Assembly (NCBI RefSeq): GCF_000971115.1
Contig: NZ_BBLV01000004.1
Span: 1-64,000, forward strand
DNA length: 64,000 nucleotides
Source of the DNA: Demequina gelatinilytica
GTDB taxonomy: Bacteria; Actinomycetota; Actinomycetes; Actinomycetales; Demequinaceae
Direction: 5' to 3'
Under the pieces are notes generated by a model, which was not told where the DNA came from, ran no database searches, and worked only from the letters and a program-made list of their open reading frames with translations. This document shows, in pieces, positions 1 to 64,000 of this stretch. The position numbers were made by a program, and so were the translations under genes. The first letter of the stretch is position 1. Each line of letters starts with the position of its first letter.

Positions 1-43
1 GCTAGCCGAGGGCGGGATCGCCCCGCAGCTCTTGCCAGATAAC

Positions 44-63
44 ATTACGGTCATTATCGTAAT
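44..63 (+). promoter_or_regulatory. Inverted repeat in the promoter of the first TetR gene
   Basis: ATTACG (44-49) and CGTAAT (58-63) form an inverted repeat with an 8-base spacer. A possible promoter has TTGCCA at 32-37 and TATCGT at 55-60, 17 bases apart, so the repeat would cover the -10. Its place 55 bases before the TetR start fits autoregulation; this is inference. Confidence 0.5.
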
Positions 64-117
64 CGATATGGGGTGCGACCATCGCTCCCACTCGCACCGC
101 ATTGCTGTGGAGGCCGC

Positions 118-759
118 ATGACCGCGACACGACGCTCACCCGGGCGCCCGCCGAACCCCGAGCTGGACGCCGCCCTCATCGAAGCAGCCGCAAACCTGCT
201 CGCGGAGGTGGGCTACGACGCGCTCTCGCTCGCCGAGGTCGCGCGCCGCGCCGGCACCACGATGCCCGCGCTCTACCGCCGGTACAAGAACAAGAACTCG
301 CTCGTCCTCGCCGCGATCGAGCGCGATGTCGAGGCGAACTCCGTGCGCTTCGCACCGCACGGCAGCCTGCGAGACGACCTCATCGGGCTACTCGAGGCGG
401 CTTCAGGCCACATGACGGAGGACAGGCTCAGGGTGCTGGCCGCACTGGTGCTCGCACGCGACACAGAGCCCGAGCTCGTTCAGCGGCTCGTCGGAGGAGT
501 GCTGGTCGACAACCTCCCCGCTCTCACCGAGATCGTCCTGAGCGCGCGTGTGCGCGGTGACGGCACCACCGCTTCGGACGGTCTCGACATGATCGCGATG
601 CTCGTCCCCGCGATCGTCGTCACGCACGGGCTCGTCAACGGGTCGGGACCGGACCGCGCGCTCGTGATCCGCGCCGTCGACGAGATCCTCATGCCGCTGC
701 TCGCTGCCCACGCCCGCGGCTCCGACCACGCGGCGCCCGCCGATCGCCCGGCCCCCTGA
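118..759 (+). CDS. TetR/AcrR family transcriptional regulator
   Basis: A 213-residue DNA-binding repressor. The N-terminal third carries the TetR helix-turn-helix (LSLAEVARRAGTTMPALYRRY around residues 35-55); the rest is a divergent ligand-binding helical domain. I chose the ATG at 118 because a GGAGG lies just upstream and the helix-turn-helix then starts at the usual distance; an in-frame ATG at 73 would add 15 residues unlike the family. The next gene, on the same strand 57 bases downstream, encodes a lipocalin-like enzyme and is the likely target, with the regulator itself controlled through the repeat at 44-63. The ligand is unknown. Confidence 0.85.
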   Translation: MTATRRSPGRPPNPELDAALIEAAANLLAEVGYDALSLAEVARRAGTTMPALYRRYKNKNSLVLAAIERDVEANSVRFAPHGSLRDDLIGLLEAASGHMTEDRLRVLAALVLARDTEPELVQRLVGGVLVDNLPALTEIVLSARVRGDGTTASDGLDMIAMLVPAIVVTHGLVNGSGPDRALVIRAVDEILMPLLAAHARGSDHAAPADRPAP

Positions 760-816
760 TTCCCGAACCCCGCTGCACGCAGCCCCGACCCTATTCATCA
801 CCCGAGAAGGACAACC

Positions 817-1797
817 ATGACCCGCACCACCCTCCTTGCGAACGCCCACACCACGCCTGCGGGGGCAAGTCCCGCGATCGACATCGTCGCGGACCTGCCG
901 ATGAAGCGCGGCTACTCCGTGAACTCGTGGTTCGCGATCGGCCACTTCGCGTCGGATGGCCACGTGCTGAACTACCTCGCTCACGTCATCGTGATGTCGG
1001 TCAAGGGCATCCCCGTCGCTCTGAACAGCTCATTCAGCGTGACCGATCAGACCACCGGCTGGTACGGATCCGAGGACAAGCTGTTCGCACCGTGGAAGGG
1101 CACGTTCGCCGGCGACAGATTCGTGGTCCGCGCACCGAACTGCAGCCTTGAAGGCGACCTGGAGACCATGCGGGTCCGCGCCGAGATGAAGGGCGCCAGC
1201 ATCGACCTCACCCTTCACGGCACCGGACACCCGCTGTACAACAAGGGCACCGGGCGCTTCGAGATCCTCGGGCTCGATGTGCGCCAGTACTCGCTCCCGA
1301 CGATGGAGACATCGGGCCGCATCACGGTCGAGGGGCGCACCCACGAAGTCACTGGCACCTCCTGGTTCGATCGGCAGTGGCAGAACCAGAACATCCTCAA
1401 GCTCAACGGCCGCTGGACCTGGATGGACCTCAACCTGAGCAACGGCCTGCGACTGAGCCTGTGGGAGGCCGTCGACACGGAGGGACGGACCGATTCCTGG
1501 GTGACCTGCATCGACGAGCACGGCGCCCACCGCGTCGCTGCCCTCACCCCGCTGACCGAGGGCGCCAGCGACTACTGGCTCCCGGCGAGCGGAAACCGCT
1601 ACCCCACGCGGTGGCATCTGACCGCCCCAGAGCTCAGCCTCGACCTGGTGGTGACGCCGTCTCCGCGCGAGCAGGAGCTGCAGGGATTCCTCCCCCACTA
1701 TGAGGCCGCGAGCGACGTGGCAGGCACCATCGACGGAGAGCAGGTCACCGGGTATTGCTACGTGGAGATGGTCGGCGACTGGAAGGCATCGCGCTGA
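817..1797 (+). CDS. CrtC/AttH-like lipocalin-fold hydratase or hydrolase
   Basis: A 326-residue protein of the hydroxyneurosporene synthase / AttH-like (predicted hydrolase) superfamily. The diagnostic motif GTSWFDRQW is at about residues 180-188, followed by WTWMDLNLSNG, where these proteins place their second lipocalin-like barrel. Family members hydrate or cleave lipophilic substrates such as carotenoids, but most are uncharacterised and many are exported; this one lacks a convincing signal peptide, having a polar N terminus. The start is supported by an AGAAGGA-type ribosome binding site. It follows a TetR gene and probably shares its promoter. No carotenoid genes are nearby, so substrate and true reaction are open. 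Confidence 0.7.
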   Translation: MTRTTLLANAHTTPAGASPAIDIVADLPMKRGYSVNSWFAIGHFASDGHVLNYLAHVIVMSVKGIPVALNSSFSVTDQTTGWYGSEDKLFAPWKGTFAGDRFVVRAPNCSLEGDLETMRVRAEMKGASIDLTLHGTGHPLYNKGTGRFEILGLDVRQYSLPTMETSGRITVEGRTHEVTGTSWFDRQWQNQNILKLNGRWTWMDLNLSNGLRLSLWEAVDTEGRTDSWVTCIDEHGAHRVAALTPLTEGASDYWLPASGNRYPTRWHLTAPELSLDLVVTPSPREQELQGFLPHYEAASDVAGTIDGEQVTGYCYVEMVGDWKASR

Positions 1798-1860
1798 CGG
1801 TGTCCGGCACGGCTCGCTCGCGCGGCACACGTCGCCGCGCGAGCGGGCTCCAGCTGCGGA

Positions 1861-2400
1861 TCACGCGCCGACGAGCCTGCTCACGGCCGACGCGACGACG
1901 TCGAGCTCGAGCGGTGCCACATCGAGGGCACCATGCAGCGCGAACCCCTCGATCAGGGCGTCCAGCTGACGCGCGACGTCTGGGGCGAACCAGCGTTCAA
2001 GCTCGGACCGGCTGCCGGCCATCCAACGACCCGTGATCTCTCGGTAGGCAGGATCTCGGGCGGCGAGCATGTAGAGCTCGTACGCGATGATGTTGTCGCG
2101 CATCCCAGCGTCGGCAGAGAGATCTCGGACCAGGGCGACGACGGCAGCGATGGCCTCGTCTCGTGTGCGCGCCTCGGCAAAGTGCGCGGCGTAGGACGCG
2201 GCGAAGCGCTCCGCGAAACGAGCGAACGCCGTGCGGAGCAGGTCGTCCATGCCGTCGAAGTGGTAGGTCATGGACCCCAGAGGCACGTCAGCACGGTGAG
2301 CGATCCCTCGGTGCGACACCCCGGCCACGCCGACCTCCGCGATCAGGTCGAGCGTGACCTTGACGATGCGGTCGCGCCTTCCGGGATCATGGCGCCGCAC
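1861..2400 (-). CDS. TetR family transcriptional regulator
   Basis: A 179-residue repressor. The N-terminal helix-turn-helix reads GVSHRGIAHRADVPLGSMTYHF, the variant in which SMTYHF replaces the usual LYYHF. I prefer the GTG at 2400: it has a strong GGAGGG ribosome binding site and starts close to the domain, while the upstream in-frame codon at 2418 is only a TTG. It overlaps the 3' end of the acetyltransferase gene by 14 bases, so the two are cotranscribed and translationally coupled. The palindrome at the start of that operon is the likely operator. Confidence 0.8.
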   Translation of the reverse strand: MRRHDPGRRDRIVKVTLDLIAEVGVAGVSHRGIAHRADVPLGSMTYHFDGMDDLLRTAFARFAERFAASYAAHFAEARTRDEAIAAVVALVRDLSADAGMRDNIIAYELYMLAARDPAYREITGRWMAGSRSELERWFAPDVARQLDALIEGFALHGALDVAPLELDVVASAVSRLVGA

Positions 2401-3010
2401 TCTCGCCGCCCTCCTCAAGCGTGCGGATCACCTTCGCAGGAACGCCGGCCACGACGACGTTCGCCGGCACGTCCTTGGTCACGACCGCACCGGCGGCGAC
2501 GACCGAGTTCTCGCCCACGCTCACTCCTGGGCAGATGATGGCGCCGCCGCCGAGCCACACGTTGTCGCCGATGACGATGGGTCGCGCTGCCTCCCACTTG
2601 TCGCGCCGGGGCTGCGGTTCCAGGGGATGCGTCGGCGTGAGAAGTTGGACATGAGGACCGATCTGGCAGTCGGCGCCGATCGTGATAGTCGCGACGTCCA
2701 GCGCCGTGAGGCCCATGTTGACTAAGGTGCGGGCACCGATGCGGATGTTCGTGCCGTAGTCAACATAGACCGGCGCGCGCACGAATGCGGTGGGGTCCGC
2801 TCCAGGCATCAGCTCTCGCGCTGCCTCTTGACCACGCTCGGGATCGCGGTGGTACTCGTCTGCGAAACGCGCCATGCGATGCACGGCGGCACGTTGCGCC
2901 TCTGCGATCGCCGGGTCGTCTGCGATGTAGAGATCTCCCGCCATCATCCGTTCGTGGTGGGACCGCGTGTCGCCTGCGCCATCGCCAAGAGAGGCTTGAT
3001 AGTCATTCAT
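2387..3010 (-). CDS. Sugar O-acetyltransferase, maltose/galactoside acetyltransferase type
   Basis: A 207-residue left-handed beta-helix enzyme that moves an acetyl group from acetyl-CoA to a sugar hydroxyl. Residues 1-70 form the alpha-helical cap typical of this subfamily (MMAGDLYIADDP); the rest is hexapeptide repeat (IRIGARTLVNMG, IGPHVQLLTPTHPL, VWLGGGAIICPGVSVGENSVVAAGAVV). The HPL segment carries the catalytic histidine. The ATG at 3010 gives the family's normal length and N terminus; longer open reading upstream does not look coding. It is first in a two-gene operon with a TetR regulator. Acetylation may detoxify a non-metabolised sugar. Confidence 0.85.
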   Translation of the reverse strand: MNDYQASLGDGAGDTRSHHERMMAGDLYIADDPAIAEAQRAAVHRMARFADEYHRDPERGQEAARELMPGADPTAFVRAPVYVDYGTNIRIGARTLVNMGLTALDVATITIGADCQIGPHVQLLTPTHPLEPQPRRDKWEAARPIVIGDNVWLGGGAIICPGVSVGENSVVAAGAVVTKDVPANVVVAGVPAKVIRTLEEGGESAAP

Positions 3011-3012
3011 GC

Positions 3013-3024
3013 GTACGATCGTAC
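3013..3024. promoter_or_regulatory. Perfect palindrome at the start of the acetyltransferase operon
   Basis: GTACGATCGTAC is a perfect 12-base palindrome ending two bases before the acetyltransferase ATG; one more matching pair lies outside it on each side with one mismatch. TetR-family operators often have this form, and a TetR gene is second in the operon. Confidence 0.55.
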
Positions 3025-3570
3025 ATAACCGCGTCGGACACCACCGCGCGGACCCCTCGGGGCCCACAGACCGACCAGAGCCGGTCGCGACGACTGCCGC
3101 GGCCGCCTTCGAGAGCCCGGAGCGGAACGCGACCTACGGGCCGCGCCGCAACCAGATGGAGGGCTACAACCGGGCCCGCAAGGACAGCACTGCGGCCGCC
3201 ATCGCCGCAGCCGACCACCGCCGGCATCGCGGCCCGGGCAAGCAAGACGTCCCGCCGATCTTCAAGGCCGTCGGCGCCAACATCCACGCGATCCTCGAGA
3301 TCCTGCGCGACATCGCCGACCGCGAGGAGCCCACGCCGAACCCGGGCGGCCGTCCGGTGATCGCCCCGCTCGCCAACCACCGCCGCGAGCCCAACAACCT
3401 GCCCATTCGCATCACGGGACGCCCCCCCGGAGGACAAGTCGGGCAGACCCCAGAAGCCCGCGCCGCCGGGCAGACCGGCCAAGGCCGCGTAGCAGCTCTC
3501 CCCACCAGAAGCACAACTTCACGCAGGTACGTTCGGAGGCGCGGACCCGCCAACCTTGCCGGGAAACGAC

Positions 3571-3615
3571 TCAGGGCGGTCCGATCACTTGTGAAGAGTG
3601 ACCGAACCGCCCTGA
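3571..3615. terminator. Hairpin before tRNA-Lys
   Basis: TCAGGGCGGT (3571-3580) pairs with ACCGCCCTGA (3606-3615); inside it TCACT pairs with AGTGA. A stable two-part stem that may end transcription from either side; no T-tract is present. Confidence 0.5.
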
Positions 3616-3672
3616 TCTAGGCTCTGCCTTCCGAATCGCGAATTCTTTCGAACCCAACTGAGAAGATGCCTG

Positions 3673-3748
<76 letters not shown>

Positions 3749-3837
3749 ATCGCTCCGCTACCGCGGCGCGAGAGAAAACACTACCTGACTTCTGCGCGAA
3801 AGTGAAATCGGCACGGGGACGCCTCCGGCGTCCCGGC

Positions 3838-6800
3838 TCACCTGAGCTGGCGAAGCCGATCGTAGGCGACGGCGAGCCCGAGCAGCACCGCACCCACCGC
3901 CGCGAAGGCGATCCAGCGGGGCAGCTCGGGGTCGGGCACCGCGACCTGGACGAGCGCGAGCGCGACGGCGGTCGCCGCTGCGGCGACCGCGGGCGCGAGC
4001 CAGCGGGTGCGCACGCTCACCACGGCTAGCGCCGCCACCGCGAGCGTGAGACCGACGGTGCGCACGAGCGCGCCCGGCTGCACCGCGATGGCGACGAGGC
4101 TCGGCACGATCGCCAGCGCGAGCCCGCCGCCCAGCGCGGTGGTGCTCGCCAGCTCAGGATCGCGCCGCATCCATGCGACGCCCTCGGCCAGCGCCCACGC
4201 CGCCGGCACGATCGTGTACGCCTCCAGCGCCTCCACCCCGGCGCCGCCGAGGACGAGCCCGACACCGAGCGTCGCGGCGATCGCCGCGCCCACCCGCGCG
4301 GGCAACGGCGCCGGCTCGCGCAGCGCGAGCCAGCCCGCGGACACGACCAGCATCGCGAGGCCGGTCGCCGTCGCATCGTCCGCGACGATGCCCGCGGCCA
4401 GGACCAGGATCGATGCGGCGCCCCCTGCCCGTGCCACCGCGTCGGACGGGAGCCACCCGAGGCGCGCGAGCGCCACGATGCCCGCGAAAGCGACGCCGGC
4501 CAGCGCCGCCGTGGCGACCACCTCCGCGCCGAGCTCGCCGACCGCGAGGCGCGCCGCGATCGCACCTGCCGCTACCGCCACCAGCCCGCCCACCTCGCGC
4601 CACGCGACCATGCGTCGCGCGATCAACACGAGCACCGAGGCGACCACCGCGTGCGCCGCGACCTGCGCCCACGGGTGCACGCCCGCCATCAGCACCGCCG
4701 CGAGGGCGAGCAGCACGGGATGCCACGGACCGACCGTCCAGCGACCCAGGACCGCGACCCCTGCGACGGCGACAGCCGCGACCACGATCGCCGACCACGG
4801 CGTCGGGACGGCCGCCGCGGCGAGGACGCATGCGCCGGCGACGATGGTCGCGGCGTCAGCCCGCAGCCTCCGTGCGGCAAGGAGCCCGACCGCCGCGACC
4901 GCGGCGGCCGGCGCGGCGAGCGGGTCGACGGGTGTCCCCGCGCCGGACCCCTCCCACGCATCGGACACGGCCCCCAGCCAGGCGAGCACTGCCGACGCGA
5001 AGCCCGGCAGCGCCCACAGCGCGACCGGCACGAGCCCCCACCGGCCCGCGACGGCACGGTGCTCGCCGAGCGCACGCAGCAGCCACGCGGCACCTGCGGC
5101 GGATGCCGCCGCAGCGAGCGCGACCGCCACGGGACCACCATCCGCACCGCTCACCCAGGCCGGCGCCACCAGGGTGGCGATCGCGACCGCGGGCGAGGTC
5201 GCGAAGCGCGGGACCAGGAGCGCGGCGAGCGCGAGCAGCCCGGCGATCCCCAGCACCACTGTCGCGCCCGTCACGGGCGGGACCAGGCCGACCGCGATGC
5301 CCGCGACCCCGCGCAGGGCGAGCGCCGTCACCCACGCGATCGCGCCGATCTGCGCGACCGCCCGGGCCTTCGCATCACGCCACCACCATCCGGTGGCTCC
5401 CGCGGCCGCGGACAGCACGAGCGCCGCGCCCATCGTCGCCACCTCGCCCACCCCCGCCGACGCGACCGCCGCCGTCCCGACGCCCGCCGTCGCGACGGCG
5501 AGCACGGCCCCGGCAGCCTCGCCGAGCCGTGCAGGGTCTCCGTCGCCGATCGCGCGCCCACGGATCGCCGCCGAGGCCACCACGCCCGCGAGCAGCGTGA
5601 GCCCGCACGCCAGCAGCCAACCGCGCGACCCCGCAGCTCCCTCGATGCGGAGCACGTCGATCGCCGCCGCACCACCCCACGCGAGCGCGACCACCAGCAG
5701 GACCACCGCAGGCGCGAGGCCCGCAAGCGCCCAGCGCGCACGCTCGGGGGCGACTCCCGCGAGCAACCATGCGAGCGCGGCCGCAGAGGCCACCAGAGCG
5801 GCACCCGCCCACGCCTCCCCGCCGCCGAGGCGGAGCACGGTGGCGGCGGGAGCGAGCGTCACCAGCAGCGCGGTGAGAGAGCCGAGCGCCCGGGGCGCAC
5901 CACGGACCGCCGCCAGGGCTAGGGCGACCGGGACCGCGGCGCCGGCGAGCGCGAGCCACGGCCACCGCTCTCCGGGCGATGCCCACGCGGCCACGCCCAC
6001 GAGCGCACCGCCGGCACCCGTCGCCACCCCCGCGAGCGCGACGGTGAGGCGCGCCGGCCCCGCGGGCCACGTGCGCGCAGCGCCCGCGAGCACCACCGCC
6101 ACCAACGTCGCGGCCAGGGCGATGGCGGCTCCGCCTCCCGACGGAGGCGCGACCGCGAGCACGACGGGCACGGTCGCGGCGGCGACCGACGCCGCGCCGG
6201 CCATCAGGACTGCGCGCGCGTGCTCCGCATCGTCCCAGCGCCTCGCGACGATGCTCGCGGCGCCGATGCCGACCAGGCCCAGAGGCCACGCCCACGGGGC
6301 CGTGGCCGCCGCCCCGCGCGCATCGATCGCGATGCCCAGGCCCGCGATCGCGGCGACGACGGCGGCGATGCCTGCGGGGACGAGCCCCCACGCGACGGCC
6401 CGCTGCAGCGCGGGCTCGCTGGCGCCGGCCGCGAGCGCCAGCGCGCCGATCGCCGCGATCACGAGCAGCGCGAGCGCCGGCTCGTCGAGCAGCGGCGCCA
6501 TGGCCGCGCCCGCCCCCGTCGCCGCGGCCACCGCGGAGGCGACGCCGATGCCGCGCCAACGGACCGCCGCGCCGACCGCCGCGATCGCCGGAGCCCACAC
6601 CCACCCGATCTCGCCCGGGTCGAGGTCGGCCAGGGCGTAGGTCGCCACCACGGCGAGCGGCCCGAGCGCCGCGACCGCATAGCGCTGGATGCGGGCACCC
6701 ATGCCGTCGAACCACCGCTCGCCCGCCGCCATGAGCAGGCCCACGGCCACCGCGGCGGACAGCGCGAGGCCCGCGGCCCCCGACTCGGCGCCGGCGCCCG

Positions 6801-7590
6801 CCACCGCGATGAGGGCCGCGACAGGGACGGTCGCGGCCGCGGCGAGCGACAGCCACGGCACGTCGCGCCGGGCGAGCAGCGATGCGGTCGCGGCTGCGAC
6901 CAGGAGCGCGACCGGCGTGGTGAAGACCCCGAGCACGTCCGCGGTGCGCTCGAGCGCGACCACGGCGGTCCCCGCGAAGGCCGCCGAGACCACGCCGATG
7001 GCACCGGCAGGCTCGGACATGCCGCGGCGGAGGACCCAGCGCGCGAGCACGCCCACCGCCGCCGCGATCGCCAGCAGGATGACGGCCTGCAGCGCCGGAA
7101 GGATGGTCTCCCACGTCACCGCGACGAACACGATCGCGGAGGCGATGAGCAGCGCGGCGCCCGCCATCCCCAGCAGCACCGGGGCCGTGAGCGCGGTCCG
7201 CAGGCGTGCCGTGCGAGCCCGAGGGGCGCGTGGCGCCCGGGGCCGGTACGGTCCCGGGACCGCGAAGACGTCGCGCGGCGCGGAGACGGCGGGCGGCGCG
7301 ACGGGCGCATCCTCGCGGGGCGCATCGTCCTCCGGACCCAGGCGCAGCATCCTGAACCTGGTCGCGCCGAGTTCGACCCGGGCGCGCTCGCGCGCCGCGA
7401 GGTCGCGATCCAGCCGGACCCGCGCGGCGTCGTACGCCGCTTGCGAGAGCGCCACCTCGGCCACGGCCTCGCGCAGCTGTTGCGCCGCCGGGTCGCCCAG
7501 ATCGGCACCGCAGCCCGGGCACGCACCTCCGGGCTGGTCAGACGCGGGATCCCCGCACAACGGACACGCCGAATCCCCTGCTACGACCAT
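3838..7590 (-). CDS. Giant SCO7613-type zinc-ribbon membrane protein
   Basis: A 1250-residue alanine/valine-rich integral membrane protein. Residues 1-30 hold a zinc ribbon with two CxxC pairs (CPLCG and CPGCG), followed by a short charged, coiled-coil-like stretch (VRLDRDLAARERARVEL), then dozens of closely packed hydrophobic helices to the C terminus. This matches actinobacterial proteins labelled 'SCO7613 C-terminal domain-containing membrane protein', whose function is unknown. The ATG at 7590 places the ribbon at the very N terminus; open sequence upstream runs into the divergent bcp region. It is monocistronic. The zinc ribbon suggests a cytosolic binding module on a large membrane scaffold, which is inference. 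Confidence 0.8.
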   Translation of the reverse strand: MVVAGDSACPLCGDPASDQPGGACPGCGADLGDPAAQQLREAVAEVALSQAAYDAARVRLDRDLAARERARVELGATRFRMLRLGPEDDAPREDAPVAPPAVSAPRDVFAVPGPYRPRAPRAPRARTARLRTALTAPVLLGMAGAALLIASAIVFVAVTWETILPALQAVILLAIAAAVGVLARWVLRRGMSEPAGAIGVVSAAFAGTAVVALERTADVLGVFTTPVALLVAAATASLLARRDVPWLSLAAAATVPVAALIAVAGAGAESGAAGLALSAAVAVGLLMAAGERWFDGMGARIQRYAVAALGPLAVVATYALADLDPGEIGWVWAPAIAAVGAAVRWRGIGVASAVAAATGAGAAMAPLLDEPALALLVIAAIGALALAAGASEPALQRAVAWGLVPAGIAAVVAAIAGLGIAIDARGAAATAPWAWPLGLVGIGAASIVARRWDDAEHARAVLMAGAASVAAATVPVVLAVAPPSGGGAAIALAATLVAVVLAGAARTWPAGPARLTVALAGVATGAGGALVGVAAWASPGERWPWLALAGAAVPVALALAAVRGAPRALGSLTALLVTLAPAATVLRLGGGEAWAGAALVASAAALAWLLAGVAPERARWALAGLAPAVVLLVVALAWGGAAAIDVLRIEGAAGSRGWLLACGLTLLAGVVASAAIRGRAIGDGDPARLGEAAGAVLAVATAGVGTAAVASAGVGEVATMGAALVLSAAAGATGWWWRDAKARAVAQIGAIAWVTALALRGVAGIAVGLVPPVTGATVVLGIAGLLALAALLVPRFATSPAVAIATLVAPAWVSGADGGPVAVALAAAASAAGAAWLLRALGEHRAVAGRWGLVPVALWALPGFASAVLAWLGAVSDAWEGSGAGTPVDPLAAPAAAVAAVGLLAARRLRADAATIVAGACVLAAAAVPTPWSAIVVAAVAVAGVAVLGRWTVGPWHPVLLALAAVLMAGVHPWAQVAAHAVVASVLVLIARRMVAWREVGGLVAVAAGAIAARLAVGELGAEVVATAALAGVAFAGIVALARLGWLPSDAVARAGGAASILVLAAGIVADDATATGLAMLVVSAGWLALREPAPLPARVGAAIAATLGVGLVLGGAGVEALEAYTIVPAAWALAEGVAWMRRDPELASTTALGGGLALAIVPSLVAIAVQPGALVRTVGLTLAVAALAVVSVRTRWLAPAVAAAATAVALALVQVAVPDPELPRWIAFAAVGAVLLGLAVAYDRLRQLR

Positions 7591-7692
7591 GATCGCCCCC
7601 TTGGGCGCGAGTGTAGCGACGCCATACGCGCTTCGGCAGGCACCGGCGCACGGCGGTGGAATCGTGTCCCCCGCGCTAGCGTTGGACGCATC

Positions 7693-8163
7693 ATGAACGA
7701 CACCCGACTCGCCGTGGGCGACATCGCGCCCGACTTCACCGCATCGACCGACTCCGGCACCTTCCGCCTCGCGGACCTGCGCGGCCGCAAGGTCATCCTG
7801 TACTTCTACCCCGCCGCCATGACGCCGGGCTGCACCACGCAGGCGTGCGACTTCCGCGACTCGCTCGACCGCCTCCACGCCGAGGGCTACGAGGTGGTCG
7901 GCATCTCGAAGGACTCGCCGGAGAAGCTGGCGAAGTTCCGCGAGGCCGAGGGCCTGACGTTCACGCTCGTGTCCGACGAGGACCTCGCGGTCCAGAACCT
8001 CTACGGCGCGTGGGGCCTCAAGAAGCTCTACGGCAAGGAGGTCGAGGGCGCGATCCGCTCGACCGTGGTGATCGGCGAGGACGGCGCCGTCGCGCTCGCG
8101 CAGTACAACGTCAAGGCCACGGGCCACGTCGCCAAGCTGCGTCGCGACCTCAAGATCGACTGA
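7693..8163 (+). CDS. bcp: Thioredoxin-dependent peroxiredoxin (Bcp/PrxQ)
   Basis: A 156-residue cytosolic peroxidase that reduces hydrogen peroxide and organic hydroperoxides with electrons from thioredoxin. The family signature FYPAAMTPGCTTQACDFRD puts the peroxidatic cysteine at residue 47 and the resolving cysteine at 52. Where many relatives have FYPKDNTPGCT this one has AAM, still within family range. Length and C terminus are normal. It stands alone between the divergent membrane protein gene and tRNA-Leu; a thioredoxin gene 0.9 kb downstream could supply reductant. Confidence 0.95.
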   Translation: MNDTRLAVGDIAPDFTASTDSGTFRLADLRGRKVILYFYPAAMTPGCTTQACDFRDSLDRLHAEGYEVVGISKDSPEKLAKFREAEGLTFTLVSDEDLAVQNLYGAWGLKKLYGKEVEGAIRSTVVIGEDGAVALAQYNVKATGHVAKLRRDLKID

Positions 8164-8217
8164 CACCTCCGCACGCGTGGTCCAGGCGCGGTCGAGCGCC
8201 CGTATCCTGGACCCCGC

Positions 8218-8299
<82 letters not shown>

Positions 8300-8371
8300 C
8301 CCCGTGATCCCGCACCGGCCCACCGGTGCGGGATCTGTCGTCTCACGCCACGTACATGCCACGATGGCGCC

Positions 8372-9001
8372 GTGACCCACGACCTCCTCACGCTCGCCGC
8401 GGCGGGGTTCGTCGCGGGCCTCGCGGTCGCGATGCCGCTCGGGGCGATCGGCGTGCTGATCCTGCGCGAGTCCATGGTCGGCGGGCTGCGTACGGGCCTG
8501 GCCGCCGCCGCCGGCGTCGCGACGGTCGACCTCGCCTACTGCGCGGTGGCTGTCGGGTTCGGCGCCGCGGCTGCGGAGGTGCTCGCCCCGTGGAGCCGGA
8601 CCATCGCGGTGGCCTCCGGGGTGGTGATCATCGGGATCGGCCTCCTGCTGCTGCGCGGCGCCCTCGGGCCGCCGGCGCCCGCCGGGGAGGTTGTCCCGGG
8701 TCGCCCGCTGCGCGTCTACGGGCGGTTCGTGGCGCTCACCTCGCTCAACCCGGCGACGGTCGTGTACTTCCTCGCGCTCGCGGGCGTGGTGACGTCCGTC
8801 ACCACGGCGTCGGCGGGCCCGGTCGTCTTCGTCGTGGCGGCCGGGATCGGCTCGTTGCTGTGGCAGGCGGGGCTCGCGATCGTCGGCACGGCGATCGGTG
8901 CGCGCGTGCCCCCTCGCGCGGTCCGGGTCCTCGGCGTCGTCGCGGCGGCGGCCGTCATCGCGCTGGGCATCGTCGCCCTCGCGGCGGCACGCAGCCTCTG
9001 A
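8372..9001 (+). CDS. LysE/RhtB family amino-acid exporter
   Basis: A 209-residue membrane protein with about six hydrophobic segments. The N-terminal FVAGLAVAMPLGAIGVLIL is the LysE family signature region (proline/glycine-rich first helix), and SLNPATVVYFLAL matches the conserved NP motif in the middle helix. Such proteins export basic or other amino acids and related metabolites. The GTG at 8372 sits directly before the first helix; an earlier start would run through tRNA-Leu. The gene is single and converges on trxA with a strong hairpin between. Confidence 0.85.
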   Translation: MTHDLLTLAAAGFVAGLAVAMPLGAIGVLILRESMVGGLRTGLAAAAGVATVDLAYCAVAVGFGAAAAEVLAPWSRTIAVASGVVIIGIGLLLLRGALGPPAPAGEVVPGRPLRVYGRFVALTSLNPATVVYFLALAGVVTSVTTASAGPVVFVVAAGIGSLLWQAGLAIVGTAIGARVPPRAVRVLGVVAAAAVIALGIVALAAARSL

Positions 9002-9034
9002 TCGCTGCCGACCCCCGTCGCCGGGCATGCAGAA

Positions 9035-9065
9035 GGCCCGGCCCTCCCTGCGGGAGGACCGGGCC
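9035..9065. terminator. Bidirectional terminator between the LysE gene and trxA
   Basis: GGCCCGGCCCTCCC (9035-9048) pairs with GGGAGGACCGGGCC (9052-9065) with one mismatch and a 3-base loop, between two convergent genes. Confidence 0.8.
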
Positions 9066-9078
9066 CCGTGAAGCCGTC

Positions 9079-9450
9079 TCAGCCCTGCGCGGACTCGTGC
9101 TCGGCGATCTTGGTGCGGACCTCGTCCATGTCGAGACCCTCGACAGCGCCGATCAGCTGCTCGAGCGCCGGGCCCGGCAGCGCGCCGGCCTGGTTGAAGA
9201 CCATGATGCCGTCGCGGAACGCCATGAGCGTGGGGATCGCGGTGATCCCGTACTTCACGCTGAGCTCCTGGTGCGCCTCGGTGTCGACCTTGGCGTGCAC
9301 GATCTCGGGCTTGACGTCCGAGGACTGCTCGAAGATGGGCGCGAAGCGCTTGCACGGGCCGCACCATTCGGCCCAGAAGTCCACGAGGACGATGCCGTCC
9401 TTGCTCACGGTCTCATCGAAGGTGTCGGTGGTCAGCTCGACAGTTGCCAT
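9079..9450 (-). CDS. trxA: Thioredoxin
   Basis: A 123-residue thioredoxin: cytosolic dithiol-disulfide oxidoreductase. The active site WAEWCGPCK has redox cysteines at 30 and 33, and the cis-proline motif AIPTLM is present. The ATG at 9450 matches the family N terminus. Upstream, TAGGAT at 9487-9492 on the minus strand is a plausible -10 and is overlapped by a CsoR/CstR-type palindrome (9472-9487), so this copy may be induced by copper or by reactive sulfur species. The usual trxB partner is not in the window. Confidence 0.95.
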   Translation of the reverse strand: MATVELTTDTFDETVSKDGIVLVDFWAEWCGPCKRFAPIFEQSSDVKPEIVHAKVDTEAHQELSVKYGITAIPTLMAFRDGIMVFNQAGALPGPALEQLIGAVEGLDMDEVRTKIAEHESAQG

Positions 9451-9471
9451 TGCTTCCTCTCTTCGGCAGTA

Positions 9472-9487
9472 ATACCCCGGGGGGTAT
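9472..9487. promoter_or_regulatory. CsoR/CstR-type operator before trxA
   Basis: ATACCCC-GG-GGGGTAT, arms of seven with a 2-base centre, the form recognised by CsoR/CstR/FrmR-family repressors. It lies 21 bases before the trxA ATG over the presumed -10. Related palindromes occur at 53475, 53659 and 55208. Confidence 0.65.
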
Positions 9488-9582
9488 CCTACCACTTCCC
9501 TGCGTGCGGGCTTTCGGTATCCAGGTTGTCACGTCACGGCGCGGTTGACGGGCCACGCGCAGACTCAAGGTAGAAAAGACTC

Positions 9583-10125
9583 ATGACCGATATGGCCGAG
9601 CTCCCTGACGAACCCACCGGCTGGCTGTCCGACCGCGAGCTGCAGCACGTCCGTTCCGAGCTCCCGTTGGTATACGTCAACGTGATCCCCGTGCGGATTA
9701 ATCCCATGGGCGAGATCACCGAGGTGGGACTGCTCCTCAGGGCCATCGACGGCGCGATGTCCCGCGCGATCGTCGCCGGGCGCGTGCTGCTGCACGAGCG
9801 GATTCGCGACGCCATCGTGCGCAACCTCGAGAAGGACCTGGGGCTCGCGGCGATGCCGCAGGTGCCGCTGTCGCCCGTGCCGCTCGCGGTCGCCGAGTAC
9901 TTCCCCACCAAGGGCGTCACGCCCTTCCACGACTCCCGCCAGCACGCCGTCGCCCTGGTCTACGTGGTGCCCGTCGAGGGGCACTGCGAGCCGCAGCAGG
10001 GAGCGCTCGACCTCACGTGGCTCACGCCCGAGGAGGCGGCGAGCGAGGACGTGGCCGCAGAGATGGCCGGCGGCCAGCACGTGCTGGTCCGTCAGGCGCT
10101 CGCGCACTGCGGCGCCGCGACCTAG
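9583..10125 (+). CDS. DUF4916 NUDIX-like protein
   Basis: A 180-residue protein of the actinobacterial DUF4916 group, related to NUDIX hydrolases. The fold is suggested by VYVNVIPVRIN and ALVYVVPVEG strands, and by a degenerate Nudix helix, GRVLLHERIRDAIVRNLEKDLGL (about residues 66-88), where RNLEKDLG replaces the usual REVxEExG. Loss of the second glutamate of the box makes normal pyrophosphohydrolase chemistry doubtful. It converges on and overlaps the 3' end of mug by four bases. Substrate unknown. Confidence 0.75.
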   Translation: MTDMAELPDEPTGWLSDRELQHVRSELPLVYVNVIPVRINPMGEITEVGLLLRAIDGAMSRAIVAGRVLLHERIRDAIVRNLEKDLGLAAMPQVPLSPVPLAVAEYFPTKGVTPFHDSRQHAVALVYVVPVEGHCEPQQGALDLTWLTPEEAASEDVAAEMAGGQHVLVRQALAHCGAAT

Positions 10126-10637
10126 GGCTCGCGCTCGAGGGCGCTCGCCAGCTCCTCCCACCAGGCGAGGCGGCCGGGGCGCCCGTCGTAGTGCGCCCGC
10201 CCCTGGTTGCGCCCGCTCGGGCTCGGCAGCACGAACACGCGCGCCCCGGCGAACAGCCACTCCTGGATCCCGAGCCCGGGTCGGGGGTGCCCGAGCCAGC
10301 GGGAGGCCTGCGCGCCTGCCTCCTTGGAGGTGAAGGCGATCCACCGGGGACGATGCGCGGCGACCTTCGCGGCGAGCGCCGGGACGTCGTAGGGCAGGCC
10401 GCGGTCGTGGCTCTGCGCCATGGTCTTGACCAGGTCGGTGAGGCCTACGCCGAATCCCGTGACGCGCGCATCGTCCTCCGGGCCCAGCGGCTCGGGGACG
10501 ATGCGCGCCGCACCCAGGTACTCCCAGAACCGGTTGCCTGGGCCCGCGTAGTAGTGCCCGCGTGCCGCCGAGGCGAGCCCCGGCGAGGTGCCGCAGAAGA
10601 CGACGCGCAGGCCGGGCGCCAGTCGATCCGGGAGCAC
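10122..10637 (-). CDS. mug: G/U mismatch-specific DNA glycosylase
   Basis: A 171-residue base-excision repair enzyme of the uracil-DNA glycosylase superfamily (MUG/TDG) that removes uracil or thymine mispaired with guanine. The start LPDRLAPGLRVVFCGTSPG lines up with the E. coli Mug N terminus, which is why I chose the GTG at 10637; a longer frame to 10760 would overlap rdgB and adds low-complexity sequence. The GTSPG motif here replaces GINPG of E. coli Mug, losing the catalytic-site Asn found in many relatives. LPSPSGRNQ is the DNA minor-groove wedge region. It is third in a unit with rph and rdgB. Confidence 0.85.
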   Translation of the reverse strand: MLPDRLAPGLRVVFCGTSPGLASAARGHYYAGPGNRFWEYLGAARIVPEPLGPEDDARVTGFGVGLTDLVKTMAQSHDRGLPYDVPALAAKVAAHRPRWIAFTSKEAGAQASRWLGHPRPGLGIQEWLFAGARVFVLPSPSGRNQGRAHYDGRPGRLAWWEELASALEREP

Positions 10638-10719
10638 GGGCGGACCGAGCGTCGCGGGAGGTCCCTCCGCGTCCGATCCCGAGGACCGAGCGTCCCGGAC
10701 CGGGCGGGGGCGGGGCACC

Positions 10720-11331
10720 TCAGGCCCGGAGAGCCTCGGCCACGTGGGGCGCGAGCGCACGGAACGCCTTGCCGCGGTGGCTGATCTGGTTCTTGCGCTC
10801 CGCGGTGAGCTCGGCGTTGGAGACCGCCTCTCCCTGCGCGCGGAAGATCGGGTCGTAGCCGAAGCCGCCCTCCCCTGCGGGCGCTCGGAGGAGCTCGCCG
10901 CGCAGGATCGAGCGGCACACGTGCTCCCGCCCGTCCGGCATCACCAGCACGGCGGCGCACACGAACTCCGCGCCGCGGTGCTGGTCCGGGATGTCCGCCA
11001 TCTGCGCGAGGAGCAGGTCGAGGTTCTCCTGGTCCTGCCCGTGCGCGCCGGACCACAGCGCGGAGAAGATGCCGGGCGCGCCACCCATGATGTCGACCGC
11101 GATGCCCGAGTCGTCGGCGATGGCCGGCAGCCCGGTCGCGGCGGCGAGCGCGTGGGCCTTGATGAGCGCGTTCTCCGCGAAGGTGGTGCCGTCCTCGACG
11201 GGGCTCGGGGCACCGAGCTCCTTGGCCGACGCCACGTCCTCGCGAGCGAGCCCCGGCACCAGCGGCGCGAGGATCGCCCAGATCTCGCCCACCTTGTGGG
11301 CGTTGTGCGTCGCGATCGCGAGGCGGGGCAT
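10720..11331 (-). CDS. rdgB: RdgB/HAM1 non-canonical purine NTP pyrophosphatase
   Basis: A 203-residue cytosolic enzyme that hydrolyses dITP, XTP and ITP to monophosphates and keeps deaminated purines out of nucleic acids. Signature elements are ATHNAHKVGEI at the N terminus (usually ATxNxxKxxE), FAENALIKAHA, ADDSGIAVD with the catalytic aspartates, and GEGGFGYDPIF. The ATG at 11331 is two bases from the rph stop codon, the common rph-rdgB arrangement. Confidence 0.95.
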   Translation of the reverse strand: MPRLAIATHNAHKVGEIWAILAPLVPGLAREDVASAKELGAPSPVEDGTTFAENALIKAHALAAATGLPAIADDSGIAVDIMGGAPGIFSALWSGAHGQDQENLDLLLAQMADIPDQHRGAEFVCAAVLVMPDGREHVCRSILRGELLRAPAGEGGFGYDPIFRAQGEAVSNAELTAERKNQISHRGKAFRALAPHVAEALRA

Positions 11332-11333
11332 GG

Positions 11334-12065
11334 TCAGCCCTCCAGCGCGGCTGCCTGGAGCACGGCGAGCTCGGCGTTGCCGGCGGTCGCGAGCGCGAGG
11401 AGCGCGTCGAGCTCGGCCCGGTCGAACGGAGCGCCTTCGGCGGTCCCCTGCACCTCGACGAAGCCGCCGGTGCCGGTCATCACCACGTTCATGTCCGTCT
11501 CGGCGCGGACGTCCTCGACGTACGGCAGGTCGAGCATCGGGACACCGTCGATGATGCCCACGCTCACGGCGGAGACCGAACCGCTGAGGGGCTGGGCGCC
11601 GGGCTTGATGGCGCCGTGCTTGCGTCCCCACTCGATCGCGTCCGCGAGCGCGACGTACGCGCCGGTGATCGCCGCGGTGCGGGTGCCGCCGTCCGCGTCG
11701 AGCACGTCGCAGTCGAGCACGATGGTGTTCTCGCCGAGCGCCTTGACGTCGATGATCGCGCGCAGCGAGCGGCCGATGAGACGGCTGATCTCCATGGTCC
11801 GGCCGCCGATCTTGCCGCGCACCGACTCGCGGTCGTTGCGCGTGTTGGTGGCGCGCGGGAGCATCGCGTACTCGGCGGTGACCCAGCCCTCGCCGGAGCC
11901 CTTCTTCCAGCGCGGCACGCCCTCGGTGAAGGACGCGGAGCACAGCACGCGCGTCCCGCCGAACGTCACCAGGCACGAGCCCTCGGCGTTGCGCTGGAAT
12001 CCCCGCTCGAAGGAGATGGGGCGGAGCTGGTCGGGGGTACGGCCGTCGGCACGGGTGATCGTCAT
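11334..12065 (-). CDS. rph: Ribonuclease PH
   Basis: A 243-residue phosphorolytic 3'-5' exoribonuclease that trims tRNA 3' ends. Diagnostic stretches include [29 protein letters not shown], the phosphate-binding [15 protein letters not shown], and [18 protein letters not shown]. Length matches the family. It starts the rph-rdgB-mug unit; the upstream neighbour on the same strand is 133 bases away, so the promoter probably lies in 12066-12198. Confidence 0.97.
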
Positions 12066-12198
12066 GGTGACGAGCCTATCCGTCCCGTGACAGCGGCAAC
12101 GGAGCTGGTCCCGACCCGCCGTCGGTGGGATCGGTCACGGGCCGCGACACGCCGCACCACCGGGACTCGCTCCGTTGCGGCTGTCGGACAGGCGCGGG

Positions 12199-12984
12199 TC
12201 AGAGCACGTGCGTCTCGCCCGGGACCGCGTGGGTGACGGGCGCGCCGTAGGCCACGGTCGCAAGCTCGAGCGTGCCGGCGGGGTCCACCCACGACGCGAT
12301 GTGGGTGACGATGAGCTCGCCCACCCCCGCGTCGCGCGCGAGCGTGCCCGCCTGCGTGCCGTTCATGTGGATGCCTTCGGGGTTGACGCGCGAATGCGCC
12401 CACCCGGCCTCCGCGAGCAGCGCGTCGGCGCCGCGCGCGAGGCCCAGGACCTCGTCGCAGCGGTCCGTGTCACCCGTGAAGACCAGCGAGGTCGGGCCGT
12501 CCGCGAGCGCCGAGGGCCCGGCGACGCGCACCGCGACCGCGGGGACGGGGTGCCACGCGCGCGCGAACGTGAACGAGAAGGGCCCGACGGTCGCGGTGTC
12601 GCCGTCGCCCACGGCCGTGAAGTCGAAGGTCGCGAGCGCGGTGAGGTCCTCGGAGCCGGCGATCTGGACGATGCGCTGGTCGAGCCCCTCGGGGCCGAGC
12701 AGCGTCAGCGGTGCCAGGTCGTCGTCCGCCGCAGGTCCGTAGCGGCGCAGGACGGACAGCGCGGCGAGGTCCGCGCAGTGGTCGGGATGCCCGTGCGAGA
12801 CCACGACCGCGTCGACGCGGGCGGGATCGCAGTAGCGCTGGAGCGGTCCGATCGCGCCCGACCCGAGGTCGAGGACGATGCGCCACGTGCGGCCGTCCGC
12901 ATCGTCCGCCTCCACGAGGTAGCAGGAGGCGGGCGCATCCGGGCCCGCGGTCGAGCCGGCGGAGCCGACGATGGTGAGCCTCAC
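12199..12984 (-). CDS. MBL-fold metallohydrolase (cyclic phosphodiesterase or RNase Z-like)
   Basis: A 261-residue metallo-beta-lactamase-fold hydrolase. The metal-binding motif is [11 protein letters not shown], a second aspartate is in [10 protein letters not shown], and late histidines occur in [10 protein letters not shown] and VTHIASW. Actinobacterial relatives sit beside murI and rph as here; some are called cAMP phosphodiesterases, but activity is rarely shown. The GTG at 12984 overlaps the murI stop codon (GTGA), so translation is coupled. No signal peptide is present. Confidence 0.85.
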
Positions 12985-13802
12985 TGGGCTGCCTCCACTT
13001 CGGGGAGAGGTTCCACCTGCGTCACCACGGGACCGAGGAAGCGCTGCGCGAGCGCCTCGAAGCGGTCGCGCGGACCTGTCGCGTAGAAGCGGTGGCTGGG
13101 TGCGCTGTGCGCCTCGCGCTCGAGCCCGTTGGCCGCGAGCACACGGTAGACGTCGCGCGCGGTCTCCGACGCGGAGTCGACCAGGGTGACATCCGGCCCC
13201 ATCACGTACGCGATCGCGCCCGCGAGGAGCGGATAGTGAGTGCAGCCGAGGATCAGCGTGTCCACCCCGGCCTCCTGCAGCGGCGCGAGGTACTCGCGCG
13301 CCACGCGGATCACCTCGGGACCCGTGGTCTCCCCCGCCTCGACCAGGTCGACGAAGCGCGGGCACGCCTGGCTGGTGATGGTGAGGTCGGGTGCGCCGGC
13401 AAGAGCGTCCTCGTACGCCCCCGACGTCACGGTCGCGACCGTGCCGATCACGCCCACGTGCCGCGAGCGCGACAGCGACGCGGCGCGGCGCGCGGCCGGC
13501 AGGATGACCTCGACCACCGGGATGCCGCGCTCGCGCGAGAACCTCTCGCGCGCATCGCGAAGCACCGCGGCGGAGGCCGTGTTGCACGCGATCACCAGGG
13601 TCTTGACCCCGTCGGCGACCAGCGCGTCCATGATGTCGAGCGCGTGCTGGCGCACCTCGGCGATGCCGAGCGGGCCGTAGGGACCGTGCGCGGTGTCGCC
13701 GACGTAGTGCACCGACTCGTGCGGCATCGTGTCCATGATCGCGCGGGCGACGGTGAGACCGCCCACGCCCGAGTCGAACACGCCGATGGGCGCGTCGTTC
13801 AT
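12981..13802 (-). CDS. murI: Glutamate racemase
   Basis: A 273-residue cytosolic enzyme that converts L- to D-glutamate for peptidoglycan. The two catalytic cysteines are visible in ACNTASAA (Cys73) and LGCTHYPLL (Cys187); the N terminus [16 protein letters not shown] and GDTAHGPYG are typical. It sits in a tight operon clpS-DUF2017-murI-MBL hydrolase with four-base overlaps on both sides. Confidence 0.97.
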
Positions 13803-14431
13803 GCCTGTCCTCCTAGAGACACGGACACCAGCGATTCCTGGAGCCACGTGAGGGCGTCGTAGAGCATCCCGAGCCATACCCGCTCGGGGTCGATGGTCGG
13901 CTCGTGCGGGGCGTCCGACTCCATGGCCTCGCCCGCGCGTGCGATGTCCGCGTGCAGCGCCTCGGCGTCCGCATCGCTCTCCAGCCCGAGCCGGGACGCG
14001 AGGACCAGCCGCACGTCGGTCAGCGCCGCCGCGGTGGGCATGACGTGCTCGGCGGGGACCACCCACTCGTCCACGTCCTGGCTCAGCTCCTCCCACATGC
14101 GGCGCAGCCGTGCGAGCTTGGTCGCGCGAAGGTCGTCCTCGGTGAGGCGGCGGAACTCGTCCGCGACCTCGCGCTCGCGTGGCGCGGCGTTGGGAAGGAG
14201 CCTCAGGAGCGCCGGGTCGTCCGGCTCCGCCGGAGCGTCGGCGAGCTCGTCGAGGAAGCGCAGGCTCTCCGCGAGATCCTCGCGGTGCGGGAGCGTCGAG
14301 TGAGGCGCGCTGCCGAACGACTCGCCGCCCAGGAGGAGGCCCACGTCGGCGACGATGCGCGCGATGACCAGGCGCTCGTCCTCGTCGAGCGCCGCGACGG
14401 CCGCGCCGTCACGGGCGGCGAAGGCCCTCAC
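13799..14431 (-). CDS. DUF2017 family protein
   Basis: A 210-residue mostly helical acidic protein of the DUF2017 family, found almost only in Actinobacteria directly after clpS. No catalytic motif is visible; [24 protein letters not shown] and [16 protein letters not shown] are its conserved helical parts. I chose the GTG at 14431, which overlaps the clpS stop (GTGA), giving RAFAARDG at the N terminus. Linkage with ClpS suggests a role in regulated proteolysis, but this is only inferred. Confidence 0.85.
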
Positions 14432-14715
14432 GCGTCCGCCCGCTCGAGCGTGGCCCACAGCCCGTACGAGTGCATCGCCTGGACGTGCACCTCCATCTGC
14501 TCGCGGCTTCCGCTGCTCAGCACCGACCGGCCCTTCTCATGCACCTCGCGCATGCGTGCCTCGGCCTCCTGGCGCGGCAGCCCGAAGTACTCCTGGAACA
14601 CGCGCGTGACGTAGCTCATGAGGTTGACCGGGTCGTTCCAGACCACCGTGACCCAGGGCTCGCGCACGCGCGTGCGGACGCCCGCGTCCGGCTCGAGTCG
14701 CTCCTGGGTACCCAC
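14428..14715 (-). CDS. clpS: ATP-dependent Clp protease adaptor ClpS
   Basis: A 95-residue adaptor that binds N-degron substrates and delivers them to ClpAP/ClpCP. VVWNDPVNLMSYVTRVFQ is the conserved binding pocket region (NDP/D...Y), and EMVH-like residues appear as MREVHEKGRSVL; HVQAMHSYGLWATLE closes the domain. The start codon is GTG at 14715. It is first in the clpS-DUF2017-murI operon. Confidence 0.95.
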   Translation of the reverse strand: MGTQERLEPDAGVRTRVREPWVTVVWNDPVNLMSYVTRVFQEYFGLPRQEAEARMREVHEKGRSVLSSGSREQMEVHVQAMHSYGLWATLERADA

Positions 14716-14751
14716 GCGCTCAGCGTAAGGCCGCGGGGCGCGCTTGCGCCG

Positions 14752-15027
14752 CTACTCGTCGCCGTCGGAACCGAATGCCGCGTCGATGATCTCCTTGCAC
14801 GCAGGGCACACGGGGAAGCGGTTCGGGTCGCGCCCGGGGACCCACACCTTGCCGCAGAGGGCGATCACGGGCTCGCCGCTCATGGCGGACTCGAGGATCT
14901 TCTCCTTCTTGACGTAGTGCGCGAACCGCTCGGCATCGCCGGGCTCGACCAGCTCCTGGGTGCCGGTGCGCTCGATGGTGGCGGTGCCGCCCTGCGGCTG
15001 GGTCATCGGCTCAAGGGTCTCGCTCAT
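14752..15027 (-). CDS. DUF3039 family small zinc-ribbon protein
   Basis: A 91-residue actinobacterial protein of unknown function. The C-terminal half contains a metal-site-like arrangement: IALCGKVWVPGRDPNRFPVCPACKEII, with one early cysteine and a CxxC. The N-terminal 40 residues are disordered and acidic. The ATG at 15027 is preferred to one at 15036 because it has more space from the upstream gene. It lies between an ABC transporter unit and clpS on the same strand. Confidence 0.8.
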   Translation of the reverse strand: MSETLEPMTQPQGGTATIERTGTQELVEPGDAERFAHYVKKEKILESAMSGEPVIALCGKVWVPGRDPNRFPVCPACKEIIDAAFGSDGDE

Positions 15028-15054
15028 GCGCACCATGGTACGCGCGGGCCACCC

Positions 15055-16647
15055 CTACGCCACGGCCGCCAGCAGCCGTCCGGAACGCGCGTTGTACACC
15101 GCGCCTGCGGCGCGCACCCCGCCGGCGTACGCGCCGATCCCAGTGATGATCCCGAGCACGCACGCGGCGGCGCCCCACCCCGGCGCCTCGGCCACGAGCG
15201 CGACCACGAACGGCACCACCACGAACGGCACGAGCAGCACGAGGACGAGCGTCGAGACCAGCTGCGCGACCAGGCCGGCGCCGACCGCCCCGACCTCCGA
15301 GCCGAACGGGCTCGCACCCGGCGCGGGCGCGCGGTAAGGCACCAGCACCGCGCTCAGCGCCGCGACGCCCAGGCTCACCCCGAGCACTCCGACGCAGGTT
15401 CCCAGCAGCCCGGGCGCGTCGGCCCAGCGTCCGCCCCACGCGACCGTCGCGAGCGCGACGACCACGATGAGCGGCAGCGCCCATGATGCGGTCGCCGCGA
15501 GCCTCCCGCGCAGCACCGCCTGGCCCAGCCGGCCCGAGACCACGTCGAGCCACAGCGCGGTCGAGTCGAAGGCGACGTCGTTGTGGCGGCCCCACCCGAT
15601 GGTGACCGCGAGCACGATCGGCACCAGGTACGCCCATCGCGGGTCGAGGTCGAACACGGGCATCACGAGCGCGAAGAACGTGACGGGCAGGAGCATCACG
15701 CCGACCAGGGACGACAGGTAGCGGGGATCGCTCACCCACGCGCGCACCAGGCGGGCGTGCACCGCCGCCGTCGCGCCGTCGCGCGGGCGCACAAGCCCCC
15801 TGACCGGATCGAGGATGCGGTCGTGGCGGCGGCGCGCCCCGCCTCCGCGGCCCAGCGGCGCCACGAGCTGGTGGGCGACGTTGACCCGCCACACCGCGTG
15901 CACCAGCAGCAGCCACGCGGCCTGCATCGCGATCCGCCACCCGGCGCCGAGCCAGTCGCCCTCCGCCGCGAGCGCGGGTGCCGCGACGCCCGCGCCGAGC
16001 GGCGTGGTCCCGAGCCGGTCGAGCAGGACCTCGACGTCCGCGCCGATCACCGCGGTGAGACCGTCGCGGAACAGCACCAGCGCCACAGGCGCCGCGGCGG
16101 CGAGCGCGAGCCCCAGCACGGCGAACGTCGCGAGCTTGGCCCGCCTGGAGGACAGCACGCGCGCGGCCCACGCGGCGCTCACCCGCGCGCCGAGCACCAT
16201 GGAGCCGTAGGCGAGCGCGAGGCCCAGCGCGGCCACCGCCAGCGCCTCCGGGCCGCTCACGCGCCAGGACAGCCCGAGCAGCCCGAGCGCGAGCGCGAAG
16301 AACAGCGCGGGCAGGGTGAGGAACGCCGCGACGGTGAGGCCGGGCATGATGGTGCGCGCGGACACGCCGAGGGTGCGGAAGCGCGCGGGCTCCAGCGTGT
16401 CGTCGAGCCCCGCCACCATGAGCGGCACCACGGCCCAGCCGATCGACAGCACGGCGACCAGACCCACGAGGAGGTCGGCACGGACCTCGTCGCTCTGGCG
16501 CGCGAGCGCAGCGCCGCCCCAGACGAGCCACGGGAGCATCGTCAGCATCCACGTCACGCCCAGGCCGGCGATCAGCAGGCGCCACCACTCCCGCCGCGCG
16601 AGGTGCCACGCGGCGCGCAGGCGGATCGCTACGACTGTCGCAACCAC
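15055..16647 (-). CDS. ABC-2-type transporter permease, large
   Basis: A 530-residue membrane subunit with roughly 10-12 hydrophobic segments in two halves separated by a basic cytosolic linker (RGGGARRRHDRILDPVRG, around residue 265). It has no clear relation to a characterised exporter. The GTG at 16647 overlaps the ATPase gene by 19 bases. Pairing with an ATPase and lack of a binding protein point to export, possibly of a lipid or peptide. Substrate unknown. Confidence 0.75.
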   Translation of the reverse strand: MVATVVAIRLRAAWHLARREWWRLLIAGLGVTWMLTMLPWLVWGGAALARQSDEVRADLLVGLVAVLSIGWAVVPLMVAGLDDTLEPARFRTLGVSARTIMPGLTVAAFLTLPALFFALALGLLGLSWRVSGPEALAVAALGLALAYGSMVLGARVSAAWAARVLSSRRAKLATFAVLGLALAAAAPVALVLFRDGLTAVIGADVEVLLDRLGTTPLGAGVAAPALAAEGDWLGAGWRIAMQAAWLLLVHAVWRVNVAHQLVAPLGRGGGARRRHDRILDPVRGLVRPRDGATAAVHARLVRAWVSDPRYLSSLVGVMLLPVTFFALVMPVFDLDPRWAYLVPIVLAVTIGWGRHNDVAFDSTALWLDVVSGRLGQAVLRGRLAATASWALPLIVVVALATVAWGGRWADAPGLLGTCVGVLGVSLGVAALSAVLVPYRAPAPGASPFGSEVGAVGAGLVAQLVSTLVLVLLVPFVVVPFVVALVAEAPGWGAAACVLGIITGIGAYAGGVRAAGAVYNARSGRLLAAVA

Positions 16648-17399
16648 GTGAGGTCCCGCCGCTCGCGCTCGTCGCCCACGAGCGCCACGAACCGCTCCTC
16701 GAGGTCGAGGGCGCCGTCGCGGACCTCCGCGAGGCTGCCGGAGGCGAGGACCCTCCCGCGCCCGACGACCGCGACGTGGTCGCAGAGCCGCTCGACCAAC
16801 GCCATCACATGCGAGGACAGCACCACCGTGCCACCCGTCGCCACGTACTCCTCGAGGATGCGGCGGATCGCGCCCGCGGACACCGGGTCCACGGCCTCGA
16901 AGGGCTCGTCGAGCACCAGCAGCCGCGGCGCGTGCACGAGCGCGCAGGCGAGGCCGATCTTCTTGGCCATGCCCGCCGAGTAGTCCATCACCAACGTGCG
17001 GCCGGCGTCCTCGAGATCGAGCGCCGCGAGCAGGTCGTCGCGCCGGGCGCGCACCACGTCCCTGTCGAGACCGCGGAGGCGTCCCGCGTAGGAGATCAGC
17101 TCCGCACCCGTGAGGCGGTCGAAGGTGTGCAGGCCGTCCGGGAGCACCCCGATGAGGGGCTTGGCGGCCTCCGGCGCGCCCCAGAGATCGATCCCCAGCA
17201 CGGACACCGTGCCCGCGTCGGGCTGCAGCAGCCCGGTCGCCATCGACAGCGTGGTGGTCTTGCCGGCGCCGTTGGGACCGACCACCCCGTAGAACGAGCC
17301 CGCGGGGATGTCGAGGTCGACGCGGTCCACCGCGAGCGTGTGGCCGAAGCGCTTCACAAGCCCACGCAGGGACAGCGCCGGGGCGGGGACCGTGGTCAT
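16629..17399 (-). CDS. ABC transporter ATP-binding protein
   Basis: A 256-residue ATPase subunit. Walker A is GPNGAGKTT, the signature loop YSAGMAKK is a variant of LSGGQ seen in ABC-2 exporters, and Walker B is LLVLDEPFEAVD, followed by SSHVMALVE with the switch histidine. It powers the permease encoded just downstream. A glyoxalase-like gene is divergent, with 110 bases between. Confidence 0.9.
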   Translation of the reverse strand: MTTVPAPALSLRGLVKRFGHTLAVDRVDLDIPAGSFYGVVGPNGAGKTTTLSMATGLLQPDAGTVSVLGIDLWGAPEAAKPLIGVLPDGLHTFDRLTGAELISYAGRLRGLDRDVVRARRDDLLAALDLEDAGRTLVMDYSAGMAKKIGLACALVHAPRLLVLDEPFEAVDPVSAGAIRRILEEYVATGGTVVLSSHVMALVERLCDHVAVVGRGRVLASGSLAEVRDGALDLEERFVALVGDERERRDLTWLRQS

Positions 17400-17470
17400 G
17401 GCGCCAGGGTATCGCCGGACTTCCAGGCGCGTTGCGCGACGGGATGGACTCCGTGCCGCAGGTGCGCATA

Positions 17471-17489
17471 TAGTTGCCACGACAACCTA
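17471..17489. promoter_or_regulatory. Inverted repeat before the VOC enzyme gene
   Basis: TAGTTG-CCACGA-CAACCTA (GTTG/CAAC cores, 6-base spacer), 21 bases before the ATG at 17510. The form resembles MarR/HxlR operators, but no such regulator is in the window. Confidence 0.4.
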
Positions 17490-17509
17490 ACTGAGGACGA
17501 GGGACGCAC

Positions 17510-18382
17510 ATGGACGCTTCGCGCACGGACCGCATCGCGGCAGGCACGACGATGGGACCGGTCGAGCTGCACGTCGAGGACCTCGACATGATGCTCGCCT
17601 ACTACCGCGACGTGCTCGCGCTCGAGCAGATCCGCGTCGAGGGCGACCGCCACGTGCTCGGGCGCGGCGGCGTCGACACCGTGGTGCTCACCCCCACGCG
17701 CGGGCTTCCTCGCTTCGACCGCCACGGCGCGGGCCTGTTCCACACCGCGGTGCTGTTCGACTCGCGCGAAGGTCTCGCCGCCGCGGTGCTGCGGGTCGCG
17801 CAGGCCGCGCCGGGCTCCTACACCGGCGCCGCCGACCACCTGGTGAGCGAGGCCTTCTACTTCGACGACCCGGAGGGCAACGGCGTCGAGCTGTACTTCG
17901 ACCGCCCGCGCGAGAGCTGGCGGCGCGACGCCACCGGCCGGCCCCTCATGGGCACGGAGCACATCGACGTCAACGGGTTCCTTACCAGCCACCTCACGGA
18001 GGCGGAGGTCGCCGCGCCCTCGGTCGCCGCGAGCGTGGGCCACGTGCACCTCCAGGTGGGAGACATCCCCACCGCGAAGGATTTCTACGTGCGCACGCTC
18101 GGCTTCGACGAGGTGCTCGACATGGGCAGCGCGCTGTTCGTGTCCGCCGGCGGCTACCACCACCACATCGGGCTCAACACCTGGAACTCGCGCGGCGCCG
18201 GCCCGCGCGCGGCCTCGCTCGGCCTGGGCACCATGGACATCGTGCTGCCGTCGGCGGACGACCTGGGCGCGCTGCGCGAACGGCTCGCCCACCGCGCCGC
18301 GGCGGTCGCGGACGACGGGCGCACGGTGACGGTCGCGGACCCGTGGGGCTCGCAGATCCGGGTCACCGTCGCCGGGCGCTGA
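17510..18382 (+). CDS. VOC (glyoxalase/extradiol dioxygenase) family protein
   Basis: A 290-residue CatE-like protein with two vicinal-oxygen-chelate modules, about residues 17-130 and 165-285. Metal-ligand candidates are the histidines in ELHVEDLDMM and GLFHTAVLF, the glutamate in GNGVELYFDRP, and in the second half HVHLQVGD and YHHHIGLNTW. Known relatives act as catechol 2,3-dioxygenases or glyoxalases; no aromatic pathway is nearby, so the reaction is open. It is monocistronic with a possible operator at 17471-17489. Confidence 0.85.
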   Translation: MDASRTDRIAAGTTMGPVELHVEDLDMMLAYYRDVLALEQIRVEGDRHVLGRGGVDTVVLTPTRGLPRFDRHGAGLFHTAVLFDSREGLAAAVLRVAQAAPGSYTGAADHLVSEAFYFDDPEGNGVELYFDRPRESWRRDATGRPLMGTEHIDVNGFLTSHLTEAEVAAPSVAASVGHVHLQVGDIPTAKDFYVRTLGFDEVLDMGSALFVSAGGYHHHIGLNTWNSRGAGPRAASLGLGTMDIVLPSADDLGALRERLAHRAAAVADDGRTVTVADPWGSQIRVTVAGR

Positions 18383-18434
18383 CCGCCCAGGACACGGCGT
18401 CATCCCAGGTGGGGGGTGGTTCTGCGCGTGAACC

Positions 18435-18463
18435 GTGACACCGAACCTACGGCACCGTAGGGT
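18435..18463 (+). promoter_or_regulatory. Probable promoter of the desaturase unit
   Basis: GTGACA (18435-18440) and TAGGGT (18458-18463) are 17 bases apart. Initiation about seven bases later would put the transcript start within a few bases of the leader ATG at 18477. Confidence 0.5.
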
Positions 18464-18476
18464 AGGCGCCATCCGT

Positions 18477-18539
18477 ATGACGAGCACTGCCGCTCAGCCC
18501 GACTGGGAAGTCACCCGCCACGACCCCGGAGAGGCATGA
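18477..18539 (+). CDS. Putative 20-residue leader peptide coupled to the desaturase
   Basis: ATG at 18477 opens a 20-codon frame (MTSTAAQPDWEVTRHDPGEA) whose stop overlaps the desaturase ATG as ATGA. The presumed promoter leaves almost no untranslated leader, so ribosomes could start here and hand over at the overlap. It contains a single tryptophan and no run of regulatory codons. It may be a coupling device rather than a functional peptide; it could also be chance. Confidence 0.4.
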   Translation: MTSTAAQPDWEVTRHDPGEA

Positions 18540-19609
18540 TCCCCGCGCAGCCCCCCGCATCGTCCCTGCCCGTCAACCACGTCACCCGCCGCTTCGCGGC
18601 GCTGTCGGCGACCATCCGCGAGACCGGCCTCCTCGAGCGCGCCTACGGCTTCTACGCCGTCTACGGCGCGGTGCTCGCGCTGGCGCTCGGCGGCGTCGTC
18701 ACGGGCGTGATCCTCCTCGGGGACTCGTGGTTCCAGCTGCTCATGGCGGCCGCGCTCGCCATCGTGCTCACGCAGCTCGCCTTCCTGGGGCATGAGGCGT
18801 CGCACCGGACCGTCCTCGCGTCGGGACCCGCGAACGACCGTCTGGGTCGCTTCCTCAGCACGTTGATGGTCGGCATCAGCCACCAGTGGTGGATGCACAA
18901 GCACACGCGCCACCACGGCAACCCCAACCGCGTGGGCAAGGACCCCGACATCGACATGGACACCATCGCGTTCCAGGAGGAGGACGCCGCGAACGCCCGC
19001 GGGTTCCTGCGGTGGATCAATGCGCGGCAGGGCTGGCTGTTCTTCCCGCTCCTCACGCTCGAGGGCATCAACCTCCACTACCAGTCGATCCGCTCGCTGG
19101 TGACCTCTGGGACGCGACGCCAGCGCTGGCAGGAGATCCCCGCGATCGTGGCGCACTTCGCGCTCTACCTGATCCCGCTGTTCTGGTTCCTGCCGCTCGG
19201 CATGGCGTTCGCGTTCCTCGGCGTGCAGATGGCCGTGTTCGGCGTCTACATGGGCGCCTCGTTCGCGCCGAACCACAAGGGCATGATGATCGTCCCTGCG
19301 GACATGAAGATGGACTTCCTGTCCAAGCAGGTGCTCACCAGCCGCAACATCCGGGGCGGCTGGGCGATGTCCATCCTCATGGGCGGGCTCAACTTCCAGA
19401 TCGAGCACCACCTGTTCCCCTCGATGGCGCGTCCGCACCTGGGACGCGCCCGGGAGATCGTCCGCGAGCACTGCGCGAACGTCGGTGTGCCCTACACGGA
19501 GACCACGCTGCTGCAGTCCTACGCGATCGTGGTGCAGTACCTCAACCGCGTCGGGCTGGCCGCGCGCGACCCGTTCGACTGCCCCGAGCGCGTCGCGATG
19601 GGGCGCTAG
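18536..19609 (+). CDS. Membrane fatty acid desaturase (delta-9/acyl-lipid type)
   Basis: A 357-residue di-iron integral membrane desaturase that inserts a double bond into acyl chains. All three histidine boxes are present: HEASH (about residue 85), HKHTRHH (about 121), and QIEHHLFP (about 288), with four hydrophobic segments arranged in pairs. Electron donors (ferredoxin or a DesB-like reductase) are not in the window. It may adjust membrane fluidity. The ATG at 18536 overlaps a possible leader frame. It converges on the FNT channel gene with one base between. Confidence 0.93.
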   Translation: MIPAQPPASSLPVNHVTRRFAALSATIRETGLLERAYGFYAVYGAVLALALGGVVTGVILLGDSWFQLLMAAALAIVLTQLAFLGHEASHRTVLASGPANDRLGRFLSTLMVGISHQWWMHKHTRHHGNPNRVGKDPDIDMDTIAFQEEDAANARGFLRWINARQGWLFFPLLTLEGINLHYQSIRSLVTSGTRRQRWQEIPAIVAHFALYLIPLFWFLPLGMAFAFLGVQMAVFGVYMGASFAPNHKGMMIVPADMKMDFLSKQVLTSRNIRGGWAMSILMGGLNFQIEHHLFPSMARPHLGRAREIVREHCANVGVPYTETTLLQSYAIVVQYLNRVGLAARDPFDCPERVAMGR

Positions 19610-19610
19610 C

Positions 19611-20456
19611 TCAGCGGGCCGTCGCGTCCTCGAGGACGGCCTGGGCCTCTTCGACCGGATCCTGCGCCACCGCATCGTCCGCGTCCGGACGCGCCTTTCC
19701 TGCGACGAAGGCGTAGGCGAGACCGATCACCACGGCGCCGCCGACGAGGTTGCCCAGGCCCACGCACACCATGTTGGTGCCGAAGTCCGCCCAGGTGACG
19801 TCGCCGCCGCTGATGAGGCCGATGCCGAACGTGGTCATGTTCGCGACCACGTGCTCGAAGCCCGACGCGATGAAGGCGAGCACGGCCCAGAAGATGATGA
19901 CGGCCTTGGCGACCTCGTTCTTGAGACGGGCCGCGGCCCAGATGGCGACGCACACGAGGACGTTGCACATGACGCCGCGCCAGAACAGCTCCGCGGGGGT
20001 GTGCGAGATCTTGCCCGCGAGGGTGTCGGCGGCGAACTCGCCTGCCGCGCCGTGACCCAGCACGCCGGTCTGGATCATCACCCACGCGAAGGCGAAGGCG
20101 CCGATCATGTTGGAGAAGAAGATCGCGAGGAGCACACCCGCGGCCTGGAACCAGGAGATGGTGCGGCGGATCGCACCGAGCGGGAGGATCATCATCGCGC
20201 TGGTCGCGAGCTCCGAGCCGGCGAAGACCACGATGGTGAGCGCGGCGGCGAACACGCTGCCCGCGACGAGCTTCTCCATCGGGTCGCCCGCGACGTGGAA
20301 CGGCCCCGCGGCCGACCACATGAGGACGTCGCCGACGCCGATCCACATGCCGGCGAGCATCGCCGAGACGAGGAGGCGCAGCGGGGTGCGCGAGAGCTTC
20401 ACCTTGGCCACGGCGGCCTTGGCATGGACGTCGACTGTTTCGGGGAGGGTCAGCAC
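19611..20456 (-). CDS. Formate/nitrite transporter (FNT) family channel
   Basis: A 281-residue pentameric channel protein with six membrane helices and the FNT motifs: AGMWIGVGDVLMW, FAGSELATSAMM, the NVLVCVAIW stretch, and FIASGFEHVVANM with the central histidine. It passes formate, nitrite, lactate or hydrosulfide depending on subtype; with adhE in the same window formate or acetate export in fermentation is plausible. The start is GTG at 20456, directly beside a repeat. Its stop nearly touches that of the convergent desaturase. Confidence 0.9.
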   Translation of the reverse strand: MLTLPETVDVHAKAAVAKVKLSRTPLRLLVSAMLAGMWIGVGDVLMWSAAGPFHVAGDPMEKLVAGSVFAAALTIVVFAGSELATSAMMILPLGAIRRTISWFQAAGVLLAIFFSNMIGAFAFAWVMIQTGVLGHGAAGEFAADTLAGKISHTPAELFWRGVMCNVLVCVAIWAAARLKNEVAKAVIIFWAVLAFIASGFEHVVANMTTFGIGLISGGDVTWADFGTNMVCVGLGNLVGGAVVIGLAYAFVAGKARPDADDAVAQDPVEEAQAVLEDATAR

Positions 20457-20480
20457 GTATCGAAGGTAAGGGGCGATACG
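20456..20480. promoter_or_regulatory. Inverted repeat at the FNT gene start
   Basis: CGTATCG (20456-20462) and CGATACG (20474-20480), 11 bases apart, right at the FNT start. A possible operator; no assigned regulator. Confidence 0.35.
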
Positions 20481-20510
20481 GCGTGCGAGCAGGTACGGAG
20501 GTCCCGAGGC

Positions 20511-21494
20511 TCAGCCGCTCGCGGTGCCGATGAGGACCGCGGTGTACGCGATCCACGCCGCCAGGAGCGCGCCACCCTCGAGGCGGTTGATGCGTCCGTC
20601 CGCTCGGGGCCGGAAGCCCATGACGAGCAGCGCGAGCGTGAAGGCGAGGAGCACCGGGAGGTCCCGCGTCAGCGCCTGGGGCTCGACCGCCGAGGGTGCG
20701 ATGAGCCCCGCGAGCCCCACCACCGCGAGCGTGTTGAACAGGTTCGAGCCGATGACGTTGCCCAGCACCAGGTCCGTCTCACGCCGGCGCGCGGAGACGA
20801 CGGCCGCCGCCAGCTCCGGCGCCGAGGTGCCGATGGCGACCACGGTGAGGCCGATCACGAGGTCCGACCATCCGAGCCGCTCCGCGATGCCCACCGCTCC
20901 CCACACGAGGACGCGGGAGGCCGCGACCAGCAGCACGATGCCGCCGATGGTCCACGCCCACGCGGCGCGATAGGACATCCCGACCGCGATCTCGCGGGTC
21001 TCGACCGCGACGGCGAGCTCGTCCTCCTGCTGGCCCTGCGCGGGACGTCGGGTGCCCGTGCGGACCGCCCAGACCAGCTGCGCCCCGAGGGCGGCGACCA
21101 GGATCCCGGCGTCGGCACGGGAGATGCTCCCGTCGAGCAGGACGAGTCCGAGCAGCAGCGTCGCCGCCAGCAGCAGGGGCAGCTCGCGGCGGAGCACGCC
21201 GCGGTGGACCAGGACGGGCACGATGATCGCGGTGATGCCGAGGATGAGCCCGATGTTGGCGATGTTCGAGCCGAGGGCGTTGCCGAGCGCGATCTCGGGA
21301 TCGCCGCCCGCGGCCGCGAAGGCGGACACCACGAGCTCGGGGGCGGACGTCCCGAAGCCGACCACCACCATGCCGATGAGCAGCGGCGCCATGCCCAGGT
21401 GCGCCGCGACGGACGAGGCGCCGGAGACGAAGCGGTCGGCGCTCCACGCGAGCGCGGCGAGGCCTGCCAGGGTCGCGAGGATCGCCAGCGTCAT
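20511..21494 (-). CDS. Calcium/sodium antiporter, YrbG family
   Basis: A 327-residue CaCA-superfamily exchanger with about ten helices in two inverted halves. The two alpha repeats are GFGTSAPELVVSAFAAAGG plus GNALGSNIANIGLILG, and AIGTSAPELAAAVVSARR plus GNVIGSNLFNTLAVVG; the acidic residues in the SAPEL motifs bind calcium. Start ATG at 21494. It lies 54 bases upstream-side of the FNT gene on the same strand and might be cotranscribed with it. Confidence 0.93.
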   Translation of the reverse strand: MTLAILATLAGLAALAWSADRFVSGASSVAAHLGMAPLLIGMVVVGFGTSAPELVVSAFAAAGGDPEIALGNALGSNIANIGLILGITAIIVPVLVHRGVLRRELPLLLAATLLLGLVLLDGSISRADAGILVAALGAQLVWAVRTGTRRPAQGQQEDELAVAVETREIAVGMSYRAAWAWTIGGIVLLVAASRVLVWGAVGIAERLGWSDLVIGLTVVAIGTSAPELAAAVVSARRRETDLVLGNVIGSNLFNTLAVVGLAGLIAPSAVEPQALTRDLPVLLAFTLALLVMGFRPRADGRINRLEGGALLAAWIAYTAVLIGTASG

Positions 21495-21530
21495 GGCCCG
21501 AGCCTAGTGACGCCTCTCGCGAGCCCGCTG

Positions 21531-21579
21531 GCGGGACATGAGGGTCGTATCCGGGCCGGATCCGGCACCCATGTCCCGC
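21531..21579. terminator. Hairpin downstream of ssrA
   Basis: GCGGGACATG (21531-21540) pairs perfectly with CATGTCCCGC (21570-21579), with GG/CC pairing inside. A second, distal stem in the gap between ssrA and the antiporter gene. Confidence 0.5.
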
Positions 21580-21639
21580 GGGGAAGCACGGACGCGGCGG
21601 GCGGGCGCGGCGGGCGGGCGCCCGGCGCCGGGCATGCGA

Positions 21640-21672
21640 AGGCCCCCGCACGCCGGTGGGCGTCGGGGGCCT
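21640..21672 (-). terminator. ssrA terminator
   Basis: AGGCCCCCG-CA-CGCC and GGCG-T-CGGGGGCCT form a stem with a 4-base loop, ten bases after the end of tmRNA. Confidence 0.75.
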
Positions 21673-21681
21673 CGCGAGAGG

Positions 21682-22046
21682 TGGAGATGCCGGGAATCGA
21701 ACCCGGGTCCGCATGTCCAAACCGAAGTCTTCTCCGGGCGCAGCCTGAAGAAGGTTTTCTCAGCCCCTCACCCACCATCAGGCAGGTGGTGAGCGGGCTC
21801 AGTCATCTAAGAGTCCCGCAGCCCCCGATGACGCAGGGCTGAAGCAAGTTCCCTAGTCGACGCCAGGATCCAGGTCGGGAACACCCCTGGGCTGACGGAC
21901 TTCATGGCGCTCGCTTAGGCAGCGAGGGCGAAGTCGGTGCGCTTGGAATCGGCACCTATAGGTTGCAGAGGTCGTTTACGAGATAACTCTGCGTTCTCGG
22001 CCCGCTTCCCTCCGGAAGTAAACACACGTCGAAACCGATCATCCCC
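21682..22046 (-). ncRNA. ssrA: Transfer-messenger RNA (tmRNA)
   Basis: The minus strand begins GGGGATGATCGGTTTCGAC, the conserved tmRNA 5' end, and ends with a tRNA-like T-arm (CCGGG-TTCGATT-CCCGG) and acceptor CATCTCC paired with GGGGATG; CCA is not encoded. The tag frame at 21956-21915 encodes GADSKRTDFALAA and then TAA, a typical actinobacterial degradation tag ending ALAA. With SmpB (27515-27988) it rescues stalled ribosomes. About 365 bases. Confidence 0.95.
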
Positions 22047-22052
22047 TGTGCA

Positions 22053-22082
22053 GTTATGACACCAGTCTACCGGGACGACCGA
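22053..22082 (-). promoter_or_regulatory. Possible ssrA promoter
   Basis: On the minus strand, CATAAC at 22058-22053 lies six bases before the tmRNA start and is a fair -10; the -35 region (TCGGTC at 22082-22077) is weak. Confidence 0.35.
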
Positions 22083-22122
22083 CAGCGCCCAAGCACGCCT
22101 CCATGGCCCGCCCGGGAGGCGC

Positions 22123-22683
22123 TCAGGCGCCCTCGCCGAGCACCGGCAGGCCGAGCACGATGCTCCAGATCCAGCCCGCGGCCTCGGCGGCCGGAGGCCG
22201 GTCCTCGGTGACCAGCCACTCCCCCACGACCCCGAGCACGAGCCCCGTGAGCCCCGCCGCCACCACGTCGACCGGCAGCTGCTTGCGCGACACCTCCTCG
22301 ACGTCGGGCGCGAGGTCGACGATCGCCTCGCGGCTGCGGCTGCGGAGCCGCGTCAGCACCGCGCCGTAGCCGGGCTCGGTGAACACCCGCCGGTACAGGT
22401 CCGCATGCGCCTCGACATGCTCGAGGAACCGCACGAGCGGCTCGGGCGGCGCGGCGCCGAGGACCAGCCCGGTCATCCCGGCCCCGGCCTCCTCGGCGAC
22501 GGCGTCGAGCGCATCGGCGAGCAGCGTCTCCTTGTCGGAGTAGTGCTGGTAGAAGGTCGACCGGTTGACGCCGGCGGCGGCCACGATGTCGCTCACCGAG
22601 ACGTCGTCGAGCCCCCGCTCGCTCGCGAGCGCGACGAGAGCCTCCTGCAGGCGTCTCCGGGTCCTCACGATGCGCGCATCCAC
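22123..22683 (-). CDS. TetR family regulator divergent from an MMPL pump
   Basis: A 186-residue repressor with helix-turn-helix VSVSDIVAAAGVNRSTFYQHYSDKETLL near residue 28-55, the subgroup with a C-terminal TetR_C domain. Start is the GTG at 22683. It is divergently transcribed from the MMPL efflux gene, with 187 bases between, the usual arrangement for a local repressor that is released by a pump substrate. The shared region holds a long imperfect inverted repeat. Confidence 0.88.
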   Translation of the reverse strand: MDARIVRTRRRLQEALVALASERGLDDVSVSDIVAAAGVNRSTFYQHYSDKETLLADALDAVAEEAGAGMTGLVLGAAPPEPLVRFLEHVEAHADLYRRVFTEPGYGAVLTRLRSRSREAIVDLAPDVEEVSRKQLPVDVVAAGLTGLVLGVVGEWLVTEDRPPAAEAAGWIWSIVLGLPVLGEGA

Positions 22684-22702
22684 GGGGAGATTGTGGCACC
22701 GC

Positions 22703-22766
22703 CTCCGACGGTTCACCAACCGATAACCAACACTTGTCGTGAAACTCGTCGGAGTTGTCCTAGACT
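22703..22766. promoter_or_regulatory. Control region of the TetR/MMPL pair
   Basis: CTCCGACG-GTTCAC (22703-22716) and GTGAAAC-TCGTCGGAG (22739-22754) form an imperfect inverted repeat. A TAGACT box at 22761-22766 is a likely -10 for the MMPL gene. ACCAAC is directly repeated (about 22714 and 22725). Confidence 0.45.
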
Positions 22767-22870
22767 TCCCTGAGACGTGCCACCCGGCCCGGGCTCCGCC
22801 CGCGCGGCCGGGCATCACGCCAGGGCATCGTCGCCACCCTCCCCGGATCACCCCTGAGAAAGGTTCCCCT

Positions 22871-25483
22871 GTGGCCCACCTCCTGTACCGCATCGGCCGC
22901 GCGTCGGCGATGCGGCCGCTCATCGCGATCGTCGCGTGGCTGCTGGCGCTCGGCGTCGCCGGCGGCAGCTTCGTCGCCTTCGGCGGCACCCTCACCGACA
23001 GCTTCTCCATCCCCGGGCTCGAGACCGAGAAGGTCACGGACCAGCTGGTGGAGGAGATCCCCGAGCTCGCGGGCGGATCCTCGCGCGCGGTCTTCCAGAC
23101 CGAGAGCGGCGAGCCGTTCACCGACGAGCAGAAGCAGCAGGTCAGCGACGCGCTCGCCGCAGCGCAGGACGTCGACGCCGTCACCGGCGTGATCGATCCG
23201 TTCGCCACGCAGGCGCAGATCGAGGAGCAGCAGGCGCAGCTCGCGGACGCGCCGCAGCAGATCGAGGACGCGCGCGCCCAGCTCGACGCCGGCCAGGAGC
23301 AGCTCGACGCGGGCCAGGCCCAGCTCGACGACGCCCTCGCGCAGCTCGAGGAGGGCCAGGCACAGCTCGACGCGGGCCAGGCCCAGCTCGACGAGGCGAT
23401 CCAGCAGGCGAAGGACGCCGGCACCTACGAGTTCGCGGTCGCCGAGTTCGAGGCGCAGCAGGCGCAGATCGACGCGCAGCAGGAGCAGCTCGACGCGGGC
23501 CTCGCGCAGATCGAGGAGCAGCAGACGCAGCTCGACGACAGCCAGGCGCAGATCGACGACGGCCGCGCGGAGCTCGAGGCCCAGGAGGCGCAGCTCGCCC
23601 TCGGCGCCCAGCTCGCGGACGCCGCGTCGGGCATCCGCTCGGTGTCGGAGGACGGCACCACCGCGCTCGGCATCATCCAGTTCGACACCAACGTGTACGA
23701 GGTGGTCCAGGAGGACAAGGACGCGGTCATCGCCGACGTCCGCGCCGCCACCCCCGACGGCATCACCGTGAACTTCTCCGCGGACATCGCGACCTCGGTC
23801 GAGGGCGTCATGGGCGCCGGCGAGATCATCGGCGTGGCGCTCGCCTTCGTGGTCCTCATGGTGATGATGCGAGCGATCTGGCCCGCGCTCATGCCCATCC
23901 TCACGTCGGTGCTCGGCGTCGGCGTGGGCGTCGCCACCACGCTCGCCTTCTCCGGCGTGGTCGAGATGTCCTCCGTGACCCCCGTGCTCGGCGTCATGCT
24001 CGCTCTCGCCGTGGGCATCGACTACTCGCTGTTCATCGCCAACCGCCACCGCGAGCAGTACAAGCGCGGCATGGACCTGCACGAGTCCGTCGGCCTCGCG
24101 AACGGCACGTCCGGCAACGCGGTGGTGTTCGCGGGCTCGACGGTCATCGTCGCGCTGCTCGCCCTCAACATCACCGGGATCCCCTTCCTCGGCATCATGG
24201 GCACCGTCGGCGCGTTCGGCGTCGGCATCGCGGTGCTGGTGTCCGTGACGCTCACGCCCGCCGTGCTGGGCCTCATCGGCCACCGCGTGCTCAGCAAGAA
24301 GGCCCGCGCGTCCCGCGGTGCCGCCGAGCACGCCGAGGCACCCGTCGCGCCGATGCGCACCGGTGCTGCGCTGCTGCGCTTCGCGGCGGCCGTGGTCGGC
24401 CTGCTCATCCTCGCGATCCCCGCGATGTCGATGCGCCTGGGCCTGCCCGACGGCACGCAGGAGCCCGAGGACTCGACCCAGTACATCGCCTACAAGACCG
24501 TCGACCAGAAGTTCGGCGAGGGCGTCAACGGCACCCTGCTGGTGACCGCCGACCTGCCCGAGGCGGTCTCCGACGACGAGCTCCTGGCGGCCCAGGTCGA
24601 CATCGCGAACGTCCTCATGGACAACCCCGACGTCGCAGCCGTCGCGCCGGCCGGCGCCTCCGAGGACAACGGCTTCCTCGCCTTCCAGGTCATCCCCCAG
24701 GAGGGCCCGGGCAGCGAGTCGACCGTGCAGCTGGTCGAGGACCTCCGCGAGCTCTCGCCGCTCGAGGACGGCACCGTCATCGGCGTCGCCGGCGAGGCCT
24801 CCGGCAACATCGACGTCTCGCAGAAGCTGGACGACGCGCTGCCGCTCTACCTCGCGATCGTGGTCGGGCTGTCGATCGTCATCCTCATCATCGTGTTCCG
24901 CTCGCTGATCGTGCCGCTCATCGCGACGCTCGGCTTCGTGCTGTCGCTTTTCGCGGCCTTCGGCATGGTGACCGCGGTGTTCCAGTGGGGCTGGCTCAGC
25001 TCGATCTTCGGCGTCCACGACCCGGGCCCGATCCTGAGCTTCCTGCCGATCATCCTCACCGGCATCCTGTTCGGCCTGGCGATGGACTACCAGCTGTTCC
25101 TCACCACGGGCATGCGTGAGGCGTACGTCCACGGCCTCGACGCGCGCCGCTCGGTGGTCGCGGGTCTGCGCCACGGGCGCGCCGTGGTGACCGCCGCCGC
25201 GATCATCATGATCTCCGTGTTCGGCGGCTTCGTGTTCTCGCACATCGCGATGATCCGGCCCATGGGCTTCGGGCTCGCGATGGGCGTCCTGTTCGACGCC
25301 TTCGTGGTCCGCATGGTCATCGTGCCGTCGCTCATGCACCTCGTGGGCGAGAAGGCGTGGTGGCTGCCGCGCTGGCTCGACAAGATCCTCCCCAACGTGG
25401 ACGTGGAGGGCGCGGCGCTCGAGCGCGAGCACCCCGTGCCCCACACCGAGGAGCCCGACGAGGAGCAGCCGGCCACGGCCTGA
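22871..25483 (+). CDS. MMPL/RND family efflux protein with a heptad coiled-coil insert
   Basis: An 870-residue membrane transporter. After one N-terminal helix (about residues 15-38) comes an external domain that contains, at about residues 116-245, a glutamine/aspartate-rich coiled coil built from exact seven-residue units such as QLDAGQA. Then follow two blocks of membrane helices typical of MMPL proteins, with the MLALAVGIDYSLFIANRHREQ and GILFGLAMDYQLFLTTGMREAY motifs (proton-relay aspartates). The coiled-coil insert recalls YhgE/Pip-type and ActII-3-like pumps and could reach across the cell wall layer. Start GTG at 22871 after AGAAAGG. Controlled presumably by the divergent TetR. Confidence 0.9.
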   Translation: MAHLLYRIGRASAMRPLIAIVAWLLALGVAGGSFVAFGGTLTDSFSIPGLETEKVTDQLVEEIPELAGGSSRAVFQTESGEPFTDEQKQQVSDALAAAQDVDAVTGVIDPFATQAQIEEQQAQLADAPQQIEDARAQLDAGQEQLDAGQAQLDDALAQLEEGQAQLDAGQAQLDEAIQQAKDAGTYEFAVAEFEAQQAQIDAQQEQLDAGLAQIEEQQTQLDDSQAQIDDGRAELEAQEAQLALGAQLADAASGIRSVSEDGTTALGIIQFDTNVYEVVQEDKDAVIADVRAATPDGITVNFSADIATSVEGVMGAGEIIGVALAFVVLMVMMRAIWPALMPILTSVLGVGVGVATTLAFSGVVEMSSVTPVLGVMLALAVGIDYSLFIANRHREQYKRGMDLHESVGLANGTSGNAVVFAGSTVIVALLALNITGIPFLGIMGTVGAFGVGIAVLVSVTLTPAVLGLIGHRVLSKKARASRGAAEHAEAPVAPMRTGAALLRFAAAVVGLLILAIPAMSMRLGLPDGTQEPEDSTQYIAYKTVDQKFGEGVNGTLLVTADLPEAVSDDELLAAQVDIANVLMDNPDVAAVAPAGASEDNGFLAFQVIPQEGPGSESTVQLVEDLRELSPLEDGTVIGVAGEASGNIDVSQKLDDALPLYLAIVVGLSIVILIIVFRSLIVPLIATLGFVLSLFAAFGMVTAVFQWGWLSSIFGVHDPGPILSFLPIILTGILFGLAMDYQLFLTTGMREAYVHGLDARRSVVAGLRHGRAVVTAAAIIMISVFGGFVFSHIAMIRPMGFGLAMGVLFDAFVVRMVIVPSLMHLVGEKAWWLPRWLDKILPNVDVEGAALEREHPVPHTEEPDEEQPATA

Positions 25484-25497
25484 CCTCCATCACGCGG

Positions 25498-25533
25498 AGA
25501 GGCCCGCATCCCCGTACGGGGGTGCGGGCCTCT
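25498..25533 (+). terminator. Terminator of the MMPL gene
   Basis: AGAGGCCCGCA pairs with TGCGGGCCTCT and CCCC with GGGG around a 4-base loop, 15 bases after the stop. Confidence 0.8.
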
Positions 25534-25563
25534 TCGCGTTGGGCCTCCCGGCGGCGCGCCAGG

Positions 25564-25608
25564 AGGTGCTGGGTGCCCGATCCGGCCCGAGATGGGCACC
25601 GAGCACCT
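25564..25608 (-). terminator. Terminator of the DUF2207 gene
   Basis: AGGTGCT-G-GGTGCCC pairs with GGGCACC-G-AGCACCT, 15-base loop. The right arm closely resembles the one at 61243-61264. Confidence 0.7.
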
Positions 25609-25627
25609 CACAGCGTGCGCCGGCGGG

Positions 25628-27442
25628 TCACCAGCCTCCGCCGCCGCCTCCACCCCCGCCGCCGCCGGAGAAGCCGCCGCCACCCGAGAACCCCGATCCG
25701 CCCGATGAGCCCGGCGTGGGCGCGCTGATGGCCGCATCGGCGAGCGCGGTGAACTCGTTCATGCGGTGGCCGAAGCCCGCGGCGTGGGCCCAGAACAGCC
25801 CGTAGCCGAAGCCGTAGCCGCGGTACCAGGTCGGCTCGGCCAGACGCGCCCCCTGCGCCGCGAGCTGCTCGAACTTCTTGGTCCACACCTCGGCGTCGCC
25901 GAACGCGATCGCGTAGGGCAGGTACCTGCTGAACAGGTCGTGGCCCTCCTCGACGCGCAGCTGCGCCGCCTCGGCGGTGCGCAGGTAGAGCTCGAAGCCC
26001 TTGGTCTGCGCGAGGATCCGGCTGCCCTCGGGCGTCCGCGCGGGCGCGATCGCGAAGGTCGCGACCATGACGATGCCCACCACCACGAGCGCGAGCGGGA
26101 TCAACGCGAGCGAGGACACGTTCGCCAGCCCCACGGTCGCGAGCACGCCGGCGATGAGCACCGCTGCGCCCGTCCCTGCCCACGCGCCGCGCGCATGCGT
26201 GGGGTTCGACCGGAACCAGCCGTTGTTGGTGACGTTGCGGTAGAGCTGGGCCTGGACCTTCGCCATGTCCGCGTGGAACGTGGTCTTGAGGTCGTCGAGC
26301 GTGACCCGGTCGCGGCCGGTGAAGATCGCGTCGAAGAGCATCTGCTCGTACGGATGCAGCGCGTCGTCGGCATCGCGCTGCTTGACCAGCGTGTACTCGT
26401 CCTCAGCCGAGGCCTCGATCACCAGGTAGCCGCGGACAGCGAGATCCACCATCGTCGCGGTGACGTCCCGCACATCGGCCTTCTCGTCGATGAGGGTGCC
26501 CAGCTGTCCCGGGCGGAGGCCGTCCGGCGGCGCGAACGCGACCGCGACGGGAGCGCGCGTATCGCGCTTGCGCACCGCGGCGACCTCTCCCCCGGCGGGG
26601 CCGACGCCGGGCGTGAAGTCGGCGTACTCGAGGTCCGCGCCCGTGGTGCGGATCCTGCGCACCACCAGCGCGAGGCCGCCGAGCAGCAGCACCAGGAAGC
26701 CACCGACGGTCCAGGGCGTGATGCGGAAGGCATGCGCGAGGTCGCTGCTCTCCCGCAGCACCGGCTCCGTCGCGTACGTGCCCGCCGGGTAGGCCATGAC
26801 GACCGACATCGGCTCCCCGGGCTCGAGCGATGTCTGCGTGAAGGTCGCGCCGACACCGCCGAAGTCCACGCCGTCGCATGCGGTGGTGCCGCCGGCGGGT
26901 CCTGCGAAGCAGATCGCGTCGGTGACGTCGGCCTCGCCCGTCACGGTCACCTGGATGTCGGCGATGGGCGTCTCCCACCCGTCGCCGATCACGTTCCAGT
27001 AGAACTCGTCGCCCGCATCGGTGGAGTTCATGACGTCATGGACCGTGTAGGTGAGCACGTAGGTCTGCACGCCGGAGACGTCGCCCACGTTCTCGTCGCC
27101 CACGCGGACCACCAGCCAGTCGTCGCCCTCCTCGAGGTAGACCTTCGCGGGCGCGCCCGACGGCGACGCAGCGTCCACATCCGTGATGGCGTAGACGCGG
27201 TCGTAGTCCGGATCGTCGGTGGCCTGGCGGATCGGCAGGGTCCAGTACGGACCGTGACCGGGGTCGTTGCCGAAGTCGAAGTCGATCTCGACCGTGACGT
27301 CCGCGGACCCGTCGCCCTGAAGCGTGTAGGCCGCCTCCCACCTCTCGACGCTCCGGCCGCCGTCGGGCGCGTCGGCGTGCGCGGCGGCCGGCACCAACGC
27401 GGCTACCAGGGCTGACAGAACAGACAGGACGATGCGGACCAT
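25628..27442 (-). CDS. DUF2207 membrane protein with glycine-rich tail
   Basis: A 604-residue exported protein. Residues 1-24 form a signal peptide (ALVPAAAHA), residues 30-235 an extracellular beta-rich DUF2207 domain, one helix is near 240-262, a cytosolic region covers about 275-430, and two more helices are near 430-480. The C terminus is almost pure glycine/serine (GFSGGGGFSGGGGGGG), seen in many DUF2207 and TPM proteins. Function unknown; related proteins are thought to act at the envelope. It is monocistronic. Confidence 0.85.
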   Translation of the reverse strand: MVRIVLSVLSALVAALVPAAAHADAPDGGRSVERWEAAYTLQGDGSADVTVEIDFDFGNDPGHGPYWTLPIRQATDDPDYDRVYAITDVDAASPSGAPAKVYLEEGDDWLVVRVGDENVGDVSGVQTYVLTYTVHDVMNSTDAGDEFYWNVIGDGWETPIADIQVTVTGEADVTDAICFAGPAGGTTACDGVDFGGVGATFTQTSLEPGEPMSVVMAYPAGTYATEPVLRESSDLAHAFRITPWTVGGFLVLLLGGLALVVRRIRTTGADLEYADFTPGVGPAGGEVAAVRKRDTRAPVAVAFAPPDGLRPGQLGTLIDEKADVRDVTATMVDLAVRGYLVIEASAEDEYTLVKQRDADDALHPYEQMLFDAIFTGRDRVTLDDLKTTFHADMAKVQAQLYRNVTNNGWFRSNPTHARGAWAGTGAAVLIAGVLATVGLANVSSLALIPLALVVVGIVMVATFAIAPARTPEGSRILAQTKGFELYLRTAEAAQLRVEEGHDLFSRYLPYAIAFGDAEVWTKKFEQLAAQGARLAEPTWYRGYGFGYGLFWAHAAGFGHRMNEFTALADAAISAPTPGSSGGSGFSGGGGFSGGGGGGGGGGGW

Positions 27443-27514
27443 GGGTCCATCATGCCCACCCCGGCGCGCCCCGATGGACGCGACCCGCGCATCGTCCCGC
27501 CGCCGGCAGGTCGG

Positions 27515-27988
27515 TCAGCGGTTGATGCCGCGCTGCGTGCCGAAGGTGCGCTCGGCCTCGCGCTTGTCCTGCTTCTCGCGAAGCGCCTGGCGCTTGTCGT
27601 GCATCTTCTTGCCGCGCGCGACGCCGATCTCGAGCTTCGCGCGCCCGTCGAGGAAGTACAGCCGCAGCGGGACGATCGTGAAGCCCTTCTCACGCGTGCG
27701 CTGCTGGAGGTCCTCGATCTCGTGCCCGTGGAGCAGCAGCTTGCGCTTGCGCTTGGGCGCGTGGTTGGTCCACGTGCCCTGCGAGTACTCGGGGATGTGG
27801 ACGTTCTCCACCCACGCCTCGCCGCCGTCGACGTAGACGTAGCCATCGCCGATCACAGCGCGGCCCTGACGGAGCGACTTCACCTCGGTGCCGGTGAGGA
27901 CGATGCCGGCCTCGAGGACGTCGTCGATGAAGAAGTCGTGGCGCGCAGCACGGTTGGTCGCGACCACCTTGATGCCGCTCTCAGCCAT
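27515..27988 (-). CDS. smpB: SsrA-binding protein SmpB
   Basis: A 157-residue RNA-binding protein that brings tmRNA to stalled ribosomes. Conserved blocks are NRAARHDFFIDDVLEAGIVLTGTEVKSLR, GEAWVENVHIPEY and the C-terminal GKKMHDKRQALREKQDKREAER tail that enters the empty mRNA channel. It follows the ftsEX-M23 genes on the same strand, 82 bases after the peptidase, the standard actinobacterial order prfB-ftsE-ftsX-(M23)-smpB. Confidence 0.97.
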   Translation of the reverse strand: MAESGIKVVATNRAARHDFFIDDVLEAGIVLTGTEVKSLRQGRAVIGDGYVYVDGGEAWVENVHIPEYSQGTWTNHAPKRKRKLLLHGHEIEDLQQRTREKGFTIVPLRLYFLDGRAKLEIGVARGKKMHDKRQALREKQDKREAERTFGTQRGINR

Positions 27989-28070
27989 GTGCCACCTCCT
28001 CGGCTCCGTCCTGGGCCGCCTACCGCCGGGTAGGCGCGACGCACCAGTCTAGCGGTGCGCGTGCGGACGC

Positions 28071-29492
28071 TCAGCCGATGTACTGCATCGGATCGGTGGT
28101 GTCGCCGTTGACGTACACCTCGAAGTGGAGGTGGCATGCCGCGGACGTGCCGGTGTTGCCCGAGTAGCCCACCAGCTGCCCCTTGGTCACGTACTGACCC
28201 GCGCTCACCACGGAGCGCGTGAGGTGGTTGTAGCTGGTCATGAGCGACTTGCCCTCGATGTAGCCGTGGTCGAGCAGGACCGTGTTGCCGAGCCCTGCGC
28301 GCCACATCGCCCACTGCACCTTGCCCGCGCGCGCCGCGTAGATCGGGGTGCCGCAGTACGCGCGGATGTCGGTGCCGGCGTGAAGGCGCCAGTAGTGGAG
28401 GATCGGGTGGAAGCGCATGCCGTAGCTCGAGGTCACCACGTGGTACGGCGAGGGCCAGCCCAGCAGGCCCTTGCTCCACGTGCTGGTCGAGCCGCCCGAG
28501 CTGGACGAGCCGCCGGAGCTGGACGAGCCGCCGGAGCTCGACGAGCCGCCGTTGCCCTTGGCGGCCTCCTCGGCGGCCTTGCGGGCGGCTTCCTCGGCGG
28601 CCTTGCGCGCGGCCTCCTCCTCGGCGAGCTTCTTCTTGACCAGGTCCTTGATGGTGTTGCGGACGGCCTGCTGCTTAGCCTCGAGCGCCTCCTGGCGCGC
28701 GAGCTCCTCGGCCTTCTTCGCCTCGAGGTCCGCCTTGAGCTTCTGCTGCTCCGCGACCAGCTCGTCGAGAGAGGCCTTCTTCTCGGCCGCCTTCTTCTGG
28801 AGCCGCTCGGTCTCGACCACGAGCGCATCGGCCTCGGCCTTGAGCTCGACGATGTAGTCGCGCACGGCCTCCTGACGCGCACCGCGGTTGCGGTTGACCG
28901 CGGCGATCTCCTCGACATCGGCGAGCGCGTTCGACTGCACGCGCGAGGCGTTGTGCTCCGCCGCGAACTTGTCGATGAACTCCTGGGACGTGCTCGCGCC
29001 GAACACGAGGCTCAGCGCCTCGTCGTCGCCTACCCCCTGGTACTGCGCGCGGGCGAGCGCGGCGACGATCTCCTCGAGCTCGACGATCCGCGCCTCGTCC
29101 TCCGCGATCTGGTCCGCGATCGCCTTGTCCTGCGCCTCGGCCGCCGCGAGCTTGTCCGCGGTGAGCTTCTGCTGGAGCAGCGCCTCGTCGACCTTGTCGT
29201 TCGCCTTGTCCAGCGCCTCCTGCGCCGCGGGCAGCTTCGCCTCGGTCGCCTTGAGCTTCTTGGAGGCTGCGATGATCTCCGCGCTCGTGTCCTCGAGGGC
29301 ACCCTCGAGGTCCTCGAGCTGCTCGTCGTACGAGTCCGACCTGTCCTGCGCCCGCTCGATGTCGTCGTCGTAGCTCGAGTCGTAGCGGATGCCGCCCTCG
29401 GCGCCCGCACCCGTCACCAGGGTGCCGGTCAGCACGGCGACGAGCAGCGTCGCCGTCGCGGCGAGCAGGGGCGTGCGGAGGTGGCGGATCAT
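28071..29492 (-). CDS. Coiled-coil M23 endopeptidase (EnvC/RipC-like FtsEX partner)
   Basis: A 473-residue secreted protein. A signal peptide covers about residues 1-31, long coiled coils residues 40-310 (ending in KAAEEAARKAAEEAA), a GGSSSS-repeat linker residues 315-335, and an M23 peptidase domain the last 130. Zinc ligands are intact: HAGTD (HxxxD) and HLH (HxH). It cuts peptidoglycan cross-links and is presumably switched on by FtsEX during division. The ATG at 29492 overlaps the ftsX stop (ATGA). The linker is coded by near-identical 18-base units at about 28498-28552. Confidence 0.92.
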   Translation of the reverse strand: MIRHLRTPLLAATATLLVAVLTGTLVTGAGAEGGIRYDSSYDDDIERAQDRSDSYDEQLEDLEGALEDTSAEIIAASKKLKATEAKLPAAQEALDKANDKVDEALLQQKLTADKLAAAEAQDKAIADQIAEDEARIVELEEIVAALARAQYQGVGDDEALSLVFGASTSQEFIDKFAAEHNASRVQSNALADVEEIAAVNRNRGARQEAVRDYIVELKAEADALVVETERLQKKAAEKKASLDELVAEQQKLKADLEAKKAEELARQEALEAKQQAVRNTIKDLVKKKLAEEEAARKAAEEAARKAAEEAAKGNGGSSSSGGSSSSGGSSSSGGSTSTWSKGLLGWPSPYHVVTSSYGMRFHPILHYWRLHAGTDIRAYCGTPIYAARAGKVQWAMWRAGLGNTVLLDHGYIEGKSLMTSYNHLTRSVVSAGQYVTKGQLVGYSGNTGTSAACHLHFEVYVNGDTTDPMQYIG

Positions 29493-30400
29493 GCGCGCGT
29501 GTACCTCCCGAGGGTGACGATGGATGCGACGGCCGCGAGGCCCACCGCGATCACCAGCAGCCACGGCGCGACGTTCCACACATCCGACGTGCCGATGTAC
29601 TGGACCCACGTCACCGAGCTCTTGAGCCAGTCCTCGATGAGGTAGCGGACCCCGAAGAACAGGCCGCCGATCGCGAGCACCGCTCCGGCGGTCGCGGCGA
29701 CCGCGCCCTCGAGCATGAACGGCATCTGGATGAGCGACCGCGAGGATCCCACCATGCGCATGATCTGCGTCTCACGCCTGCGGCTGAGCGCGCTGAGCCT
29801 GATGGTGGTGGTGATGAGCAGCATCGCGGCGATGAGCATGACGCCGGCCAGCGCCGCGGCGATCACCGTGGCGGCGTTGAGGAAGCGGAACAGCTCGGAG
29901 AAGATCTCGCGCTGGTCGCGGACCACGTCGACGCCGGGCAGACCCTCGGTCGCGTCCGCGACCACCTGGTACTGCTCCGGATCGGAGAGCTTGACGCGGA
30001 AGCTGGGCTGCATCTGCTCGGGCGTGAGGTACGACCAGATGCCCTCGTCGTCGTTCGCGACGAACTTCCCGTAGGCCTCCTCGCGCGACTCGTAGTAGAC
30101 CTTCTGGACCAGGTCGCTCAGAGCGCCGTCCTCGAGGACCGCGCGGATGTCGTCCTCCTGCGCCGCCGTGACGGCGCCCTCGGCGCATCGTTCGTTGCGC
30201 GAGCTCTCGGGGCACAGGAAGATCGCGATCTCGACCTTGCCGTACCAGTCGTCCTTGAGCTGGTCGATCTGCATCTGCGTGAGCGCGGCGGCACCCACGA
30301 ACATGAGCGACACGAACGTCACGAGCACCACGGACAGCGCCATGGTCGTGTTGCGGCGGAGGCCGTTGAAGACCTCGCCGAAGATGAACCGGAGCCTCAC
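29489..30400 (-). CDS. ftsX: Cell division protein FtsX
   Basis: A 303-residue membrane protein with four helices: one after the N-terminal [10 protein letters not shown] motif, a large extracellular loop (about residues 45-170) that contacts the cell-wall hydrolase, and three C-terminal helices. [11 protein letters not shown] is the conserved cytosolic loop that meets FtsE. The loop carries two cysteines ([12 protein letters not shown]) that probably form a disulfide, as in mycobacterial FtsX. Start GTG at 30400 overlaps the ftsE stop. Confidence 0.96.
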
Positions 30401-31089
30401 ACGCGCTCCAACCCGTAGACACCGCGGTCCTGGTCGCGGACCAGCTCGCCGCCGCGCAGCTCGATGACGCGCTTGCGCATCTGGTCGACGATCTCGTCGT
30501 CGTGCGTGGCCATGAGCACGGTGGTGCCCGTGCGGTTGATGCGGTCGAGCAGGCGCATGATGCCCACCGAGGTGCCGGGGTCGAGGTTTCCCGTCGGCTC
30601 GTCGCACAGCAGGATCGGGGGGTGGTTGACGAACGCGCGCGCGATCGCGACGCGCTGCTGCTCACCGCCCGACAGCTCGTGCGGGAAGCGCTTCTCCTTG
30701 CCCGACAGGCCCACGAGGTCGAGCATCTCGGGCACGGTCGACTGGATGTGGTGGCGGCTCTTGCCGATCACCTGGAGCGCGAAGGCGACGTTCTGGTACA
30801 CGGTCTTGTTGGGAAGCAGGCGGAAGTCCTGGAACACCGCGCCGATCTCGCGGCGCAGGTGCGGGACGCGCCAGGCGGAGAGCTTGTTGAGGTGGCGGCC
30901 CGCGACGTAGACGTCGCCGCCGGTGGGCCTCTCCTCGCGCAGGATCAGCTTGAGGAACGTCGACTTGCCCGATCCGGACGAGCCCACGAGGAACACGAAG
31001 TCGCCGCGCTCGATCTCCACGGAGACGGAGTCGAGCGCGGGACGGGCGCCCCGCTTGTAGACCTTGGTGGCGTTGTCGAGTCGAATCAT
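30397..31089 (-). CDS. ftsE: Cell division ATP-binding protein FtsE
   Basis: A 230-residue ATPase. Walker [11 protein letters not shown]-loop [10 protein letters not shown], signature LSGGEQQR, Walker [10 protein letters not shown], switch histidine in MATHD. With FtsX it relays division-site signals to the M23 hydrolase downstream. It is first of the ftsE-ftsX-peptidase unit; the 230 bases before it hold a large nested hairpin that probably ends prfB transcription, so its promoter lies in 31090-31225. Confidence 0.97.
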
Positions 31090-31225
31090 GAGTGCTGCGC
31101 GCGCGAGGGGTAGGACCCGCGCCACCTCAGCATGGTAGGAACGCCCTCACCAGGGTGCGGGGAGGCGCGCCGCACCCGGCGTGTCCTGTTCGTCACATCC
31201 CGACAGTTGGCGATGCATCGACCTT

Positions 31226-31326
31226 CTGACAGCCCCAACGGAATCCACGGCGACACGCCGGGCCGTCCCGGCGCATCGTCCTTCCTCACCGGCGTGTCGC
31301 GGCGAGATCCGTTGCTGCTGTCAGGA
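31226..31326 (-). terminator. Large nested hairpin between prfB and ftsE
   Basis: Inner arms GCGACACGCCGG (31250-31261) and CCGGCGTGTCGC (31289-31300) pair perfectly over 12 bases. Outer segments CTGACAG and CAACGGA (31227-31243) pair with TCCGTTG and CTGTCAG (31309-31326), the last overlapping the prfB stop codon. Confidence 0.6.
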
Positions 31327-32439
31327 CTGCTGGGCGGCCTTCTGCTCCGCGCGGCGCCAGCGGATGCCCGCGTCGATGAAGCCGTCGAGGTCGCCGTCGA
31401 ACACGATCTGCGGGTTGCCGACCTCGTAGCCGGTGCGCAGGTCCTTGACCAGCTGCTGGCCGTAGAGGAAGTACGAGCGCATCTGGTCGCCCCACGACGC
31501 CTTGATGTCGCCCGCGAGCTCCTTCTTCTGCGCGGCCTCCTGCTCCTTCTTCAACAGCAGCAGGCGCGACTGCAGGACGCGCATGGCGGCGGCGCGGTTC
31601 TGGATCTGCGACTTCTCGTCCTGCATCGACACGACGATGCCGGTGGGGAGGTGCGTGAGGCGCACGGCGGAGTCGGTGGTGTTGACCGACTGGCCGCCCG
31701 GACCGGAAGAGCGGAAGACGTCGACCTTGATCTCGGACTCGGGGACCTCGATGTGGTCGGTCTGCTCGATCTCGGGGATCACCTCGACCGCGGCGAACGA
31801 CGTCTGGCGCTTGTCAGCGGACCCGAAGGGGCTGATGCGCGCGAGACGATGCGTGCCGGCCTCGACCGACATGGTCCCGTAGGCGTACGGCGCGTTGAGC
31901 TCGAAGGTCGCGGACTTGATGCCGGCGCCCTCCGCGTAGCTGGTGTCGAGCACCTTGGTGCCGTAGCCGTGGCGCTCGGCCCAGCGCAGGTACATGCGCA
32001 GCAGCATCTCGGCGAAGTCCGTCGCATCGTCGCCGCCGGCGCCGGAACGGATGGTCACCACGGCGTTGCGCTCGTCCCACTCCCCCGTCATCAGGGTGCG
32101 GACCTCCATGGCGGACAGGTCGGACTTGAGCTTCGCGAGGTCGGCGTCGGCCTCGGCGAGCGTGTCCTCGTCCTCGCCCTCGATGCCGAGCTCCACCAGG
32201 ACCTCGAGGTCGTCGATGCGCGCGCCCATGCGCGTCACGCGGTCGAGCTCGGCGTTCGCCTGGCTCAGCTGGCTGGTGACCTTCTGGGCGTTGTCCTGGT
32301 CGTCCCAGAGGTCGGGCGCGGCGGCCGCCTCCTCGAGCTCGGCGATGCGCGCCTTGAGCCGGGTCGGGTCCGTCACCGCCTCGATCTGGGAGAAGGTCGA
32401 GCGGAGCTCTTGGATCTCGGTCGCGAAGTCGGTGGCCAC
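31321..32439 (-). CDS. prfB: Peptide chain release factor 2
   Basis: A 372-residue factor that ends translation at UGA and UAA. The tripeptide anticodon SPF (residues 203-205, in [15 protein letters not shown]) and the catalytic GGQ (248-250, in [10 protein letters not shown]) are present. There is no programmed frameshift: the frame is continuous from the start. I prefer GTG at 32439 (then ATDFATEI, the family N terminus) over a TTG at 32448. A TAGACT box at 32453-32448 sits directly before it, so the mRNA may be leaderless. Confidence 0.95.
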
Positions 32440-32491
32440 GAGCGTCAAGTCTAGTGGCGCGGGTGCGGGACCTCGCGCGCGATGCGCGGGA

Positions 32492-32767
32492 TCAGCCGCC
32501 GGTGACCGCGTCGACGGCGTCCTTGACGTCCTCGACCTTCTTCTTGGTCTCGTCGATCGTCGTCTTCGCGTCGTCGACCTTCTGCTGGACCTCGTCCGCC
32601 TTCTGCTCGACCTGGTCCTTCACCTCGTTCGCCTTCTCGATCGCGTCCTTCGCGCCGGACGTGGCCTCGGTGAGGGCGTCCTTCGCGTCGCCGCACCCGG
32701 CGAGCGAGAGGGCGAGCGCGCCCACGGCGGCGCTGAGGACGATGCGGTGGCGGAGCGAGGCGGTCAT
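32492..32767 (-). CDS. Small coiled-coil lipoprotein
   Basis: A 91-residue protein with a lipoprotein signal peptide and lipobox SLAGC (lipidated cysteine 25), followed by one long charged helix with regular [19 protein letters not shown] spacing to the end. Function unknown; size and form recall small envelope-spacing lipoproteins, but there is no sequence evidence for that role. The ATG at 32767 is preferred to upstream starts because the signal peptide then has the normal length. It sits alone between prfB and the amidohydrolase control region. Confidence 0.65.
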
Positions 32768-32807
32768 GGCGGCCATCGTAGGGGGTTCCTCCCGAAACAC
32801 GGCGTTC

Positions 32808-32825
32808 ACCTATCGGGCGTTAGGC
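32808..32825. promoter_or_regulatory. Cluster operator 1, before the amidohydrolase
   Basis: ACCTATCG-GG-CGTTAGGC, 14 of 16 arm bases matching the shared palindrome ACCTATCG-NN-CGATAGGT. It lies 30 bases before the amidohydrolase ATG and is preceded by GAAACACGGCGTT, similar to the context at 50476. Confidence 0.6.
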
Positions 32826-32855
32826 TCGTGGCGAGAACCGCTTCGGAAGGGAACC

Positions 32856-34127
32856 ATGTCACCCACGCGCCTCCCCGTCACCCCTGTCCGGCAGGGGTCC
32901 ATCCGCATCGTCGGCGCCACCGTGATCGACGGCACAGGGGCGGAACCCCGTACCGCGGACGTCGAGGTCGTCGACGGCAGGATCGTCGCGATCGGGGTCG
33001 GCCCCGCCGCCACGCGCGCGGAGGCCACGGTCGACGCCTCGGGGCTCTTCCTCACCGCGGGCCTCGTCGACACGCACGTCCACCTCACCATGCCGAACGA
33101 GTCCAACCCGGAGGCGGACCGGCTCAAGTTCATGGAGGAGCACGCGTTCGCGACCGCTGAGTCGATGCGGCTCACTGTGGAGGCCGGGGTCACCGCGGTA
33201 CGCGACCTCGCCGGTCTCACGCCGGGATACCGCCGCGCCGTCGAGGCCGGGCTCATCGCGGGCCCGCGCATGCACCTCGCGATCACGATGCTCTCCCCCA
33301 CCGGCGGCCACGCCGACCCGGTGCGCGCCAACCGCAGCCTTCCGGCCTACAGCGACTTCGAGCCCATCCCCTCGGTGGGCGTCGTCGACTCGGACGACGA
33401 GGTCGTCAAGGCGATCCGGACGCTCGTGCGCACCGGCGCCGACGTGGTGAAGATCTGCACCACCGGCGGCATCAGCACCCCCGAGGACAGCCCGGACGAC
33501 CTGGGGATCCCCGAACGCCAGGTGCGGCTCATGGTGGCCGAGCTCGCGCGCCGCGGCGGGCGTCCCATCGCCGCGCACGCGCAGGGGAACGAGGGCGCGC
33601 TCGCCGCGGTGCGCGGCGGCGTCACGAGCCTCGAGCACGGCTACGAGATGTCCGACGAGCTCATCGAGGAGATGCTCGCGCGCGGCACCGTGCTCGTCCC
33701 CACGCTCTCCACGCTGTCCCTGTCGCCGGACCCCGCGAAGAAGCCGCCGCAGGTGGTGGCGAAGAAGCTCGAGTGGCAGGTCCGTGGCCGCGACGCTGCG
33801 CGCCGCGCGATCGAGGCGGGCGTGCCCGTCGCCATGGGCACCGACGCGGGGATCCACCCGCACGGACGCAACGGCGCGGAGATGGGCCACTTGGTCGATG
33901 CCGGGATGACGCCTCTCCAGGCGCTTCACGCCTGCACGATTCAGGGCGCTCGGCTGCTGGGACTCGCCGACCATCTGGGCTCCGTGGAGGTCGGCAAGCT
34001 CGCCGACCTGGTGCTGTGGGACGTGGATCCGTTGTCGGCCCCGCACGTGCTGTCCGATGCGTCGCGCGCGAGGACCGTGCTTCAGGCCGGCCGCGCCGCG
34101 AAGGACCTCGACGGGCGGATCGGCTGA
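32856..34127 (+). CDS. Metal-dependent amidohydrolase (imidazolonepropionase-like)
   Basis: A 423-residue cytosolic hydrolase of the COG1228 amidohydrolase superfamily. Metal-binding features appear in order: DTHVHL (about residue 73-78), the KICTTGG strand with the carboxylated-lysine position, AHAQGNEG, SLEHGYEM, and MGTDAGIHPHG. Relatives cleave amides, lactams or dipeptides. The ATG at 32856 follows GGAAGGGAAC. Sharing an operator type with the guanidine/urea genes suggests it opens or trims a nitrogen-rich precursor; its product and substrate are not known. It converges on the MFS gene. Confidence 0.85.
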   Translation: MSPTRLPVTPVRQGSIRIVGATVIDGTGAEPRTADVEVVDGRIVAIGVGPAATRAEATVDASGLFLTAGLVDTHVHLTMPNESNPEADRLKFMEEHAFATAESMRLTVEAGVTAVRDLAGLTPGYRRAVEAGLIAGPRMHLAITMLSPTGGHADPVRANRSLPAYSDFEPIPSVGVVDSDDEVVKAIRTLVRTGADVVKICTTGGISTPEDSPDDLGIPERQVRLMVAELARRGGRPIAAHAQGNEGALAAVRGGVTSLEHGYEMSDELIEEMLARGTVLVPTLSTLSLSPDPAKKPPQVVAKKLEWQVRGRDAARRAIEAGVPVAMGTDAGIHPHGRNGAEMGHLVDAGMTPLQALHACTIQGARLLGLADHLGSVEVGKLADLVLWDVDPLSAPHVLSDASRARTVLQAGRAAKDLDGRIG

Positions 34128-34155
34128 CCGCTCCGCCGTGCGCCGGGGTCGGGTC

Positions 34156-35409
34156 TCAGGCGCCGGGCGGTGGGACGGACGGCTCGACGTCGGCCGTATG
34201 CGCGTCCACCGCGAGGCTCGCGGCGGCCTTGCGGGACGCCAGCCAGGCCACGGCCGCACCCACCGCTGACAGGGCGAACAGCGCCGCGGCCGTGAGCGGC
34301 AGGGACGCAAGCCCGCCCCCGTCCACCTGAGCCGCCGCAACGGCGGCACCGAGCGACGACCCGGTGAAGATCACGGACGAGTTCACAGCGACGAGCAGCT
34401 TGAGGTGCCTGCCGGCGTGACCGATGATGAGCGCCTGGAGCGGCGGGTTGATCGCCCACGAGCAGAAGCCCCACGCCAGCAGGAACACGGCCGCCTGCCA
34501 CGCGGCGTCCACGATCATGAGGCCCGCGACCGAGGCCGCCGCGGCCGCCGCGACGAGCACGAGCGCGCGGCCCGGGCCCACACGGTCGGCGATCGCGCCC
34601 AGCAGCGCGTTGCCCGCCAGCCCGGCGATCCCGTAGCACAGCAGCAGGAGCGACAGCGGGGTGCCCGTGGCGCCCACCGCGTCCGTGAGGAACGGCGAGA
34701 CGAAGGTGTTGAGGCCGCTCGTCGCGGCGCCCTCCATGGCCGCCGTGGCGAAGACGGCGCCGAGCGTGATCCACGCCCACATGCCGAGCGCGCCCGACGT
34801 GGTCCCTGCCGCGTGGCTCGCCTCCGCGTCGGCGACGAGCCCCGCCTGCCAGCGCGACGCGCGCAGCGCGACGAGCGCGACGACGACGAGCAGCACCGCC
34901 ACCGCGATGAACGAGGCCCGCGCGCCGATGAGGCCCGCGAGCGTGTTGCCCAGCGGCGCGCCGACGAGCGACGACACGACCATGCCGCCGAAGGAGATCG
35001 ACAGCGCGCGCGAACGTAGCGAGGGCGCGACGATCGAGCCGGCGTGGACGGTGCACATCGGCACCACCCCTGCGGCCGCGACCGCGTGGGCGATGCGGGC
35101 CGCCGCGAGCTGCTCGGTCGACCCTGCCGCCGCGACCCCGACCAGCGTCACCGCCTCGAGCGCGAGCGCGATGATGAGCACGGTGTACGGGCTGACCCTA
35201 CGCACCAGGATCGCGAGGGTCGGCGCAGCAGCGGCGTACGCGAGGCCGAACACCGCGTTGGAGCGTCCGACGTCCGCGATCGAGATCCCGGTCTCCTCGG
35301 AGAAGGTCGGGAGCACGCCCGGCACGAGCATGTTGCCGAGCGTCGCCGCGAACACGGCCGACGCGAGGATCCACAGCGTCGTGTGCACGCGACGGTCGAT
35401 GCCGCTCAC
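34156..35409 (-). CDS. MFS transporter
   Basis: A 417-residue major facilitator with twelve predicted helices and the loop RRVSPYTVLIIALALEA after helix 2 in place of the classical GxLaDRxGRR motif; the equivalent in the second half is LGAIADRVGPGRALVL. It belongs broadly to the drug/arabinose-efflux type. Start GTG at 35409 overlaps the stop of the cysteine hydrolase gene (GTGA). As the last gene of the importer-hydrolase operon it may export a product or excess intermediate. Direction of transport cannot be told from sequence. Confidence 0.85.
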   Translation of the reverse strand: MSGIDRRVHTTLWILASAVFAATLGNMLVPGVLPTFSEETGISIADVGRSNAVFGLAYAAAAPTLAILVRRVSPYTVLIIALALEAVTLVGVAAAGSTEQLAAARIAHAVAAAGVVPMCTVHAGSIVAPSLRSRALSISFGGMVVSSLVGAPLGNTLAGLIGARASFIAVAVLLVVVALVALRASRWQAGLVADAEASHAAGTTSGALGMWAWITLGAVFATAAMEGAATSGLNTFVSPFLTDAVGATGTPLSLLLLCYGIAGLAGNALLGAIADRVGPGRALVLVAAAAAASVAGLMIVDAAWQAAVFLLAWGFCSWAINPPLQALIIGHAGRHLKLLVAVNSSVIFTGSSLGAAVAAAQVDGGGLASLPLTAAALFALSAVGAAVAWLASRKAAASLAVDAHTADVEPSVPPPGA

Positions 35410-35996
35410 ACGCGCTCGACGGACTCGAGCCACTCCATCGTCTCGGCCGAGGTGACGAGCGACCGGCGCTGCATGTACTCGATCATGTCGAGCGCATCGT
35501 CGTGGGCCTGCTGCGAGGAGCCGTGCACCACATCGGTCACCACGTTGAGGAACAGGTCGCGCTGGTGGGCGTCGACCGCGGTGTAGAGGATGCAGATGTC
35601 AGTGAAGCCCCCGATGAGGATCACGGAGTCCGCCTTGTACGCGCGCAGGACGATGTCGAGCTGCGTGCCGAAGAACCCGGAGTAGCGGCGCTTGCGGATG
35701 TGGAACTCGTCGGGGGTCGGCTTGAGCCCGGACGCGAGCTCCGTGTACGGGCTGCCCTCGATGCAGTGCGGGCCCTCGGACCCGTCCATCTCGCGGCCCA
35801 TGTCGATGAGGTGGGGCTTGTGGACCTCCTGGATCCACACGACGGGGACGCCCTTCTCGCGGGCGAGGTCGACCATCGCGACCGCGCGGTCGCGCTGCGC
35901 GCGCACGTCGAAGCCGTCCTGCTGGCCGGGGCTGCCGTCGAGCGGTCCTCCCTGGAAGTCGACGACGACGAGGACGGGGTTGCCGTGGATGTTCAT
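35406..35996 (-). CDS. Isochorismatase-like cysteine hydrolase 1
   Basis: A 196-residue alpha/beta hydrolase of the isochorismatase-like family. The Asp-Lys-Cys triad is intact: Asp13 in VVVDFQ, Lys102 in RKRRYSGFFGT, Cys135 in GGFTDICILYT. Members that keep the cysteine usually hydrolyse small C-N bonds (nicotinamide, N-carbamoylsarcosine, biuret, triuret, guanylurea, ureidoacrylate). It shares about half its residues with its neighbour 17 bases upstream, including EVHKPxLIDxGRExDGxEGxHCxEG. With the downstream allophanate pathway, a ureide or guanyl compound is the likely substrate; which one is not decided by sequence. Confidence 0.88.
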   Translation of the reverse strand: MNIHGNPVLVVVDFQGGPLDGSPGQQDGFDVRAQRDRAVAMVDLAREKGVPVVWIQEVHKPHLIDMGREMDGSEGPHCIEGSPYTELASGLKPTPDEFHIRKRRYSGFFGTQLDIVLRAYKADSVILIGGFTDICILYTAVDAHQRDLFLNVVTDVVHGSSQQAHDDALDMIEYMQRRSLVTSAETMEWLESVERV

Positions 35997-36013
35997 GTGG
36001 TGCTCCTGTCCTG

Positions 36014-36682
36014 TCAGCGCTCGAGGTCCATGGCGTCCGCCCCCGGCATGGGGGCGTCCGTCAGCGAGTCGAGCCACGCGTGCGCGGCGTCGGCGGTCAC
36101 GAGCGAGTCGCGCTGGAGGTACCTCATGGCGCGCAGCGCCGCATCGTGCGCCTTGTCGGATGACCCGCCCACCAGGTCGCTGATGGTGCGGAACCGGTAG
36201 TCGAGCTGATGGGCGTCGACGGCGGTGTAGTGGATGCAGACGTCCGTGAGGCCGCCGATCATGACGATCGTGTCCGTCCCGTAGCCCTTGAGCACGATGT
36301 CGAGCTCGGTGCCGTAGAAGCCGGAGTAGCGGCGCTTCTGGACCAGGTACTCGTGGGGAAGCGGCTCGAGCCCCGGGTAGAGCTCGGTGGTCTCCCAACC
36401 CTCGACGCAGTGGGCGCCCTCGGCACCATCGAGCTCGCGTCCGATGTCGATGAGCGACGGCTTGTGGACCTCCTGGAGGAAGACCACCGGCCGCCCCTTG
36501 GCGCGGAACGCATTCACGAGGTCGATCGCGCGCTGGCGTCGCGCCTGCTGCCCGGTCATGCCGCCGAGCGTCGACACGTGCGGAGCCGCGCCTCCGCCCT
36601 GGATGTCGACGACGAGAAGGGTGACGTTGCCGACGGGGTTCAGCTCGTCGTGGGGGGACCAGTCGGTCACCTGGAGCGGCAT
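36014..36682 (-). CDS. Isochorismatase-like cysteine hydrolase 2
   Basis: A 222-residue paralogue of the next gene with a 12-residue N-terminal and a 20-residue C-terminal extension. Triad: Asp26 (VVDIQ), Lys116 (QKRRYSGFYGT), Cys149 (GGLTDVCIHYT). The short loop after the first strand differs (GGGAAPHVSTLGG against GGPLDGSPGQQ), so the two probably act on different substrates or form a heteromer. The ATG at 36682 follows AAAGGACCCCCC. It lies 16 bases after the ABC permease stop and belongs to the importer operon. Confidence 0.88.
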   Translation of the reverse strand: MPLQVTDWSPHDELNPVGNVTLLVVDIQGGGAAPHVSTLGGMTGQQARRQRAIDLVNAFRAKGRPVVFLQEVHKPSLIDIGRELDGAEGAHCVEGWETTELYPGLEPLPHEYLVQKRRYSGFYGTELDIVLKGYGTDTIVMIGGLTDVCIHYTAVDAHQLDYRFRTISDLVGGSSDKAHDAALRAMRYLQRDSLVTADAAHAWLDSLTDAPMPGADAMDLER

Positions 36683-36698
36683 GGGGGGTCCTTTCGGT

Positions 36699-37697
36699 TC
36701 AGGAGAGACGGACGCGGGGGTCGACCGCGGCGAGCGCGACGTCGACGAGGGTGTTGAGGACCACGTAGACCGCGCCGAGGATGAGGCACACGGCCGCGAT
36801 CGCGGGGAAGTCGCCGACGCCGATCGCGGAGGACAGGTACGAGCCGAGCCCGTTCCACGAGAACACCTGCTCCACCACCACCAGGCTCGACACCATGAAC
36901 CCCGCCTGCACCGCGAGGAGCGACAGCGCGGGCGACGAGGCGTTGCGCAGCGCATGCCGCCGGACGATGGTGCCCTCGCGCTCGCCGAGCGCGCGCGCGG
37001 TCCTCGCCCACGGCGACGACAGGGACGAGGAGATGCCGTCGGCGAGCACGCGGGCGAGCGCCACCCCCGCACCGACCGAGGCCGCGAGCGCCGGGAGGAG
37101 CAGGTGCTGGATCGCGTCCCACGTGTAGGTGGGGCTCGCGTGCAGGATGCCGTCGATCACGTAGAAGCCGGTCCCGTCGTCGTAGGGGCCGTACGAGGAG
37201 CGGCCCGCTGCCGGCAGCATGCCGCCGAGCCACTTGTAGAACACGAGCACCGAGAGCATCGCGATGAGGAACGACGGCGCGGAGGCGGCGGAGAAGAACA
37301 CGAACCTCAGCACCGCGCCGATGCGGCCGGGCCGCGAGTAGAGGGATGCGAGCGACACCCCGATGAGCACCGTGAGGGTGAGCGCCCAGCCCGCGAGCTC
37401 GAGGGTGGCCGGCAGCCGGGTCGACAGCTCGTCGGAGATGGGGCGCTTGGATGCGAGCGAGACGCCGAAGTCCCCCTGCACGGCTCCGCCCACGAAGCTC
37501 GCGAACTGGACTGGGATCGGATCGTCGAGGCCGAGCTCCTCACGCGCGGCCTCGACCGCCTCGACGCTGGCGTTGACGCCCACGTACGTGCGCACCGGAT
37601 CGGAGTCGGCGACCTTGCCGAGCGTGAAGACCAGCAGCGTGAGGAAGAACAGCACCACCACGAGCGAGCCGAGGCGCTTGCCGACGAAGCTCAGCAT
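36699..37697 (-). CDS. ABC importer permease, DppB/OppB type
   Basis: A 332-residue permease with six helices, starting with the typical short N-terminal helix (RLGSLVVVLFFLTLLVFTL). The EAA loop appears as ALGEREGTIVRRHALRNASSPALSLL, and VVEQVFSWNGLGSYL is the conserved end of this family. A central insertion (GMLPAAGRSSYGPYDDGTG) lies outside the membrane. It works with the DppC-type subunit encoded two bases upstream and with the fused ATPase. Confidence 0.92.
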   Translation of the reverse strand: MLSFVGKRLGSLVVVLFFLTLLVFTLGKVADSDPVRTYVGVNASVEAVEAAREELGLDDPIPVQFASFVGGAVQGDFGVSLASKRPISDELSTRLPATLELAGWALTLTVLIGVSLASLYSRPGRIGAVLRFVFFSAASAPSFLIAMLSVLVFYKWLGGMLPAAGRSSYGPYDDGTGFYVIDGILHASPTYTWDAIQHLLLPALAASVGAGVALARVLADGISSSLSSPWARTARALGEREGTIVRRHALRNASSPALSLLAVQAGFMVSSLVVVEQVFSWNGLGSYLSSAIGVGDFPAIAAVCLILGAVYVVLNTLVDVALAAVDPRVRLS

Positions 37698-37699
37698 GG

Positions 37700-38578
37700 T
37701 CACACACCCGTCCGCCGGAGCACCACGCGCAGGGCGTCGCCGGCATAGTTGAAGACGAAGGCCAGCAGGCCGATCGTGACGCTGGGCAGCACCGCGATCC
37801 ACCATGCGTTGAGGAAGTACTTCATGCCGTCCGAGGCCATGCGGCCCAGCTCCGGGGCGGGGGCGGGGGTGCCGAGCCCGATGAACGACAGCGCGGCGAG
37901 CGTCATGACGACCGCACCGATGTCGAGGCTCGCGGTCACCACCACGGTCGGCATGACCGCCGGCACCACGTGGCGCCACAGCAGCCTCCACCCACGGACC
38001 CCCGACACCCGGGCGGCCTGGACGTGCGGAAGGGCGACGACGCGGCGCACCTCGCCGCGCACCAGGCGTGCGTAGAGCGGCCACCACACCACGATGATGC
38101 CGATCATCGCGGACCCGAGCGACTGGCCGATCGCGGCCGCGACCGCCATTGCGATGATCATCGCGGGAAACGCCAGGAACAGGTCGGTGAAGCGCATGAG
38201 CGCGCTGTCGAGCCAGCCTCCCCGGAAGCCGGCGAGCACCCCGATGAGCGTGCCGAGCGCCGCGGACACGGCGGTGACGACCACGGCGGCGAGGAGGCTT
38301 CGCTGCATCCCGGCGACGAGCCGGGTCGCCATGTCCATCCCGAGCACGTCGGTGCCGAGCACATGACCGGACGAGAGCGGCGGCGCGAGCTGGGGCCCCG
38401 ACGGGATGATCGGGCTGTACGGCATGAGCGTGGGGCCGATGAGCGCGAGGAGGACGATGGCGGCCATCGCGATGAGCGAGGCCTTCTCCCCCGTGCCGAG
38501 GGCGGACCATGCACTGTCGCGACGCGACGCCTGCGCCGCCTCGACACGCTCGAGCGTGCCTCTACGCGAGAACAGCAT
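37700..38578 (-). CDS. ABC importer permease, DppC/OppC type
   Basis: A 292-residue permease. N-terminal oppC-type cytosolic segment, then LGTDVLGMDMATRLVAGMQRSL, the hallmark of DppC proteins, six helices, and the EAA loop with AARVSGVRGWRLLWRHVVPAV. SFIGLGTPAPAPELG is typical. Its ATG at 38578 lies within the end of the ATPase gene (17-base overlap), so translation is coupled. Confidence 0.93.
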   Translation of the reverse strand: MLFSRRGTLERVEAAQASRRDSAWSALGTGEKASLIAMAAIVLLALIGPTLMPYSPIIPSGPQLAPPLSSGHVLGTDVLGMDMATRLVAGMQRSLLAAVVVTAVSAALGTLIGVLAGFRGGWLDSALMRFTDLFLAFPAMIIAMAVAAAIGQSLGSAMIGIIVVWWPLYARLVRGEVRRVVALPHVQAARVSGVRGWRLLWRHVVPAVMPTVVVTASLDIGAVVMTLAALSFIGLGTPAPAPELGRMASDGMKYFLNAWWIAVLPSVTIGLLAFVFNYAGDALRVVLRRTGV

Positions 38579-40280
38579 CGACGAGCCTCCGTCCGTAATC
38601 CGTGGTGATGTCCTGAGCGAGCCGCTCGGCGGGCACCGTCTCGACGATCTCGCCGCCGGTCATCACCAGCACGCGGTCTGCGATGAGCCGCGCCGCGGCG
38701 AGGTCGTGGGTGACGAACATGATCGAGATGCCCAGCGAGTGACGCAGCAGGTTGATGAGGTTGAGGACCGAGCAGGCGACGGACACGTCGAGCGCGCTCG
38801 TCGGCTCGTCGCACAGGAGCACCGACGGCGGCACCACCACGGCGCGGGCGATCGCGACGCGCTGCTGCTGACCGCCGGAGAGCTGGGTGGGCCGCGCGGC
38901 CAGCACCGACGCGTCGAGACCGACGAGCTCGAGCGTGCTCAGCGCCATCGCGCGCATCTGCGCGCGGGACAGCCCGCGACCGGTGATCGTGTGCTCGATG
39001 CGCTCGCGCAGGAGCTCCTCGACGGTGCGCCACGGGGTCAGCGAGGCTCCCGCATCCTGGAAGACCACCTGGGTGCCCTCGCCCGCCACGCCCTGGGCGT
39101 CGACCGTGCCGGTGTCGGCGGTCTCGATGCCGCCTGCGATCCTCAGGAGCGTGGACTTGCCCGAGCCGGACTCCCCGACGAGCGCGACCGCCTCGCGGTA
39201 GCCGATCTCGAATGAGACATCCTTGAGGACGTGGTTGTCGACCCTGCGGCCGCGGGCGCGGGTCGAGTACGTCTTGTTCACCTCGTTGACCGCGAGCGAC
39301 GCGCGCGTGACATGCTCCACCAGCCGCACCTCGGGGTGCCCGCTCGCGGCACCGACCGCGGCGGTGGGCCCGGTGAACGCCTCCCAGGTGAGCGCGCCAT
39401 CCGACCAGGCGCCGGTGACGTCGAGCGCGGGACGGTCGAGACCGCGCAGCACGTCCTCCATCGAGGCCACGACCGCGCGCTCGGGCGCTCCCACCGGACG
39501 CGACCGATCCGTCTCGAGGGTGATCCGGGAGGCCATGAGGCGCTGCGTGTAGGGGTCGCTGGGCCGTCCGATGACATCCTCGGCGGGACCCGCCTCGACC
39601 ACGACGCCGTCCTTCATCACCGCGATGTCGTCGCACATGTGGCGCGCGACGCCGAGGTCGTGGGTCACGAAGAGCACGGCGCAGCCCGCGTCCTCGATGG
39701 ACTCGCGCAGGACGCCGAGGACCTCGGCCTGCACCGAGACGTCGAGCGCGGTGGTGGGCTCGTCCGCGATGAGCAGGCGGGGCCCAGGAGCGAGGGCGAG
39801 CGCGATCATCACGCGCTGGCGCATCCCGCCCGACAGCTGATGGGGGTACTTCTTGAGGACCTCGCCCGCGCGACGGATCTGCACGCGCTCGAGCGCGGCG
39901 ACGGACGCCTCGGCGGATCCGGTGTACCGGTTGAGCATCCGCCCGATGGTCATGGTCGGGTCGAGCGAGCGCATGGGGTCCTGGAACACGGACGTCACGT
40001 CGCTGCCCCGGACCTGGGTCCACGCCGGGTCGGTGATGGGCGCGAGCTCGCGCCCGGCGATCACGATGCTCCCGGTCGCCTCCGCGACGCCGTCCGCGGG
40101 GATGATGCCCTGGACGGCGGCGCCGATGGTCGACTTCCCCGATCCCGACTCGCCGACCAGGCCCAGGCATCGGCCGGCGTCGATCGTGAGGCTGACGTCG
40201 GACACCGCCGTGACCACGCGTCCGCGACCGCGGTACGTGACGGTGAGATCGGAGACCGTGAGGACGGTCGTGTCGGCCAT
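38562..40280 (-). CDS. Fused DppD-DppF ABC importer ATPase
   Basis: A 572-residue protein with two complete ATPase domains that in E. coli are separate. Domain 1 (about 1-260): Walker A GESGSGKST, signature LSGGMRQR, Walker B LLIADEPTTALD. Domain 2 (about 325-572): GESGSGKST, LSGGQQQR, VLLCDEPTSALD. In relatives such fusions serve opine, nickel or dipeptide importers. ATG at 40280. A 15-base-pair hairpin stands between it and the binding protein gene, so its expression is probably lower than that of the binding protein. Confidence 0.93.
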   Translation of the reverse strand: MADTTVLTVSDLTVTYRGRGRVVTAVSDVSLTIDAGRCLGLVGESGSGKSTIGAAVQGIIPADGVAEATGSIVIAGRELAPITDPAWTQVRGSDVTSVFQDPMRSLDPTMTIGRMLNRYTGSAEASVAALERVQIRRAGEVLKKYPHQLSGGMRQRVMIALALAPGPRLLIADEPTTALDVSVQAEVLGVLRESIEDAGCAVLFVTHDLGVARHMCDDIAVMKDGVVVEAGPAEDVIGRPSDPYTQRLMASRITLETDRSRPVGAPERAVVASMEDVLRGLDRPALDVTGAWSDGALTWEAFTGPTAAVGAASGHPEVRLVEHVTRASLAVNEVNKTYSTRARGRRVDNHVLKDVSFEIGYREAVALVGESGSGKSTLLRIAGGIETADTGTVDAQGVAGEGTQVVFQDAGASLTPWRTVEELLRERIEHTITGRGLSRAQMRAMALSTLELVGLDASVLAARPTQLSGGQQQRVAIARAVVVPPSVLLCDEPTSALDVSVACSVLNLINLLRHSLGISIMFVTHDLAAARLIADRVLVMTGGEIVETVPAERLAQDITTDYGRRLVDAVLA

Positions 40281-40305
40281 GAGGCCTCTCCTTCTCCGGG
40301 GCGGG

Positions 40306-40344
40306 CCTCGTGGCGGCGGCGGGGGGAGAGCCGCCGCCACGAGG
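40306..40344 (-). terminator. Perfect 15-bp intra-operon hairpin
   Basis: CCTCGTGGCGGCGGC (40306-40320) pairs exactly with GCCGCCGCCACGAGG (40330-40344), 9-base loop, between the binding protein stop and the ATPase start. It may partly terminate transcription or protect the binding-protein mRNA. Confidence 0.65.
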
Positions 40345-40365
40345 GACCGCGTAGGGGGATGGGCC

Positions 40366-41949
40366 TTACTGGCCCGGGGACAGCTGCGTGAAGTCGAACG
40401 TGATGCCCAGCAGCGGGTAGCTGGCCGACTCCGCGCCCGTGATCGAGGCCTGGAAAGCGGCCGAGACCTTGAGATCGGCGACCGTGTAGTAGTCGCCGGA
40501 GCCCGCGACCAGCGAGGTCACATCGCCGTACAGGTCGTGGTCGCCCGTCTCGACCGCCTCGTCGAGCACCGCGTCGAGGCCGTCGATCTCGGGGTAGAAC
40601 AGGTTGAGCCCGCCCTCCGACGAGTACAGGAGGCGCGCCCAGGTGTCGGGGTGGGCGGCATCCGGGAAGATGCTCATGAGCGTGATGTCGGGAGCCTTCT
40701 CAGGGTCGAACACCGAGGACCAGTACGCGCTCGACTCGAGCCCGACCGACTCCGCCTTGATGCCCACCGTGTTGAGCTGGGCTGCGAGGTTGTCCGCGAT
40801 GTCCTGGCCGCCGGGGACGTACGACGGGTAGCTGATGGTGATCGACTCGCCGGCGAGACCGCCCTCGGCGAGCGCGGCGAGAGCGTCGGCGTCGTACGTG
40901 ATGCCGGCCTGGTTGAGGGACGAGTCGACCATGGTCGACGGGAACACGCCTGCCGACGTGGTGCCCAGGTCGCCGTAGACCGACTGGACGATGCCGTCCC
41001 AGTCGACGCCGCTCAGCAGCGCCAGCCGCGTCTCCGCGTCGGCAAGGATGTCGTGGCTCGGGTTGAGGTAGACCACGGGCGCCATCATCGACGGGTAGGT
41101 GTAGGCGTTGAGCGCCTCGTTCGCGCTGAGCGCGTCGAACAGCGGCTTGTTCGCGGAGCCGATGTAGCCGTCGAGCTCCCCGCTCTCGAGCTGCAGCTGG
41201 ATGGTGTTGGTCGAGTCGAGGATGTGGAACTCGATCGACTCGTAGCCCCCGGTGTCGCCCCAGTACGACTCGTTGGCGGTCAGCTCGTAGCTCACGCCCT
41301 CGTCGAACTTGGCGTACTGGAACGGTCCGGTGCCGGCCGAGTTGGCGGCGAACCACTCCGCATCGTCGCCGTGAGCGGCGAGCGCGTCGGGCGAGATCAT
41401 CTTGAGCCCGAACGGCGAGGCGAGGTAGTCGAGGAACGCGTCGTTCGGCGCCTCGAGCGTGAAGACCACCTCGGTGTCGGACGGGGTGTCGATGGACGCG
41501 ATGCCGCCCACCATGTAGCCCGGCCCCGAGGCACCCTCCGCGAGCATGCGGTCGACGGACGGCTGGACGGCCGCCGAGGTGAACGGGGTACCGTCCGCGA
41601 AGGTCACGCCGTCGCGCAGCGTGAACGTATAGGTGAGGCCGTCCTCCGAGACGGTCCAGTCGGTGGCGAGCGACGGCACGATCTCCGCGTCCTCGGTCCC
41701 GTTCGCGTACTTGAGGAGCCCCTCGTAGGCGGCGAGCACGAGGTTCATCTCGGAGCCCGAGTAGGCCGAGCTCGGGTCGGGCGCGGAGATGTCGGAGGAC
41801 AGGCCCATGTCGAGCGTCGTGTCGAGGTCGGCGGCATCCGAGGAGCCGGCGGACTGCCCGGGAAGGGTCTCCTCGGCGCTCGAGCACGCGGACAGGCCGA
41901 GCGCGAGAGCGGCGGCTCCGGCGAGGGCGAAGGTGGTGCGGCGGTTCAC
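40366..41949 (-). CDS. Family 5 extracellular solute-binding lipoprotein
   Basis: A 527-residue periplasmic-type binding protein anchored by lipid: signal peptide with lipobox LSAC (cysteine 22). The mature part has SBP_bac_5 hallmarks: YEGLLKY, LATDWTVSEDGLTYTFTLRDGVTFADGTPF, and GTGPFQYAKF. Family members bind peptides, opines, nickel chelates or other small polar ligands; the strongly acidic surface here (many D/E, few K/R) would suit a cationic ligand such as a guanidino compound, but this is inference. Start GTG at 41949 after AAGGAGCC. First gene of the importer operon, controlled at 42004-42021. Confidence 0.92.
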   Translation of the reverse strand: MNRRTTFALAGAAALALGLSACSSAEETLPGQSAGSSDAADLDTTLDMGLSSDISAPDPSSAYSGSEMNLVLAAYEGLLKYANGTEDAEIVPSLATDWTVSEDGLTYTFTLRDGVTFADGTPFTSAAVQPSVDRMLAEGASGPGYMVGGIASIDTPSDTEVVFTLEAPNDAFLDYLASPFGLKMISPDALAAHGDDAEWFAANSAGTGPFQYAKFDEGVSYELTANESYWGDTGGYESIEFHILDSTNTIQLQLESGELDGYIGSANKPLFDALSANEALNAYTYPSMMAPVVYLNPSHDILADAETRLALLSGVDWDGIVQSVYGDLGTTSAGVFPSTMVDSSLNQAGITYDADALAALAEGGLAGESITISYPSYVPGGQDIADNLAAQLNTVGIKAESVGLESSAYWSSVFDPEKAPDITLMSIFPDAAHPDTWARLLYSSEGGLNLFYPEIDGLDAVLDEAVETGDHDLYGDVTSLVAGSGDYYTVADLKVSAAFQASITGAESASYPLLGITFDFTQLSPGQ

Positions 41950-41979
41950 TGCTGGCTCCTTCGAAGAGGGTTCGGGGGG

Positions 41980-41995
41980 CCGTTCCGTGGAACGG
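41980..41995. promoter_or_regulatory. Second palindrome before the binding protein gene
   Basis: CCGTTCC-GT-GGAACGG, arms of seven, between the cluster operator and the GTG at 41949. It is not found before the other cluster promoters and would lie in the 5' leader. Confidence 0.4.
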
Positions 41996-42003
41996 TACCG
42001 CGA

Positions 42004-42021
42004 ACCTATCGGTCAATAGTT
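42004..42021. promoter_or_regulatory. Cluster operator 2, before the ABC importer operon
   Basis: ACCTATCG-GT-CAATAGTT, 14 of 16 arm bases matching the shared palindrome. Read toward the importer genes the context TGTAACTATTGACCGATAGG closely resembles TGTACCTATCGACCGAAAGG at operator 3. Confidence 0.7.
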
Positions 42022-42045
42022 ACATTGGATCGCGGGCAGTGTTAC
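42019..42045 (-). promoter_or_regulatory. Possible GlnR box
   Basis: Minus-strand GTAAC occurs twice exactly 22 bases apart, the spacing of the a-sites in actinobacterial GlnR boxes. The intervening b-site (CGCGA) is poor, so this is a half match. It overlaps the allophanate hydrolase stop codon. Confidence 0.3.
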
Positions 42046-43796
42046 GGGTGCGTTTCGCCCGACTGGGAACGCAGCCAGGCGAGCCAGTCGCCCGAGGCCG
42101 TGATGTCGACCGCGCCGTCGGTCGCGTGCGCCTCGCACACGAATCCGTTGACGACGCGTCCGTCCTCGAGGGCGACGTTGCCGATGGCCATCGGGGCGGG
42201 GATCTCGTCCACGAAGGCACCGAACCCCGCGGCGGGGAGCCGCCATACCTCGCCGAGGATCGCACCTCCATCGGAGGCGCTCCTCAGCAGTCCTGGCTTG
42301 GGGGGAACCGTGGCCAAAGCGTACATCTGGTACACGGGCGCCGTGCGTACCCGCCCGACAAGACGTGCGCCCCGGCCCGCGAGCTGATGATGGAGGGGCT
42401 GCCCCTCACGGTGGGCACCCACCACGAACACGTCGAGCTCATCCGCCTCCGCGGGATCCTCGTGCGGCGCCGCAGCGGACACCGCCCGCTCCCCCGGCTC
42501 GACCGCGTTCGCGATGCGGCGCGCGAGCGCGAGCAGGCGACCGTCGCTGAACGCGTGCCCGGTGAGCATCGCGCCGAAAGCGTCCTCGCCCGCACGGCCC
42601 GCCGGCAGGGCGACCGCCGCCATGTCGAGAAGGTTGGCGAAGTTGGTGAAGCGACCCATGCGCGAGTTCGCGCCGACCGGATCGGCCGCCACCTGGGCGA
42701 GCGTCGGATGCCAGGTGGTGGTCGGCGTGAGGACCGCGGCGGCGTCCGCAAGGAGCTCGGCGGCGGCGGCGCGGTACGCCTCGAGCGCGCGCTGATCCGC
42801 GAAGAGCTCGGGGGCCGTGCGGCCGCCGCCCGCGAGGATGATCCCCGCGACCGTGGGATCGAGGGACTCCCCGATCTCGTCACGATGCACCTCGATATGG
42901 GCCCCGACCGCGGCGTACCGCTCAGCCACGAAGGACGACTCGTAGAGCATGCGGGCGGCGTCGAGCAGCGGCGCGATCGAGCGCTCGACCACGTCGATGC
43001 CCGCAGCACCCGCCGCCACGACCACACGGTCGAACGCCTCGGCCCAGCCCGGTGCGAGGTCGCCCAGGTCCACGGCGGTCGGCACGATGAGGCGACGTCG
43101 CGCGGAAGACGCGAGCGGCACGCCCGCGCGCGGGCGGCGCGAGAGCGGGTCGCCGAGGTCCGGACCGGACATCACGGCGATGGCCGTCGCCGCGAGCTCG
43201 GGGTCGGCGGAGAACACCGTGACGCAGTCGAGCGACGCGCACGCGGGGACCACGCCGGTGGTCGGCACGAGGCCGCGCGTGGGCTTGAGGCCCCAGAGCC
43301 CGTGGAGCGCCGCCGGCACCCGCCCCGAGCCAGCGGTGTCGGTCCCGAGCGAGAGGTCCACGAGGCCGAGCGCCACGGCGACCGCGGAGCCCGAGCTCGA
43401 GCCGCCGCTGATGCGCGTCGCGTCGGTCGCGTGGCGCACGGCTCCGTGCGGGGAGCGCGTGCCCACGAGCCCGGTGGCGAACTGGTCGAGGTTGGTCTTG
43501 CCGACGACGATCGCACCGGCGGCGCGCAGGCGCGCGACCGCGGGGGCATCGCCGACGGGGACGAAGGAGTACGTGGGCGCGGCTGCGGTGGTCGAACAGC
43601 CGGCGACATCGATGTTGTCCTTCACCGCGACCAGCCGGCCCGCGAGCGGCAGGTCCGCCCCCGCGGCGACGGCCGCGTCGACCTCCGCCGCCTCGGCGAC
43701 GAGCTCCGCGGCGGGGACCACATGGATCCACGCCTCGGGACGCTCGGTCACCTCGACGGTGGAGAGGAACCTCGCGACCGCATCGGCCGCGCTCAC
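42042..43796 (-). CDS. atzF: Allophanate hydrolase
   Basis: A 584-residue amidase-signature enzyme that converts allophanate to two ammonia and two CO2. Catalytic Lys59 (VAVKDNID), cis-Ser133 (GGSSSGSA) and Ser157 (GTDTAGSG) are spaced 74 and 24 residues apart, as in AtzF of Pseudomonas. Residues from about 465 form the separate C-terminal domain (VFVVGAHREGQPLHHQL ... LPAAGFGAFVDEIPAPMAIG) found in allophanate hydrolases and absent from plain amidases, which firmly sets the identity. Start GTG at 43796 overlaps the UAAP2 stop. Last of a three-gene operon with UAAP1 and UAAP2. Confidence 0.93.
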   Translation of the reverse strand: MSAADAVARFLSTVEVTERPEAWIHVVPAAELVAEAAEVDAAVAAGADLPLAGRLVAVKDNIDVAGCSTTAAAPTYSFVPVGDAPAVARLRAAGAIVVGKTNLDQFATGLVGTRSPHGAVRHATDATRISGGSSSGSAVAVALGLVDLSLGTDTAGSGRVPAALHGLWGLKPTRGLVPTTGVVPACASLDCVTVFSADPELAATAIAVMSGPDLGDPLSRRPRAGVPLASSARRRLIVPTAVDLGDLAPGWAEAFDRVVVAAGAAGIDVVERSIAPLLDAARMLYESSFVAERYAAVGAHIEVHRDEIGESLDPTVAGIILAGGGRTAPELFADQRALEAYRAAAAELLADAAAVLTPTTTWHPTLAQVAADPVGANSRMGRFTNFANLLDMAAVALPAGRAGEDAFGAMLTGHAFSDGRLLALARRIANAVEPGERAVSAAAPHEDPAEADELDVFVVGAHREGQPLHHQLAGRGARLVGRVRTAPVYQMYALATVPPKPGLLRSASDGGAILGEVWRLPAAGFGAFVDEIPAPMAIGNVALEDGRVVNGFVCEAHATDGAVDITASGDWLAWLRSQSGETHP

Positions 43797-44473
43797 GCCC
43801 GACCCTCCGGGTCCGTCACGATCGCACGCAGCGGGGTGGGGTTGAAGTCGTTGCACGGATTGTTGACCTGCGGGCAGTTCGAGATGATCACCAGGACGTC
43901 ACGCTCGGCGCGCAGCGCGACACGCTTGCCGGGCGCCGACATGCCGTCGACGATGCCCAGGGTGCCGTCGGCCTCCACGGGCACGTTCATGAACCAGTTG
44001 ATGTTCGACACCAGGTCCCGCGGCCCGAGCCCGTGCCGCGCTCCCTCGAGCAGGAAGTTCTCCCGGCATGCGTGGTGGAACATCGTGTGATGCCCGTAGC
44101 GGAGCGTGTTCGACTCCTTCGAGCACGCGCCGCCGATGGTGTCCTGGCGTTCGACCTCGTTGCCGACGACGGTCATGAGCGCCCGACCCTCGTCCGACAG
44201 CAGCACCGAGCCCTCGACCAGGTAGGCGTTGCGCTGCGCCGCGATCGTGGCCTGCGCGCTGTAGCGCTCCTCGTGGTCGACCGCGTCGTAGATGAGGCAG
44301 TCGCCCGACTGGTTGCCGCCCACGTCGACCAGCGTCAGCACATGCCCGGCCCGCACCACGGCGGACCAGCCCGCGCGCGGCGCGATCTCGTGGTCGAGCA
44401 CCGCGGCGCCGGCGACGTACGCCTCGCTGCGGTCGAAGTAGCCGGCCTCGTAGGTGGCCCACGTGACGGTCAT
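43793..44473 (-). CDS. Urea amidolyase-associated protein 2 / carboxyguanidine deiminase subunit
   Basis: A 226-residue DUF1989-type protein. Conserved parts are GNQSGDCLIYDA, the cysteine-containing TIGGACSKESNTLRYGHHTMFHHACRENFL, and NINWFMNVPVEADGTLGI, with likely metal ligands among the cysteines and histidines. This family, long labelled urea-amidolyase-associated, has been shown elsewhere to form with its partner the deiminase CgdAB that turns carboxyguanidine into allophanate. Assignment as the UAAP2 subunit follows gene order. Four-base overlaps tie it to both neighbours. Confidence 0.85.
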   Translation of the reverse strand: MTVTWATYEAGYFDRSEAYVAGAAVLDHEIAPRAGWSAVVRAGHVLTLVDVGGNQSGDCLIYDAVDHEERYSAQATIAAQRNAYLVEGSVLLSDEGRALMTVVGNEVERQDTIGGACSKESNTLRYGHHTMFHHACRENFLLEGARHGLGPRDLVSNINWFMNVPVEADGTLGIVDGMSAPGKRVALRAERDVLVIISNCPQVNNPCNDFNPTPLRAIVTDPEGRA

Positions 44474-45333
44474 CGGATCCCCCTCGCGAGAAGGTGCTGC
44501 TGGGTGTTGAGGTAGGCGCGGGCGCGCTCGGGCGTCGCGGTCCACCACGGGTCCGCGGGTGACGATGCGGCGGCAGCCCACGCGTGGACGCGCAGCGGGC
44601 CCGTCCGGTAGCGGTCGTCGGGATCGAGCGGATGCGCCGCGTTGGCGATCAGGACCGTGAGGGGCACCTCGGCGACGAGCTCGACGGCGGCCCCGGCACC
44701 GGCGCCGCCGGTCCACTCGAGCGCGCCGTCGGCCCCCACGCGGACGCCCTTGAAGAAGGAGACGCTCGGCGGGATGTCGCGCGGCGCGAGACCCTCCTTC
44801 GCCGCGGCGAGCCGCAGGAGCTCGCGACCCGCCGGCGTGGCCGAGTGCGCCTCGCCTGCGCCGTAGCGCGCGTGGTTGCTCGCGAGCGTGGTGACGCCGC
44901 AGAACGCGTCGTGCCGGCCGTCGGCGGCGTCCGCCACGACCGTCGCCAGGACACGCCCGTCGCCGGACAGGAGCGGGTGCCCGGCGCCCAGGTAGGCCTG
45001 CCACGGGATCTTCTGGGTATCCGCGACGTTAAGGCGCTCGGACCGCTGGAGGGCGCTCACGAGCACCACATGCGCGCACGCATCGCCGGTGACGTCCTCG
45101 AGTCGGATGCGGGAGCCCCGCGCCAGGGTCGCGTGGGCGTAGCCCGGCCCCGCGACGGTCTCGGCCCAGACCAGATCCCCCGGGTCGACCCCGTCGGGCA
45201 CATGCGGCGAGGACGACGGCGGGAGGTAGGGCATCGCCTCGACAGCGGTGCCTGCGCGCCCGCGCGCATCGTCACGCGCCTGTGCGGGCGTCGCGGTGCT
45301 CGCGCGCCGTCCGGCCCCCAGATCGTTGCTCAT
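44470..45333 (-). CDS. Urea amidolyase-associated protein 1 / carboxyguanidine deiminase subunit
   Basis: A 287-residue DUF1989-type partner of the next gene. The first 35 residues are a polar extension; the core starts around PYLPPSSSPHVP. Family segments are VTGDACAHVVLVSAL, SERLNVADTQKIPWQAYLGAGHPLLSGDGRVLATVV, CGVTTLASNHARYG and SVSFFKGVRVGADGALEW; the C terminus ERARAYLNTQQHLLARG resembles the EYLNTQ tail of UAAP1 proteins. ATG at 45333 is seven bases from operator 3, giving a very short leader. Divergent from the TetR gene. Confidence 0.85.
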   Translation of the reverse strand: MSNDLGAGRRASTATPAQARDDARGRAGTAVEAMPYLPPSSSPHVPDGVDPGDLVWAETVAGPGYAHATLARGSRIRLEDVTGDACAHVVLVSALQRSERLNVADTQKIPWQAYLGAGHPLLSGDGRVLATVVADAADGRHDAFCGVTTLASNHARYGAGEAHSATPAGRELLRLAAAKEGLAPRDIPPSVSFFKGVRVGADGALEWTGGAGAGAAVELVAEVPLTVLIANAAHPLDPDDRYRTGPLRVHAWAAAASSPADPWWTATPERARAYLNTQQHLLARGIR

Positions 45334-45339
45334 CTCGCC

Positions 45340-45357
45340 ACCTTTCGGTCGATAGGT
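45340..45357. promoter_or_regulatory. Cluster operator 3, between UAAP1 and tetR
   Basis: ACCTTTCG-GT-CGATAGGT, 15 of 16 arm bases matching the shared palindrome. It lies between divergent UAAP1 and the TetR gene, so it could serve both. TACTGT at 45436-45441 is a fair -10 for the TetR gene. Confidence 0.75.
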
Positions 45358-45456
45358 ACAGCGCGAGTGTAGAACGCCTTTGTTTCGGCTCGATTTCGCG
45401 TGCGAGGCGCCGCTGGCGCCGCGTGCGGCAGGCGCTACTGTGGGGGTCGATCAGCC

Positions 45457-46095
45457 ATGAACCGCACCGATTCCGCACCAGCGAGCACCGACGCGCCGCG
45501 TCGGTCGCGCCCGCACGGCAAGGACCCGGTGGGGCGCGACCGGATCCTCGAGGCGGCCGCCCGGCTCTTCGTCGAGCAGGGCTACGCCGCGACCACCACG
45601 CGGCAGATCTCCGCGGCGGTCGACATCAAGCAGCCGTCGCTGTATTACCACTTCCCCAACAAGGCCGCGATGCTCAACGAGCTGCTCATCGACACCGCGC
45701 GGCCCTCGACGGAGAAGGCGCGCGAGCTGCTCGCCGACACGGACTCGGATCCGCTCGCGCAGCTGCTCACGCTCATCCGGTTCGACGTGCACCTGCTCGC
45801 CTCCGGGCCGTCGAACATCGGAGCGCTCTACCTGCTTCCAGAGACCAGCGAGCCGCTGTTCGGCTCCTTCCAGGCGATGCGCCAGGAGCTGGTCGGCGCG
45901 TACGGCGCGCTGCTGCGGCGCGCGCTCGCAGCCGGCCAGGCCGCCGTGGACGACCCCGCCGAGACGGCCGCGCTGCTGTTCTCGCTCGTCGAGGGCGTGA
46001 TCCTCAGGCGAGCCGACGATCCCCGGCTCGACGCGGACGCCGTCGCGACCGGCATCGAGAAGGCCACGCTGCGCATCCTCGCCGCCGATCGCTGA
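45457..46095 (+). CDS. TetR regulator of the guanidine/urea cluster
   Basis: A 212-residue repressor with helix-turn-helix TTRQISAAVDIKQPSLYYHFPNKAAML (about residues 48-74). It is the only regulator inside the cluster and stands next to the best-centred copy of the shared palindrome, so it is the natural candidate to bind all four sites. Its inducer is unknown; guanidine, urea, allophanate or an upstream ureide are candidates. No N-terminal ambiguity: ATG at 45457, though the first 25 residues are a polar tail. Confidence 0.88.
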   Translation: MNRTDSAPASTDAPRRSRPHGKDPVGRDRILEAAARLFVEQGYAATTTRQISAAVDIKQPSLYYHFPNKAAMLNELLIDTARPSTEKARELLADTDSDPLAQLLTLIRFDVHLLASGPSNIGALYLLPETSEPLFGSFQAMRQELVGAYGALLRRALAAGQAAVDDPAETAALLFSLVEGVILRRADDPRLDADAVATGIEKATLRILAADR

Positions 46096-46102
46096 GCGGG
46101 TC

Positions 46103-46930
46103 TCAGTCGACCCGCACCGCCTCACCCCGCATCGCCGCGGCCCACGGCCACCAGTGCGGGTCGTGCCCGGGCCACACCTCGAGACCCTCGCGGCGCCACC
46201 GCGCGAGCGTCTCGACCGCCTCCTGCGCCGCCCGCTCCGCGCCGGGGACAGGCACCACGGAGCAGCGGCGCTGGGTCTCGAGGTTCTCGATGAGGTCGGC
46301 GGCGTCGCACGCGAGCACGATCGACCGGCCCGAGACCAGGTCCACCCGGAACGACTGGTGACCGGGCGTGTGGCCATGGGTGTCGAGCGCCGTGAGCCCG
46401 GGGGCGAGGACGGTCTCGCCATCGATCGCACGGAGGTCCTCCCCCGCGTCGAGCACGTCTGAGGGGAGCACCACATCGCGGATCCCCGCGCCGGAGGCGA
46501 GCCACTCGAGCTCACGCCTCTGCAGGATCACCGGCACCCCGTCCGGGACGTGCGCGATGCCTCCCGTGTGGTCGAGGTGCGCATGGCTGATCGCGCAGGC
46601 CGCCAGGTCCGACCACTCGAAGCCCGCTCCGGCGACCGCGTCGAGGAGCGGGTCCCCCAGGGGCACCACAGCCGTGTAGCTGTCGTAGTTGAACACCTCG
46701 CGACGACGCTCGGGATCGCGCACGACGGCGACGTTGAAGCCCGTGTCGAGCAGCACCCACCCGTCCGTGTACTCGACGGCCACCGCCGTCACCGGCTCGA
46801 GCAGATGCCTCAGGGGGTCGCCGCCGTCGATCGACATCGACTCGCGCATCGGCTCGTAGCCCACGACGAACGCGTGGAGGGCGAGCGGCTTCCCGCCCAG
46901 GGCGAGCGGCCCTTCGAATGTCGCCGCCAT
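46103..46930 (-). CDS. MBL-fold hydrolase, N-acyl homoserine lactonase-like
   Basis: A 275-residue metallo-beta-lactamase-fold enzyme. The zinc site SHAHLDHTGGI (HxHxDH) is near residue 113-120, followed by the HGHTPGHQSF motif and ACDAADLIENL. The organisation resembles AHL lactonases (AiiA/AttM group), which open lactone rings. Here it directly follows the carboxylase gene with one base between, so it more likely acts on a cyclic or ester-like nitrogen compound than in quorum quenching. No signal peptide. The assignment of substrate is inference only. Confidence 0.8.
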   Translation of the reverse strand: MAATFEGPLALGGKPLALHAFVVGYEPMRESMSIDGGDPLRHLLEPVTAVAVEYTDGWVLLDTGFNVAVVRDPERRREVFNYDSYTAVVPLGDPLLDAVAGAGFEWSDLAACAISHAHLDHTGGIAHVPDGVPVILQRRELEWLASGAGIRDVVLPSDVLDAGEDLRAIDGETVLAPGLTALDTHGHTPGHQSFRVDLVSGRSIVLACDAADLIENLETQRRCSVVPVPGAERAAQEAVETLARWRREGLEVWPGHDPHWWPWAAAMRGEAVRVD

Positions 46931-46931
46931 G

Positions 46932-49900
46932 TCAGACCCCAGTCCTGAGCGACACGATCGCGTCGCCCGGGGCGACGGTCGCGCCCGCCGGCGCGAGCAC
47001 CGCGTCGACGGTTCCGGAATGCGCCGCGATCACCTTGGTCTCCATCTTCATCGCCTCCACCACCGCGACCGTATGACCGGCCTCGATCCTCTGCCCCTCC
47101 TCGACCAGGACCTTCCAGACGTTGGCGGCGAAAGGAGCCTCGACGCCCACGCAGCCGTCGGCGAGCGCCGCGGGGGCCACGGGGTCCGCGGGCTCGATCG
47201 CGCGATCGAACTCGCCGCTCGCCTCCCATCGGTCGCGCTCCGCGGCGAACGCGGCACGCTGGCGCCCCCGGAACTCCGCGATGGACGCGGCGTTGTCGTC
47301 GAGGAAGCGCACGTGGTCGGCCAGGGAGAGCGTGCCGTCCTCGATCTCGGGGCGCCAGAGCCCGGCCGCGAAGTCGGCACGCAGCCGCAGGAGCTCCTCC
47401 GCGGAGACCTCGTACCAGGAGATCCGGTCGAACCAGTCGAGCAGCCACGGCCGTGAGCCGTCGACGGCGCGGTCCTCGCCGGCGAAGGACGCCCAGCGGT
47501 CCCAGACCTGCGTCGTGCGTCCCACGAACTGGTAGCCGCCCGGGCCCTCCATCCCGTAGATGCACAGGTAGGCGCCCCCGATGCCCACGGAATTCTCCGC
47601 CGTCCACGTGCGCGCCGGGTTGTACTTGGTGGTGACCAGCCGGTGGCGGGGATCGAGCGGCGTCGCGACGGGCGCGCCCAGATAGACGTCGCCGAGCCCG
47701 AGCACAAGGTACTCGGCGTCGAACAGGGTCGCGTAGACGTCCTCGACGCCGTCGAGCCCGTTGACCCGGCGGATGAACTCGATGTTCCACGGGTTCCACG
47801 GGGCGTCGTCGCGCACGCCCGCCTCGTAGCGCGCGATCGCCTCGCGCGTGGCCGGGTCGTCCCACGACAACGGAAGGCGCACACGCCGGCTCGGGACCAC
47901 CAGGTCGGACGCCTCCGCGGTGTCCGCCGCCAGGGCGACGATGCGCTCGAGCACCTCGGGCGTGATGCGCGACGGGTCGTCGAAGGTCACCTGGAGGGAG
48001 CGGATCCCCGGCGTGAGATCGCGGATCCCGGCCGGCGCATCGTCCCGCAGCCGGCCCTGCAGGACGTGCACGCGCGCACGGAGCAGCAGGTCGAGCTCCT
48101 GCGGGCCGAGCTCGACCAGCAGGCTGTCGTCGCTCTGGCGGCGGACCACCACGCCGTCGCGGTCGGCCAGCACCCCACGCGGGGCACCCGCCGGCTCGGG
48201 GATCGCGGGGGCGAGCCGCACGAAGCGGACCTGGTCGCCGGGCGCGAGCTGGCCGAGCTTCCAGCGCTCGGCCTTCGCCACGGTGACCGGGGTGACGAAG
48301 CCGCCGAGGCTCGGGCCGTCCGGGCCGAGCAGGACCGGGGTGTCGCCCGTGAAGTCCATCCCGCCCACGGAGTAGGGCGTGTCGTGGATATTCGACGGGT
48401 GCAGCCCCGCCTCGCCGCCGTCGGTGCGCGCCCACTCCGGCTTGGGCCCCACGAGCCGCACGCCGGTCCGGTCCGAGTTGAAGTGCACCGTGTAGCTCGC
48501 CTCGAGGATGTCCGCGACGTCCTCCTCGGTGAAGAAGTCGGGCGCGCTGTGCGGGCCGTCGAGGACGCCGATCTCCCACGCGGAGCCGATCACGGGTCGG
48601 GCGGGAGGCTCCGCGTCGTCTGCCTGGGCCGCGGACGCCGTGCCGATGGGGAGCTCGTCACCCGCGAGGAGCGCGCGACCCGCGTGACCTCCGAAGCGTC
48701 CCAGCGTGAAGGTGGCACGCGAGCCGAGGTGCTCGGGCACATCCACCCCGCCCGCGACGAGGACGTAGACGCGCAGCCCCGACGCGACGCGGCCGATCTC
48801 CAGCGTCGACCCGGCGGGCACCTCGACGCGCCGCCACTGCTCGACGGCGGCACCGTCGAGCGTGACCTGCGCGGGCGCCCCGGTCACGCACACCTGGGTC
48901 GCGGCGCCGAAGGTGAGCGCGGGCCCGGTGACCGTGCACTCGAGCCCGGCCGTCCCCGGAGCGTTGCCCAGCACGCGGTTGCCCAGCGCGAAGCTGCGGT
49001 CGTCCATCGGACCCGACGGCGGGACGCCGATGTGCCACAGACCCGTCCGGCCCGGCCCCTCCTGGACGGTGGTGAGGAAGCCGGGATGCTCGACTCGGAT
49101 CCCGCCGGGCTCGGGGACGATCTGCGAGCCGAGGCTTGCGGTCGTGTGCGCACCGCCTGCCACGACGTCGGAGGCCGCGATCGCGCGCAGCAGCGGAAGG
49201 TTGGTGTGGACGCCGTCGATTCGCGTGTGCGAGAGCGCGTCGGCGTGGCGGGCCCACGCCTCCTCGCGAGTCGCGCCGTCGGTGACGACCTTGGCGAGCA
49301 TCGGATCGAAGCGCATCCCCACCTCGGTGCCGGCCTGGATCCAGTGGTCGACGCGGACGTCGGCCGGCAGATGGACGGCGGTCACCGTGCCAGGGCTCGG
49401 GCGGAAGCCCGCGGCCGCGTCCTCGGCGTAGATGCGGCTCTCCACCGCCGCGCCCGTGACGGGGACCGCGCCGGACGCCGCGTAGGGAGCGAGGAACGCC
49501 GGGTCGCCGGCGGCAAGGCGCAGCATCCATCCCACCAGGTCGACGCCCGTGACCGCCTCCGTGACAGGGTGCTCGACCTGCAGCCGCGTGTTGATCTCCA
49601 AGAAGGACGCATCTCCCGTGACGGCGTCCACGACGAACTCGACCGTGCCGGCGCTGCGGTAGGCCGCGCTCGCGCCGAGCGCGCGCGCCGTCGTGTGCAG
49701 GCGGGCACGCAGCTCGGGTGCGAGGTCGAACGCGGGCGCCTCCTCCACCACCTTCTGATTGCGGCGCTGCAGCGTGCAGTCGCGATCACCGAGCGTCACC
49801 ACGAGCCCGTCGCCGTCGCCGAAGATCTGGACCTCGACGTGCCGCGCGTGCTCGATATAGCGCTCGGCGAAGACGCCGCCGCCCACGGTGGACGCGACAC

Positions 49901-50468
49901 GCGCCACGGAGGCGTAGGCCGCCTCGACCTCGTCGAGGGCACGCACCACGAGCATGCCCTTGCCGCCGCCGCCGGCCGCCGCCTTGACGATGACGGGCAG
50001 GCCGATGCGCGCGATCTCCTCGCGGGCGTGGTCCGCATCGCGCAGCTCCGCGGTCGCCTCCGAGGTCGGCACACCCGCGGCGATGGCCCTCTCGCGGGCC
50101 GCCTGCTTGTCGCCGAACAGCGCGATCTGGTCCGGGCGCGGCCCGACGAACACGAGCCCGGCCTCCTCGACCGCGCGGGCGAAGCCGGCATTCTCCGACA
50201 GGTAGCCGTAGCCGGGGTGGATCGCCCATGCGCCGCGGTCGCGCGCGATCGCGATCAGCTGCTCGATGTCGAGGTAGGGGTCGAGCTCGCCGCGGCGCTC
50301 GAGGCGGACCACCTCGTCGGCGGCCTCGATGTGGAGGCTGCCGCGGTCGTCGTCGGTGTACACGCCGATGGTGCGGCCACCCCACGCCTTGACTGAGCGG
50401 AAGATCCGGGTCGCGATCTCCGCACGGTTGGCCACCAGCACCGCGGGCGGGGTGTTCTGCGTCGTCAT
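46932..50468 (-). CDS. Biotin-dependent urea/guanidine carboxylase
   Basis: A 1178-residue multidomain carboxylase. Biotin carboxylase domain at residues 1-450 (VKAAAGGGGKGM ATP loop, LEINTRLQVEHPVTE), carboxyltransferase domain made of KipA-like (HPGFLTTVQEGPGRTG onward) and KipI-like parts, and a biotinyl domain ending in VEAMKMETK with biotin Lys1141. It lacks the fused allophanate hydrolase of yeast urea amidolyase; that enzyme is separate at 42042-43796. The substrate loop GGEAGLHPSNIHD is of the bacterial type; together with the UAAP pair this favours guanidine over urea as the physiological substrate, per published work on such enzymes. Promoter carries operator 4. Confidence 0.92.
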   Translation of the reverse strand: MTTQNTPPAVLVANRAEIATRIFRSVKAWGGRTIGVYTDDDRGSLHIEAADEVVRLERRGELDPYLDIEQLIAIARDRGAWAIHPGYGYLSENAGFARAVEEAGLVFVGPRPDQIALFGDKQAARERAIAAGVPTSEATAELRDADHAREEIARIGLPVIVKAAAGGGGKGMLVVRALDEVEAAYASVARVASTVGGGVFAERYIEHARHVEVQIFGDGDGLVVTLGDRDCTLQRRNQKVVEEAPAFDLAPELRARLHTTARALGASAAYRSAGTVEFVVDAVTGDASFLEINTRLQVEHPVTEAVTGVDLVGWMLRLAAGDPAFLAPYAASGAVPVTGAAVESRIYAEDAAAGFRPSPGTVTAVHLPADVRVDHWIQAGTEVGMRFDPMLAKVVTDGATREEAWARHADALSHTRIDGVHTNLPLLRAIAASDVVAGGAHTTASLGSQIVPEPGGIRVEHPGFLTTVQEGPGRTGLWHIGVPPSGPMDDRSFALGNRVLGNAPGTAGLECTVTGPALTFGAATQVCVTGAPAQVTLDGAAVEQWRRVEVPAGSTLEIGRVASGLRVYVLVAGGVDVPEHLGSRATFTLGRFGGHAGRALLAGDELPIGTASAAQADDAEPPARPVIGSAWEIGVLDGPHSAPDFFTEEDVADILEASYTVHFNSDRTGVRLVGPKPEWARTDGGEAGLHPSNIHDTPYSVGGMDFTGDTPVLLGPDGPSLGGFVTPVTVAKAERWKLGQLAPGDQVRFVRLAPAIPEPAGAPRGVLADRDGVVVRRQSDDSLLVELGPQELDLLLRARVHVLQGRLRDDAPAGIRDLTPGIRSLQVTFDDPSRITPEVLERIVALAADTAEASDLVVPSRRVRLPLSWDDPATREAIARYEAGVRDDAPWNPWNIEFIRRVNGLDGVEDVYATLFDAEYLVLGLGDVYLGAPVATPLDPRHRLVTTKYNPARTWTAENSVGIGGAYLCIYGMEGPGGYQFVGRTTQVWDRWASFAGEDRAVDGSRPWLLDWFDRISWYEVSAEELLRLRADFAAGLWRPEIEDGTLSLADHVRFLDDNAASIAEFRGRQRAAFAAERDRWEASGEFDRAIEPADPVAPAALADGCVGVEAPFAANVWKVLVEEGQRIEAGHTVAVVEAMKMETKVIAAHSGTVDAVLAPAGATVAPGDAIVSLRTGV

Positions 50469-50475
50469 GGCGCGA

Positions 50476-50493
50476 CTCTATCGAACGATAGGT
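50476..50493. promoter_or_regulatory. Cluster operator 4, before the carboxylase gene
   Basis: CTCTATCG-AA-CGATAGGT, 14 of 16 arm bases matching the shared palindrome, with a perfect inner CTATCG/CGATAG core, 8 bases before the ATG at 50468. Minus-strand context GTAACACCGCGTTTACC overlaps a likely -10. Confidence 0.75.
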
Positions 50494-50544
50494 AAACGCG
50501 GTGTTACATCTTCCCGGCAGCGTGCCCGCGCCCGGAGCAAGCAC

Positions 50545-50577
50545 AGGGCCCCGACACCGGAGGGGTGTCGGGGCCCT
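50545..50577. terminator. Terminator of adhE
   Basis: AGGGCCCCGACACC pairs perfectly with GGTGTCGGGGCCCT, 5-base loop, 47 bases after the adhE stop. Confidence 0.85.
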
Positions 50578-50623
50578 GAGGGAGGGTCTCACGGGGTCAC
50601 GGGGACCCCGGGAGCCAGCTTGG

Positions 50624-53341
50624 TCAGGCCTTCTTCGCAGCGGCCTTCTTGGCGGGGGCCTTCTTCGCGTCGGCGACGATGGCCTCGGCCTTGCGGTTCG
50701 CCTTCACCTCGTCCCAGGTGATGCCGTAGTACGCGGCCTCCATCATCACCTTCATGTCCTCGAGGATGGGCAGACGCGGGTTGGCCGGCGCGCACTGGTC
50801 GGCGTACGCGTTCATCGCCAGCGTGTCGAGCGAGGCCATGAACTCCGCCTCGTCCACACCGAGCTCCTTGAAGGAACGCTCGACGCCGCACGCGGTGCGC
50901 AGGTCCTCGACGGCCTTCGCGTAGGACTCGACGCCCTCCTCGGGGGTCGAGGCCGGGAGACCGAGGTGCTTCGCGATCTCCTGGTAGCGCTCCGGCGCGA
51001 CGTAGGACTCCGCCTTGGGCCACGAGGCCGGCTTGGTCGGGACCTTGCCGTTGTAGCGGATCACGTGGGGCAGGTACACCGAGTTGGTGCGGCCGTGCGC
51101 GATGTGGAAGGTCGAGCCGGTCACGTGCGACATGGCGTGCACCAGGCCGAGGAACGCGTTGGCGAAGGCCATACCGGCGATCGTCGCGGCGTTGTGCATC
51201 TTCTCGCGGGCCTTGACCGCCTGGCCGCCCTCCTGCACCGACTGGGGCAGGTACTCGAAGACCATCTTGATGGCCTGGAGGCACAGGCCGTCGGTGTAGT
51301 CGTTCGCGTAGACCGAGACGAAGGCCTCGGTGGCGTGGGTCAGGGCGTCGAGACCGGAGTCCGCGGCGACGCGCGACGGGAGGTTCGCGGTGAGGACCGG
51401 GTCCACGATCGCGACGGTCGGCGTGAGCGCGTAGTCGGCGAGCGGGTACTTGCGGCCGCTCTCCGGGTCGGAGATCACGGCGAACGGGGTCACCTCGGAG
51501 CCGGTGCCCGACGTGGTCGGGATGCAGACCAGCTTGGCGAGCTCGCCCAGCTTCGGGAACTGGAAGGCGCGCTTGCGGACGTCGAAGAACTTCTCCTTCA
51601 GGTCGGCGAAGTCGATGTCCGGGTGCTCGTACAGCAGCCACATGACCTTCGCCGCGTCCATCGGCGAGCCGCCGCCGACCGCGATGATCGTGTCGGGCTT
51701 GAAGGCGCGGAGGGTCTCGGCGCCCTTGCGGACGGTCGCGACGCTCGGCTCGGGCTCGACGTTGTCGATGATCTGCACGGAGACGGGGTTCTCGCGACGG
51801 TTGAGGACGTCGAGGACCTTGTCGACGATGCCGATGCGGGTCATGGTGGCGTCGGTCACGATGGTGACGCGGTTCACGCCGTTCATGTCGTGCAGGTACT
51901 GGATCGCGTTGGGCTCGAAGTAGGTCTTGGCCGGAACCTTGAACCACTGCATGTTGTTGTTCCTCCGGCCGATGCGCTTCACGTTGATGAGGTTGACCGC
52001 GGTGACGTTGTTCGAGACCGAGTTGTGGCCGTAGGAGCCGCAGCCCAGGGTCAGCGACGGCATGAACGCGTTGTAGATGTCGCCGATGCCGCCGTGGCTC
52101 GAGGGCGAGTTCACGATGATGCGGATGGCCTTGCAGCGCTTGCCGAAGTCCTTGATCAGCGCGTCGTCGGTCGCGTGGATCGCGGCCGAGTGGCCCAGGC
52201 CGTGGAACTCGACCATGCGCTCGGCGTAGTCGAGGCCCTGCTCGGTGGACTCCGCCTTGAGGACGGCGAGGACCGGGCACAGCTTCTCGCGGGTCAGGGG
52301 CTCGCTCTCGCCGACGGTCGAGACCTCGGCGAGGATGATCGAGGTCTCCTCCGGGACGGAGAAGCCGGCCTGCTCGGCGATCCACTGCGGCGACTTGCCC
52401 ACCACGTTCGGGTTGAGCTTCGCGCCGGCGCAGTTCTGGCCGTCGGCGGTGACGCCGAAGATGAACTCCTCGAGCATCTTCTTCTCAGCCGGGGTGACCT
52501 TGTAGGCGTGGAGGCGGTCGAACAGCTCGAGAGCCTTGTCGTAGATCTCGGCGTCGAGGATGACGGCCTGCTCCGAGGCGCACACCATGCCGTTGTCGAA
52601 GGCCTTGGAGATCACGAGGTCGTTGATCGAGCGCTCGAGCACGGCCGACTTGTGCACGTAGGCGGGGACGTTGCCCGCGCCGACGCCGAGGGCCGGCTTG
52701 CCGCACGAGTACGCGGCCTTGACCATCGCGTTGCCGCCGGTCGCGAGGATCAGCGCGACGCCGTCGTGGTTCATGAGGAGGTTGGTCGCCTCGAGCGACG
52801 GGGTCTCGACCCACTGGATGCAGTGCTCGGGGGCGCCGGCCTTGATCGCGGCGTCGCGCACGATCTTGGCGGCGGCGACGGACGACTGCTGCGCGCTCGG
52901 GTGGAACGCGAAGATGATCGGGTTGCGGGTCTTGAGCGCGATGAGCGACTTGAAGATCGCGGTCGAGGTGGGGTTGGTGACCGGGGTCACGCCGGCGACG
53001 ACGCCGACGGGCTCCGCGATCTCGGTGATGCCCTTGATCGGGTCCTCGTTGATGATGCCGACGGTCTTCATCGGGCCCATCGAGTGGGTCACGTGCTCGC
53101 ACGCGAAGATGTTCTTGACGGCCTTGTCCTCGAACACGCCGCGGCCGGTCTCCTGGACCGCGAGGACGGCGAGCTCGCCGTGCTGGTTGAGGGCGGCCAC
53201 AGAGGCCTTCTTGACGAGGAGGTTGACGTCGTCCTGCGTGAACACGCTGTACGCGTCGAGCGCCTCCTGGGCGTTGGCGACGAGCTTGTCGATGGCGGTC
53301 GCGACGTCGGTGGTCGCGCTCTCCGGGACAGTGGTAGTCAT
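50624..53341 (-). CDS. adhE: Bifunctional acetaldehyde-CoA/alcohol dehydrogenase AdhE
   Basis: A 905-residue fermentative enzyme that reduces acetyl-CoA to acetaldehyde and then ethanol with NADH, and forms spirosomes. The N-terminal aldehyde dehydrogenase half has catalytic Cys254 (DNGMVCASEQ); the C-terminal iron alcohol dehydrogenase half has VGGGSPMDAAK, TTSGTGSEVT and the iron-binding histidines in GLVHAMSHVTGSTFHIAHG. Unusually the protein ends in a lysine/alanine tail (KKAPAKKAAAKKA). The ATG at 53341 gives the family N terminus. Monocistronic; a CsoR/CstR-type palindrome lies 135 bases upstream and could belong to it or to the divergent transporter. Confidence 0.96.
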   Translation of the reverse strand: MTTTVPESATTDVATAIDKLVANAQEALDAYSVFTQDDVNLLVKKASVAALNQHGELAVLAVQETGRGVFEDKAVKNIFACEHVTHSMGPMKTVGIINEDPIKGITEIAEPVGVVAGVTPVTNPTSTAIFKSLIALKTRNPIIFAFHPSAQQSSVAAAKIVRDAAIKAGAPEHCIQWVETPSLEATNLLMNHDGVALILATGGNAMVKAAYSCGKPALGVGAGNVPAYVHKSAVLERSINDLVISKAFDNGMVCASEQAVILDAEIYDKALELFDRLHAYKVTPAEKKMLEEFIFGVTADGQNCAGAKLNPNVVGKSPQWIAEQAGFSVPEETSIILAEVSTVGESEPLTREKLCPVLAVLKAESTEQGLDYAERMVEFHGLGHSAAIHATDDALIKDFGKRCKAIRIIVNSPSSHGGIGDIYNAFMPSLTLGCGSYGHNSVSNNVTAVNLINVKRIGRRNNNMQWFKVPAKTYFEPNAIQYLHDMNGVNRVTIVTDATMTRIGIVDKVLDVLNRRENPVSVQIIDNVEPEPSVATVRKGAETLRAFKPDTIIAVGGGSPMDAAKVMWLLYEHPDIDFADLKEKFFDVRKRAFQFPKLGELAKLVCIPTTSGTGSEVTPFAVISDPESGRKYPLADYALTPTVAIVDPVLTANLPSRVAADSGLDALTHATEAFVSVYANDYTDGLCLQAIKMVFEYLPQSVQEGGQAVKAREKMHNAATIAGMAFANAFLGLVHAMSHVTGSTFHIAHGRTNSVYLPHVIRYNGKVPTKPASWPKAESYVAPERYQEIAKHLGLPASTPEEGVESYAKAVEDLRTACGVERSFKELGVDEAEFMASLDTLAMNAYADQCAPANPRLPILEDMKVMMEAAYYGITWDEVKANRKAEAIVADAKKAPAKKAAAKKA

Positions 53342-53474
53342 CTTTGTCTGGCTCCTAGTGACGGGTGCCGGCCCCCTCCGGGCCTCGATCCCCATGACCC
53401 TCACGGTAGGCGCGGACCGGCGGCATCTCGCGGGGCAGAGGTCCCGGGGACCATAGGCCCAATACCAGGCGTTT

Positions 53475-53492
53475 TATACCCTGCGGGGTATA
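53475..53492. promoter_or_regulatory. CsoR/CstR-type palindrome in the adhE-TDT gap
   Basis: TATACCC-TGC-GGGGTATA, nearly symmetric, close to the Bacillus CsoR operator form TACCCTACGGGGGTA. It is 135 bases from adhE and 206 from the transporter gene. Confidence 0.6.
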
Positions 53493-53658
53493 GTTGCCAG
53501 GGGTTTTCGGGCGCATTCGCGGGGACGATGCGGCGCGGCGGGGCGCTTGGAACGGCCCCATCCCCCGCCTTGACGAGCGTCCCGAGGCATGCGCGCGGCG
53601 CGGGCCCGGGACCATGGGCCCCGTCCGCGACCCCCGCGGTCGATGCCAGACTGAGGAC

Positions 53659-53674
53659 ATACGCCATGGGGTAT
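53659..53674. promoter_or_regulatory. CsoR/CstR-type palindrome before the TDT transporter
   Basis: ATACGCC-AT-GGGGTAT, matching the thioredoxin site except one base in the left arm, 24 bases before the transporter ATG. Confidence 0.55.
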
Positions 53675-53697
53675 CCCCGACCGCCGAGGAGGCAGCC

Positions 53698-54690
53698 ATG
53701 TCCACCGACCCCGCCGCCGCATCGTCCACCGTGCCGCCGCCCAGCCTCGCCCACCTGCCCGTGGGCGTCTTCGCGGTCGCGATGGGGGTGGGCGGCACCG
53801 CGGTCGCGTGGTACCGCCTCGAGGAGGCCTTCGGGCTCGCGCTGCCGGTGAACGACATCCTCGCGGGCGTGGGCCTCGCGGTGGCCGCCGTCGCCGTCGT
53901 CGCGTACGCCGCGAAGGTGGTCCGGCACCCCGGCGCGGCTCGCGCCGAGTGGCAGCACCCCGTCAAGTCGGCGTTCGTGGGCACGCTCCCCGTGTCCCTC
54001 ATGGTCCTCGCCGCCGCGTTCGCGCCGATCGCGGAGGGCGTCTCCGCGGCGCTCTGGTGGCCCGGGGCGGTGCTCCAGCTCCTCGCGACGGTGCTCATCA
54101 TGCGCACCTGGATCGCCGATGCGCGCGTCCAGGCGGTGCACGTGCATCCCGCGTGGTTCATCCCGATCGTCGGCAACCTGGTGGCACCGCTCGCCGGCGT
54201 CGCGCACGCGCCCGCGGAGATCAGCTGGTACTTCTTCGGGGTTGGCGCGCTGTTCTGGCTCGGGCTGCTGCCGATCGTGCTGGGACGGCTGTTCCTCGAG
54301 GGCACCATGCCGTGGCGCCTCGCCCCCACGCTCGCGATCCTCGCCGCGCCTCCGGCCGTCGCATCGCTCGCCTGGGTGAGGCTGGGAGGGTCGTGGACGG
54401 ACCCGGTCGCGATGATGCTGCTCGGCGTGGTGATCTTCCAGCTCGCGCTGCTCGCGTCGCAGGCCACCTACCTGCGCAAGGTGCCGTTCGCGGTGAGCGC
54501 ATGGGCGTACACGTTCCCCCTCGCCGCGGCCGCGTCGGCGCTCCTCGCGGCCTACGAGAGCGGGGCGACCGCGTTCGCGGCCTGGGTCGGGGTGGCCGCG
54601 GTCGCAGTTGCGAGCCTGCTGGTCCTCGGGCTCGGATGGCGGACCGCCGTGGCGGTCGTCCGCGGCGAGCTGCTCACCGCGGAGGGCTGA
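53698..54690 (+). CDS. TDT family transporter (SLAC1/TehA/Ssu1-like)
   Basis: A 330-residue membrane protein with ten helices of the tellurite-resistance/dicarboxylate family. The start is typical (LPVGVFAVAMGVGGTAVAWYR), and EISWYFFGVGALFWLGLLPIVLGRL is the conserved pore region. Relatives include plant anion channel SLAC1, TehA and the yeast sulfite exporter Ssu1. The two CsoR/CstR-type palindromes upstream and the rhodanese gene next door make sulfite or another sulfur anion a reasonable cargo, which is inference. ATG at 53698 with GGAGG eight bases before. Confidence 0.88.
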   Translation: MSTDPAAASSTVPPPSLAHLPVGVFAVAMGVGGTAVAWYRLEEAFGLALPVNDILAGVGLAVAAVAVVAYAAKVVRHPGAARAEWQHPVKSAFVGTLPVSLMVLAAAFAPIAEGVSAALWWPGAVLQLLATVLIMRTWIADARVQAVHVHPAWFIPIVGNLVAPLAGVAHAPAEISWYFFGVGALFWLGLLPIVLGRLFLEGTMPWRLAPTLAILAAPPAVASLAWVRLGGSWTDPVAMMLLGVVIFQLALLASQATYLRKVPFAVSAWAYTFPLAAAASALLAAYESGATAFAAWVGVAAVAVASLLVLGLGWRTAVAVVRGELLTAEG

Positions 54691-54719
54691 ACCGCCCCAC
54701 CCCCGTGCAAGCGCCGATC

Positions 54720-54767
54720 CCGACGGAAGGTGCCCGCCATGAGCCCATGGCGGGCACCTTCGGTCGG
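54720..54767. terminator. Bidirectional terminator between the TDT gene and the rhodanese gene
   Basis: GAAGGTGCCCGCCATG (54726-54741) pairs perfectly over 16 bases with CATGGCGGGCACCTTC (54746-54761); CCGAC/GTCGG extends it. Confidence 0.9.
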
Positions 54768-54787
54768 CCTTGAGCCGGGGGCGTCGG

Positions 54788-55198
54788 TCAGCCGGCGACG
54801 ACCTCGCCGCTCCAGGCGCCGATGCCGCCGTCGAGGCCCACGGTGTGCTCGACGCCGCCCGCGGCCATCTGGTCGATCGCGACGGCCGAGCGGTTGCCGG
54901 AGCGGCAGTAGACGGCGTACTCGCCCTCGGGGTCGAGCGCGGCGACCTCCGAGTCGAACGTCGCGGCCGAGACGTCGATGTTGACCGCGTCGGGCAGGTG
55001 GCCCTCGGCGTACTCCTCGGGCGTGCGGACGTCGACCACCACGACGCCGTCGGTGGCGACGGCCTCGGCGAAGCGGTCGGCGGAGACGTGCTCGCCGTCG
55101 AACGCGACGGGGCCGGACTCCGTGGGCGCGCAGGCGGCGAGCGTCGCCGCGAGGACAAGGGCGGTGGCGGCGAGGGCGCCGCGGCGGATGCTGATCAT
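54788..55198 (-). CDS. Rhodanese-domain lipoprotein
   Basis: A 136-residue surface lipoprotein: signal peptide and lipobox LAAC (cysteine 23), then one rhodanese domain (residues 35-136) with active-site loop CRSGNR (catalytic Cys98) and VVDVRTPEEYAEGHLPDAVNIDV. It should carry a persulfide outside the membrane, transferring sulfane sulfur. I chose the ATG at 55198; the -10-like TATGCT seven bases before suggests a leaderless mRNA, and a CsoR/CstR-type palindrome covers that region. It converges on the TDT transporter gene. Confidence 0.9.
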   Translation of the reverse strand: MISIRRGALAATALVLAATLAACAPTESGPVAFDGEHVSADRFAEAVATDGVVVVDVRTPEEYAEGHLPDAVNIDVSAATFDSEVAALDPEGEYAVYCRSGNRSAVAIDQMAAGGVEHTVGLDGGIGAWSGEVVAG

Positions 55199-55207
55199 GA
55201 CGGACAG

Positions 55208-55225
55208 CATACCCCAGGGGGTATG
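55208..55225. promoter_or_regulatory. CsoR/CstR-type operator before the rhodanese gene
   Basis: CATACCCC-AG-GGGGTATG, a perfect 8-2-8 palindrome ending ten bases before the rhodanese ATG; the best example in the window. Confidence 0.75.
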
Positions 55226-55250
55226 CGAGCGCGCCGAGCCCTCACCCCGG

Positions 55251-55298
55251 TGACACATGGGTGCCCGCACAGCACCGTGTGCGTGCACCCATGTGTCA
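55251..55298. terminator. Hairpin after the aldehyde dehydrogenase gene
   Basis: TGACACATGGGTGC (55251-55264) pairs perfectly with GCACCCATGTGTCA (55285-55298); the loop itself has GCAC/GTGC pairing. Follows the stop at 55326 on the minus strand. Confidence 0.75.
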
Positions 55299-55325
55299 GC
55301 AGCGCGCGCCTGCCGGGCGCAGGGG

Positions 55326-56690
55326 TCACGCGATGCGGATGAGCTTCTTGTTGACGAACTCGTCAGCCGCCAGGAGGCCCATCTCGCGCGAGGTGCCGGA
55401 GCGCTTCACGCCGCCGAACGGCAGCTCGGGGCTGTCCGCCAGCACACAGTTGACGTAGACCATGCCGGCCTCGATCGCGTCCGCGATGCGCTCGGCCTGC
55501 TCCGGGTCCGTCGTGTAGACGTACGAGCCGAGACCGAAGGCCGTGTCGTTCGCGAGCGCGACCGCCTCCTCCTCCGAGGCCACCTTGTACACGGCCGCCG
55601 CGGGTCCGAAGAGCTCCTCGCGGTACACGTCCATGTCCTGGGTGACGCCCGTGAGCACCGTCGGCTCGTAGAACGCGCCGTCGCGCGTGCCCCCGGCCAC
55701 CAGGGTCGCGCCCTGCTCGACGGCCTTCGAGACCTGGGCATCGAGGCGCTCCGCCGCGGCGAGCGAGGACAGCGGCCCGATGACGCTCTCCTCCGCGAAC
55801 GGGTCGCCCGCGGTGCACGCCACCATCGCGGCGGTGAACTTCTCGAGGAACTCGTCGTAGAGCGAGTCGATGATGATGAAGCGCTTGGGCGCGTTGCACG
55901 ACTGGCCCGAGTTGTCCATGCGCGCCTCGACGGCGCCGGCGACCACGGAGTCCATGTCATCCGTGGAGAGCACGATGAACGGGTCCGAGCCGCCGAGCTC
56001 GAGCGCGACCTTCTTGAGGTGCTGGCCGGCGAGGGACGCGACGGCGGAACCCGCGCGCTCCGAGCCCGTCACCGAGACGCCCGCGATGCGAGGGTCGGCG
56101 ATCATGGTCGCGGCCTGCTCGTTCGAGGCGTACACGTTGACGTAGACGCCCTCGGGGAAGCCCGCGTCGCGGTACATCTGCTCGATCGCCGCGGCGGACT
56201 CGGGGCACTGCGGCGCGTGCTTGAGCACGATCGCGTTGCCCACCACGATGTTCGGTGCCGCGAAGCGTGCGACCTGGTAGTAGGGGAAGTTCCACGGCAT
56301 GATGCCGAGCAGCGCGCCGAGCGGGCTGCGACGGATCACGGCGGTGCCCTCGCCGAGGATGTCGATCGGGGTGTCGCCCGTGACCTTCTCCGCATTGTCC
56401 GCGTAGTACTCGGTGATGTCCGCGGCGAAGTCCACCTCGCCCAGCGCATGCGAGAGCGGCTTGCCCATCTCGCGCACGATGATCGCGGCGAGCTCCTCGC
56501 GGCGCTCACGGTGCAGCTCGGCGACGCGACGCACCAGCGCGGCACGCTCCGCAACCGTGGACGAGCGCAACCACCCCCGGTACGCGCCGTCGGCGGCCGC
56601 GAGAGCGGTCTCGACGTCGCCTTCGGACATCGTCGGGTAGTCGGCCAGGCGCTCGCCGGTGGCCGGGTTCACTACTGCGTAGCCGGACAT
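55326..56690 (-). CDS. Succinate-semialdehyde dehydrogenase-type aldehyde dehydrogenase
   Basis: A 454-residue NAD(P)-dependent aldehyde dehydrogenase of the short GabD1/YneI type. Catalytic elements are MPWNFPYYQVAR, VTGSERAGSAVA, ELGGSDPF with the general-base glutamate, and SGQSCNAPKR with the nucleophilic cysteine. It oxidises succinate semialdehyde (or a similar semialdehyde) to the acid. It stands 43 bases downstream of the second dehydrogenase gene on the same strand and may be part of the gab operon. Confidence 0.9.
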   Translation of the reverse strand: MSGYAVVNPATGERLADYPTMSEGDVETALAAADGAYRGWLRSSTVAERAALVRRVAELHRERREELAAIIVREMGKPLSHALGEVDFAADITEYYADNAEKVTGDTPIDILGEGTAVIRRSPLGALLGIMPWNFPYYQVARFAAPNIVVGNAIVLKHAPQCPESAAAIEQMYRDAGFPEGVYVNVYASNEQAATMIADPRIAGVSVTGSERAGSAVASLAGQHLKKVALELGGSDPFIVLSTDDMDSVVAGAVEARMDNSGQSCNAPKRFIIIDSLYDEFLEKFTAAMVACTAGDPFAEESVIGPLSSLAAAERLDAQVSKAVEQGATLVAGGTRDGAFYEPTVLTGVTQDMDVYREELFGPAAAVYKVASEEEAVALANDTAFGLGSYVYTTDPEQAERIADAIEAGMVYVNCVLADSPELPFGGVKRSGTSREMGLLAADEFVNKKLIRIA

Positions 56691-56733
56691 GTGTCTCCTT
56701 GCGTTGCTGGTGGTGGGTGGACGATGCGGCGGG

Positions 56734-58200
56734 TCAGTCCGCCGGGATCAGGGTGTACTTGGTCGAGAGGTACTCGTGGATGCCCTCGAGCCCGCCCTCG
56801 CGGCCGATGCCGGACTGCTTGACCCCGCCGAACGGGGCGGCGGCGTTGGACACCACGCCCGCGTTGAGGCCCATCATCCCGGTGTCGAGCCGGTCGATGA
56901 GCCGGTGGCCCCGGGCGAGGTCCTGCGTGAAGGCGTAGGAGACCAGGCCGTACTCGGTGGCGTTCGCGAGCGCGATCGCCTCCTCCTCCGTCTCGAACGT
57001 CGCGATCGCGAGCACCGGGCCGAAGATCTCGGTGGTGAGGATCTCGGAGCCCGGCTGGACGCCCGTGAGCACGGTCGGCTCGACGAACGAGCCCGCACCC
57101 TCGAGGGCCTTGCCGCCGGTCGCGAGCGTGGCGCCCTTCGCCACCGCATCGTCCACGAGCGCGAGCGAGGTCGCGACGGCCCGGTCGTCGATCAGCGGGC
57201 CGATGGTGACGCCGTCCTCGGTGCCGCGGCCCACCCGCATCGCGGTGACGCGCTCCGTCACCCGCCGCGCGAACTCGTCGGCGACCGACGCATGCACGAT
57301 GAACCTGTTGGCCGCGGTGCACGCCTGACCGATGTTGCGGAACTTCGCCATCAGCGCACCCTCGACCGCCTTGTCCAGGTCCGCGTCCTCGAACACCAGG
57401 AACGGTGCGTTGCCTCCCAGCTCCATCGAGACCCGCAGCACGCCGTCGGCGGCCTGCTTGATGAGCGCGCGACCCACCTCGGTCGAGCCGGTGAAGGACA
57501 GCTTGCGCAGGCGCGGGTCCGAGATGATGGGCTCCGAGACGGCTCCCGAGCGCGACGTGGTGATGACGTTCACCACCCCCGCGGGCACGCCAGCCTCCTC
57601 GAGCACCGAGGCGAGCAGCAGCGTGGTGAGCGGCGTCAGCGCGGCGGGCTTGACCACCACGGTGCAGCCGGCCGCGAGCGCGGGCGCGATCTTCCGCGTC
57701 GCCATCGCGAGCGGGAAGTTCCAGGGCGTGATCAGGTACGACGGCCCCACCGGGCGCTGCGAGACGACCATGCGGCCGGTGCCCTCGGGGTTGGTGCCGT
57801 AGCGACCCGTGATCCGCACGGCCTCCTCGGAGAACCAGCGCAGGAACTCGTTGCCGTACGCGACCTCGCCGCGCGCCTCCGCGAGCGGCTTGCCCATCTC
57901 GAGGGTCATGAGCAGCGCGAAGTCCTCGGCGCGCTCGCGCACCAGCTCGAAGGCCTTGCGGAGGATCTCGCCGCGCACGCGCGGCGCCGTGGCGGCCCAT
58001 GCCTCCTGGGCGTCGACGGCCGCGTCCAGGGCGCGTCGTGCATCGTCCGGCGTCGCATCGGCGATGCGGGCGAGCGCCTCGCCCGTCGACGGGTCCGTCA
58101 CCTCGAGGGTCGCGCCGGACGAGGAGCCGGTCCACTCCCCCGCGATGTAGAGGCCGGTGGGGACGGAGTCGAGGAGCACGCGCTCCGCCGCCGCGGTCAC
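56734..58200 (-). CDS. gabD: Succinate-semialdehyde dehydrogenase
   Basis: A 488-residue aldehyde dehydrogenase of GabD length. Motifs: TPWNFPLAMATRK, FTGSTEVGRAL, ELGGNAPF, IGQACTAANRF (catalytic cysteine) and NAAAPFGGVKQSGIGREGG. It completes GABA breakdown by making succinate from the product of GabT. Start GTG at 58200 overlaps the gabT stop. Having two such enzymes side by side suggests either NAD/NADP or substrate specialisation. Confidence 0.92.
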   Translation of the reverse strand: MTAAAERVLLDSVPTGLYIAGEWTGSSSGATLEVTDPSTGEALARIADATPDDARRALDAAVDAQEAWAATAPRVRGEILRKAFELVRERAEDFALLMTLEMGKPLAEARGEVAYGNEFLRWFSEEAVRITGRYGTNPEGTGRMVVSQRPVGPSYLITPWNFPLAMATRKIAPALAAGCTVVVKPAALTPLTTLLLASVLEEAGVPAGVVNVITTSRSGAVSEPIISDPRLRKLSFTGSTEVGRALIKQAADGVLRVSMELGGNAPFLVFEDADLDKAVEGALMAKFRNIGQACTAANRFIVHASVADEFARRVTERVTAMRVGRGTEDGVTIGPLIDDRAVATSLALVDDAVAKGATLATGGKALEGAGSFVEPTVLTGVQPGSEILTTEIFGPVLAIATFETEEEAIALANATEYGLVSYAFTQDLARGHRLIDRLDTGMMGLNAGVVSNAAAPFGGVKQSGIGREGGLEGIHEYLSTKYTLIPAD

Positions 58201-59561
58201 GCCGCGACCTCCGCCGCGAGCGCGGCCGCGACCACGTCGAGGCCCTCGGACAGCAGCGCGTCGCCGATGGTGAGCGGTGGCAGGAAGCGCAGCACGTTGC
58301 CGTACGTGCCGCACGTGAGGACGATCACGCCCTCCGCGATGCAGCGCTTGGCGACGGCGCCGGCGAGCGCGGCGGCGGGCGCCTTGGTCGCGGGATCCAC
58401 GAGCTCGATCGCGATCATCGCGCCGAGCCCGCGGATGTCCCCGATCCGCGGGTCCGCGGCCTGCATCGTCTCGAGACGGGACAGCATCAGCGCCTCGATC
58501 TCGCGAGCGCGGTCGGACAGGTCCTCGGTCTCGAAGACCTCGATGGTCGCGAGCGCGGCGGCGCATGCGATCGGGTTGCCGCCGTAGGTGCCGCCCAGGC
58601 CGCCGACGTGGGCGGCGTCCATGATCTCGGCGCGGCCGGTGACCGCGGCGAGCGGCAGCCCGCCCGCGATGCCCTTGGCGGTGGTGACCATGTCGGGCAC
58701 GATGCCGAAGTGCTCGGAGGCGAACATCGCTCCCGTGCGCGCGAAGCCGCTCTGCACCTCGTCCGCGATGAGGACCACGCCGTTGGCGGTGCACCACTGC
58801 GAGATCGCCGGCAGGAAGCCCTCGGCGGGCACGATGAACCCGCCCTCGCCCTGGATCGGCTCGATGATGACGGCCGCGAGGTTGTCGGCGCCCACCTGCT
58901 TCTCGATCACCGAGATCGCCTTGGCCGCGGCCTCGGGACCGCTCAGGCCGTCGCGGTACGGGTAGGACATAGGCGCGCGGTAGACCTCGGAGGCGAAGGG
59001 TCCGAAGCCGCTCTTGTACGGCATCGCCTTCGCGGTGAGGGCCATGGTGAGGTTGGTGCGGCCGTGGTACGCGTGGTCGAAGGCCACGACGGCCTGCCGG
59101 CCGGTGGCCTTGCGGGCGATCTTGACGGCGTTCTCGACCGCCTCCGCACCGGAGTTGAACAGCGCGGACTTCTTGGGGAAGTCGCCCGGCGTGAGGCGGT
59201 TCAGCGCCTCGGCGACCGCCACGTAGCCCTCGTACGGCGAGACCATGAAGCACGTGTGGGTGAACTGGGCGGCCTGACGCTGGACGGCCTCGACCACCTT
59301 CGGGTGGGCGTTGCCCACCGAGGTCACGGCGATGCCGGAGCCGAGGTCGATGAGCGAGTTGCCGTCCGCGTCCACGACCACGCCTCCGCCGGCGGCGACG
59401 GCTGCGATCGGGGCGGTGTGGCCCACGCCGGCGGCGACAGCAGCGGACTTGCGGGCGAGCAGCTCCTGCGAGCGCGGGCCGGGGATCGCGGTGACGAGCC
59501 GGCGCTCCTGCGTGAGGGCCGGTCCGCCGGTGGTCGCGGCGGAGGTGTCGATGAGGGTCAT
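58197..59561 (-). CDS. gabT: 4-aminobutyrate-2-oxoglutarate aminotransferase
   Basis: A 454-residue class III PLP aminotransferase that converts GABA and 2-oxoglutarate to succinate semialdehyde and glutamate. Features are FFNSGAEAVENAVKIAR (here ALFNSGAEAVENA), FDHAYHGRTNLTMALT, ADEVQSGFARTG and the PLP lysine in VTTAKGIAGGLP. ATG at 59561 is preferred; upstream codons run into the promoter shared with the divergent PucR gene. Confidence 0.95.
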   Translation of the reverse strand: MTLIDTSAATTGGPALTQERRLVTAIPGPRSQELLARKSAAVAAGVGHTAPIAAVAAGGGVVVDADGNSLIDLGSGIAVTSVGNAHPKVVEAVQRQAAQFTHTCFMVSPYEGYVAVAEALNRLTPGDFPKKSALFNSGAEAVENAVKIARKATGRQAVVAFDHAYHGRTNLTMALTAKAMPYKSGFGPFASEVYRAPMSYPYRDGLSGPEAAAKAISVIEKQVGADNLAAVIIEPIQGEGGFIVPAEGFLPAISQWCTANGVVLIADEVQSGFARTGAMFASEHFGIVPDMVTTAKGIAGGLPLAAVTGRAEIMDAAHVGGLGGTYGGNPIACAAALATIEVFETEDLSDRAREIEALMLSRLETMQAADPRIGDIRGLGAMIAIELVDPATKAPAAALAGAVAKRCIAEGVIVLTCGTYGNVLRFLPPLTIGDALLSEGLDVVAAALAAEVAA

Positions 59562-59653
59562 GAGGGCGACGCTAGGCCCGCCGCCCCGGCCGCCGCACTC
59601 GCCGCCGCGTACAGCCTCTTGCCCCGAACTGTCCACGGTGGCAGGCTCGGCTC

Positions 59654-61171
59654 ATGGCTTCGCCCACCATCCGCGCGCTGCTCGCGCGACCCGAGCTGCA
59701 TCTCCGGCTCGCGACCCCGGAGACCGCGATCCCGGAGGGCGCGCTCGACGCGACCGTGCGTTGGATCCACAGCTCGGACCTCGCCGACCCCACGCCCTTC
59801 CTCGCGGGAGGCATGGTGCTGCTCACCACGGGCACCCAGTTCCGCGATGCGGGCGACGATCCCAAGCCGTACGCCGCCTATGTGCGTCGCCTCGCGCGCT
59901 CGGGGATGATCGGGCTGGGCTTCGGCACCGAGGTCGAGCGGGAGGGCATCCCCGAGCCCCTGGTGAAGGCCTGCCGCGAGGCGCGCCTGCCGCTGTGGGA
60001 GGTCCCGTACGACACCCCGTTCATCGCGCTCGCACGCGCCAACGCCGAGGCGCTCGCCGCCGTCGCGTACGAGCGCCGGACGTGGGCGCTCGAGGCGCAG
60101 CGCGCCGTCGCGCTCGCGGCGCTGCGTCCGGACGGGCTTCGCTCGATGCTCGCGGAGCTCGCTCGCCGCCTCGGCGCGTGGGTGGGGCTCGTCGACGGCG
60201 ACGCGCTCATGCACGAGCATCCGGGCGGCGGGGTGGACGCCGCAAGCGTGGCGGAGCTGCGTCGGCACGCGGCGGCGATGCTGGTGCGCGGCGTCCAGGC
60301 GACCTCGGGCGTCACCGTGGCGGGGCAGGGCTTCCAGCTCCAGACGCTCGGCCAGCGGGGCCGCCTGCGCGCCGTGCTCGCGATCGCAGCGGAGGACCTC
60401 GACGAGCAGCACCGTGCGGTGGTGACCACCGTGGTCGCGATGGCCGCGCTCGCGCTCGAGCAGCGTCAGGACCTCGAGCAGGCGCGCGAGGCGCTCGCCG
60501 AGGGGGTGCTCGCGGCGCTCCTGCGCGGAGACGTCGCGCTCGCGGCCGGCGTCGCACGCGCGTCGGGATCGCCGTTGCCCGACCCTCCCGTGGTGGTCGC
60601 GGTCGCCGACCAGCGGCTCGCCGAGGCCGGCGGGACCGGCCGCTGGCTCGACACCCGCGGCGTCGCGATGCTCCACGCGGTGGACCATGGCGACCTGGTC
60701 ATGGTGCTCGCGGACGAGGACGCGTCGCTTGTCGACGAGCTGGTGCTGCGGCACGGCGGCACGGTGGGCGTCTCTGCGCCGGTGCGCCTGGATGCGGTGC
60801 CGGAGGCGCTCGGGCAGGCACGCACCGCGCGCGACCGGCGGCTCGCCCCCGTCACCCGCTTCGCGGACCTGCCCGGCGCCGGGGTGCTGGCGCTGCTCGA
60901 GACCGGCGAGGCGCGCATCGTCGCGCAGGCCGCGCTCGAGCCTCTGACCGCGCACGACGAGCGGCAGGGCTCGGCGCTGGTCGCCACGCTCGCGGCGTGG
61001 TTCGCCGCGGATTGCGCGCACGATGCGGCGGCACGCGCGCTGGGCGTGCACCGGCATACGGTGCGGGCACGGCTCGCGGCGGCCCAGGAGCTGCTCGGGC
61101 AGGACCTGGGGTCCGTCGCGGGCCGCTCGCAGGTGTGGGCCGCGATGCGCGCGGCGGGGCTGCTCGACTGA
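59654..61171 (+). CDS. PucR-type transcriptional activator of the gab genes
   Basis: A 505-residue regulator. Residues 1-125 form the PucR ligand-binding domain (FLAGGMVLLTTGTQF), the middle is GAF/GGDEF-like, and the end is the PucR helix-turn-helix (ALGVHRHTVRARLAAAQELLGQDL). Divergent from gabT with 92 bases between, as GABA-responsive PucR activators commonly are. It probably senses GABA or succinate semialdehyde. The gap contains TTGCCCCG, but no clear operator. Confidence 0.9.
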   Translation: MASPTIRALLARPELHLRLATPETAIPEGALDATVRWIHSSDLADPTPFLAGGMVLLTTGTQFRDAGDDPKPYAAYVRRLARSGMIGLGFGTEVEREGIPEPLVKACREARLPLWEVPYDTPFIALARANAEALAAVAYERRTWALEAQRAVALAALRPDGLRSMLAELARRLGAWVGLVDGDALMHEHPGGGVDAASVAELRRHAAAMLVRGVQATSGVTVAGQGFQLQTLGQRGRLRAVLAIAAEDLDEQHRAVVTTVVAMAALALEQRQDLEQAREALAEGVLAALLRGDVALAAGVARASGSPLPDPPVVVAVADQRLAEAGGTGRWLDTRGVAMLHAVDHGDLVMVLADEDASLVDELVLRHGGTVGVSAPVRLDAVPEALGQARTARDRRLAPVTRFADLPGAGVLALLETGEARIVAQAALEPLTAHDERQGSALVATLAAWFAADCAHDAAARALGVHRHTVRARLAAAQELLGQDLGSVAGRSQVWAAMRAAGLLD

Positions 61172-61187
61172 CGCGACCTGCGGGAAG

Positions 61188-61264
61188 CGCGCTGCGAGGT
61201 GCTCGGTGCTCGGTGCTCGGTGCTCGATATCGAGCGGATCGGGCACCGAGCACCTCGCAGCGCG
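61188..61264. repeat. 22-bp perfect inverted repeat with four GTGCTCG tandem units
   Basis: Bases 61188-61209 and 61243-61264 are exact inverted repeats of 22 bases. Four tandem copies of the 7-base unit GTGCTCG fill 61199-61226, so the left arm can pair in several registers. It sits between two convergent genes and probably terminates both. The right arm is nearly identical to the terminator at 25594-25615. Confidence 0.85.
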
Positions 61265-61269
61265 GAGGA

Positions 61270-62631
61270 TCACGCGATGAGCGCGTCGACCTCGCTCAGC
61301 GCAGCGTCGATCACGCGCAGCCCCCTCCGGAGCTCGTCCTCCGTGATGACGAGCGGCGGCGCGAGGTGCGTGCGGTTGAAGTGCACGAAGGGCCACAGCC
61401 CTGCGTCCTTGCACGCCTTGGCGAACACCCCCATGGGCGCGGCGTCCGCGCCTGCGGCGTTGAACGGCACCAGCGGCTCGCGCGTCTCCTTGTCCCGCAC
61501 CAGCTCGATCGCCCAGAACAGGCCCGTGCCGCGGACCTCGCCCACGCACGGGTGCGACTCCACCCAGGACTCGAGCACCGGTCGGATCACGCGCTCCCCC
61601 AGGTCGCGCACGCGCTCGAGGATGCCGTCGCGGCGGAAGACCTCGAACGTCGCGACGCCCGGCGCGCAAGCGAGCGGGTGGCCCGAGTACGTCAGACCTC
61701 CCGGGAAGGCCTTCTGCTCGAAGGCCGCCGCGATCTCGCGCGAGATCACCACGCCGCCCAGCGGGACGTAGCCGGAGTTGACGCCCTTGGCGAACGTGAT
61801 GAGGTCGGGCTCGACGCCGTGGCCCTGGAACGCGAACCACTCGCCCGTGCGCCCGAAGCCGACCATGACCTCGTCGGCGATGTAGACGATGCCGTACTTG
61901 TCGCACAGCTCGCGCACACCCGCGAGGTAGCCCGGCGGCGGGACCAGCACGCCGTTGGTGCCCACGATGGTCTCGAGCACGATCGCGCCGATGGTCGAGG
62001 CGCCCTCGAGCACGATGGTCTGCTCGAGGTGCTCGAGCGCGCGCTGCGTCTCCTGCTCCTCGGTGTCCGAGTGGAACGCCGAGCGGTAGAGGTACGGCCC
62101 GAAGAAGTGCACCACCGAGCCGTCGGCGGGCTCGTTGGGCCAGCGGCGCGGGTCGCCCGTGAGCGAGATCGCGGTGGTCGTGTTGCCGTGGTAGCTGCGG
62201 TACATCGCGAGCACCTTGCGCTTGCCCGTGAACAGGCGCGCCATGCGCACGGCGTTCTCGTTCGCGTCGGCGCCGCCGTTGGTGAAGAACACGCTCGAGA
62301 AGCGCTCGCCCGCGACCTCGGTGATGAGGCGCGCGAGCTCGCCCCGCACATCGTTCGCGAAGGACGGCTGGATGGTCGCGAGCGTGCGGGCCTGCTTCTC
62401 GATCGCCTCGATGAGGTCCGGGTGCTGGTGACCCAGGTTGAGGTTCACCAGCTGCGCGCCGAAGTCGAGGTAGCGGTTGCCCGCGTAGTCCCAGAACTCG
62501 GAGCCCTCGCCGCCCGCGACGGGCAGCGGGTCGATGAGCGCCTGCGCGCTCCACGAGTGGAAGACGTGGTTGCGGTCGTCGGCGCGCACGCGCGCCTCGG
62601 CGCCGGTCATGGCGTCCTGCTCGGTGGTCAT
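61270..62631 (-). CDS. Class III omega-aminotransferase
   Basis: A 453-residue PLP enzyme, most like beta-alanine/omega-amino acid:pyruvate aminotransferases. Motifs: FFTNGGADANENAVRMAR, YRSYHGNTT, YIADEVMVGFGRTG and PLP lysine in ITFAKGVNSGYVPLGG. It starts nine bases after the stop of the mmsA gene on the same strand. This pairing suggests beta-alanine to malonate semialdehyde to acetyl-CoA, or a branched equivalent. A second possibility is GABA or putrescine transamination. Confidence 0.88.
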   Translation of the reverse strand: MTTEQDAMTGAEARVRADDRNHVFHSWSAQALIDPLPVAGGEGSEFWDYAGNRYLDFGAQLVNLNLGHQHPDLIEAIEKQARTLATIQPSFANDVRGELARLITEVAGERFSSVFFTNGGADANENAVRMARLFTGKRKVLAMYRSYHGNTTTAISLTGDPRRWPNEPADGSVVHFFGPYLYRSAFHSDTEEQETQRALEHLEQTIVLEGASTIGAIVLETIVGTNGVLVPPPGYLAGVRELCDKYGIVYIADEVMVGFGRTGEWFAFQGHGVEPDLITFAKGVNSGYVPLGGVVISREIAAAFEQKAFPGGLTYSGHPLACAPGVATFEVFRRDGILERVRDLGERVIRPVLESWVESHPCVGEVRGTGLFWAIELVRDKETREPLVPFNAAGADAAPMGVFAKACKDAGLWPFVHFNRTHLAPPLVITEDELRRGLRVIDAALSEVDALIA

Positions 62632-62640
62632 CTCTCCCCC

Positions 62641-64000
62641 TTAGTGGTTGCTCGGGAAGCCCAGGTCGATCTGCGACTCGCTGGGCTCGGGCCACCGCGT
62701 GGTGACCACCTTGGACCGCGTGTAGAAGTGGACCGACTCGGGGCCGTAGATGTGCGAGTCGCCGAACAGCGAGTTCTTCCAGCCACCGAACGAGTACGCG
62801 CCGATCGGCACCGGGAGCGGGACGTTGACGCCCACCATGCCCACCTCGATGTCGATCTCGAAGGCGCGGGCCGTGCCGCCGTCGCGAGTGAAGATCGCGG
62901 TGCCGTTCGCGAACGCGTTGGCGTTGACCAGCGCGACGGCCTCGTCGTAGGACGCTGCGCGCACCACCGAGAGCACGGGGCCGAAGATCTCGTCGTCGTA
63001 GACCTTGGTGCCGGGCGTGACGTGGTCCACGAGCGACGTGCCGATGAAGAAGCCGTCGCCCTCGAACTCCTGCGCCGTGCCGTCGACCACCACGGTGGCA
63101 CCCTCCGCCGCGGCGCCGGTCACGTAGGAGGCGACGCGGTCGCGGTGCTCGCGCGTGATGAGCGGGCCCATCTCCGAGGCCGGGTCCGTACCGTCGCCGA
63201 TGGTGAGGCCGGCCATGCGCTCGGCCACCTTGGCGACCAGCGCATCGGCCGTCTCCTCGCCCACGGGCACCAGGACGGAGATGGCCATGCAGCGCTCGCC
63301 CGCGGAGCCGTAGGCCGCCGAGACGGCGGCGTCGGCAGCGGCATCGAGGTCCGCGTCGGGCATGACGATCATGTGGTTCTTCGCGCCGCCGAGCGCCTGG
63401 ACGCGCTTGCCGGCGGCGGTGCCGCGCTCGTAGATCGCGCGGGCGACGGGCGTCGACCCCACGAAGCTCACCGCCTTCACCTCAGGCGACTCGAGCAGCG
63501 TGTCGACGGCCACCTTGTCGCCGTGGACCACGTTGAGCACGCCGGCGGGCAGCCCCGCCTCCTCGAACAGGCGCGCGAGGAAGATCGACGCCGAGGGGTC
63601 CTTCTCGCTCGGCTTGAGCACCACGGTGTTCCCGCACGCGATCGCCGAGGCGGCCATCCACAGCGGCACCATCACCGGGAAGTTGAAGGGGGTGATCGCG
63701 GCCACGACACCCACGGGCTGCTTGACCGAGTGGACGTCGACGCCGCGCGCGACCTGCTGCGAGTGCTCGCCCTTGAGGTGGTGCACCAGCCCCGCCGCGA
63801 ACTCGACGTTCTCGATCCCGCGGCTGATCTCGCCCTTCGCGTCGCCGAGCACCTTGCCGTGCTCGCGCGTGATGATCGCGGCGAGCTCGTCCTGGCGCTC
63901 GACCAGCAGGTGGCGCAGGCGGAAGAACACGTCCGCGCGCTTGATGAGCCCGCTCGCGCGCCAGGCCGGCAGCGCTGCCGCGGCCGCCGCGATGGCGTCC
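62641..64000 (-). CDS. mmsA: Methylmalonate-semialdehyde dehydrogenase (CoA-acylating), partial
   Basis: The 5' end lies beyond the window; 453 residues are visible and the frame stays open to base 64000 (start of the visible part DAIAAAAAALPAWR). It oxidises malonate or methylmalonate semialdehyde to acetyl- or propionyl-CoA. Hallmarks of the CoA-acylating family are ITPFNFPVMVPLWM, GSTPVARAIY, LGGAKNHMIVMPDAD in place of the usual ELGGK glutamate, and the catalytic cysteine in GSAGERCMAIS. First gene known of the two-gene unit with the aminotransferase. Confidence 0.95.
   Translation of the reverse strand, partial: DAIAAAAAALPAWRASGLIKRADVFFRLRHLLVERQDELAAIITREHGKVLGDAKGEISRGIENVEFAAGLVHHLKGEHSQQVARGVDVHSVKQPVGVVAAITPFNFPVMVPLWMAASAIACGNTVVLKPSEKDPSASIFLARLFEEAGLPAGVLNVVHGDKVAVDTLLESPEVKAVSFVGSTPVARAIYERGTAAGKRVQALGGAKNHMIVMPDADLDAAADAAVSAAYGSAGERCMAISVLVPVGEETADALVAKVAERMAGLTIGDGTDPASEMGPLITREHRDRVASYVTGAAAEGATVVVDGTAQEFEGDGFFIGTSLVDHVTPGTKVYDDEIFGPVLSVVRAASYDEAVALVNANAFANGTAIFTRDGGTARAFEIDIEVGMVGVNVPLPVPIGAYSFGGWKNSLFGDSHIYGPESVHFYTRSKVVTTRWPEPSESQIDLGFPSNH

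Follow-up and report, generated by a model that had tools for sequence, protein, structure and literature searches.

Gene content of the cluster

The window (the whole stretch of DNA that was analysed, 64,000 nucleotides) contains a gene cluster that runs from an amidohydrolase-family gene to a predicted carboxylase gene and includes the gene of a TetR-family repressor (Table 1). The UAAP1 and UAAP2 proteins of the cluster are presumably CgdA and CgdB. A first-pass annotation had called the cluster guanidine/urea, and only the first half of that name was borne out. The carboxylase contains both aspartates that define guanidine carboxylases, D927 at the position of residue 1584 and D705 at the position of residue 1330 of the Kluyveromyces lactis enzyme, which has Asn at 1330. 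These residues support a guanidine-type rather than a urea pathway, guanidine being the predicted substrate of the carboxylase; urea as a substrate is disfavoured by D705. A role of guanylurea, also suggested in that annotation, found no support beyond the presence of the two isochorismatase-family hydrolases. The names guanylurea hydrolase and biuret hydrolase were rejected for these genes (35406-36682), as the best models scored below their curated cut-offs.

Table 1. Predicted genes and sequence elements of the cluster (positions in the window)
Feature	Position	Strand	Remarks
Amidohydrolase-family protein	32856..34127	+	
MFS transporter	34156..35433	-	
Isochorismatase-family hydrolase 2	35406..35999	-	
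Isochorismatase-family hydrolase 1	36014..36682	-	
Importer permease	36699..37697	-	
Importer permease	37700..38578	-	
Double ABC ATPase of importer	38562..40280	-	start approximate
Family 5 substrate-binding protein	40366..41949	-	
Allophanate hydrolase	42042..43856	-	TIGR02713 above cut-off; longest frame, start approximate
UAAP2, taken as carboxyguanidine deiminase subunit	43793..44461	-	TIGR03424 above cut-off; start approximate
UAAP1, taken as carboxyguanidine deiminase subunit	44470..45333	-	TIGR03425 above cut-off
AmtR-type TetR-family repressor	45457..46095	+	AmtR best PDB matches; TetR_N
Metallo-beta-lactamase-fold hydrolase	46103..46930	-	
Predicted guanidine carboxylase (family model: urea carboxylase)	46932..50468	-	D705 + D927 signature
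Predicted operator 1, amidohydrolase promoter	32808..32825	+	ACCTATCGGGCGTTAGGC; 2 mismatches to consensus
Predicted operator 2, importer operon promoter	42004..42021	-	2 mismatches to consensus
Predicted operator 3, UAAP1 promoter, divergent from tetR	45340..45357	-	1 mismatch to consensus
Predicted operator 4, carboxylase promoter	50476..50493	-	2 mismatches to consensus
Weaker GlnR-like box GAAAC-n6-TTCAC, overlaps operator 1	32794..32809	+	in 2/9 genomes
GlnR-like box GAAAC-n6-GTAAC, upstream of importer operon	42041..42056	-	score 9-10/10 in 10/10 genomes (own included)
GlnR-like box GAAAT-n6-GAAAC, upstream of UAAP1	45382..45397	-	score 9-10/10 in 10/10 genomes (own included)
Weaker GlnR-like box GTAAC-n6-TTTAC, carboxylase	50492..50507	-	8/10 matches; at this place in 7/10 genomes
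-10-like TAGGCT, right arm of operator 1	32821..32826	+	TANNNT in 9/9 genomes
-10-like TAGGTT, right arm of operator 2	42003..42008	-	TANNNT in 10/10 genomes
-10-like TACACT, just upstream of operator 3	45366..45371	-	TANNNT in 10/10 genomes
-10-like TAGAGT, right arm of operator 4	50475..50480	-	TANNNT in 10/10 genomes

A carboxylase, a CgdAB-type pair, an allophanate hydrolase and an ABC importer are also present in the riboswitch-controlled operons of Raoultella, Klebsiella and Vreelandella, as far as the available text describes them. In contrast to those operons, no riboswitch was found at the Demequina cluster. Within the window the cluster gave no Rfam match above the gathering score, no guanidine family appeared even at an E-value of 5, and no leader with a guanidine riboswitch, the mark of such operons, was detected. 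Nor did Rfam detect a guanidine riboswitch in 40 UAAP1-centred stretches of approximately 3.8 kb each (that of the window included) or in six named loci of 20 kb, and a guanidine riboswitch was rejected as the switch of the cluster. The positive controls were recovered: the riboswitch at Escherichia coli gdx and, elsewhere in the same Demequina genome, a guanidine-III riboswitch that precedes an SMR exporter gene some 76 kb from the cluster.

Four palindromic sites

The palindrome reported in the first-pass annotation was found before all four promoters, with one or two mismatches to the consensus per site and, as described there, 14-15 of the 16 arm bases conserved. Pairing between the arms was 6/8, 6/8, 7/8 and 6/8 for the sites at 32808, 42004, 45340 and 50476, respectively. 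At up to 3 mismatches the window held no further copy, in agreement with the annotation, and shuffled versions of the window gave on average 0.15 matches (maximum 1). The genome-wide scan that had been proposed (3,228,371 bases, 32 contigs, up to 3 mismatches) returned only the four cluster sites, and the same search with the motif written backwards returned none. The sites are separated by 30 bp from the amidohydrolase ATG (32856), by 54 bp from the GTG of the substrate-binding protein (41949), by 6 bp from the UAAP1 ATG (45333) and by 7 bp from the carboxylase ATG (50468). The tetR start (45457) is 99 bp from operator 3, a distance at which tetR may or may not be autoregulated.

The positions of the sites were conserved among Demequina genomes (own genome included in each count): operator 1 in 9/9 genomes in which the amidohydrolase was found (2-4 mismatches), and operators 2, 3 and 4 in 10/10 genomes each (2, 1-2 and 2-3 mismatches, respectively). 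The same genes were preceded by the sites in 8-9 relatives, and in three relatives with conserved sites the repressor was merely 60-64% identical. Across 44 Demequina genomes, 29 of 33 palindrome matches with up to 2 mismatches were located inside the clusters, and TetR and UAAP1 had an identical distribution (11/44). One further genome (G011) contained diverged copies of operators 3 and 4.

GlnR-type boxes and -10-like elements

An upstream context shared by the sites, AACACSGCG-TTYACC, had also been proposed. It was exact at 32808 and 50476; the equivalent elements of the other two sites lie further upstream (GAAAC-n6-GTAAC at operator 2, GAAAT-n6-GAAAC at operator 3). As a separate element it was abandoned, and the context is better read as a putative activator box of the GlnR type that adjoins the operator or overlaps it. 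The genome contains a GlnR gene (PF21695, 129.3 bits, over the cut-off), and boxes of the GNNAC-n6-GNAAC type are strong at the importer and UAAP1 promoters and weaker at the other two. GlnR-type boxes also precede glnA and amtB-glnK. The importer box is one of 12 exact GlnR-type matches in the genome; this figure should not be taken for the number of GlnR targets, because one match, which looks like 16S rRNA sequence, is taken to be due to chance. The carboxylase box extends into operator 4 by its last two bases; in the 3/10 genomes that lack the box at this place, the best one (8/10) is ten bases further upstream. Counting against the GlnR reading are the weaker box at the carboxylase and the amidohydrolase promoter, where in 7/9 genomes the best GlnR-like box was no better than in shuffled sequences.

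The -10-like hexamers have a constant position relative to the operator, which speaks for the operator reading. Near glnA and amtB no TANNNT was found within 20 bp of the GlnR-type box, so the spacing argument is limited to the cluster. At the carboxylase gene the TAGAGT hexamer ends 6 nt before the ATG, suggesting that its mRNA is leaderless.

The repressor is of the AmtR type by sequence

The predicted structure of the repressor is all-helical (mean pLDDT 92.5). Its six best PDB chains matched residues 9-208, approximately, with scores of 89-98 bits, compared with 52 bits for the structure ranked after them and 36.8 bits for the next protein of the own genome. Chains 5e57, 5mqq and 6gy3 carry the AmtR label; 5dxz, 5dy1 and 5dy0 are labelled as TetR family only, but have almost the same sequence as 5mqq, which we take to be Corynebacterium glutamicum AmtR. 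The similarity to C. glutamicum AmtR extends over almost the whole protein (E about 1e-24 to 1e-26). The similarity covers both the DNA-binding and the effector domain and is closer than that to other TetR proteins. Because many TetR-family proteins have the recognition-helix residues that this repressor and AmtR share, those residues are weak evidence.

In the effector domain, D110, E129 and E179 were invariant or nearly so in 111 cluster-linked repressors, whereas C. glutamicum AmtR has Ile and Met in place of E129 and E179. The acids do not follow the cluster strictly, since they are also kept by the AmtR-type proteins of three genomes that lack a UAAP1 match. In a 124-row tree, built with FastTree only, the AmtR of C. 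glutamicum paired with the protein of a genome that we guess to be Corynebacterium (G422), near the cluster-linked proteins; given the open fork and long branches, descent of the Corynebacterium regulator from these proteins is a lead only.

The palindrome also has the CTAT-N6-ATAG core of the AmtR box, tttCTATN6AtAGat/aA (PMC2723105). This core is exact at 42004 and 50476. The sites at 32808 (TTAG) and 45340 (CTTT) each depart from it at one base, which counts against the reading as AmtR operators.

Occurrence in the Actinomycetes

Of 394 genomes of the class, 55 had an AmtR-type match and 41 had UAAP1; 36 genomes had both (Fisher 1e-31, uncorrected for phylogeny). The motif CTRTC-N4-GAYAG was found 85 times in 80 loci, compared with 2.55 times in block-shuffled sequence, and its arms covaried (G..C 72, A..T 8, mixed 5). 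In the wider Actinomycetes, the AmtR-type gene, the cluster, this operator and GlnR-type boxes often occur together. Exceptions that count against the association are 19 genomes with an AmtR-type match and no UAAP1, two genomes (G159 and G238) with a strong UAAP1 and no AmtR-type match, and one full-length named locus (L203) with neither an AmtR-type gene nor a carboxylase.

Proposed control of the cluster

We put the probability that the AmtR-type repressor encoded at 45457-46095 has the four palindromes as its operators at roughly 0.85; this concerns the repressor and its operators, not the effector. The TetR is the predicted binder because the genome has four sites only, at conserved positions, because TetR and UAAP1 are distributed together, and because the palindrome matches the AmtR box. 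There is, accordingly, strong indirect support for one palindrome serving four promoters, with the local TetR as its probable binder.

We infer binding, repression, activation, an effector and induction. The repressor would bind the four operators and repress the promoters of the cluster, and the GlnR-type boxes would add activation in nitrogen shortage. Full promoter activity would require both scarce nitrogen and release of the repressor. Release would most simply come about by binding of guanidine or a pathway intermediate to the repressor.

The operator of Mycobacterium smegmatis AmtR is said to be CTGTC-N4-GACAG (reportedly Petridis 2016), whereas the core in Demequina is CTATC. The two systems have in common an AmtR-type repressor (MSMEG_4300 in M. 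smegmatis) over genes for a permease, a 'urea carboxylase', an amidase and two products of unknown function (msmeg_2184-2189 in M. smegmatis). According to the available text, the homologous genes of M. smegmatis are repressed by AmtR, which binds DNA upstream of msmeg_2184; its control is secondary to that of GlnR (PMC4222082). That AmtR and GlnR control this gene set, described as one for urea metabolism, is already published for M. smegmatis, and the Demequina switch would be a local expansion of a known control. In Demequina, however, the repressor gene is inside the cluster and the site is present at four promoters, among them that of an amidohydrolase and that of the ABC importer together with two isochorismatase-type hydrolases; its carboxylase has the guanidine signature, which may set it apart from the 'urea carboxylase' of M. 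smegmatis.

The alternative that survives best, unlikely in our view but to be taken seriously, is that the same repressor has no ligand, expression being determined by repressor level and competition with GlnR alone; such a scheme, with an antisense RNA, has been proposed for M. smegmatis. The GlnR-type boxes lie next to the operators or overlap them, competitive binding of AmtR and GlnR is the published model in M. smegmatis and an antisense transcript of amtR has been described there; moreover, urea and amino acids did not affect DNA binding by its AmtR (PMC4222082), all of this as far as the available text goes. The published competition and the failure of these compounds both count against release by a ligand. 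However, guanidine is not named among the effectors tried in that text, and the near-invariance of D110, E129 and E179 asks for a reason, possibly a structural one.

Distinctly less probable is release of the same repressor from the same operators by adenylylated PII (GlnK), in which case the cluster would report general nitrogen status and not its substrate. The operators are confined to one cluster, in contrast to a global regulon, C. glutamicum AmtR differs from the cluster-linked proteins at two of the three acids, and M. smegmatis AmtR reportedly does not interact with PII. On the other hand, the genome has one PII gene, and C. glutamicum AmtR, a global nitrogen repressor of about 35 genes, is bound and released by PII according to the available text (PMC4617892).

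It is very improbable that another regulator binds the palindrome and that the TetR is a bystander: binding by the TetR is predicted from sequence only, but TetR and UAAP1 occur in the same Demequina genomes, the core matches the AmtR box, and many class and named loci contain both the operator and an AmtR-type gene. That the sites arose by chance or duplication and have no function can practically be dismissed, given an expectation of 0.15 sites per window and positions that were conserved even where the repressor had diverged to 60-64% identity; no evidence in favour of this reading came to light.

For the AmtR-type repressor as binder of the four operators, the lack of a detected riboswitch together with the three conserved acids makes a guanidine-sensing repressor a testable idea. 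It is possible, though doubtful, that AmtR-type repressors outside Corynebacterium are guanidine receptors in which D110, E129 and E179 bind guanidinium, freeing the operators of guanidine clusters as a protein counterpart of guanidine riboswitches in the Actinomycetes, and that the master nitrogen regulator of Corynebacterium descended from them with loss of two of the acids. What seems new is that AmtR-type repressors occur at guanidine-type clusters in which no guanidine riboswitch was detected, and that these repressors conserve three acids, two of which are lost in Corynebacterium AmtR. The cluster and its relatives in the Actinomycetes offer one candidate family with operators, a promoter logic and three candidate ligand residues. 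A further question that they raise is whether the operon under M. smegmatis AmtR serves guanidine use and not 'urea' use; the failure of urea, in the available text, to release this AmtR would agree with such a reading.

Probable operators of the cluster

The first-pass annotation had proposed that a single palindrome, ACCTATCG-NN-CGATAGGT, stands at four promoters of the cluster. A pattern search of the window found all four copies where it had placed them, with one or two mismatches each (see table), while shuffled windows gave a mean of 0.15 matches and a maximum of 1. Random occurrence throughout the genome would have spoken against the proposal; in the whole genome (3.23 Mb, 32 contigs) the cluster sites were the only matches with up to three mismatches, and the backwards control gave 0 at the same limit. 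The chance of four random matches all falling within 17.7 kb is approximately 7e-7.

Coordinates of the cluster operators and associated features (window positions unless indicated)
Feature	Position	Context
Palindrome, amidohydrolase	32808	2 mismatches
Palindrome, importer	42004	2 mismatches
Palindrome, UAAP1	45340	1 mismatch; UAAP1 divergent from tetR
Palindrome, carboxylase	50476	2 mismatches
AmtR-type repressor gene (tetR)	45457-46095	Inside the cluster
Two adjacent isochorismatase-family hydrolases	35406-36682	Importer operon
Metallo-beta-lactamase-fold protein	46103-46930	Between carboxylase and tetR
tmRNA gene	21679-22046	Minus strand
Guanidine-III riboswitch (L265:1477-1542)	Own genome contig 29, 120976-121041	Outside window; directly before SugE-type SMR exporter frame

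The conservation survey covered the family with 47 genomes, the window's own among them, and 44 of these belong to Demequina. At a cut-off of E 1e-30, TetR was present in 11 genomes of the 47; within Demequina (44 genomes), those 11 are exactly the ones that also have UAAP1. With up to two mismatches, the Demequina genomes held 33 palindrome matches, 29 inside the clusters of 10 of the 11 genomes and four outside clusters, in G010, G019, G021 and G043 (a single match apiece). With the backwards control there was 1. In ten genomes (own included) the palindrome precedes the same genes with 1-4 mismatches: importer, UAAP1 and carboxylase in 10/10 each and amidohydrolase in 9/9, no amidohydrolase being found within the stretch read of G031. 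The eleventh genome, G011, has a TetR that is 40-43% identical, and diverged copies (4 mismatches) before the carboxylase and UAAP1. In G010 (L042, L043), listed as 50% complete, most cluster genes are split into multiple matches in differing frames, a pattern more suggestive of sequencing error than of decay.

An AmtR-type regulator

The TetR protein matched AmtR chains over nearly its full length, the six best PDB chains scoring 89-98 bits and the next-best structure 52 bits. Three of the six (5e57, 5mqq, 6gy3) are labelled AmtR; the others (5dxz, 5dy1, 5dy0) carry the family name only, yet are nearly identical in sequence to 5mqq. Chain 5e57 is from M. smegmatis and the other five are from C. 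glutamicum. The next relative in the own genome scored 36.8 bits, and the AlphaFold2 model was all-helical (mean pLDDT 92.5). The core of the AmtR box, tttCTATN6AtAGat/aA in the published form (PMC2723105), is exact in two of the four window sites and has one mismatch in the other two.

In 394 genomes of the class (cut-offs E 1e-14 for AmtR-type and E 1e-20 for UAAP1, with scoring limited to the few top initial candidates in each genome), 55 had an AmtR-type protein, 41 UAAP1 and 36 both, in an association test that ignores phylogeny. UAAP1 occurred without an AmtR-type match in five genomes, strongly in two (G159 and G238), and the reverse in 19. Besides the window's own, 54 genomes carry an AmtR-type gene, and in 39 of them one stretch around that gene was read; UAAP1 was also present in 31 of these and CTRTC-N4-GAYAG in 28 (44 copies), including perfect TTCTGTCG-NN-CGACAGAA palindromes between the AmtR-type gene and UAAP1. 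The operator motif of Petridis 2016 is reportedly CTGTC-N4-GACAG. Of 586 named loci, the best 80 were picked by UAAP1 similarity and hence are not independent; 76 had an AmtR-type protein of at least 60 bits and 70 at least one CTRTC-N4-GAYAG (85 copies, versus 2.55 after two-base-block shuffling). Of the four without the protein, L214, L244 and L245 are under 11 kb and L203 is full length. In one locus that was inspected, a membrane permease frame follows the site at a distance of 20 bp.

A published account places AmtR over a permease, a 'urea carboxylase', an amidase and two uncharacterised frames, a combination shared by ten Actinobacteria (PMC4222082); competition of AmtR and GlnR over urea metabolism has also been described (Petridis 2016, as cited in PMC5137332 and PMC10704036). 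The control system itself is therefore already known; this analysis contributes a new member with a local regulon of four promoters, the interpretation as guanidine use, and the conserved acids.

Promoter structure and GlnR-type boxes

TANNNT begins at the fourteenth operator base in 29/29 promoters of the importer, carboxylase and amidohydrolase. In 10/10 UAAP1 promoters it precedes the operator by 13-15 bp. We read the upstream context that the first-pass annotation described as shared by the four sites as a GlnR-type box, which is weak or absent at some promoters. The M. smegmatis GlnR box is Gn2AC-n6-GnAACA with core AC-n9-AC (PMC3662644). A GlnR gene is present in the window's genome, where exact GWAAC-n6-GWAAC occurs 12 times (once for the backwards control), including the importer promoter and the regions before glnA and amtB (both named by eye), the latter directly preceding the PII gene. 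One of the 12, in 16S rRNA, is presumably a chance match. In all ten genomes the box scored 9-10/10 at the importer and UAAP1 promoters and 8/10 at the carboxylase; at the amidohydrolase it scored 8 in 2/9 and no better than shuffles in 7/9. In loci L183-L259 a box scoring at least 9 lay within 80 bp either side of 51/82 operators, versus 1.5% of base-shuffled stretches.

Guanidine as the probable substrate

Carboxylase, UAAP1, UAAP2 (the UAAPs taken as carboxyguanidine deiminase subunits) and allophanate hydrolase all scored above their NCBIfam cut-offs. Guanidine and urea carboxylases are told apart by Asp at K. lactis position 1330, with a conserved Asp at 1584 besides (PMC11410670, 2024); a 2025 review gives the Asp/Asn contrast likewise (PMC12186494). 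The window carboxylase has D705 and D927 at positions 1330 and 1584, respectively; in K. lactis itself, residue 1330 is Asn. Asp occupied the 1330-equivalent position in 41/41 carboxylases (ten Demequina relatives and 31 class loci), with K. lactis as the sole urea-type comparison, and in all 76 readable carboxylases of the 80 named loci.

Three acids were compared in 111 AmtR-type proteins linked to clusters, of which 51 remain once close copies are removed; rows scoring below 55 bits or shorter than 100 residues, the long-branch rows L178 and L211 and outgroups were excluded. D110 is Asp in 111/111, position 129 carries Glu in 107 proteins and Asp in the other 4, and E179 is Glu in 108/108 with a residue there. 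Chain 5e57 agrees with the three acids; 5dxz has E, I and M. The acids would suit a guanidinium cation, although a structural role is also possible. All three are also kept in 6/7 AmtR-type proteins whose stretches lack UAAP1, three from genomes with UAAP1 elsewhere (G228, G195, G429) and three from genomes without a UAAP1 match (G189, G378, G424), which speaks against tying the acids strictly to guanidine. Neither urea nor amino acids released AmtR of M. smegmatis (PMC4222082). Within a collection of mainly open-access papers, none had AmtR and guanidine together as whole words, and a further search gave none joining guanidine, transcriptional repressor and carboxyguanidine.

Rfam guanidine riboswitches were absent from the window cluster, and from 40 UAAP1-centred 3.8-kb stretches and six 20-kb loci, with the E. 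coli gdx control detected. The own genome has a guanidine-III riboswitch approximately 76 kb from UAAP1; the exporter behind it has SugE as best model, below that model's cut-off. In this genome, therefore, guanidine export seems to be under riboswitch RNA and degradation under AmtR and GlnR protein control. Across the class, 175/394 genomes had a guanidine-III match, as did 25/36 of those carrying both AmtR-type protein and UAAP1; in the 16 of these 25 with a listed position, the riboswitch was on another contig or at least approximately 76 kb away.

In stretches of class family f12 (L163, L164, L165, L167-L171, L174) the guanidine carboxylase match covers the carboxyltransferase half alone (window residues ~420-1100), with no match to biotin carboxylase and biotin carrier parts in those stretches; L162 has separate matches to both nearby. 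The isochorismatase-family hydrolases matched no curated family above cut-off and are present in 8/10 relatives. The metallo-beta-lactamase-fold protein occurs in 8/10 Demequina relatives and in locus L144.
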